From: Halobacteriales archaeon QS_9_70_65
GTDB lineage: Archaea; Halobacteriota; Halobacteria; Halobacteriales; Haloarculaceae
Assembly (NCBI GenBank): GCA_003023535.1
Contig: PXSC01000019.1
Coordinates: forward strand, 1-29,641
DNA length: 29,641 nt
Reading direction: 5' to 3'
Shown here: positions 1 through 29,641 of the stretch, one piece after another
How positions within the stretch are numbered: position 1 is the first letter of the stretch
How the letters are laid out: each line of letters starts with the position of its first letter
Position numbers and translations under genes: made by a program
Notes under the pieces: model-generated
What the model saw: only the letters and a program-made list of their open reading frames with translations
Told to the model about the DNA's origin: nothing
Database searches by the model: none

Positions 1-139
1 CGAGGAGACGCCCGCCGTCCGCCAGCGGGTCAACAACGGCATTTTGCGGTACATCTTCGTGAAGAACCGGGGTAACTTCCTGGTGCCGCCCCGGGAGCTG
101 CGGGCGCTGCCGACGCCGGACGGCGAGGCGCCGCAGTGA
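1..139 (+). CDS. C-terminal end of an unidentified protein (truncated by window edge)
   Basis: The frame is open from base 2 and ends at the TGA at 137-139, giving about 45 residues. The tail contains a basic and aromatic stretch (RVNNGILRYIFVKNRG) followed by a proline-rich end. Codon use is strongly G/C at third positions, as in the other genes here, so it is probably the true 3' end of a gene that starts upstream of the window. I do not recognise the family from this short tail and assign no function. It converges on the minus-strand genes that follow. Confidence 0.55.
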   Translation, partial: EETPAVRQRVNNGILRYIFVKNRGNFLVPPRELRALPTPDGEAPQ

Positions 140-238
140 TCCGGGCGCCGGCAGTCACTCGTCGGGCTCGCAGGGCCGGGACGGCGAGCCGTGCCGCCGT
201 GTCGACGGCGCGGAGCGGGCGCCGACCGGGCCCTGGCC

Positions 239-631
239 CTACGACGCCGTCTCGCGGCCGCCGACGCGCCGGAACCGGACGCCGACGGCCGCCCCGACGG
301 CGCCCGACAGCGCGTAGATGGGCACGACCAGCACCGCGATGAGCAGCGTCTGGGCGCCGAGCACCAGCACCGGGGGGCCGCCGCCGAGCGACTGCCCGAG
401 GCCGACGGCGACGAAGCCGAGAAAGCCGACGGCGCCGCCGTAGGCGCCGGCCCGGGCGCCGGCACCGACGTGGCCCGGCTCCCGCGAGAGGCCGCCGGCG
501 AGGAGGCCGCCGGCGATGCCGGCCGCCAGCAGCAGCGGCAGGAGGTCCGCCTCGGCCAGGAAGTCCGCGACGACGCCCGTGACGACGGCGGCGGCCGTCA
601 CGGCCGTCCCGGCGAGCGTCCGTCGGTCCAT
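239..631 (-). CDS. Small hydrophobic membrane protein, 130 aa
   Basis: The protein is rich in Gly, Ala, Val and Leu and shows about four hydrophobic segments, near residues 8-26, 30-48, 62-80 and 88-115. It has short charged ends, including a basic C-terminus with RFRRVGGRE. This pattern resembles the small Gly-rich haloarchaeal membrane proteins often annotated as DUF5518-like, but that assignment is only by general appearance. It lies 30 bp downstream of the methyltransferase gene on the same strand and is probably the last gene of the thiR transcript. No catalytic motif is visible. The function is unknown. Confidence 0.65.
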   Translation of the reverse strand: MDRRTLAGTAVTAAAVVTGVVADFLAEADLLPLLLAAGIAGGLLAGGLSREPGHVGAGARAGAYGGAVGFLGFVAVGLGQSLGGGPPVLVLGAQTLLIAVLVVPIYALSGAVGAAVGVRFRRVGGRETAS

Positions 632-661
632 GCTCGAATGTCGGCCGGCGCCGCGATAACG

Positions 662-1156
662 CTAGCGGACCCGCCCGGACAGCAGGCCGACGAAGCCGAG
701 CCCGAACGTCTCGTAGCGTCGCGCCTCCGCGCGGTCGGCCAGCGCCGCCCGCGAGGCCGCCACGCGGCGGGACAGCGGTTCGTCCGGCCGGCCGAACGGC
801 GCCCGGAGGACGTCGCCGGGGCCGCTCCCGGGGGCGCCGGCGGCGGCGGTCGCGACCGGCGGGTCGGTCGCGTCCCCGCGGACGACGGCGACGTCGTCGC
901 CGTCCCGGCCGGCCCGGTCGCGGGCCCGCCGCAGCGGCGGCCCGGCGAGATCGACGCCGACGACGCGGCCCGCCGGGCCGACGCGCTCCCGGAGGTACGG
1001 CAGGTTGGCGCCGGTGCCGCAGCCCATCTCGACGACGGTGTCGCCGGGGCGAGCGACCCGCTCGGCGGCCGCCCGGCGCCACCGCCCGATGCCGGGGGCG
1101 GTTGCGACCCGGTCGTAGACGGCCGCCCACCGGCCGTAGAAGTCGGCGACGCTCAC
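662..1156 (-). CDS. Class I SAM-dependent methyltransferase, internally shortened
   Basis: This is a Rossmann-fold methyltransferase. Motif I, VVEMGCGTGANLPYL, sits at about residues 41-55 and the acidic motif II, VVGVDLAG, at about 65-72. The N-terminus DFYGRWAAVYDRVA is typical of haloarchaeal small-molecule or lipid-type methyltransferases. The C-terminus (DVLRAPFGRPDEPLSRR through LGFVGLLSG) also fits that family. At about residues 100-106 the sequence jumps from RGDATDPPV straight into the C-terminal part. The strand that normally carries the substrate-side motifs after motif II, which I estimate at 40-50 residues, is missing without breaking the frame. At 164 aa it is short for the family (about 200-210). 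Its GTG start overlaps the stop of thiR by four bases (GTGA), so the two are translationally coupled. It is probably inactive, and the substrate is unknown. Confidence 0.75.
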   Translation of the reverse strand: MSVADFYGRWAAVYDRVATAPGIGRWRRAAAERVARPGDTVVEMGCGTGANLPYLRERVGPAGRVVGVDLAGPPLRRARDRAGRDGDDVAVVRGDATDPPVATAAAGAPGSGPGDVLRAPFGRPDEPLSRRVAASRAALADRAEARRYETFGLGFVGLLSGRVR

Positions 1157-2049
1157 CGACGGAGCTCCCGGACGGCGGCGACGACCTCGGCGGCGTCGGC
1201 GCCGAGAACGTAGCAGATCGGCTCGACGCCGAACCCGCCGGTCTGATAGAGCACGTCGGCCGGGCCGTCGGCCAGCGCCGCCGCGACGGCCGGCTCGAGG
1301 TCGGCCTCGGCGTCGAACTCCGCGGTCCCGTGGCCGCGGGCCTCCAGGTCGGCCACCAGCGACGGCTCGTAGCGGACGTTCAGCGCCGCCCGCGCGGGGC
1401 TGCCGGCATTTCGAGCCGCCAGCAGCACGCTCGCGACGTGGCCGGAGACGCCGAACTCCGGGTCGCCGGGCACCGTCGCCGTCCCTTTGACGTCGAGAAT
1501 GCGGCCGGGGACGGCCGCCACGTCGTCGACGGTCGTCGCGTCGGGCAGCGCCTCGACGAGGTTCGACCCGACGGCGGGGATGAGCGCGGCGAAGCCGCCG
1601 GTGTTCTCCAGCGTCGCCACGCCGCGGCGGACCGACGCCCGGACCCGCTCGGTCGTCCGCAGCCGCCCGTCGGGGTCGTGAACGTCGAAGGAGCCCTCGA
1701 ACTCCGCAAGCGGCGGGAAGGCGGCCTCGTGGAGCCGCGCCAGGAGGTCGCCCCGCTCCAGGCGGCGGATCAGCACCTCCGCCTCGACGAGCGCCTGTAC
1801 CCGCGTCATCTCCCCGTCGGCGAGGCCGTCGGCCAGCGTCTCCACCAGCTCCCGGACCCGATCGTCGCCGGCGACGTCGTCGTCGACCTCGACCCCGCCG
1901 TGGGCGTACTTCGAGACGGCGCTCTGAGAGATGCCCAGCAGGTCGGCCACCTCGCTTTGAGTGAGGTCCCGCTCCCGCAGTTCACCCGCCAGGAGCGACC
2001 GGAACGTCGGGAGGAACTCCTCGACGACCACCTCCTCGATGAACCTCAT
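1153..2049 (-). CDS. thiR: HTH-ThiN transcriptional regulator of thiamine genes (ThiR-like)
   Basis: This 298-aa protein has an N-terminal Xre-like helix-turn-helix (about residues 25-52, with DLTQSEVADLLGISQSAVSK) and a C-terminal ThiN domain (about 125-298). In archaea the HTH-ThiN fusion is the repressor ThiR, which senses thiamine phosphate and controls thiamine synthesis and transport. Stand-alone or ThiD-fused ThiN is instead a thiamine-phosphate synthase. ThiN signatures are seen as GGFAALIPAVGSNL and the C-terminal DVLYQTGGFGVEP. The start is ATG at 2049, with a GGTGA ribosome-binding sequence four bases upstream on the minus strand. An IS200/IS605-like element begins directly upstream, so the native promoter is displaced. 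The downstream methyltransferase overlaps by four bases. Confidence 0.85.
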   Translation of the reverse strand: MRFIEEVVVEEFLPTFRSLLAGELRERDLTQSEVADLLGISQSAVSKYAHGGVEVDDDVAGDDRVRELVETLADGLADGEMTRVQALVEAEVLIRRLERGDLLARLHEAAFPPLAEFEGSFDVHDPDGRLRTTERVRASVRRGVATLENTGGFAALIPAVGSNLVEALPDATTVDDVAAVPGRILDVKGTATVPGDPEFGVSGHVASVLLAARNAGSPARAALNVRYEPSLVADLEARGHGTAEFDAEADLEPAVAAALADGPADVLYQTGGFGVEPICYVLGADAAEVVAAVRELRR

Positions 2050-2067
2050 CTTTCACCAAGCAGGAAA

Positions 2068-2087
2068 CCCCGCCCCAAGGGGCGGGG
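2068..2087. repeat. Left-end hairpin of the tnpB element
   Basis: A perfect 9-bp inverted repeat, CCCCGCCCC and GGGGCGGGG, is separated by AA. It lies just inside the end of the element next to thiR. Subterminal hairpins of this type are recognised as single-stranded DNA by TnpA in the IS200/IS605 family. It also lies between thiR and the small divergent gene, where it could end transcription of the latter. Confidence 0.75.
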
Positions 2088-2116
2088 AGGAATGCGACAC
2101 TTAGCCGTCTGTCTAA

Positions 2117-2254
2117 CTACTGCGTTCTGTCGGTGTCGAGGCATTCTGCCCCCTCTAACAACAACCCTTTCCATGTGTATCCTCGCTCGTTTTTCAGTTC
2201 GGTTAGCCAGTCGTGCTGTTCTTCGCTGACTTGTAGCCGCACATCTTTGGGCAT
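2117..2254 (-). CDS. 45-aa protein encoded divergently from tnpB
   Basis: The minus-strand ATG at 2252-2254 opens MPKDVRLQVSEEQHDWLTEL and runs to TAG at 2117-2119. It encodes 45 residues with an N-terminal beta-strand-like segment (DVRLQVS) and a helical part (EEQHDWLTELKNERGYTWKG). Strand-helix peptides of this kind resemble ribbon-helix-helix-type DNA-binding proteins, but that is inference. I recall similar short genes beside tnpB in haloarchaeal IS1341-type elements. It is transcribed away from tnpB, the two start codons being about 55 bp apart, so it may share a control region with tnpB. The clear coding pattern in a low-GC stretch supports a real gene. The function is unknown. Confidence 0.65.
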   Translation of the reverse strand: MPKDVRLQVSEEQHDWLTELKNERGYTWKGLLLEGAECLDTDRTQ

Positions 2255-2308
2255 ACATCTTTGTTAGTTCCCGTGCGCTTTATGTGCTTTGGTCCCGTAG
2301 CAGTAGGT

Positions 2309-3607
2309 GTGACCGCTACCGCCACGAAAACCCTCGAAGCCACACTCGCGCCGCCGACGGCGCACAAAGAGCAACGGCTTCAGCGTACCGTGGCGACGTA
2401 TCGCCGCGCCCTTTCGGAGTCCTTCGAGGGGGGCGCGGACACGCAATCGGCGGTCAACAATGTTGTCACCGGCTACAATCTCACGTCCTACGCGAAGGAC
2501 GCGCTTAAGAACTACGTCCCGCAACTTCGAGACAGCTACAACGCGCTGGAGTTGGACGACGACCACCCTGTTCGGTTCACGAACCGGGGTTGGCGTCTCG
2601 ACCACTCCGAAGACAGAACGCACGAGTTCTGCTGGCGCATCCCGCAAGCCGGACGTGGCAACGCCTTCTGGATTCCACTCCGCATTAATCCCGCACAACG
2701 CGAGTTGTGGGACGACCTTCTCAACGGCGACGTGTCGGTCGGGGAGTTCCGATTGAAAGAACACCGCACGAACTGGGTACTCCACGTTACCGTCGAGTAC
2801 GCGGTCGCGGAATCGGACTACGAACCGACAGACAACGACGTAACACCGGTGGGCTTCGACATCGGTGAAGCCCACCTGCTTGCGGGCTGTGCCTGCGAGC
2901 AAGGTACTCCGACTGACCCACTGCTCATCAACGGTGGTCGCGCTCGCCATCTCCGCAAAGAGATGTTCACGACATTGAAACGGCTTCAAAAGCGTGACGC
3001 CGCCGAGTGGCGGATTGACGAGCGATTCGAGCACTACCAGAACGCGCTCACGGACATCATTGAAAAGGCGTCTCGACGGGCTGTCAAGTACGCCCACCAG
3101 TTCGAGAAGCCGGTAGTTGTGCTGGAAGACCTCTCGGACATCCGCGAAGACCTCGATTACGGCGAGTGGATGAACCGTCGCCTGCACGCATGGGCGTTCG
3201 CTCGCCTTCAACAGCGTATCGAGGACAAAGCACGGGAGGTCGGGCTTCCAGTTATCTATATTCGACCGGAGTACACGAGTCAGACCTGCCACGAGTGCAA
3301 TCACGTCGGCTACCGCAACGGCGACGAGTTTCGCTGTACGAACGACGAGTGTTGGGTCACGGAGTACCACGCAGACATCAACGCGGCAGCCAATATCGCT
3401 GACCGCCACGACCCGTGGGGTGAGAGCCTGCCGCTGAAACCGGCGGGCAATGACATCCCTCGGGACGGGAGCGCCTGTGACAGCGCCACGGAACACCGGG
3501 AGGCGAGTCGGGAATCCCGACAGACGACCCTCCCGACGTACAGTTCCGAAACTTCCTCGCATAGCGAGGCTTCTCTTGTAGGAAGCCCCGCCGTTCACGG
3601 CGGGTGA
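2309..3607 (+). CDS. tnpB: TnpB, RNA-guided nuclease of an IS200/IS605-like element
   Basis: TnpB proteins are RuvC-type nucleases guided by an RNA made from the element's right end, and they promote transposon retention. All parts are present in this 432-aa copy. The catalytic residues are Asp184 (VGFDIGEAHL), Glu273 (VVLEDLSD) and Asp356 (HADINAAAN). A four-Cys zinc finger lies at about 326-350 (CHECN and CTNDEC). The GTG at 2309 gives the expected start VTATATKTLEATLAPP, while the longer frame from 2261 adds a non-homologous leader. No frameshift is visible, so it may be active. The last ~20 codons overlap stem-loops expected to be part of the guide RNA. Confidence 0.88.
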   Translation: MTATATKTLEATLAPPTAHKEQRLQRTVATYRRALSESFEGGADTQSAVNNVVTGYNLTSYAKDALKNYVPQLRDSYNALELDDDHPVRFTNRGWRLDHSEDRTHEFCWRIPQAGRGNAFWIPLRINPAQRELWDDLLNGDVSVGEFRLKEHRTNWVLHVTVEYAVAESDYEPTDNDVTPVGFDIGEAHLLAGCACEQGTPTDPLLINGGRARHLRKEMFTTLKRLQKRDAAEWRIDERFEHYQNALTDIIEKASRRAVKYAHQFEKPVVVLEDLSDIREDLDYGEWMNRRLHAWAFARLQQRIEDKAREVGLPVIYIRPEYTSQTCHECNHVGYRNGDEFRCTNDECWVTEYHADINAAANIADRHDPWGESLPLKPAGNDIPRDGSACDSATEHREASRESRQTTLPTYSSETSSHSEASLVGSPAVHGG

Positions 3608-3615
3608 GGATGTCA
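3550..3615 (+). ncRNA. Probable guide RNA (omega/reRNA) 3' region of the tnpB element
   Basis: Two stem-loops follow each other at the 3' end of tnpB: CCTCGC/GCGAGG at 3555-3569 and CCCGCCG/CGGCGGG at 3587-3604. They end at the element boundary. In characterised TnpB systems the guide RNA scaffold comes from this position, and its guide is copied from DNA just beyond the right end. Here that DNA is the dcd 3' end read in antisense. The RNA limits are not visible in the sequence, so only the structured core is marked. Confidence 0.45.
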
Positions 3616-4206
3616 CGAGCGCTGATCGCCCCCGAACTCCTCGTCGGACTGGATGCGGGAGGCCTGCGGCCCCGACTGACCCTGGTACTTCGAGCCGCGT
3701 CCCGTGCCGTAGGGGCGTTCGGCGCGGCTTTTCAGTTCGGCGAAGATGAGCTGCGAGATCCGCATATCAGGATTCAGAGATACCGGTGCAGTACCGAGAT
3801 TGGATAGCTCGAGGGTTATCTGGCCTTTGTAACCCGGATCGACGATACCTGCTGTCGCATGAATGACAACTGCGAGCCGGCCGAGCGAGGACCGTCCCTG
3901 GACCGTCCCGAGAAGGTCCGGCGGAATCTCGACGCGCTCCTTCGTCGTCCCGAGGACGAAGTCGCCAGGGTGGAGAACGAAATCCTCGCCCGCCTCGACG
4001 TGGGTTTCGTCGACGTACTCGTCGACCTCCTGTTCGCTGTCGGGGTGGATACAGGAGATGTTGGTCCGCCGGAACTCGAGGAACTCCCGGCCGAGCCGGA
4101 GGTCGACGCTGGCCGGCTGGATCTGCAGTTCGGGGTCGTCGAGCGGCTCGACGACCAGTTCGCCGTCCGCCAGCCGGCGGCGGATGTCCGCATCGGAGAG
4201 TATCAT
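3613..4206 (-). CDS. dcd: dCTP deaminase
   Basis: The enzyme deaminates dCTP to dUTP for thymidylate synthesis in the cytosol. The 197-aa sequence is complete. It has the N-terminal [17 protein letters not shown], the nucleotide-binding [12 protein letters not shown], the active-site block [21 protein letters not shown] with its catalytic Glu, and the C-terminal lid region with [11 protein letters not shown]. The family forms trimers. The TGA stop (3613-3615 on the plus strand) is the first codon of the adjoining IS end sequence TGACATCC, so the last few residues may differ from the ancestral protein. Nothing essential is lost. It probably once lay directly upstream of thiR. Confidence 0.95.
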
Positions 4207-4306
4207 ATCGCGAGTGGGGCCGACAGGGGCTTAAATGCCCGCGGTAGCGGTGGGACGCCACCGCGGCTCCAGCGGCTTTTTCTGGACGTCCCACCCATTA
4301 TCAGGC

Positions 4307-4645
4307 ATGAAACAGGCAATCGTCGCCCGCACGGACCTCGGGATGGGGCGGGGCAAACTCGCCGCACAGGTCGCCCACGCGTCGCTGCAGGCATACGAGT
4401 CCGCCGGCTCGTCGGCCCGGAGCGAGTGGACGTCCGGCGGCCAGAAGAAGGTCGTCCTGAAGGGCGCCGGCGAGTCACAGCTCCAGGAGCTGGCCGACCA
4501 GGCCCGCCGGGAGGGGCTGCCGTACGCGCTGGTGCGGGACGCCGGCCACACGCAGCTGGAGCCGGGGACGCTGACGGCGCTGGCGGTCGGCCCCGGCGCG
4601 GAGAACGTCGTCGACAGGGTGACCGGTGAGCTGAGTCTGTACTGA
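4307..4645 (+). CDS. pth2: Peptidyl-tRNA hydrolase, archaeal type 2
   Basis: Pth2 releases tRNA from prematurely dropped peptidyl-tRNA. The 112-aa protein starts at ATG 4307 with [20 protein letters not shown], which matches the family start (beta strand, then the conserved G-K-x-AAQVAHA helix). It also contains the conserved [21 protein letters not shown] block near the C-terminus. The longer upstream frame lacks homology. Length is normal for Pth2. Divergent dcd lies about 100 bp upstream. In other haloarchaea, as I recall, pth2 is often next to truD. Here truD lies about 2.5 kb further on. Confidence 0.95.
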
Positions 4646-4670
4646 ACGTCCGGGAATCCGACCGAATCTG

Positions 4671-4689
4671 TCACCACAATTTATGGTGA
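4671..4689. promoter_or_regulatory. Palindromic operator over the TATA box of the abrB-vapC operon
   Basis: A perfect 6-bp inverted repeat, TCACCA and TGGTGA, flanks CAATTTA, whose AATTTA is the likely TATA element. A start point about 25 bp downstream would fall just before the ATG at 4716. A dyad over the TATA box suits autorepression by the AbrB-type antitoxin or the antitoxin-toxin complex. This is seen in the sequence, but binding is inferred. Confidence 0.6.
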
Positions 4690-4715
4690 TAGAAGGCGTT
4701 CGACGCGACAGAGCG

Positions 4716-4973
4716 ATGGGCACGAGCGATGAATCTGCGGATGCGTCCGAGTACGGGACGGCCGAACTGAACGACCGCGGCCGACTCACGATCCCCAAGG
4801 AGCTACGCGAGGACCTCCAGTTGGAGGGCGGGACGGAGTTCGTGGTGGTCCGCGAGGGCGGCGACATCCGACTGGTACGCCAGCTCCCCGCCCTTGAGAC
4901 GCTCACCCGGGACGAGGAGTGGGGCGAGGAGGCCTTCCGGGATGCCGGCGAAGCGACGTTCGGAGGGTCCTGA
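4716..4973 (+). CDS. AbrB/MazE-type antitoxin
   Basis: The 85-residue protein has a swapped-hairpin AbrB domain at about residues 14-60 (TAELNDRGRLTIPKELREDL, then GTEFVVVREGGDIRLVR). An acidic C-terminal tail (LTRDEEWGEEAFRDAGE) is expected to wrap around and inhibit the toxin. The ATG at 4716 was chosen over the ATG at 4683 because it follows the TATA box and operator at a suitable distance and begins the usual Ser/Asp-rich leader. Its TGA overlaps the toxin ATG (TGATG), giving translational coupling. Together with the next gene it forms a type II toxin-antitoxin pair that is probably self-regulated. Confidence 0.85.
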   Translation: MGTSDESADASEYGTAELNDRGRLTIPKELREDLQLEGGTEFVVVREGGDIRLVRQLPALETLTRDEEWGEEAFRDAGEATFGGS

Positions 4974-5425
4974 TGGGGCGTCGGATCATACCCGACGTGA
5001 ACGCGCTCTCCATCCAGCTCGTCGACGACCACCCCGGCCACCCGTACGTGGCCGAGGCGCTGGTGCCGGCACTCACCGGGTCGGACACCCTCGTCGCGTT
5101 CGGGTACCTCCCGCTCCGGGTGCAGTGGGCGCTCGAGGACCTCGACTTCGAGACGGTCGCCGCGAGAAACGCCGTGTCGTCCCTTCTCGAGTACCCGATG
5201 GAGTTCGTCGACGTCGACGACGAAACGGTCCGGGACGCGTACGAAATCAGCGCGGCGAAGAACCACGACGTCTACGATTTCTACCTCGCGGTGGCGCGGG
5301 AGGCGGATGTCGACGCCATCTGCACCACCGACACGGACTTCGAGGCGCTGTGCTCGGGGGAGGCGTTCGAATACCGGAATCCGGTTCCGACGGAGGTCTT
5401 GGAGCGATTTCACGAGGTCTCGTAG
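4973..5425 (+). CDS. vapC: VapC-like PIN-domain toxin
   Basis: PIN-domain toxins are Mg-dependent ribonucleases, usually cutting tRNA or rRNA. The 150-aa protein shows the N-terminal metal-binding Asp8 (RRIIPDVNAL) and the C-terminal acidic pair in AICTTDTDFEAL, with further acidic residues in between (DVYDFYLAVAREADVDA). These are the expected four-acid PIN residues. The ATG overlaps the antitoxin stop by one base. The length is typical (130-150). The toxin frame is intact while several neighbouring genes are decayed, which fits selection for retention by addiction. The RNA target cannot be told from the sequence. Confidence 0.85.
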   Translation: MGRRIIPDVNALSIQLVDDHPGHPYVAEALVPALTGSDTLVAFGYLPLRVQWALEDLDFETVAARNAVSSLLEYPMEFVDVDDETVRDAYEISAAKNHDVYDFYLAVAREADVDAICTTDTDFEALCSGEAFEYRNPVPTEVLERFHEVS

Positions 5426-5434
5426 CGACCCCAC

Positions 5435-5728
5435 TCAGTCGAACCCACGCCGGTACTGCCGCGGAACGGGCGCCTCGTAAGCCCAGCGCCCCGGCGACTC
5501 GGACTGCGAAGTAGGGGTCCCGGAAGTGCTGGCGGCCGACGACTGCCAGGTCGGCGCGGTTCTTCCGGACGACGGCGTCGGCGCCCTCCGGGGTCGTGAT
5601 CCTCTCGACGGCACCGACCGGGAGCCACCGCCGGCGACCCGTCCGGCGTACGGCACCTGGTAGTGCGGTCCGGTTTCCGGCACCTGCTGGTCGGAGCGGA
5701 TTCCGCCCGCGTCGACGTCGATCGGGTC
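5435..5728 (-). pseudogene. Remnant of an old-yellow-enzyme family NADH:flavin oxidoreductase
   Basis: Three minus-strand frames together spell the C-terminal part of an OYE-type oxidoreductase. One frame gives DPIDVDAGGIRSDQQ and PETGPHYQVPYAG (5728 to about 5650). The next gives RITTPEGADAVVRKNRADLA and VVGRQHFRDPYFAV, the flavin-phosphate binding part. The last gives APVPRQYRRGFD with the stop at 5435-5437. Sequence is missing between the first two blocks, and the frame shifts at least twice. The N-terminal TIM-barrel half is absent. The gene is therefore dead. It lies tail to tail with vapC, only 9 bp away. Confidence 0.75.
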
Positions 5729-5938
5729 GACGGCCCCGCGACGGGCCCGGCGCTCGTCGTCGGCTTCGGAGCCGCGATGACCCGCCTCCTCACCCGGTCG
5801 GACCTACAGGAGATTCCGCTGGCCGGACGCGCCCGTCCCGGCGGGACCCCGACAGGGTCGTTGCGACCAGCGCCGCCCTCGGAATGCTGTTTTCCCTAGT
5901 CATCGCGGCTACGACCGGCGACCTCGCGGTCGTTCCGG
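5729..5938. other. Stretch without a recognisable gene
   Basis: This stretch continues upstream of the OYE remnant. A plus-strand frame near 5850-5930 reads a short hydrophobic segment (VVATSAALGMLFSLVIAA) that could be a relic of a membrane protein, and a 40-codon frame starts at 5777. Neither shows a recognisable domain or a complete gene. It is most likely decayed DNA. Confidence 0.4.
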
Positions 5939-6043
5939 CTACGCGACGAGCCCGACCTCGCGGACGTGCCGTCGCAGCTTCGCCTCCGACCCGAAGGTCC
6001 TCCCGCAGTCCTCGCAGACGTGTTCCTCGGCCGTCTCGTCCAT
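5939..6043 (-). CDS. 34-aa C2H2-like zinc-finger peptide
   Basis: The minus-strand ATG at 6041-6043 opens MDETAEEHVCEDCGRTF and ends at TAG 5939-5941. It holds a CxxC pair, the finger core Phe, a Leu and one His (LRRH), the outline of a C2H2 finger with no obvious second His. Haloarchaeal genomes carry many very small zinc-finger proteins, mostly of unknown role. This one ends in the EVGLVA-type tail that I recall from similar short proteins. A fourth metal ligand may come from elsewhere or from a dimer. It is expected to be cytoplasmic, with a nucleic-acid or protein-binding role only by inference. Confidence 0.65.
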   Translation of the reverse strand: MDETAEEHVCEDCGRTFGSEAKLRRHVREVGLVA

Positions 6044-6299
6044 ACCCGGGCGTGGCCGTCTATGGTAATGAACCCCACGGTCGGGGCTCGTGACGCCGGC
6101 CCCTCGCTTCTCTCGGGGAGTCGCGGAATCGACTCGACGGCCGTGCGGCGCCTCCGATGCGTCCGGAGATGGAGAAGTTTACCCGTTCAGGAATCGTAAT
6201 CGAAGGCTGCAGGCGGAAGAAACCCCCCGACCTCGGGGTCGACGGCGGACGCACCGCGGACGACCCGCGGGCGGGGTCACTGTAAACGACGAACTCACG

Positions 6300-6881
6300 A
6301 TGGAACGACGACACATCCTACGGACGACGGGTATCGCACTGGCGGCCGGGTTGGCCGGCTGTACCGGCAACGGCAACGACGGCGGCAGCAACGAGACGAC
6401 GGAGACGGACGGCGGAATGACGGAGACGGACGACGGAATGGACGGCGAGATGACGGAGACGGACGGCGGAATGGACGGCGAGACGCCGACGGACGGCGAG
6501 ATGTCGGCGGAGATCTCCGGCGCCCAGCTAACGATCGACAACGTCGGCGTCAGCGCCTGGGAGATCACTCAGGACGAGACCGGCTCGGTCGCCGAGACCG
6601 GCGCCGAGAACCCGACGATGACCTTCGAGGTCGGCCAGCGGTACGCCGTCACCAACGACGGCTGGGGCCAGCACCCGTTCGCCGTCGAGACCGGCGACGG
6701 CACGGCGCTGCTGTCGCAGAGCCCTGACGAGGAAGGCGACTTCGAGGGCGACGCCGACGTCGGCTGGGTCGACGAGGAGACCGAGTTCTCGTTCACCTTC
6801 ACGGAGAGCCTCGCCGCCGAGGCTGCCACCTACCGCTGTACGGTTCACTCCTCGATGGAAGGCGACGTCGAGTCCGCCTGA
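6300..6881 (+). CDS. Halocyanin/cupredoxin-like lipoprotein
   Basis: This is a type 1 copper protein expected to carry electrons at the outer face of the membrane. The signal has a twin Arg (residues 3-4), a hydrophobic stretch and a lipobox LAGC with Cys21, so it is probably Tat-exported and lipid-anchored. An acidic low-complexity linker covers about residues 22-70. The cupredoxin domain (about 70-193) has the copper ligands His125 (GQHPFAVE), Cys180, His183 and Met186 (YRCTVHSSM). The ATG at 6300 gives the proper signal peptide, and the longer upstream frame is not coding-like. All ligands are intact. It stands alone in the accessory region between pth2 and truD. Confidence 0.85.
   Translation: MERRHILRTTGIALAAGLAGCTGNGNDGGSNETTETDGGMTETDDGMDGEMTETDGGMDGETPTDGEMSAEISGAQLTIDNVGVSAWEITQDETGSVAETGAENPTMTFEVGQRYAVTNDGWGQHPFAVETGDGTALLSQSPDEEGDFEGDADVGWVDEETEFSFTFTESLAAEAATYRCTVHSSMEGDVESA
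6399..6501 (+). repeat. Tandem degenerate repeat encoding the acidic linker
   Basis: Units built from ACGGAGACGGACGGCGGAATG, or variants with GGACGGCGAG, recur about four times and encode TETDGGM/MDGE blocks. The repeat lies inside the copper-protein gene and is likely to vary in length by slippage. Confidence 0.7.
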
Positions 6882-7195
6882 CCCGCCGACCTCCCCTTCT
6901 ACGACCGCCCGTCGCTGTGGGCCTCCCGGCGGGTCTTACCTCAATATCGTCAACGATCATTATGTTTGAAATCGTATGAACGTCACGGCAGATTGGGTGA
7001 CGGACGACGAAATCGACCCGCTGGTTCCCGAGACGGCTCGACGAACGTCCACCGGGCCGGTCCGTGCGGACGGCGGCCGCTCCTCGCGGCTCGACGCGGG
7101 CGAAATCGAGGCGCCGCTGATCTCCGAGTTCCGAGCTACGGCCGACCCGTCGGCGGGACGAAGGGGCTTTTGCCCCGCCGGCCGGTGGTGTCGGT
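6882..7195. other. Intergenic stretch with a possible gene fragment
   Basis: A plus-strand frame from ATG 6976 reads MNVTADWVTDDEIDPLVPET and on for about 60 residues in a plausible codon pattern, with an AT-rich stretch upstream (near 6940-6965). It then runs, without a stop of its own, into the truD frame region. I do not recognise the product, and it could be the 5' remnant of a deleted gene. GGGGC and GCCCC flank TTTT just upstream of truD (about 7164-7177). Confidence 0.35.
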
Positions 7196-8524
7196 ATGCG
7201 CGAGGCCCACCCCATCGAGCGGGCCGTCGGCATCGAGTTCTACGTCTCGACGGCCGACGGCGTCGGCGGCCGGCTCCGCGATCGGCCCGAGGACTTCCGC
7301 GTCCGCGAGCGGGAGGCCTTCGACGTCGACCTCCGGCCGGTCGACGCCGATCCGGGGTCGTACCCGCATCTGATCTTCCGGGCGACGCTGCGGGGCTGGG
7401 ACACCAACGACTTCGCGGCCGCACTGTCCGACGCGCTGGGGGTGAGCCGCGAGCGGGTCTCCTGGGCCGGTACCAAGGACAAACACGCCGTCACGACGCA
7501 GCTGTTTTCCGTCCGCTCCGACCGGACCGACCTGCCGGCCATCGACGACGCCGACCTCGAGCCGCTGGGCCGGGCCGGCCGGCCGGTACTGTTCGGCGAC
7601 CTCGCCGGCAACGACTTCGAGATCGTCGTCCGGGACGCCGACCGTCCGGCGGCCGTCGAATCGGTCGTCGACGAGCTGCGCGACTTCGCCGCCGACGGCG
7701 ACGGCGACGGCGACGTCGTCGCGGTCCCTAACTACTTCGGCCAGCAGCGGTTCGGCTCGCGGCGGCCGATCACCCACCGGGTCGGTCTCGACGTCGTCCG
7801 CGGCGACTGGGCGGCGGCGGCCGTCCGCTACGTCTGTGAGGCCAGCGAGCGCGAACCCGACCGGACCCGGGCGGCCCGCGAGGCGGTCGGCGAGACGCGC
7901 GACTGGGCGGCCGCAATCGAGCGGCTCCCCGGCCACCTGCGCTACGAGCGGGCCATCGCCGGCCGGCTCGCGGAGGGTGCCGACGGGCCGGCCGACTACC
8001 GGGCCGCCCTGGAGGAGCTGCCGACGAACCTCCAGCGGCTGTTCGTCAACGCCGCCCAGTCGTACGTCTTCAACCGAATCTGCTCCGAGCGGCTCCGCCG
8101 GGGGCTGCCGTTCGGCCGGCCGGTCGCCGGCGACGTGGTGTGCTTCGCCGACGACGCGGGACGGCCGGCCACCGACCGGACGCAGGTCGTCGACGAGGGC
8201 CGCCTGGCGACCGTCCGCCGGCACTGCGAGCGGGACCGGGCGTTCGTCACCGCGCCGCTCGTCGGCACCGACACCGTCTTCGGCGACGGCGAGCCCGCTG
8301 ACATCGCCCGCGGCGTGCTCGACGAGCTCGGGGTCGGCCCGTCGGACTTCGACCTGCCGGGGGAGTTCGGCACGACCGGCACCCGGCGGCCGGTCCGCGT
8401 CGCGACCGACCTCGCCGTCGACCGCGACCCGCTGACGCTGTCGTTTTCGCTACCGCCGGGCAGCTACGCGACCGTTCTCGCCCGGGAAGTGTGTAAGGTC
8501 GACCCCGGCCGGCTCGCCCGATAG
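7196..8524 (+). CDS. truD: tRNA pseudouridine(13) synthase TruD
   Basis: TruD converts U13 of certain tRNAs to pseudouridine. The 442-aa sequence matches the archaeal family over its length. It has an N-terminal RPEDFRVRE block and the catalytic motif [13 protein letters not shown] with nucleophile Asp95. It also has the YFGQQRFGS motif of the TRUD insertion region, and a C-terminal block ([14 protein letters not shown]) that is characteristic of TruD. The ATG at 7196 starts [13 protein letters not shown], the family-typical start. No damage is seen. It follows the accessory region that separates it from pth2. Confidence 0.95.
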
Positions 8525-8546
8525 TGATCGCGATCGCTGCGAGCCA

Positions 8547-8771
8547 CTACCGCTGAGTGTCGAAGGAATCGGGTTCTGAGCGCCGAAGCAGCCTCGGTTT
8601 CGCTACCGTGCCGAAAACTATCGCGACGATCACTACGAGGTTCACGAGCGGTGCGGCGGGACCGGCAGTCACGTGGGGTCGGGTGCTACCCCCCGGTACG
8701 TCGACCCGGTCGGCGACCGACACGACCGTCCCGGCCGGTTCCGGCGGCAGGTTAGCGGTCGCCGCCGGGCC
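8547..8771 (-). pseudogene. C-terminal fragment of a membrane-anchored protein
   Basis: On the minus strand an open frame of about 75 codons reads a Pro/Thr-containing segment, then LVNLVVIVAIVFGTVAKPRL, a likely membrane helix with a basic stop-transfer end, and stops at TAG 8547-8549. The frame is interrupted upstream by TAG at 8772-8774, and the adjoining sequence up to the padR remnant shows coding-like stretches in other frames. This suggests a frameshifted secreted or membrane protein that lay downstream of padR in the same transcript. The family is not recognised. Confidence 0.4.
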
Positions 8772-8921
8772 CTACTCGCACTGCCGGGCGCGCGGTCGAG
8801 CGTCGCGGAGCTCCGTGTCGGACGAATCGCCGACATTGTCGGTGTCGACCGCCGTCGCCGCGGTGGCTCGGGCGAGGGTCGTCGCGTCGCAGAAGGAGAA
8901 TCCACCGGCCCGGGCGTCGTG

Positions 8922-9201
8922 TTACTCGAACCGGCCGACCAGCTCGCGGAGTTCGTCGGCCCGGCCGTCGCCGGTCGCGACGTTGGAGAACACCCACTCG
9001 AGCTGTCCGAGAACGGCCTCGAATCCCTCCTCGGTGAGAGCGTACTCGTTGGTCCGCTTGTCGAGTTCGCTCTTCTCGACGAGTCCCATCTCCACGAGGT
9101 CGTCGAGGTTCGGGTAGAGTCGACCGTGGTTCACCTCGCTGCCGTAGTAGCTTTCGAGTTCGCGCTTGACGGCGCGAGACGGTAGAGCGTGCTTCTGACA
9201 T
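8922..9201 (-). pseudogene. PadR-family transcriptional regulator with damaged N-terminus
   Basis: PadR proteins are winged-helix regulators. The part from VKRELESYYGSEVNHGRLY through NEYALTEEGFEAVLGQLEWV and the C-terminal dimer helix (ADELRELVGRF) is a good match. The natural start seems to be ATG 9199-9201 (MSEARSTVSR), preceded by an AT-rich promoter (TTTACTAAGTGTTAAG on the minus strand). That frame is shifted against the wing part at about 9168-9178, where the first recognition helices (the usual LTAFQ... segment) are missing. An alternative open frame from 9233 gives a non-homologous MLSMPRTCQFPCQKHALPS leader. DNA binding is probably lost. Confidence 0.7.
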
Positions 9202-9335
9202 GGAAACTGACAGGTTCGCGGCATACTTAACACTTAGTAAACATCTACTTGTCTCCGGTTGTCGATGTTGCGATTCCGGCCCGCGGTTGGGGGCGTGTCG
9301 AAAGCTCTTTGCGGCCGTCACGCCCACGCCGACGT

Positions 9336-10130
9336 ATGGCCGGAACGAACCTGTGGACGGACCTCGAAACCGGGCCGGACGCCCCCGAGGAGATCTACGC
9401 GGTCGTCGAGTGCCTGAAAGGCGAACGCAACAAGTACGAGTACGACAAGGACGTCCCCGGCGTCGTACTGGACCGGGTGCTGCACTCGAACGTCCACTAC
9501 CCGTCGGACTACGGGTTCATCCCGCGGTCGTACTACGACGACGAGGACCCCTTCGACGTGCTGGTGTTGGTCGAAGACGCCACCTTCCCGGGCTGCGTCG
9601 TCGAGGTCCGCCCGGTCGCGCTGATGAAGATGGACGACGACGGCGAGCAGGACGACAAGGTCATCGCGGTGCCGAGCGAGGACCCCCGCTTCGACCACGT
9701 CGAGGACCTCGCGGACATCCCCGAACAGACGCTCGCGGAGATCGACGAGTTCTTCGCGACCTACAAGAACCTCGAGGAGGGCAAGGAGGTCGAAACACGG
9801 GGCTTCGAGGACCGCCAGGCCGCCTTCGACGCCATCGAACACGCCCAGGAGACTGCGTCTGACGACGTGGAGGCTGTGAGCCTCCACTGGGGCTTTCGCG
9901 TGGACTCCCGCTCTGGCCGGATTCTCCGGCAGGAGGGTCATACTCTCCGTTCGCGTTCAACGTCCCGCGATTTAAGCGCACGCCTACGGGTGCGCCTCCG
10001 TCGTCCCCAGTTTGGTTCCGACGGAGATACCGCAAGCCGATGTTCTTCGCCGCGTTATAGTCGGCGTGGTTCTCGTAGCCACATTTCAGGCACTCGAAGT
10101 CCTCGCCCTCGCGGTTGTCCGGGTGCGTGA
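9336..10130 (+). CDS. ppa: Inorganic pyrophosphatase with C-terminus replaced by IS sequence
   Basis: Family I soluble pyrophosphatase hydrolyses PPi to drive biosynthesis. Residues 1-172 match the archaeal enzyme, including [27 protein letters not shown] and the metal-binding EDPFDVLVL, and all active-site acids are present. After EHAQE (base 9851) the sequence enters an IS200/IS605-like element. The frame then reads about 92 unrelated residues to a stop at 10130. The usual last few residues of the roughly 177-aa family are lost and not found on the far side of the element. The catalytic core is complete, so activity is possible, but the basic tail is foreign. The gene is essential in most organisms. 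Confidence 0.85.
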
Positions 10131-11110
10131 ACCCACATGTCGAACATCGACGGGACGTGTTCTCTGGGTTCACCTGTTCTGTGTCGATGCCGTGTAACTC
10201 GGCTTTGTATTCGACGTATTCGTACAACCGCTCGAAGGCCCATTCGTGGCCCCACGACGCGCCAGAAAGCTTGTCGCGGATGCCGGTCAACTCCTCGAAG
10301 GCGATGACCGTACACCCGTTCTCGGTTGCCTCCTCAATGATACCATTGGCAATCCGGTGGAGCATCATTGTGAATCGACCCGTCTCTTTGCGACCGATTG
10401 CCTGGATGTTTTCGTGGGCATGGCGGCTTCCACATTGCTGAAGCGAGCCACGCCGCTTCTCATACTCGCGCCGCCAATGGTCGAACTCGTGACCGCTCCA
10501 GAACACACCCGTCGACGTGACCGCGAGTTGGTTCACGCCGAGGTCAGTGCTCGGCTGTTGCCTGTCCCAGCGTGTCGAACTCCATCTCCGCCTTTGTGCG
10601 AAGGTGAAGGAACCATCCGTCGTCTCTGTGGTGTAGTTCCGCACCCGTCACTTCGTAGTCCTCGTTGAACAGATACCGGCTGTGAGGCGTGTCGCGGTCG
10701 GCGTCGGGTAGGACATACTCAACCTCGATGCGTCCATCCACGGTCGCCAGCGACACGAACCCATCGTGGAAGGTTGCACACCGCTTGTCGTAGACAGCAG
10801 TTGGATTCGAGAAGTGCGGTTTGCCAGCGTACTCGCCCTGTTTCCAGCGTGCGACGACGCTCTGTACGGCGTCGGCGGCCTTGTTGCGAGCGTTCTGGAC
10901 GAGATTCGCGTGCAATTGTGTCTGGTCGCGCACCTCGTCGTAGGTTTCCTCCTGCAACTGTGCCTTGCTGGTCGTCTTGTATTCGCCCCGCCATGCGTGT
11001 TTGACGACGTAGTTGGCGGACCACAGAAACTCGTCTACTGTTTCGTGCAGAAGTGCGGCGTGGTCGCTGTCTACGTCAAGTTTGACCGGGACAGTTCGCC
11101 GCACCTCCAT
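9855..11110 (-). pseudogene. tnpB: Frameshifted tnpB
   Basis: The frame starts at ATG 11110 ([20 protein letters not shown]) and runs to TGA near 10547 (LGQATAEH). The rest of TnpB continues in another frame from about 10555: [12 protein letters not shown] with the first catalytic Asp, [14 protein letters not shown] with the Glu, the zinc finger CSTCG/CLKCG, and [11 protein letters not shown] with the last Asp. At the junction (about 10545-10552) the few residues normally leading into VDLGVN are missing, which points to a short deletion. The C-terminal frame has no stop within the element and reads into ppa in antisense. It is unlikely to give active nuclease. Confidence 0.8.
9867..9930 (-). 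ncRNA. Right-end stem-loops, possible guide RNA scaffold
   Basis: Two perfect stems, GTGGAGGC/GCCTCCAC at 9867-9887 and GCCGGA/TCCGGC at 9916-9930, lie where tnpB ends and the element meets ppa. By analogy with other TnpB elements they would form the guide RNA 3' part, with a guide taken from ppa sequence. The RNA itself is inferred, and the hairpins are seen directly. Confidence 0.4.
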
Positions 11111-11150
11111 ACGTCAGACGTATGTCTAATGGTTTATCAATGTAGGGAGG

Positions 11151-11508
11151 GAGGAGGGCAACAGTTCATGGAATGTGTCGGAGTTGTCGACTTCCTCTCC
11201 GGCCTACTCGCTCGCGTCGCTCGCTCTCTTCTCACGGGCGCAAAGCGCCCGTTCGAATGGTCAGAGGGACCTCCGGTCCCTCCCGACTTGACGCCAGAGA
11301 CTCCGCCTCGAAATCGCTGATACCGCCGGCTGTAATTCTTTCGAGACGTCTCGGCGGTATCCGGGTGGATACCGTCCGGAGTATCCGTCCGGAACCCCAT
11401 CTTCTCGACGGGGCCGCTTCACGTCGTTACGGCCGGCGGTGTGAGCGGCCGCCCGCGACCGCGCCGTCGCCGCCCAAACGATTAGCCACCGGCGCCCGAA
11501 CGACGGAT
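11151..11508. repeat. Cluster of inverted repeats between the IS element and the carotenoid oxygenase gene
   Basis: This stretch has no recognisable gene but at least four dyads: CGGGCG/CGCCCG around CAAAG (about 11236-11253), GGGAC/GTCCC around CTCCG (about 11266-11280), GATACCGCCG at 11319-11328 with CGGCGGTATC at 11352-11361, and GGATAC/GTATCC at 11367-11386. The large one could end transcription in either direction. No T-run is adjacent. They may be relics of older element ends, since they sit beside the IS. A promoter for the next gene would lie near 11480. Confidence 0.45.
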
Positions 11509-12806
11509 ATGTCAGTCGACTACCGACCCGGCTTCGAGACCCAGCGGGAGGAACTGCGCGACGAGCGGCTTCCCGTCGAGGGATCGCTGCCGGCGTGGCT
11601 CCGAGGGCGGTACCTCCAGAACGGCCCCGGGCAGTTCGAGGCCGACGGCGAGCCGCTGAACCACTGGTTCGACCCCTACGCGATGCTGCGGCGGGTCGCC
11701 TTCGACGACGACGGCGTCCGCTACGCCAACCGGTTCGTCGAGAGCGAGGACCTCGCCTTCGAGCGGTCGGGCGGCGGCGTCCGGACGCCCTTTCCGGGGA
11801 CCGCGCCGGACCGACCGGTCTGGCCACCGAGGAGCGGGTCGACCTCACGGCGGGGCTGGACTGCGACCTCACGCTGGGGCACCGCCACCGCGACCCCGAC
11901 GGGACCGTCCTCAACCTCGGCGTCTCCTACGGCCGGGAGACGACCTACACGCTGTTCCGGCGAGACGGCGGCGAGCCGACGCCGCTCGCGACGCTGCGGT
12001 TCGACGAGGCACCGTACGTCCACTCCTTCGCCGTCACCGAACGGTACGCGGTCATCACCGTCGGCGGCTACGGGCTGGACCTGTCGTCGCTGCTGGTCGG
12101 CAGCCTCACCGGAACGACGTTTCTCGACGCCTTCGGGCCGCTGGAAGGGCCGACACGGTTCGTCGTCCTCGACCGGACGGACGGCGAGCGGGTCGCGACC
12201 GTCCCCGCCGACCCGTTCTTCGTCTACCACCACGCCAACGCCTACGAGGACGGCGACGGGCTCGTCGTCGACCTGGTGGCGTTCGACGACGAGTCGGCGG
12301 TGACCGGCCTCACCCTCGAGAACCTGCGCAGCGAGACGCCCGACCTGCCGGCCGGCGACCTGATCCGGTACCGGCTGCCGCTGGACGGCGACGACGCCGA
12401 GCGCCGCGAGTTGCGGCGCGGCCCCCTCGAGTTCCCGACCATCCACTACCGGCGGCGCATCGGCCGGAAGTACCGGTACGTCTACGCCGCCGAAACCCAC
12501 GGCGGGTCGAGTCTCCCGACGGACCTCGTGAAGATCGACCTCGAGACGGGACGGGCCCGGACGTGGGGCGAACCGGGCAGCCACCCCGGCGAGCCGATCT
12601 TCGTGCCGGCGCCGGACCCCGACACCGAGGACGACGGCGTCCTCCTGTCAGTGGTCTGCGACCCGCCGGCCGACCGCTCGACGCTCGTCTGTCTCGACGC
12701 CGCGACGATGACCGAGCGGGCCCGTGCCCCGCTGCCGCACCGCCTGCCGTACGGTTTCCACGGCCAGTTCTACGGCCCGACCGACCCCGGCCGGAGCATG
12801 ATCTGA
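11509..12806 (+). pseudogene. Carotenoid oxygenase (RPE65/CCD family), internally deleted and frameshifted
   Basis: The family uses iron held by four His residues to cleave carotenoids. The frame from ATG 11509 (MSVDYRPGFETQREELRDER) contains the N-terminal propeller blade, LRGRYLQNGPGQFE and LNHWFDPYAML, as far as DRPVW near 11822. The remainder, from LATEERVDLTAGLDCDLTLG to HGQFYGPTDPGRSMI, is in another frame. It keeps His-containing blocks (GHRHRDPDG, VHSFAVTERYAV, VYHHANAYEDGD, FHGQFYG). An estimated 40-50 residues between the two parts are absent. Unless the lesion is an assembly error the protein is not made whole. In haloarchaea such enzymes could supply retinal or apocarotenoids. Confidence 0.8.
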
Positions 12807-12994
12807 CGCTCCCGCCGCGGCGGCATGCACCGCGGACATACGCGAATCGCGGTGATTCACCCGGGTGATCGAGCAGCGTCCCGTCGCTCTCTGTCGGGTC
12901 TCCGCCGGCAAATACGCCGGGATAATACCTCGAGCCGTGGGGATACAGTATGTTTATGGAGTGATATATGTGGCTGCGGTCCCACCGTTCATAC

Positions 12995-13090
12995 ATGAGC
13001 GCCGAACGACAGTGTTCGATGGGAATGGACCACATGACGGTCGTGCCGGAGAACTTCGAGCCGTTCGACGACGAGGACGACGCGGAGTGA
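12995..13090 (+). CDS. 31-aa acidic peptide
   Basis: The ATG at 12995 opens MSAERQCSMGMDHMTVVPEN and ends with an acidic tail at TGA 13088-13090. A TATA-like GTTTATGG lies about 40 bp upstream. The peptide has one Cys, four Met including the start and one His in its N-terminal half, which could bind a metal, and an Asp/Glu-rich end. It stands alone between two longer plus-strand genes. The promoter and acidic composition make it coding-like, but I cannot name a family. Confidence 0.5.
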   Translation: MSAERQCSMGMDHMTVVPENFEPFDDEDDAE

Positions 13091-13469
13091 TTCCGCGGCC
13101 GACGTCGGCCGTCCGGACCCGCGACCGACCGTTCTGCTCGGATTCGCCCGCCTGCTGAACGGTCTCGACCCTGCCGGAGGCTGCGGTACGTGCCGGTCCG
13201 TAGCCGTGGGGTCGGCTCCCCCGTATCGCCGTGGCGGAGATTCCCTTCCGGCTCGGCCGACGCCACGACCGACGGCTGTTGTATCGCCGGCGCCGACCCG
13301 GGGGCCGTCGGACGGCACCGGACCGGCGGCAAGCGGACCGGGAGGCTCCCGTTCCCGATCGTCGGGTAGTCGAGTCCGATCGCCGGCTCCGTTCGCCGGG
13401 GTCGACGAGCGCCGTTCCGTCCGGCGGTAGAAACGAAAGTACTTGTAGGCGCCTGCCCCATCGGTCGGT
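13091..13469. other. Intergenic stretch of about 380 bp without a clear gene
   Basis: High-GC sequence with long overlapping frames on both strands, none of which resembles a known domain. The promoter of the following hydrolase gene is probably around 13430-13445 (GAAAGTACTTGTAGG). Nothing else is supported. Confidence 0.4.
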
Positions 13470-14689
13470 ATGGGACTGTTCGACCGACTCCGCGGCGGCG
13501 ACGGACCGCGGGTCGCCTTCTTCGGTATCGACGGCGTACCGTACAGCCTCGTCGCTGACAACCCGGACACCTTCGAGACGCTCGACGCGATCGAGGCGGC
13601 CGGCGCCGGCGGCGCCATCGATTCCATCGTGCCGCCGGAGTCGTCGGCCTGCTGGCCGGCGCTGACGACCGGCGTCAACCCGGGGGAGACGGGCGTCTAC
13701 GGCTTCCAGGACCGCGAGGTCGACAGCTACGACACGTACGTCCCGATGGGTCGGGACGTCCGGGCGACGCGGCTGTGGGACCGCGTCGACGACGCCGGCC
13801 GCGAGGCGACCGTCATGGACGTCCCCGTGACGTTCCCGCCGGACCGCGAGGTCCAACGGATGGTCAGCGGCTTTCTCTCGCCGGGCGTCGAGGAGGCCGC
13901 CTACCCCGACGACCTCCGGGAGACGCTGGAGGACCTGGAGTACCGCATCGACGTCAACGCCAAGCTCGGCCACGACGACGACAAAAGCGAGTTCATCGAG
14001 GACGCCCACGAGACGTTGGACGCACGATTCGACGCGTTCGAACGCTACATCCAGCAGGACGACTGGGACCTGTTTTTCGGCGTCTTCATGACCACCGACC
14101 GGGTCAACCACTTCCTGTTCGAACACTACACCCGGGACGGCGAGTACCGCGAGGAGTTCCTCGAGTTCTACGCGAAGGTCGACCACTACCTGGGCGAGCT
14201 GCGCGACATGCTGGACGAGGAGACGACGATGGTCGTCGCCTCCGATCACGGCTTCACCACCCTCGAGCACGAGGTCAAGTGCAACGTCTGGCTCGAGGAA
14301 AACGGCTGGCTTTCCTACGAGGGCGACGACCACGACAGCCTCGCCGACATCGGCGCCGACACGCGAGCGTACTCGCTGATCCCCGGGCGCTTCTACGTCA
14401 ACCTGGAGGGCCGCGAGCCGCGGGGGGCGACCACGACGACATCGCCCCGGACCTCGTCGTCGTTCCGAACCACGGCTTCGACCTGAAGTCCGGGTTCAAG
14501 GGCGGCGACGACGTCTTCGCGACCGGCCCTCGCAACGGAATGCACAGCTTCGACGACGCCTGTCTGTTCGTCGACGACGAGAGCATCCGCGTCGGCGACG
14601 CCGACCTCTACGACATCGCGCCGACCGTCCTCGACCTGTTGGAACTGGAGATCGACCGTACGGCGTTCGACGGCGCCAGCCTGGCCTGA
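13470..14689 (+). pseudogene. Type I phosphodiesterase/nucleotide pyrophosphatase (alkaline phosphatase superfamily), frameshifted
   Basis: The superfamily hydrolyses phosphate esters with two metal ions. The first frame (ATG 13470) gives FFGIDGVPYSLV with the metal-binding Asp, the nucleophile region PPESSACWPALTTGVNPGE, the MTTDRVNHFLFEHY block, and VVASDHGFTTLEHEVKCNVW with the Asp-His pair. It breaks after EGREPRG at about 14421-14427. Another frame resumes with GDHDDIAPDLVVVPNHGFDL and contains RNGMHSFDDACLF and DIAPTVLDLL to the stop at 14689. An estimated 35-45 residues between them are missing. The metal-ligand blocks lie on both sides, so the split copy is likely inactive. Confidence 0.8.
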
Positions 14690-14793
14690 CGGATCGTCCG
14701 CGCTTTCGTTTTGATCCAGTCACGGAGCCCTTCGTCCGCACCGCCACCGGTCGACCTCGTGTCGTATTTAGGCGTCCGACCCCAACCGGAGGC

Positions 14794-15517
14794 ATGGACG
14801 ACCCCTCCGACCGGGACCCGATGCAGCGAGGCTCCTCTCGCTTCGAGGACGTCGAGCAGGCGGTACACAGGGCCGACGAGTCGCCGTCCGGGTCGCCGCC
14901 GGCCGGACGGTCGGCGCCGCCGTTGCCCTCGGCGTCGGCGGTATCCTCGTTCTCGGGCTCGTCACCGGCGTCGTCGGGCTCGCCGGCGGCGCGGTCGGCC
15001 TCTCCTTCGAGGTGCTCTCGCTCGTTTCCATCGCCGTCGGGCAGTACGTCGGCTTCATCGGGCTCGGAGCCGCCTACCTCCGGGCCCGCGGGTTCGGCTG
15101 GCGCCGCCTCCGCTCGTACCTCGGCGTCCGGCTCCCGACGCTCCGCGAGGTCGGGGTCATCGCCGCCGGCTACGCCACCATCATCGGCACGCTCCTGATC
15201 GTCCTGAGCGTCGCACTGCGGTTCCTGCCGGAGCCGGCGGAAAACGGCGGCGCGGAGACGTTCGCCAACAACCCGGAGCTGATTCCGGCCGGCATCGTCG
15301 TGATGTTCCTCGTCGTCGGCCCCGCCGAGGAGTTCCTCTTCCGTGGTGTCGTCCAGAACCGCCTCCGGGAGCGGCTCTCGGCCGTGCCGGCGGTCGCCGC
15401 CGCCGCCGTCATCTTCGCGTCGCTCCACGTCATCGCGCTGGCCGGCTGCTGCTGACGGTTTTGCTGCTCGGCAGCATGGCCGGAGAGAACGTCGGATTCC
15501 TGTCGGCGCTGGTCTGA
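14794..15517 (+). pseudogene. CPBP-family intramembrane metalloprotease, disrupted twice
   Basis: CPBP (Abi/Rce1-like) proteases are multi-pass membrane enzymes with motifs EExxxR, FxxxH and HxxxN/D. The soluble start (ATG 14794, MDDPSDRDPMQRGSSRFEDV) is in one frame. The membrane part is in another from about 14890 (VAAGRTVGAAVALGVGGILV, then FEVLSLVSIAVGQYVGFIGL). It contains PAEEFLFRGVVQNRLRERL and FASLHVIALAG. The second lesion at about 15445 removes the helices with the HxxxN motif, after which LLLTVLLLGSMAG and a stop at 15517 form a plausible native C-terminus in a third position. Without the last motif it should be inactive. Confidence 0.75.
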
Positions 15518-15662
15518 CCCGACCGGAAAGCGGACTCCTCGCGATCCGAGCGTCGTCCGAAGAACGGCGAGTTTCGCCGACCGGCGGCCGCCGCTCCGAT
15601 CTCTCGCGGCGCATGCCGGTCGTCGGAACCGCGGGCGGTCCGACCGTCGACGCGAACGCGCG
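15518..15662. other. Short convergent intergenic region
   Basis: 145 bp between the convergent CPBP and peroxiredoxin genes. No coding sequence, hairpin with a T-run or known motif is seen. Confidence 0.4.
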
Positions 15663-16139
15663 TCAGGCGGCCTCTTCGGCGGCCGCGATGAGTTCCTCGT
15701 AGTCGGGCTCGTTGGTCGGGTCCTCGGCGACCCACTCGTAGCTGACGGTCCCCTCCTCGTCGAGCACGAAGACCGCCCGATCGGCGACGCCGTGCAGACC
15801 GAGTTCGGGGATGTCGACGGCGAGGTCATAGGCGTCGATGGCCGCGCCGTCCATGTCGGAAACGAGGTCGAACTCGAGGTCGTACTCCTCGGCAAAGGCC
15901 TCGAGACTGAACGCCGAGTCGGCGCTGACGCCGAGGACGGTCGCGCCGGCGTCCTCAAACTCGCCGATGCGGTCCTGGATGGCGACCATCTCGTTGCTGC
16001 ACGGCGGCATGAACGCTCCCGGGAAGAACGCCAGTACGACCGGGCCGTCGCCGAGGTGCTCCCCGAGGTCGAACGTCTCGTGGTCGCTGCCCCTGTACGT
16101 CGTGCTGAACGTCGGTGCCGTCTCGCCGGTGGAAATCAT
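15663..16139 (-). CDS. Peroxiredoxin (AhpC/TSA, BCP-like) with Met in place of the active-site Thr
   Basis: Peroxiredoxins reduce peroxides through a cysteine thiol. The 158-aa protein matches the archaeal thioredoxin-fold peroxiredoxins: GETAPTFS at the start, VVLAFFPGAF before the active site, GVSADSAFSLEAFAEEYDL and RAVFVLDEEGTVSYEWV later. The peroxidatic Cys is Cys47, but the universal PxxxTxxC motif reads PGAFMPPC here, so Thr44 is Met. The Thr normally hydrogen-bonds the peroxide, so activity should fall sharply. No second Cys is present, which makes it a 1-Cys type. It is transcribed toward the CPBP remnant and is divergent from the pilus operon. Confidence 0.88.
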   Translation of the reverse strand: MISTGETAPTFSTTYRGSDHETFDLGEHLGDGPVVLAFFPGAFMPPCSNEMVAIQDRIGEFEDAGATVLGVSADSAFSLEAFAEEYDLEFDLVSDMDGAAIDAYDLAVDIPELGLHGVADRAVFVLDEEGTVSYEWVAEDPTNEPDYEELIAAAEEAA

Positions 16140-16382
16140 AGCGTCAAACGGTACGATCGCCAGCGGTCTGAACCCGGTGGTACCGGTCGGTGCCGCCGAG
16201 CCCCGACCGCCGCTACGACCGGGCGACGAGCCGTCGGCCGGCAGCGCTGGCGCCCACCGGCAGGAGCGGCGACGCCGCCGGCGCGAGACGATCGACGGGA
16301 GCGCCGCCGACCACCGGGCGGCTCGGAGGTCGTCCGGACGTACCCCGGGAGTTCATATAGGAGCGGGCGACCAGGCCGTCGC
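16140..16382. promoter_or_regulatory. Divergent control region between the peroxiredoxin gene and the pilus operon
   Basis: About 240 bp separate two outward-facing genes. TTCATATAGG at about 16353-16362 is the best TATA candidate for the operon, about 25 bp before the ATG at 16383, which would make the operon mRNA nearly leaderless. No gene is visible inside. No clear operator dyad was found. Confidence 0.45.
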
Positions 16383-16745
16383 ATGCCGCCGAACGACCAC
16401 GATCGGGATTCGCTGTCGCGCCGGCTCGACGCCGTCGAGCGGGCGCTCTCGGAGGAGGAGCCGCTGGAGCGGGCCGACCGGCTCGACGACCTCGAGACGC
16501 GGGTGGCCGAACTGGAGGCGGCCGTCCGGGCGATCCGCGGCTACGTCGGCGAGGTGCGCGCCATCAACGAGGACGTCGAACGCCCGGGGTCGACGACGTC
16601 GCGGCGGCCGGACACGGAGCCGGATGATGGGAATTCGAGGACGAACGCCGGAGCGGACACGGACGCAAACGTGGACGCGGACGCGGCTGCGGACGCCGAC
16701 ACCGACTCGACGGTGGACGTCGACGGCATCTTCCGGTGGGGGTGA
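16383..16745 (+). CDS. Coiled-coil protein, first gene of the pilus/Tad-like operon (DUF7310-like)
   Basis: The 120-aa protein has an N-terminal helical part (residues 8-62) with heptad-like Leu/Ala spacing (LSRRLDAVERALSEEEPL, then LDDLETRVAELEAAVRAIRG). A disordered tail of Asp/Ala repeats (DTDANVDADAAADADTD) follows, ending in DGIFRWG. It fits the coiled-coil proteins that I recall heading this haloarchaeal operon (DUF7310 by memory). It has no signal peptide and is probably a cytoplasmic adaptor or partner of the secretion ATPase, which is inference. The next gene starts three bases after the stop. Confidence 0.75.
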   Translation: MPPNDHDRDSLSRRLDAVERALSEEEPLERADRLDDLETRVAELEAAVRAIRGYVGEVRAINEDVERPGSTTSRRPDTEPDDGNSRTNAGADTDANVDADAAADADTDSTVDVDGIFRWG

Positions 16746-16748
16746 CCG

Positions 16749-17249
16749 GTGATCCGGGTCGTCCTGGCGGTGACGCTGTCGACCGCGCTGCTCGGAGCGA
16801 GCCTCCCGGCCGCCGAGCGGGCCGAGCGGGACCGCAACGCGGCCGTGGCGACGAACGAACTCGAGGAACTCGCCCGGACCGCCGACCGCCTCGCCGCCGA
16901 GAACGACCCCGTCGCGCCGGCGGCGACACCGGCGACGGCGACGATCGTCGTGGCGCCGCCGGTGCCGACGGTCACCGACGGCGGTCGAATCGTCGTCGAC
17001 GACGACCGGCTGGCGTGGGTGCCCGCGACCGGCGAGGCCCGGAGCGTCGACCCGGCGATACGGCTCCGAACGCCGGCGCCGCTCGTCGTCGCCGACCGGA
17101 CGCGACTGCGGCTCGCCCTCGTCCGGACCGACGACGGCCCGGCCGTCCGGGTCCGCCGGGCCCGTCGGGCGAGGGTTGAAAAGGGAAGCCGCAGCCAGAC
17201 GGCCCGTGTTCGGGAGCCTGCTCTCGTCCGAGGAGGACTGCCGGTGTGA
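16749..17249 (+). CDS. Short exported protein of the pilus operon (DUF7311-like)
   Basis: A GTG start at 16749 gives MIRVVLAVTLSTALLGASLP, an N-terminal hydrophobic segment like a signal or pilin-type anchor. A helical stretch with ERAERDRNAAVATNELEELA follows, then an Ala/Pro/Thr-rich and beta-rich domain (ATIVVAPPVPTVTDGGRIVV). This layout resembles minor pilin-like components and fits the haloarchaeal family placed here in other genomes (DUF7311 by memory). The 3' end overlaps the ATPase gene by 44 bp if the ATPase starts at 17206, so the last ~15 basic residues may be poorly conserved. No enzyme motif is seen. Confidence 0.7.
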   Translation: MIRVVLAVTLSTALLGASLPAAERAERDRNAAVATNELEELARTADRLAAENDPVAPAATPATATIVVAPPVPTVTDGGRIVVDDDRLAWVPATGEARSVDPAIRLRTPAPLVVADRTRLRLALVRTDDGPAVRVRRARRARVEKGSRSQTARVREPALVRGGLPV

Positions 17250-18882
17250 GACGGCCTTCGAGCGCGACCGGCTGTGCGTCGACAGCGACGACTGCCCGGG
17301 CGAGGGGCGTCTCGCGGAGTCGGCGCCGTGTCGGGCGACCGTCGTCGGGGCCCTCGAGGAGCGGGACGCCGACGTCGTCTCGACGCGTGCCGCCGGCTTC
17401 GAGCGGGCCTACGAGGTCGCGGGCGGGCGGGGCGGCGCTCCGGCCCGGACGGCCGCCGAGACCGGCCTGGCGGCGTTTCTCGAGGCCGACTACGAGGGGT
17501 TGCTCCGACCCAGCGTCGGCCCGACGGTCGCCCGCTCGCGGGTCGCCACGCGGCCGCCGCCGGACGTGACGTTGCGGGACCGCTACGAGCTCGACACCGG
17601 CGCCGTCGTCCGCCGGTACGAGCGCGACGGGCTCGACACCTACCACCTGATCCCGGCCGAACACCGGCTGGACGCCGACGCGACCGCGACGCTGGCCCGT
17701 GCCTACGAGCGGCTCGCTCGGGGGGCCGTCGCCGGCGGCGACCGGGCGCCGGCCCGGGCGGTCCGGTCGGTCGCCGGCGCCGATCAGCCGGTCGAGACGC
17801 TCGTCGCCGCCCTGCGGAAGCACACCACCGGGCTGGGCGTCATCGAGGACTGCTTCGCCGACCCGGCGGTGACCGACGCGTTCGTGACGGCCCCGGTCGA
17901 GGACAACCGTATCCGCGTCCGTCACGACGGGGCGACGCTCCGCACGAACGTCCGGCTGACGGCCGACGGCGCCGACGCGCTGGCCTCGCGGTTCCGCCGC
18001 TCCAGCGGCCGCGCCTTCTCGCGGGCGAGTCCGACGCTGGCCGCCACCGCCGACGCCGGCGACCGGCGGGTCCGGGTCGCCGGCGTCACCACGCCCGTCA
18101 GCGACGGCGTCGGCTTCACCTTCCGCGCCCACGACGAGTCGGCCTTCCGGCTGTCGGATCTCGTCGACAACGGGACGCTCGCCCCGGCGACGGCCGCCTT
18201 TCTCTCCGTGGCCGTCCGTCGCGGGGCGGCGACGCTCGTGGCCGGCGCCCGCGGCGCCGGCAAGACGACGCTGCTCGGGGCGCTGCTGTGGGAGCTGCCG
18301 GTCGACGTCCGGACGGTCCTCATCGAGGACACGCCGGAGCTGCCGGTCGGCGAGCTGCAGGCGGCCGGCCGGGACGTCCAGCCGCTCCGGGTCGCCACCG
18401 GTGACGGCGCCTCCATCGAGCCGACGGAGGCGCTCCGGACCGCCCTCCGGCTCGGCGACGGCGCCATCGTCGTCGGCGAGGTCCGCGGCGAGGAGGCGAC
18501 GGTGCTGTACGAGGCGATGCGGGTCGGCGCGGCCGACGGGGCCGTCCTCGGGACCATCCACGGCGGGGGCGGCGAGTCGGTCCGCGAGCGGGTTGTCACG
18601 GATCTCGGGGTGCCGGAAACGGCCTTCGCCGACACGGACCTCGTCGTCACGCTCGAGGCGTACGACGACGGCGACGGCCGGCGGCGACGGCTCCGGGCGG
18701 CCGAGGAGGTGCGCCGGACCGACGACGGCGTCGGCTTCGCGACCGTCGCGACCGAGGGGTCGCTGTCGCTCGACGGCTGTCGCACCCTCGACGCGCTCGC
18801 GGGGCCGACGGAGACGGTCGCCGACATCCGGGCCGAAATCGACCGGACCGCCGACGAACTGGCCGGGCGATGTCGCTGCTGA
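17206..18882 (+). CDS. Secretion ATPase of the type II/IV (PilB/TadA/VirB11-like) family
   Basis: This hexameric ATPase powers pilus assembly at the cytoplasmic side. The 558-aa protein has a Walker A motif GARGAGKTTLLG at about residues 347-358, an Asp/Glu box (VLIEDTPELP), Walker B GAIVVGEVRGEEA (about 420-432) and the His box LGTIHGGGGESVRERV (about 448-463). The N-terminal domain has a Cys cluster (CRCETAF, LCVDSDDCPG, APCRATV) that probably binds zinc. GTG 17206 (VFGSLLSSEEDCRC) is preferred to TTG 17176 because it gives the usual short start before the Cys cluster. It overlaps the upstream gene by 44 bp and the platform gene by 13 bp. Confidence 0.9.
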   Translation: MFGSLLSSEEDCRCETAFERDRLCVDSDDCPGEGRLAESAPCRATVVGALEERDADVVSTRAAGFERAYEVAGGRGGAPARTAAETGLAAFLEADYEGLLRPSVGPTVARSRVATRPPPDVTLRDRYELDTGAVVRRYERDGLDTYHLIPAEHRLDADATATLARAYERLARGAVAGGDRAPARAVRSVAGADQPVETLVAALRKHTTGLGVIEDCFADPAVTDAFVTAPVEDNRIRVRHDGATLRTNVRLTADGADALASRFRRSSGRAFSRASPTLAATADAGDRRVRVAGVTTPVSDGVGFTFRAHDESAFRLSDLVDNGTLAPATAAFLSVAVRRGAATLVAGARGAGKTTLLGALLWELPVDVRTVLIEDTPELPVGELQAAGRDVQPLRVATGDGASIEPTEALRTALRLGDGAIVVGEVRGEEATVLYEAMRVGAADGAVLGTIHGGGGESVRERVVTDLGVPETAFADTDLVVTLEAYDDGDGRRRRLRAAEEVRRTDDGVGFATVATEGSLSLDGCRTLDALAGPTETVADIRAEIDRTADELAGRCRC

Positions 18883-20552
18883 GCCGCCTGGCCGAGCGTT
18901 CGCCTCGGGAAACGCCGCCGTCGGCGCTGGAGACGGCGGCACCGTTCCTCGACCGCGACCCCGTGGAGATCGCCGCGGCGGCCGACGGGGCCGGGCTGGC
19001 CGTCGGCCTCGTCGCGCTGCTCGCGGCCGTCGTCGCCGGGCAGCCGGCGCTGGTCCTCGTCGCCGGCGGCCTCGGCTACGGGGCGGTCGCCGCGGTCCGG
19101 GGCGGCGCCGTCGCGGCGGCCAGCGCCCGCCGGAGCCGGGCGCTCGGGGCCGCGCCCGAACTGGTCGGCCGTGCGGTCCTACAGACCCGGGTCGTCTCGA
19201 CCGCCGAGGGCGCGGCGGCCTTCGCCGCCGAGACCGAGGGCCGTCTCGGCGACCGCCTCGCCGACCACGTCCGCCGCGCAAGGGGGACGCCGCGGTCGGG
19301 GCTGGGGAGCTTCGCGGCCGCCTGGCGGGAGTCGTTTCCGGCGCTGCACCGGGCGCTGACGCTCGTCGACGCCGCCGCGGGCGCCCCCGCCGAGGAGCGG
19401 GATCGCGCCCTCGACCGGGCGATGGCGGCGATACTCGACGGCACGCGCGACCGGGCGGCCGACGCCGCCGACGCCGTCCGCGGCCCGGCGACGGCGCTGT
19501 ACGCCTTCGGCGTGCTCCTGCCGCTGGCGCTCATCGGCGTCCTACCGGCGGCCGGTGCCGCCGGAATCGAGGCGACGCTGCCGGCCGTCGTCGCCCTCTA
19601 CGACCTCGCCCTGCCGGCCGTCCTACTCTGTGCGAGCGGCTGGCTGCTGGCGAACCGGCCGGTCGCCTTTCCGCCGTCGCCGGTCGACCGCGACCACCCC
19701 GACGTTCCGGACCGCCGCTGGCCGCCGGTCGCGGCCGGCCTCGCCGTCGCCGCCGTCGGCTGGGTCGGCGCCGGCGCCGTCCTCCCGCCGTGGACGCGGC
19801 CCGTCGCGGCCGCGGGAGCCGGCCCCGGGGTCGCGCTCGTGATCCGATACCGTCCGGTCGTTGCGGTCCGACGACGTGCCGATCGGCTCGACGACGCCCT
19901 CTCGGATGCGCTGTACCTCGTCGGCCGCCGCGTCGCCGACGGTATCGCCGTCGAGCGGGCCGTCGCCGATGCCGCCGACGAACTCGACGGCGTCGCCGGC
20001 GAGGTGTTCGAGGCGGCGGCCAGACGGCAGTCACAGCTCCGCATCGACGTCGAGGCCGCCTTCGACGGCGAGTACGGCGCCCTCGATACGGTGCCGAGCG
20101 GCCGGGCCCGCGGGGCCGCCAGGCTGCTCGGCACCGCGACGCGGGAGGGCCCGCCGGCCGGTCGGGCGCTCGTCGAGACGGCCAACCACCTCGACGACCT
20201 CCGCCGGGTCGAGCGCGAGGCCCGCCGCAATCTGGCGCAGGTCACCTCCACGCTCGGCAACACCGCGGCGTTTTTCGGCCCGCTCGTCGGCGGCGCGACG
20301 GTCGCCCTCGCCGACGCCGTCGGCACCGCCGGCGCCCTCGAGGGCGGCGCCCCGGAGACCGCCGGGCTCGGGCTCGCCGTCGGCGCGTACGTCCTGCTGC
20401 TGGCGGTGCTTCTGACGGCGCTGTCGACCGGACTCGCCCGCGGGCTCGACCGAGCGACGGTCGGCTACCGAACCGGTGCCGCGCTGCTCGCCGCGGCGGC
20501 GACGTACCTCGTCGCCTTCCGTGCGACCGCCATGGTGGCCGGAGGTTTATGA
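18870..20552 (+). CDS. Membrane platform protein with two type II secretion F (TadC/PilC-like) domains
   Basis: The 560-aa polytopic protein is the inner platform on which the ATPase acts. Hydrophobic pairs occur at about residues 42-72 and 215-260, another pair at about 285-325, and further ones at 465-515 and 530-558. Two cytoplasmic F-type helical regions lie between them: residues 75-215, with a shorter AAAWRESFPALHRALTLVD core, and 335-465, with LSDALYLVGRRVADGIAVER and LGTATREGPPAGRALVETAN. The ATG at 18870 overlaps the ATPase stop by 13 bp. Double F-domain platforms are usual in haloarchaeal pilus systems. It is intact. Confidence 0.88.
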   Translation: MSLLSRLAERSPRETPPSALETAAPFLDRDPVEIAAAADGAGLAVGLVALLAAVVAGQPALVLVAGGLGYGAVAAVRGGAVAAASARRSRALGAAPELVGRAVLQTRVVSTAEGAAAFAAETEGRLGDRLADHVRRARGTPRSGLGSFAAAWRESFPALHRALTLVDAAAGAPAEERDRALDRAMAAILDGTRDRAADAADAVRGPATALYAFGVLLPLALIGVLPAAGAAGIEATLPAVVALYDLALPAVLLCASGWLLANRPVAFPPSPVDRDHPDVPDRRWPPVAAGLAVAAVGWVGAGAVLPPWTRPVAAAGAGPGVALVIRYRPVVAVRRRADRLDDALSDALYLVGRRVADGIAVERAVADAADELDGVAGEVFEAAARRQSQLRIDVEAAFDGEYGALDTVPSGRARGAARLLGTATREGPPAGRALVETANHLDDLRRVEREARRNLAQVTSTLGNTAAFFGPLVGGATVALADAVGTAGALEGGAPETAGLGLAVGAYVLLLAVLLTALSTGLARGLDRATVGYRTGAALLAAAATYLVAFRATAMVAGGL

Positions 20553-20576
20553 ACAAAACCGCGACCAACCGACTAT

Positions 20577-21044
20577 ATGTTCGAGGCGCCACTCGACGCC
20601 TGGTACGTCTGGGTCGGGCTCGCGGCCGTCGCCGGTACGGCCGTGGGTGTCGTGACCGCGATGCCGGCCGTGCCGCCGCCGGACGCGACGGGGGCCGCCG
20701 AAACGGTCGACGCCGTCGCCGCCGGCGAACACGCCACCGTCGAGGAGCGACCACTGCCGAACGCCGAGGCGATGCGGGTCGGCGTCGACTCGCTGTCGCT
20801 CCGCGGCCCGGGCGGGACGACGCACGCCCGGTTCGGCTACGGGCCCGTGACGCCGGTTGCTGGCAACGGCCCGCTGGAGGCGGTGCTACACGGAACGCCG
20901 CCGGCACGCGCGTTCGACTCGCCGGCGGCGCTCCGGCGTGCCGCGGCTGCCGCGCGCGACCGCCGACCGCGGTGGACCGCGACCGACCGACTCGTCGTCC
21001 GGCGGATTCGCTGGGAGGGGGTCGATGTCGTCCTCGTCGGGTAG
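20577..21044 (+). CDS. Membrane-anchored pilus-operon protein of unknown function (DUF7283-like)
   Basis: The 155-aa protein starts at ATG 20577 (MFEAPLDAWYVWVGLAAVAG). One N-terminal membrane helix covers about residues 8-32, and the remainder lies outside or at the membrane face, ending in RRIRWEGVDVVLVG. It matches the size and layout of the family found directly after the platform gene in other haloarchaea (DUF7283 by memory). The 24-bp gap after the platform gene contains GTTTATGA just before it, a possible internal TATA. The gene overlaps the next by 20 bp. A role in the pilus base or a minor pilin is inferred from context only. Confidence 0.75.
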   Translation: MFEAPLDAWYVWVGLAAVAGTAVGVVTAMPAVPPPDATGAAETVDAVAAGEHATVEERPLPNAEAMRVGVDSLSLRGPGGTTHARFGYGPVTPVAGNGPLEAVLHGTPPARAFDSPAALRRAAAAARDRRPRWTATDRLVVRRIRWEGVDVVLVG

Positions 21045-21423
21045 GGCGCAGACGGAGCCGCTCGCCGCCCTCGTCGCCGTCTTCGCGCTCGGCGTCGGGC
21101 TGTCGCTCTACGCCGGCGCGCTCGACGCGACGCTGCCGGCGCTGACGACCGACCGGGAGATGGCGCCGTACGCCGCCGACCGGCTCGTCGCCGAGTCGTC
21201 GGCCTTCGGCGCCGTCGTGCCGCCGCTCGAGGACCACGTCGCCCCCGCCCGGCCGACCGGATACGAGCTGAACGCCTCGCTCCGGACCGACGAGGGAGCC
21301 TGGACCGCCGGCCCCGACCGGTCGTCGGCCGCCGAGTGCGTCGACAGGTCCGTCACCGTCCGCGTCGCCCCCGGGCGCGTCCGGCCGGGGCTCTTGGAGG
21401 TGTGCGTGTGGCCCGCGGCGTGA
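21025..21423 (+). CDS. Pilin-like exported protein of the pilus operon (DUF7285-like)
   Basis: The 132-aa protein begins MSSSSGRAQTEPLAALVAVF, with the hydrophobic stretch running on to about residue 30. A short positively charged leader, then a Gln-Thr-Glu-Pro followed by a hydrophobic helix, is close to archaeal type III (pilin) signals, where the helix forms the filament core. The C-terminal part carries two Cys (ECVDRSVTVRVAPG and LLEVCVWP) that could form a disulfide outside the cell. The ATG at 21025 overlaps the previous gene by 20 bp, and the next gene overlaps its end by 16 bp. The DUF number is from memory. Confidence 0.72.
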   Translation: MSSSSGRAQTEPLAALVAVFALGVGLSLYAGALDATLPALTTDREMAPYAADRLVAESSAFGAVVPPLEDHVAPARPTGYELNASLRTDEGAWTAGPDRSSAAECVDRSVTVRVAPGRVRPGLLEVCVWPAA

Positions 21424-22187
21424 GCACCGTCCTCGACGTGGCGGTCTGTCTGCTGCTCGTCGGGGCGGCGCTGGCGACGTTGTCCGGGATTCCACCGTCG
21501 CCGGCCGCCCAGCCGGAGGTCGACGCCGACACCGCCGCCCGGACCGTCGCGACGACGACGACCGGCGTCCCCGTCGACGGTCGGACGCGACACGGCACGC
21601 TCGCGACGCAGTTGGCGGACGCCGCCGTCGCCGGAGCGACGCTCGACGACCGCCGGCTGGTCGAGACGGCGTACGACGAGGCGGTCGCCGACGCAACGGA
21701 GGCGGAAACCGACGACCGGGTGTTCGTCACCGCCACCTGGGAACCCTACCCAGACGCGACGGTCTCCGGCCGTCTCAACGCAGGACGCCGTCCCCCCGAC
21801 AGTGCCGACGTGGCCGCGACGACCCTCGTCGTCGACAGCGGCGTCGACGCGCCGACGGCTTCGACGTTCGACGCGCTCGCCCGCGAACTCGCGGCCGCCG
21901 TCGTCGACAGGCTGTTCCCGCCGCGACGCACCCGCGCGGCGCTCGTCGACCCGCGGACGTCGGCCCGGGCTGCGACACGCTATCGGACCGCGGCCGCCCG
22001 GCTCGGGGTCGACGTCGACCGGGCGGTCGCCGACGCCGACGCCGCCGCGGCCAACGAGGCACTTGCCGCCGGGCTCGCTTCCCGGTTCGAGCCGGAGCTC
22101 CGCGACCGGTACCGGACGCCGGAGGCGGCCGCCGCCGCGCTCACGGCCGACGAGGTCGAGATCGTCGTCAGGCGGTGGGACCGATGA
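21408..22187 (+). CDS. Exported protein of the pilus operon (DUF7284-like)
   Basis: A GTG start at 21408 gives VARGVSTVLDVAVCLLLVGA, which is Arg-Gly followed by a hydrophobic helix of about 20 residues, as in pilin-type signals. The mature part (about 235 residues) is helical and rich in Ala, Arg and Asp, ending in VEIVVRRWDR. At 259 aa it is long for a simple pilin and may be a minor or tip component. The start overlaps the preceding stop by 16 bp, and the end overlaps the next ATG by four bases (ATGA). No enzyme motif is seen. The DUF number is from memory. Confidence 0.72.
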   Translation: MARGVSTVLDVAVCLLLVGAALATLSGIPPSPAAQPEVDADTAARTVATTTTGVPVDGRTRHGTLATQLADAAVAGATLDDRRLVETAYDEAVADATEAETDDRVFVTATWEPYPDATVSGRLNAGRRPPDSADVAATTLVVDSGVDAPTASTFDALARELAAAVVDRLFPPRRTRAALVDPRTSARAATRYRTAAARLGVDVDRAVADADAAAANEALAAGLASRFEPELRDRYRTPEAAAAALTADEVEIVVRRWDR

Positions 22188-24994
22188 ACGACCGGGCCCG
22201 GGTCCCGTTCGCGCTCGTCGGCGTCCTCGTGCTCGTCTCGAGTACGACGCTGGCGGCGACGGTCGTCACCGACGACCCCTCATCGACCCTCGCGGTCGAC
22301 CGTGCCATGAACGGCGCGACGGACGAGACGGTGACGACCCTGCGGACCGCGGCGGACGACGCGGCGACCCGGACGGCGTCGAACCCGGTCACCGTGCCGG
22401 CGAACACGACCGCCGGCCGCGCCCTCGACGAGGACCGCCCGTTCCGGGACGCGCTCCGGCTGCGCATCTACCTGCTGGCCCGGGACCGCCTCGAGACGGT
22501 CGCGGTGCGCCGCGGCGGCGTCGTCGCGAACGCCTCTCTCCCGCCGGTCGCGCCGACGACGGAGGGCTACCGGTCGGCGATCGAGCGCGTCCGCGTCGAA
22601 CGAGCCGGCCCGAACGGGACGGCCCTGCGCGTCGAGATACGCGGCGTCCGGCTGACCGGCACCCACGAGGGCCGGACCGTCGCAAGCGAGGAGCTGTCGC
22701 CGACGTTCGTGGTCGCGAACCCGGCGCTGCTGCAGCACGACCGGACCGAGCGCTTCGAGCGGCGGGCGAACGCGCCGGTCACCCGCCCCGGCCTCGCCCG
22801 GCGGCTCACCGCCCGGCTCCATCCGATCGCGTGGACCCGCGGCTACGCACAGTACGGCGGGGCGCCGATCGCGAACGTCGTCGGGACCCGCCACGTCGAG
22901 TTGGCGACGAACGACGGCCTGCTGGCCGAACAGCGGGCGGCCTTCGGAACGGCCGACCCCGAAGGCGACCGCGGCGTCGCCGCCGCTGCCGGCCGGGTCG
23001 CGACGGAGGACCTCGTGGCAGGGACGGCGATCAACGATCGATGGACGGACGTGGTCCTCCCGAAACCGGACGGGTCGGACTCGGCGGCGTCGCGCCGGCG
23101 CCGGGGCACCTGGCGCGAGTCGCCGACCGACCCGTCGGTCACGGTCGGCGTCAACGGCTCCGCCGACCGGGCCTTCGCGGACGTCGTCGGCATCGACGGC
23201 GACGACGAACTCGCCCGTGCCGTCGAGCGCGCCCACACGGTCCAGGCACGGACCGTCGTCGAGACCTCCCGTCGCGGGAGCGACGTCCGGCGGACCGGGC
23301 CGCCGGGCGGCTCGTGGCGCCTCGTCGGCGAGCGGACCACGCGCCGCGTGACGCTCGAGCCGGCGGCGGGCCGGCCGCCGACCGCCCCCGGCTGGGAGAC
23401 CAGAGACGGTGCATCGTTCCGGGCCACCGAGACGGAGACGACGACGCGGTCGTGGCGCCGCGGCGACGAGCGGACGACGACGACGGCTGTCGTCGAGCGA
23501 ACGTACCGCGTTCGCGTCGCCGTCCAGGCGCGGACCGCACCGGTCCGGGGCGCCCCGCCCGGCGCGCTCGACGGGGCGCTGTCGGGGGCGACCGACCGGG
23601 CCGTCGACGCCGCCGCCGCGGAGGCCGGCGGCCTGGAGGGAGCCGCCAGGCGGGCGGTCGCCGGCGGCGACGTCTCGGCGACGGCGAACGCGACCGCCGA
23701 CCCGACGGTCGAGCGGGCGGCCGTCGAGGCCGATGTCCGGGCGCTCAGAGAGCGGACCCGGGCGTTCTCGACGACCGTCCCGGCAACCGACCTGGCGACG
23801 GGCCGCGCCAACCCGCCCCGGCGGCTCCACGAAGACCTGACCGCCCGCCGCGACCGGCTGCGCGGCGAGGCCGACCGGTCGGCCGCCGAGCGGGCCCACG
23901 TGGCGGCGCGTGCGGCGTACCTCGACGCCCTCGAGGGACGCCTCGAAACGCGGGCGGAGCGACACGGAGAGGTGAACCGGGGCGTCGGCGACGAACTCGC
24001 CGACCACGTCGATCCGGCCCGGCTCGACGGCGCCCTTGCGGCCCACCGGGCGGCCTCGCGGTCGCCGTCGAGAACCTACGAGGACCCGGCCGGGAACCTC
24101 TCGCTGGCCGTCGAGACCGGGCCGTCGTACCTCCCTTCCAGCCCGGTCCGCCGCGACCGCATCGACGCTCGCGGCGAGGGAACCATCCACCCGCTCGCGA
24201 CCCGGAATCTGAACGTCTTCGCGTCCCCGCACGGCCAGGTCGTGAAGTCGATCTTCGACCGGCTGCCGATCCTCGGCGAGAGGACCGTCTCGCTCGCGAC
24301 GGCCGCGCAGGTGCTGGCCGAGATGGACGGCGACGAGCGTCGGGACGATGCCCTGCGGGCGGAGGTGGCGCGTGCGAACCGCCACGTCCGGGGCGAGCTG
24401 ATCGCCGCGATGACCGCCGAGGGCGTGTCGGAGTCGGCGGCGCGGGCGGCGCTGGAGACCGACGCGTCGACGGCCGCCGAGGCGAAGGCGCTCGCCGACG
24501 GCTCGGCGACCGACCGGGCCCTGTCGACGACCGACGGCGCCGCCGGGGCGCTGAAGGACGAGATTCGGAAGGGACTGGAGTCGGCCGCCAAAGCGCGCCT
24601 CGAGGCGGCGATCGAGGACGGACGGCGGCGGGCGCTCGGCAAGCGGGCCGGCTCGCTGCCGGCCGGACTGCCGCTCGCGCCGCCGCTGACCGGCTGGTAC
24701 GCGACCGCCAACGTCTGGTACGTCGAGACCGCCGGCACCTACGAGCGGTTCGTCGTCCGGAGCGACCGCGGCGACGCCCGGGGACCGACCGTCTACGTCC
24801 GGGAGGGACGGGTGTCCCGGCTCGACCACGGCGACCGACGGCTGCGGCTCGGCCGCGACGAGCACGTCTCCTTCCGGACGGAGACGGCCGTCGTGGTGGT
24901 GGTCCCGCCCGGCCGGAGCGGCGTCGGCGACACCGACGGCGTGGCCGACGAGCGCTCGCCGGGGTGGCCGCCGGACGGGGAGGGCGACCGGTGA
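22184..24994 (+). CDS. Very large exported protein of the pilus operon (DUF7286-like)
   Basis: The 936-aa protein starts at ATG 22184 (MNDRARVPFALVGVLVLVSS). It has one N-terminal hydrophobic segment (about residues 8-27) after a short basic leader and no other clear membrane helix. Most of the chain is Arg/Ala/Asp-rich helix with beta stretches, including a likely helical region at about residues 560-660, a Gly/Val-rich block (PSYLPSSPVRRDRIDA) and an Asp/Gly-rich end. It is the largest and last gene of the coupled block, starting four bases inside the previous gene. It may be a surface or tip protein, but no known domain is recognised. The alternative ATG at 22175 adds only MGP. Confidence 0.75.
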   Translation: MNDRARVPFALVGVLVLVSSTTLAATVVTDDPSSTLAVDRAMNGATDETVTTLRTAADDAATRTASNPVTVPANTTAGRALDEDRPFRDALRLRIYLLARDRLETVAVRRGGVVANASLPPVAPTTEGYRSAIERVRVERAGPNGTALRVEIRGVRLTGTHEGRTVASEELSPTFVVANPALLQHDRTERFERRANAPVTRPGLARRLTARLHPIAWTRGYAQYGGAPIANVVGTRHVELATNDGLLAEQRAAFGTADPEGDRGVAAAAGRVATEDLVAGTAINDRWTDVVLPKPDGSDSAASRRRRGTWRESPTDPSVTVGVNGSADRAFADVVGIDGDDELARAVERAHTVQARTVVETSRRGSDVRRTGPPGGSWRLVGERTTRRVTLEPAAGRPPTAPGWETRDGASFRATETETTTRSWRRGDERTTTTAVVERTYRVRVAVQARTAPVRGAPPGALDGALSGATDRAVDAAAAEAGGLEGAARRAVAGGDVSATANATADPTVERAAVEADVRALRERTRAFSTTVPATDLATGRANPPRRLHEDLTARRDRLRGEADRSAAERAHVAARAAYLDALEGRLETRAERHGEVNRGVGDELADHVDPARLDGALAAHRAASRSPSRTYEDPAGNLSLAVETGPSYLPSSPVRRDRIDARGEGTIHPLATRNLNVFASPHGQVVKSIFDRLPILGERTVSLATAAQVLAEMDGDERRDDALRAEVARANRHVRGELIAAMTAEGVSESAARAALETDASTAAEAKALADGSATDRALSTTDGAAGALKDEIRKGLESAAKARLEAAIEDGRRRALGKRAGSLPAGLPLAPPLTGWYATANVWYVETAGTYERFVVRSDRGDARGPTVYVREGRVSRLDHGDRRLRLGRDEHVSFRTETAVVVVVPPGRSGVGDTDGVADERSPGWPPDGEGDR

Positions 24995-25094
24995 CCGGTG
25001 ACCGGCCGCTCCGCCGTCCGCCCGCGAGGCGACCCCGACGTGCGACCGGGAGCCTTAGGGGCCGAGCCGCCGAAGCGCCGTTCAACGAGTCAGA
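24995..25094. other. Gap between the pilus operon and the DUF5791-like gene
   Basis: 100 bp with a weak AT-rich core (GAGCCTTAGGGG, about 25050-25061) that could be a TATA element for the next gene. No terminator is obvious, so read-through from the operon is possible. Confidence 0.35.
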
Positions 25095-25532
25095 ATGTTC
25101 CACGAAATCACCGACGACCCCGGCGCGAAGACGCCGGCGGAGCTCCAAGAGTTGTACGAGGCAGAACTGCTGGCCGTCGTCGACCGGTACGGCCTCGAGG
25201 CCGTGGCGGCGGCGTCGGACGTCGACGAGGCGACGCTGTGCGCGCTCCGCGACGGCGACTCGCCGGAGCTGGAACTGGAGCTGGAACTGGAGGCCGCCGC
25301 GTCCGTGCTGGCGGTGGCCGACGACGCGCCGGACGCCGACACCATCGCGACGGTCTCACGGGACGCCCTGCTGATGGGCATGACGACGGCGGTACTCGAC
25401 GTCGAGGCCGTCGCGTCCGGGCTCGACGGCGAGCTCGAGGCTCGCGAGGTACAGTCGAAAATCGAGGGCCGGTTCCCGATGACCCTCGAGGAGTTCGCGC
25501 GTCTCCATCGGTACATCGAGAGCCGGACCTGA
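25095..25532 (+). CDS. DUF5791-like cytoplasmic protein
   Basis: The 145-aa acidic, helical protein has no signal or membrane segment. Its start (MFHEITDDPGAKTPAELQEL) and its C-terminal block (LLMGMTTAVLDVEAVASGLD, then EVQSKIEGRFPMTLEEFARLH) match the haloarchaeal family I know as DUF5791. The middle contains a Glu-Leu run (ELELELELELE) encoded by a repeated 12-base unit GGAGCTGGAACT, probably a slippage expansion. It lies two bases upstream of the epimerase gene in the same direction, so the two are likely co-transcribed. The function is unknown. Confidence 0.8.
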   Translation: MFHEITDDPGAKTPAELQELYEAELLAVVDRYGLEAVAAASDVDEATLCALRDGDSPELELELELEAAASVLAVADDAPDADTIATVSRDALLMGMTTAVLDVEAVASGLDGELEAREVQSKIEGRFPMTLEEFARLHRYIESRT

Positions 25533-25534
25533 CG

Positions 25535-26307
25535 ATGCGGGTCGCGATACTCGGCTGCGGCTACGTCGGCTGCGAACTCGCCCGGCAGCTCCGGCCGGCC
25601 CACGACGTCGTCGGCGTCCGCCGCTCGGAGACGGGGCTGGCGGCCGTCGAGGCGACCGGCGCCGAGGCGGTGCGGGCGGACGTGACCGACCCGGCGGCGC
25701 TCGAGCGGGTTCCGGACGCCGACGCGCTGGTCTTTGCGGCCTCCTCCGGCGGCCGGGGCGCCGAGGCCGCCGAGCGGGTCTACGTCGACGGCCTGCGGAC
25801 GACCATCGAGGCGTTCGGCGCCCGCGAGTCGCCGCCCGAGCGGCTCGTCTACACCTCGAGTACGGGCGTCTACGGCGACCACGACGGCGGCTGGGTCGAC
25901 GAGGCGACGCCGCTCGACCCGACGACGGCCCGGACCGCTACCGGCTGGACCGGTACCTCGAGGGGCCCGTCACCGAGGGGTACCTGAACATGATCCACCG
26001 CGACGACGCGGCGGGGGTCGTCCGGTTCATGCTCGAGTCGACCGACGAGGAGCTGCTACTGGCGGTCGACGACGAGCCGGCCGACAAGTGGGCCTTCGCC
26101 GACTGGCTGGCCGACGCCTGCGGCGTCGAGCGACCCCCGAAGCGGACGAAGGCCGAGCGGCTCGAGGACGACCTCTCGGCGGCCGCCCGGCGCCGCATCC
26201 GGACGAGCAAGCGCTGCTCGAACGACCGGCTCCGGGCGCTCGGCTACGAGTTCCGGTATCCGACCTACCGGGAGGGCTACCGCCCGGCCGTCGAGACGCA
26301 TTTTTAA
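25535..26307 (+). pseudogene. NAD(P)-dependent epimerase/dehydratase (extended SDR), frameshifted by a deletion
   Basis: Extended SDR proteins act on nucleotide sugars or related substrates. The first frame (ATG 25535) has the Rossmann start MRVAILGCGYVGCELARQLR (GxGxxG), VFAASSGGRGAEAAERVYVD and the active-site region RLVYTSSTGVYGDH. It changes frame after PLDPTT at about 25929-25935. The second frame resumes with GPDRYRLDRYLEGPVTEGYL and then MIHRDDAAGVVRFML to the stop at 26307. An estimated 30-40 residues that usually lie between, including the AExxxL/RxAGxYGP section, are absent, so cofactor contacts and fold are broken. The gene is preceded closely by the DUF5791-like gene. Confidence 0.8.
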
Positions 26308-26355
26308 AACTGTTCCGCCCGAAGAAACTATTGTAACGGGGAAAAAGTGTGGTGT

Positions 26356-27420
26356 ATGTACGGCCAGGTGTCCGGCAACCCCGCGGCGGTCGGCGGCCGG
26401 CCGGTCGAGGTGGTGCTCCAGCGGCCGGTGCTGCTGATCGCGACCGTCGCCGCGGCTGCCGTGGTGCTGGCGACGGGGGTGTACCTCCTGCGGCGGTTCA
26501 CCGCGCCGGCGGGCGAGCAGTTCGTCGCCGCCCTCGAGGAACTCGAGGAGGTGGTCGTCCTGATGCACCCGACCCCGGACCCCGACGCGATGGCCTCGGC
26601 GATGGCCGTCGCGATTCTCGCGGAGTCGGTCGACACCGACGCGACGATACAGTACCCCGGAAAGATCCGCCGCTCGGAGAACCGAGCCTTCGAGGCGGTA
26701 CTGGAATGTGAGTTCGACCGCATCGTGACCGACATCGACCTCGCGGCCGACGAGGTCGTCCTCGTCGATCACAACGAACCCCGCGGGTTCACGGGTGCCG
26801 ACGGAGTCGACCCGTATGCGGTCGTCGATCATCACCCCGGCGACGGCGAGGGCCGGGCGTTCACCGACGTCCGCCCGGGCCACGGCTCGTGTTCGAGCAT
26901 CCTCGCGGAGTACCTCGCCGACAGGGGCCACGGGGACACCGGCGACCGGCCGCTGCCGTCGCGGCTCGCGACCGGCCTGCTGTACGGCATCCAGTCGGAC
27001 ACGACGTCGTTCACGCGGGGCTGTGTGAAGTCGCGGGCGATACGTCGCCGCCGCGACGACGGCGGCGGGCCGTTTCTCGTCAGTCACGTCGGCAGCATCG
27101 GCGCCAGGGAGTCCCTCTCGGCGGCCGCGGACGAACTCATCCGGCTCGAAGGGATCACCGCGGTCGTCGTCACCGGCGAGAAAAACGGGGAGCTGCACGC
27201 CTCCGGCCGGTCGCAGGACGACCGGGTTCACATGGGCAAGACCCTCGAGGTCGCCTTCGACGACCTTCCGGACGCCAGCTTCGGCGGTCACTCCCGGATG
27301 GGCGGCGGTCGGGTTTCGCTGCCGGGCGGCGGGCGGACGAACCCGCCCGAGCTGGCCACCGACGGCGGCTCGACCGAACTCCACGCACAGCTGTTCGCGG
27401 CGATGAACGGCGAGCTTTGA
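26356..27420 (+). CDS. DHH-family phosphoesterase with N-terminal membrane helix, internally shortened
   Basis: DHH phosphoesterases cleave nanoRNA or cyclic dinucleotides using Mn. The ATG at 26356 gives a leader, then a membrane helix (VLLIATVAAAAVVLATGVYL, about residues 24-44) and the catalytic domain. Its motifs are MHPTPDPDAMAS, VVLVDHNEP, VVDHHPGDGEG (DHH) and LLYGIQSDTTSFTRGC, followed by the DHHA1 part with GGHSRMGGG. At about 27019-27027 the text jumps from RGC to VKSRAIRRRR, losing about 30 residues of linker helices without shifting the frame. The product may fold poorly. Its TGA stop (27418-27420) is the first codon of an IS-type end, TGACATCC. Confidence 0.8.
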   Translation: MYGQVSGNPAAVGGRPVEVVLQRPVLLIATVAAAAVVLATGVYLLRRFTAPAGEQFVAALEELEEVVVLMHPTPDPDAMASAMAVAILAESVDTDATIQYPGKIRRSENRAFEAVLECEFDRIVTDIDLAADEVVLVDHNEPRGFTGADGVDPYAVVDHHPGDGEGRAFTDVRPGHGSCSSILAEYLADRGHGDTGDRPLPSRLATGLLYGIQSDTTSFTRGCVKSRAIRRRRDDGGGPFLVSHVGSIGARESLSAAADELIRLEGITAVVVTGEKNGELHASGRSQDDRVHMGKTLEVAFDDLPDASFGGHSRMGGGRVSLPGGGRTNPPELATDGGSTELHAQLFAAMNGEL

Positions 27421-27903
27421 CATCCTCCCCGCCCTGAAGGACGAGGATTCCAGCGCGGGACAGCGGGCCGGTCCCGTGTCCCCGCTGGCAACTTCTCGCT
27501 TGCCGGATAGGGTCCGGCGAGGCGATACCGGGTTCGTGCGCGATACGTCGGCCCCGCGAGGGGTGTGGCGTATTGTGCGTCCGTTCGGACGCGGTATCCG
27601 CTTGCACCGTGCATCCCGTTCGTCTCGGAGAGACGGCGGGGATGCCCCCGGTCGCGGGTTTCCCCGCGTCCGGGCACGGGCCGTGCCATCGGCCTGCCTG
27701 CCCTTCGTGGCCACGGCCTCGGTGACGCCCTCTCGGGAACGGTGTGGTGGCCTTCGTCGTCCAGGCGGACCCCAATCCAACCGCCAGTTTTTGCTCGTTG
27801 TGCTTGCCCTACGATATGCTGTCGAGGGGCTTAATCCCGGCGGTTGTGGCGGAGTTGTCGGATTCATCCCCACCCTGAAGCGCGGGGCTTTCTTCTCGAA
27901 CTT
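27418..27903 (-). mobile_element. Non-autonomous IS200/IS605-like element (no tnpB)
   Basis: Two element-like ends lie about 480 bp apart with no transposase between them. The plus strand starts TGACATCCTCCCCGCC, the same ten bases as the right end of the tnpB element at 3.6 kb in reverse. A hairpin (CCTCCCCGCCCTGAAGGACG) follows at about 27425-27450. On the other side, at 27870-27895, the minus strand reads AGCCCCGCGCTTCAGGGTGG followed by GATGAATCCGAC. This parallels the left end of the first element, where the hairpin is followed by AGGAATGCGAC. Such relics are known in haloarchaea as MITE- or PATE-like elements. The interior has no convincing gene. Confidence 0.65.
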
Positions 27904-28027
27904 CCGTAACCACCGGGCTGCCGGGTGTCCCGCCCCGGCGGAGCGCCGTCGTCCCCGTGCCTCCGTCGGCCGGGAGGCGGCTCCCGCCGCCGCGGCGTTT
28001 TTGTGCGCGACTCGTGTAACGGCCGAT
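27904..28027. promoter_or_regulatory. Upstream region of the aldo/keto reductase gene
   Basis: About 125 bp between the mobile element and the reductase ATG. GGCGTTTTTGTGCG (about 27994-28007) is the only T-rich core, about 25 bp before the start. It may act as the TATA element with a nearly leaderless transcript. No operator is recognised. Confidence 0.35.
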
Positions 28028-29119
28028 ATGGCGACCAGGTCGGCGACGTGGGCGTACCGGGACCGCTTCCACGAGCGGTTCGCCCGGACGTACTTCCGCC
28101 GGTTCGGTGACCGTCTCGTCTCCTCGGTCGGCGTCGGCACGTACCTCGGCGACGCGACCGACGCCGTCGACGAGCGGTACCACGAGGCGGTCGTCGAGGC
28201 GCTGGACAGCGGGATCAACGTCGTCGACACCGCCGTCAACTACCGTCACCAGCGCTCCGAGCGGGTCGTCGGCCGCGCGGTCGAGGCCGCCGACGTCGAC
28301 CGCGCGGCGGTCGTGCTGGCGACGAAAGGTGGCTTCGTCCCCTTCGACGGCGAGCGGCCGCGGGACGCCGCCGCCTACATCGAGTCGGAGTACGTCGCCC
28401 CTGGAATCGTCGACGCCGACGACCTCGTGTCGGGCAACGCGATCACCCCCGGGTTCATCGGGTGGAGCCTCGATCGGTCGCTGTCGAATCTCGGCGTCGA
28501 TTCGGTCGACCTCTACTACGTCCACAACCCGGAAGCGCAGCTGGCCCGCTTCGACCGCGAGACGGTGTACGACCGCCTGGAAGACACCTTCACCCGACTC
28601 GAGGAGCGGGCGGCAGCCGGCGACATCGGGCACTACGGCGTCGCCACCTGGGAGGCGTTCCGGGTGCCACGGGACCACGACAGGTACCTCTCGCTGCCGG
28701 AGGTGGTGTCGCGGGCCCGGACGGCCGCCGACCGCGCCGGGACGACCGGCACCCACTTCCGGGCCGTCCAGCTGCCGTTCAACGTCCACATGGCCGACGC
28801 CTTCACCCTCTCCATTCACGAGTCGGCCGACGGTACCCAGAGCGCGCTGCGGTTCGCCGACGAGGCCGGTCTCGACGTCTTCGCCTCCGCGCCCATCCTG
28901 CAGGGCGACCTGGCCGAGCCGGGCGGGATGCCGGCGGTCGTCGAGACGGAGCTGACCGGCGACACGCCCGCCCAGCGAGCCATCAACTTCGCCCGCAGCG
29001 CCCCCGGCGTCACCGCGGCGCTCGTCGGCACCGGCTCTCCCGAACACGTCGCCGAGAACGTCGGCGCCGGCGAACACCCGCCGATGGGGGCCGACGCCTT
29101 CGACGCGGTGTTCGAGTAG
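28028..29119 (+). CDS. Aldo/keto reductase
   Basis: AKR enzymes reduce carbonyls with NADPH in a TIM barrel. The 363-aa protein starts at ATG 28028, and the upstream frame extension runs back through the mobile element and is not coding. The catalytic tetrad is visible as Asp67 (INVVDTAVNY), Tyr72, Lys100 (VVLATKGGF) and His166 (LYYVHNPEA). The C-terminal cofactor part has APILQGDLAEPGGM, TPAQRAINFARSAPGVTAAL and VGTGSPEHVAENV, a standard phosphate-binding section. It is longer than many bacterial AKRs because of an insert near residues 105-140. The gene is intact, and its substrate is unknown. Confidence 0.88.
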   Translation: MATRSATWAYRDRFHERFARTYFRRFGDRLVSSVGVGTYLGDATDAVDERYHEAVVEALDSGINVVDTAVNYRHQRSERVVGRAVEAADVDRAAVVLATKGGFVPFDGERPRDAAAYIESEYVAPGIVDADDLVSGNAITPGFIGWSLDRSLSNLGVDSVDLYYVHNPEAQLARFDRETVYDRLEDTFTRLEERAAAGDIGHYGVATWEAFRVPRDHDRYLSLPEVVSRARTAADRAGTTGTHFRAVQLPFNVHMADAFTLSIHESADGTQSALRFADEAGLDVFASAPILQGDLAEPGGMPAVVETELTGDTPAQRAINFARSAPGVTAALVGTGSPEHVAENVGAGEHPPMGADAFDAVFE

Positions 29120-29189
29120 CGGCACCGACCCGTGGGGGGCGGACGGCCGTCCCGCCTCACCCCTCGTCGTCCGTTTCCGGGTCGAATAG

Positions 29190-29437
29190 AACCAGCTGGC
29201 GATCATCGAGGGCCGCGCGACGCTCGCCCGCGACACCGGCGACCCGGAACACTTCGACGCCATCGAGGCGGCGGCCGACCGGATGGACGAGATGCTGTCG
29301 GAACTGCTGCGGCTCACCCGACGAGGCGAACTCGTCGGCGAGCGGTCGGACGTCGACCCGGCGGACGTTGCCCGGTCGACCTGGAACGACCGCGAACTGG
29401 ATTCGGCGACGCTGGAGGTTGCCGCCTCACGGACGCT
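29190..29437 (+). pseudogene. Remnant of a sensor histidine kinase
   Basis: The frame from 29190, right after an in-frame TAG, reads NQLAIIEGRATLARDTGD, then FDAIEAAADRMDEMLSELLR, RRGELVGERSDVDPADVA and ATLEVAASRTLS. This is the second half of the HisKA dimer helices and the link to the ATPase domain of a haloarchaeal histidine kinase. The phosphoacceptor His segment just upstream and the whole HATPase domain downstream are gone. After about 29437 the frame reads unrelated sequence into the promoter of the next gene. It is a dead fragment. Confidence 0.7.
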
Positions 29438-29467
29438 CTCGTACGTCCCCTTGTTGCCATGGAATCA

Positions 29468-29507
29468 CATCCCTAAGCCGAAGGGATGTTTTAATTGGAT
29501 TCGGCTT
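29468..29507. promoter_or_regulatory. Promoter with nested inverted repeats upstream of GTP cyclohydrolase III
   Basis: AAGCCGAA (29475-29482) and TTCGGCTT (29500-29507) form an 8-bp inverted repeat that encloses TTTTAATT (29489-29496), the likely TATA box. A second dyad, CATCCCT/AGGGATG (29468-29474 and 29482-29488), overlaps it. A start point about 25 bp after the TATA box would fall just before GTG 29524. A dyad enclosing the TATA box suits a repressor. For this riboflavin/F420-precursor gene a flavin-responsive regulator such as RbkR is one possibility, but that is inference. Confidence 0.6.
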
Positions 29508-29523
29508 CTGATGATCGTTAGTT

Positions 29524-29641
29524 GTGACAGACAGCATTCGCGTTTCTGTCGTTCAACTCGACGAGTACGGTCCGTGGACCGTCGAGCCGGCACCGCGACG
29601 AGAGACGGATCTCCAGGCGCTGCAGGCGCGTCTGTACGCTG
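29524..29641 (+). CDS. GTP cyclohydrolase III (IIa), N-terminal part, cut by window edge
   Basis: The enzyme opens GTP to 2-amino-5-formylamino-6-ribosylamino-pyrimidinone phosphate, the first step of archaeal riboflavin and F420 precursor synthesis. Only 39 codons are in the window. The GTG start gives [20 protein letters not shown] followed by [16 protein letters not shown]. This matches the family opening, in which a ferredoxin-like strand is followed by DxYGPWT and PRRExDLQxLQ. The start was chosen from that match and from the TATA box 28-35 bp upstream. The rest lies beyond the window. Confidence 0.85.

Follow-up and report, generated by a model that had tools for sequence, protein, structure and literature searches.

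Results

Genes of the locus and the blocks missing from them

The stretch of DNA analysed here, referred to as the window, comprises 29,641 bases with a GC content of 71% and not a single N, and is apparently one whole contig. The genes that are central to this study are listed in Table 1. Rfam searches at gathering scores gave no matches in the window, and the single tRNA proposed by ARAGORN was set aside, since its anticodon was incomplete and its position fell within the DUF7286 gene. The closest genome, G001 (MAG QS_4_69_225), is collinear with the window at approximately 95% identity. The next relative, G014 (MAG QS_8_69_73), which is 76% complete, was used as a sibling assembly, and the third relative, G008, showed 84-92% identity across its main matches to the window. 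We take the final number in the MAG names to be the coverage, i.e., 225 for G001 and 73 for G014. All comparisons from protein searches are based on the best 120 proteins per search.

Table 1. Genes of the window with missing blocks. Lengths are relative to G001, except for the tnpB-type gene (see text); junctions are aligned window positions.
Gene	Position	Strand	Pfam match	Absent (bp)	Junction	Frame
SAM-dependent methyltransferase	662..1156	-	Methyltransf_25	168	844-846	retained
PadR-type regulator	8922..9233	-	PadR	80	9175	broken
Second tnpB-type gene, two frames	9661..11110	-	Cas12f1-like_TNB (downstream piece)	73 or 17	10547	
Carotenoid oxygenase (RPE65 family), start approximate	11420..12806	+	RPE65	130	11820-11824	broken
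Alkaline-phosphatase-superfamily hydrolase	13470..14689	+	Phosphodiest	124	14424-14430	broken
CPBP (Rce1-like) protease, start inferred from the G001 frame	14794..15517	+	Rce1-like	34; 124	14903; 15447	broken at each
Type II/IV secretion ATPase (T2SSE/TadA-type)	17176..18882	+	T2SSE	111	17415-17417	retained
DUF7286 protein	22175..24994	+	DUF7286	102	24519-24521	retained
NAD-dependent epimerase-type gene	25535..26307	+	Epimerase (upstream piece)	100	25925-25931	broken
DHH/DHHA1 phosphoesterase	26347..27420	+	DHH, DHHA1	102	27025	retained

An initial sequence-only reading had proposed internal deletions at about 850, 9173, 10548, 11822, 14424, 15445, 25932, and 27023. Alignment to relatives located all eight junctions, each at most seven bases from the place given, and added three that had been overlooked, at 14903, 17415, and 24519, so that the total came to 11 losses in approximately 26 kb, or about one per 2.5 kb. 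Chained alignments against G001 reveal seven of the eight original junctions as well as 17415 and 24519; the tnpB junction is visible against G014, and the 34-bp loss at 14903 sits inside one alignment. The flanks had been described as undamaged, and indeed 99-110 of 110 columns were identical to G001 at the 10 junctions compared.

The alignment of each gene with close relatives, which had been suggested as a check, showed that the blocks are present in G001 and mostly also in G014 and G008. Aside from the tnpB-type gene, the blocks absent from the window measure 34-168 bp relative to G001, which carries them at all 10 junctions; G014 carries them at nine of these 10, the exception being 27025, and in G008 extra sequence relative to the window was seen at all eight junctions for which both flanks could be mapped, its length being the same at five of them. 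The blocks fall within open reading frames (ORFs) of G001. The possibility that they are gains in the relatives was rejected because of this location and because they are common to G014 and G008.

At the methyltransferase locus, G001 and G014 are each 168 bp longer than the window. Among the matches listed, a full-length methyltransferase including the block was found on a 3,872-base contig (P0122), and, the block aside, this protein is 100% identical to the 164 amino acids (aa) encoded in the window. An intact allele on another contig could alternatively reflect a polymorphism. The 80-bp block of the PadR-type regulator was found in G001, G014, and two G008 contigs. For the tnpB-type gene, a Pfam search with the upstream piece gave no match, and the loss amounts to 73 bp compared to the same-site copy in G014 versus 17 bp compared to four further G001 copies; this difference is due to an additional 56 bp with an inverted repeat in the same-site G014 copy. 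The blocks of the carotenoid oxygenase, the alkaline-phosphatase-superfamily hydrolase, the DUF7286 protein, and the epimerase were found in G001, G014, and G008, and the latter three genes correspond to G001 ORFs of 447, 973, and 290 aa, respectively. The nearest proteins to the T2SSE ATPase, among the matches listed, are 595 aa long. Likewise among the matches listed, the five next-best proteins to the DHH phosphoesterase measure 386-388 aa, and the closest is 97% identical outside the block. The DHH gene of G014 has a loss of its own, of 118 bp, which overlaps the 102-bp loss of the window with different ends, and in the DHH protein P0037 (MAG QS_1_68_44) two conserved stretches are absent, one of which overlaps the loss in the window.

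Frequency of the losses and their effect on reading frames

The same chaining counted nine clean 40-200 bp blocks missing in the window versus two missing in G001. Of these two, one is a dispersed repeat of 112 bp near 8531-8640, and the other measures 170 bp and lies near 13104. In a small isolate control, in which the divergence is matched by a single pair (13.2 kb, 93.3%), pairwise alignment of 17 loci over 68.8 kb was free of clean gaps in the 40-200 bp range; the nearest gaps outside this range measured 219 and 269 bp, and another measured 410 bp. The clean losses in the window exceed chance.

The sequence-only reading had further stated that two junctions keep the frame, and this was the case for exactly two of its eight, i.e., the methyltransferase and the DHH gene. 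Over the whole set, the frame is retained at four of 11 junctions, and about one third would be expected without selection. The share of substitutions at third codon positions was 0.586 in five broken ORFs versus 0.588 in 11 other ORFs (P = 1.0), based on 16 ORFs that were picked by rule and that do not include the methyltransferase, PadR, CPBP, and T2SSE genes. Judged from these substitutions, the broken genes appear to show no sign of relaxed selection, a picture that a very recent loss would give as well.

Properties of the junctions and the missing blocks

Inspection of the deletion ends for microhomology, another proposed check, gave a mixed outcome. The lengths of junction homology at the 11 junctions in the window were 2, 0, 0, 4, 6, 0, 0, 2, 2, 6, and 0 bp, so that homology is absent at five of them, and the mean of the set is 2.0 bp versus a chance value of 0.84. 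A 6-bp homology occurs at two of the 11 junctions versus 0.6% expected. Taken together, the junctions in the window share more homology than chance predicts, which counts against assembly gaps as the cause. In G014, breakpoint ambiguity at the 12 of 13 losses that were measured (see below) was 0-4 bp with a mean of 1.1, which is near the chance value of 0.84.

The suggestion that the missing segments are GC-rich did not hold, as 10 blocks of the window had a mean GC content of 0.743 versus 0.738 in random regional blocks. For the blocks missing from G014 these values were 0.704 versus 0.659 (z 1.65), and drop-out of GC-rich segments was considered unconvincing. The blocks of the window were slightly less structured than random blocks (z +1.1), and no hairpins were seen in them. 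Drop-out at unusually conserved or variable sites was rejected, since the identity of nine blocks to G014 was 0.958 versus 0.947 for random blocks; for nine blocks compared with G008, the identity was 0.902 versus 0.886. The lengths of the losses cluster near 100 bp, and this clustering is not predicted by a plain coverage-gap model.

The sibling assembly shows the same class of loss

Over 110 kb of alignment between G014 and G001, 13 clean blocks of 56-120 bp were absent in G014, most of them judged against G001 alone, and two in G001. Two more differences within the size range, in which G014 is longer by 75 and 122 bp, are bordered by unaligned sequence to the left and right; a loss of 202 bp in G014 is slightly above the size range. 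At the two of the 13 losses that lie in the region of the window, the window either retains the sequence or has lost it too. Five of the 13 loss lengths are divisible by three.

Two losses in G014 affect genes for central functions. The coaBC gene of G001 matches TIGR00521 with 336 bits. In G014, a 97-bp frame-breaking loss splits the gene, and the single coaBC found there consists of two pieces, between which profile positions 263-299 are absent. In the same way, ileS of G014 is split within a contig by a frame-breaking loss of 31 bp. A full-length open ileS copy was present in 55 of the 60 relatives searched; the other five comprise the split gene of G014, one gene ended by the contig end, and three genomes with weaker matches only. 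No full-length open coaBC or ileS was found in G014, at its completeness of 76%. CoA synthesis and isoleucyl-tRNA charging are essential to every living cell, and CoaBC and IleS are indispensable. Since every living cell needs both functions, the losses in the coaBC and ileS genes of G014 can hardly be biological; strictly speaking, a second intact copy of either gene might lie in the part missing from this genome.

The G014 sequence analysed contains four N runs, two of which could be placed on G001 and one of which had no clean counterpart. Of the two that were placed, a run of 37 N corresponds to 115 bp of G001 and a run of 159 N corresponds to 411 bp, and in both cases the scaffolder underestimated the distance between contigs.

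Discussion

The comparison with related genomes suggests that the blocks missing from the window are very probably assembly gaps that were closed without marking, rather than DNA that was lost by the microbe. A short-read assembler would produce contigs of the genome that end at unremarkable positions, after which paired reads would order the contigs and the software would underestimate the spacing between neighbours. A positive estimate would presumably lead to Ns being written, and an estimate of zero or below to contigs being butted together, so that a true gap of 30-170 bp with an estimate of zero or less would be closed unmarked. IDBA-UD would abut or trim contigs when the distance estimate is negative. 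The outcome would be that approximately 30-170 bp vanish, with clean flanks and with a reading frame that survives by chance alone.

We favour unmarked assembly gaps because the sibling G014 shows the same defect, including in coaBC and ileS, and because its N gaps understate the true gap. Also, the frame is kept at a proportion of losses close to the one third expected by chance, both in the window and in G014 (five of 13), broken and intact ORFs evolve alike, the identical methyltransferase of P0122 retains its block, and the isolate loci lack gaps of this size; each of these observations argues in the same direction. The earlier suggestion of short segments collapsed or skipped by the assembly is supported by the G014 losses, including those in coaBC and ileS, and by the understated N gaps; its detail that these segments are GC-rich is not supported.

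The way in which these genomes were assembled points the same way. The QS names tie G001 and G014 to a study from 2017 on salt crusts in the Atacama, and a common origin of the window and these sibling MAGs is plausible. According to the available text of that study, Salar Llamara was sampled, Qs is the driest site, libraries of 600-1000 bp were prepared with 13 PCR cycles and sequenced as 100-base read pairs, and the assembly was done with IDBA_UD; bin curation is described and local error correction goes unmentioned in this text (PMC5532433). The use of this assembler with 100-base reads favours assembly gaps, as does the statement by curators, in a 2015 paper, that idba-ud assemblies commonly contain short deletions (PMC4384745). 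Short deletions and local errors in IDBA-UD metagenomes, the subject of this paper and of one from 2020, resemble the losses in the window in that short stretches are gone, flanks are clean, and genes are otherwise intact; the curators detected them by read mapping, whereas the losses in the window come from comparison with relatives (PMC4384745; PMC7111523). The density in the window far exceeds the rate of about one mis-assembly per 120 kb that is given there for one yeast genome (PMC4384745). This excess and the pile-up of lengths near 100 bp count against assembly gaps. Moreover, few losses are seen in G001, whose name comes from that study too, so that the assembler is not the sole cause.

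The sequence-only reading had offered as its other explanation that the strain suffers frequent short deletions. In this case, slippage or end-joining would have caused many recent losses in the strain, at a density of about one per 2.5 kb. Absent blocks with clean flanks would fit this, as would a junction homology somewhat above chance and the DHH gene, which is struck in three assemblies (the window, G014, and P0037 of QS_1_68_44) with different ends. Natural deletions between direct repeats, by slippage or microhomology end-joining, usually make use of terminal repeats and leave genes in decay. The losses in the window are like these in that tens to hundreds of bases are lost internally with intact flanks, and unlike them in that five of the 11 junctions have no repeat, hairpins are absent, and no gene decay is seen. 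We consider true deletions very unlikely, since multiples of three are not preferred, the broken genes compared show no sign of relaxed selection, an intact methyltransferase allele exists in an otherwise identical protein, and the same class of loss strikes coaBC and ileS in the sibling G014. If true, approximately ten genes would be broken here and roughly a thousand genome-wide, at a deletion rate unmatched in any isolate locus compared. Still more doubtful is a haloarchaeal lineage of very dry salt crusts that would lose blocks of about 100 bp all over its genome independently of repeats, recurrently at hotspots like the DHH gene, and that would exist as a mosaic of differently broken cells.

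Two technical alternatives fare even less well. The stripping of N runs from the original record during later handling would explain why the window is free of N, as a removed run would give such junctions, and this is nevertheless highly improbable, because the records of sibling MAGs retain their N runs and G014 has the same losses without N. The least credible explanation is the assembly of internally deleted molecules from the library PCR, for which the PCR cycles of the sibling study (PMC5532433) and the short homology at a few junctions, which would suit template switching, can be cited, since chimeras would be random per molecule and presumably unlikely to win the consensus at eleven places, the blocks are unstructured, and homology is absent at five of 11 junctions.

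Returning to unmarked assembly gaps, the recurrent losses are a true property of this sequence, most likely a known assembly defect at an unusual density, and there is no new biology in the blocks missing from the window. In uncurated MAG records like these, a silent gap can be hidden every few kilobases, and such gaps make genes seem truncated, frameshifted, or domain-deleted. This apparent damage is misleading for pseudogene counts, for protein databases, and wherever the window is taken to be natural sequence, and comparison with close relatives is a quick way of detecting it.

Lengths and recurrence of the lost blocks

The blocks missing at the junctions cluster near 100 bp in length, ranging from 34 to 168 bp across all eleven junctions of the window and from 31 to 120 bp in the relative G014 (MAG QS_8_69_73). 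This is about the read length in the sibling Atacama salt-crust study (PMC5532433), which used 100-base reads. A plain coverage-gap model leaves the clustering unexplained. The region around the junction at 27025, in the DHH/DHHA1 phosphoesterase gene, is missing in three assemblies, those of the window, G014, and MAG QS_1_68_44 (in its DHH protein, P0037), with ends that differ between them, and is possibly a drop-out hotspot. The lost region has an ordinary GC content (0.70) and folds weakly.

Inserted genes and other presence/absence differences

The window differs from G001 (MAG QS_4_69_225), its nearest and collinear relative, in several places.

Coding stretches of the window that differ from G001
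Feature	Window position	Pfam domain	Comparison with G001
Stretch with a tnpB-type gene, first	2050-3612	Cas12f1-like_TNB	insertion
Stretch with a tnpB-type gene, second	9856-11315	Cas12f1-like_TNB	insertion
MazE/AbrB-like and PIN-domain gene pair, toxin-antitoxin-like	4683-5425		not at this place

G014 has a copy of the second tnpB-type stretch at the same place, and its alignment runs through the toxin-antitoxin-like pair. This same-site G014 copy (L073, contig C60) carries an extra 56 bp with an inverted repeat, which is missing from four other copies, all of them in G001. At 16322-16344, approximately 810 bp present in G001 are absent from the window, G014, and the third relative, G008.

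A dispersed short repeat

Approximately 110 bp of the window, at 8531-8640, are not found at the corresponding place in G001. When compared with shuffles, this stretch folded no better than they did. It is a dispersed short repeat, with matches of ~75-87% identity at seven further sites in each of G001 and G014.
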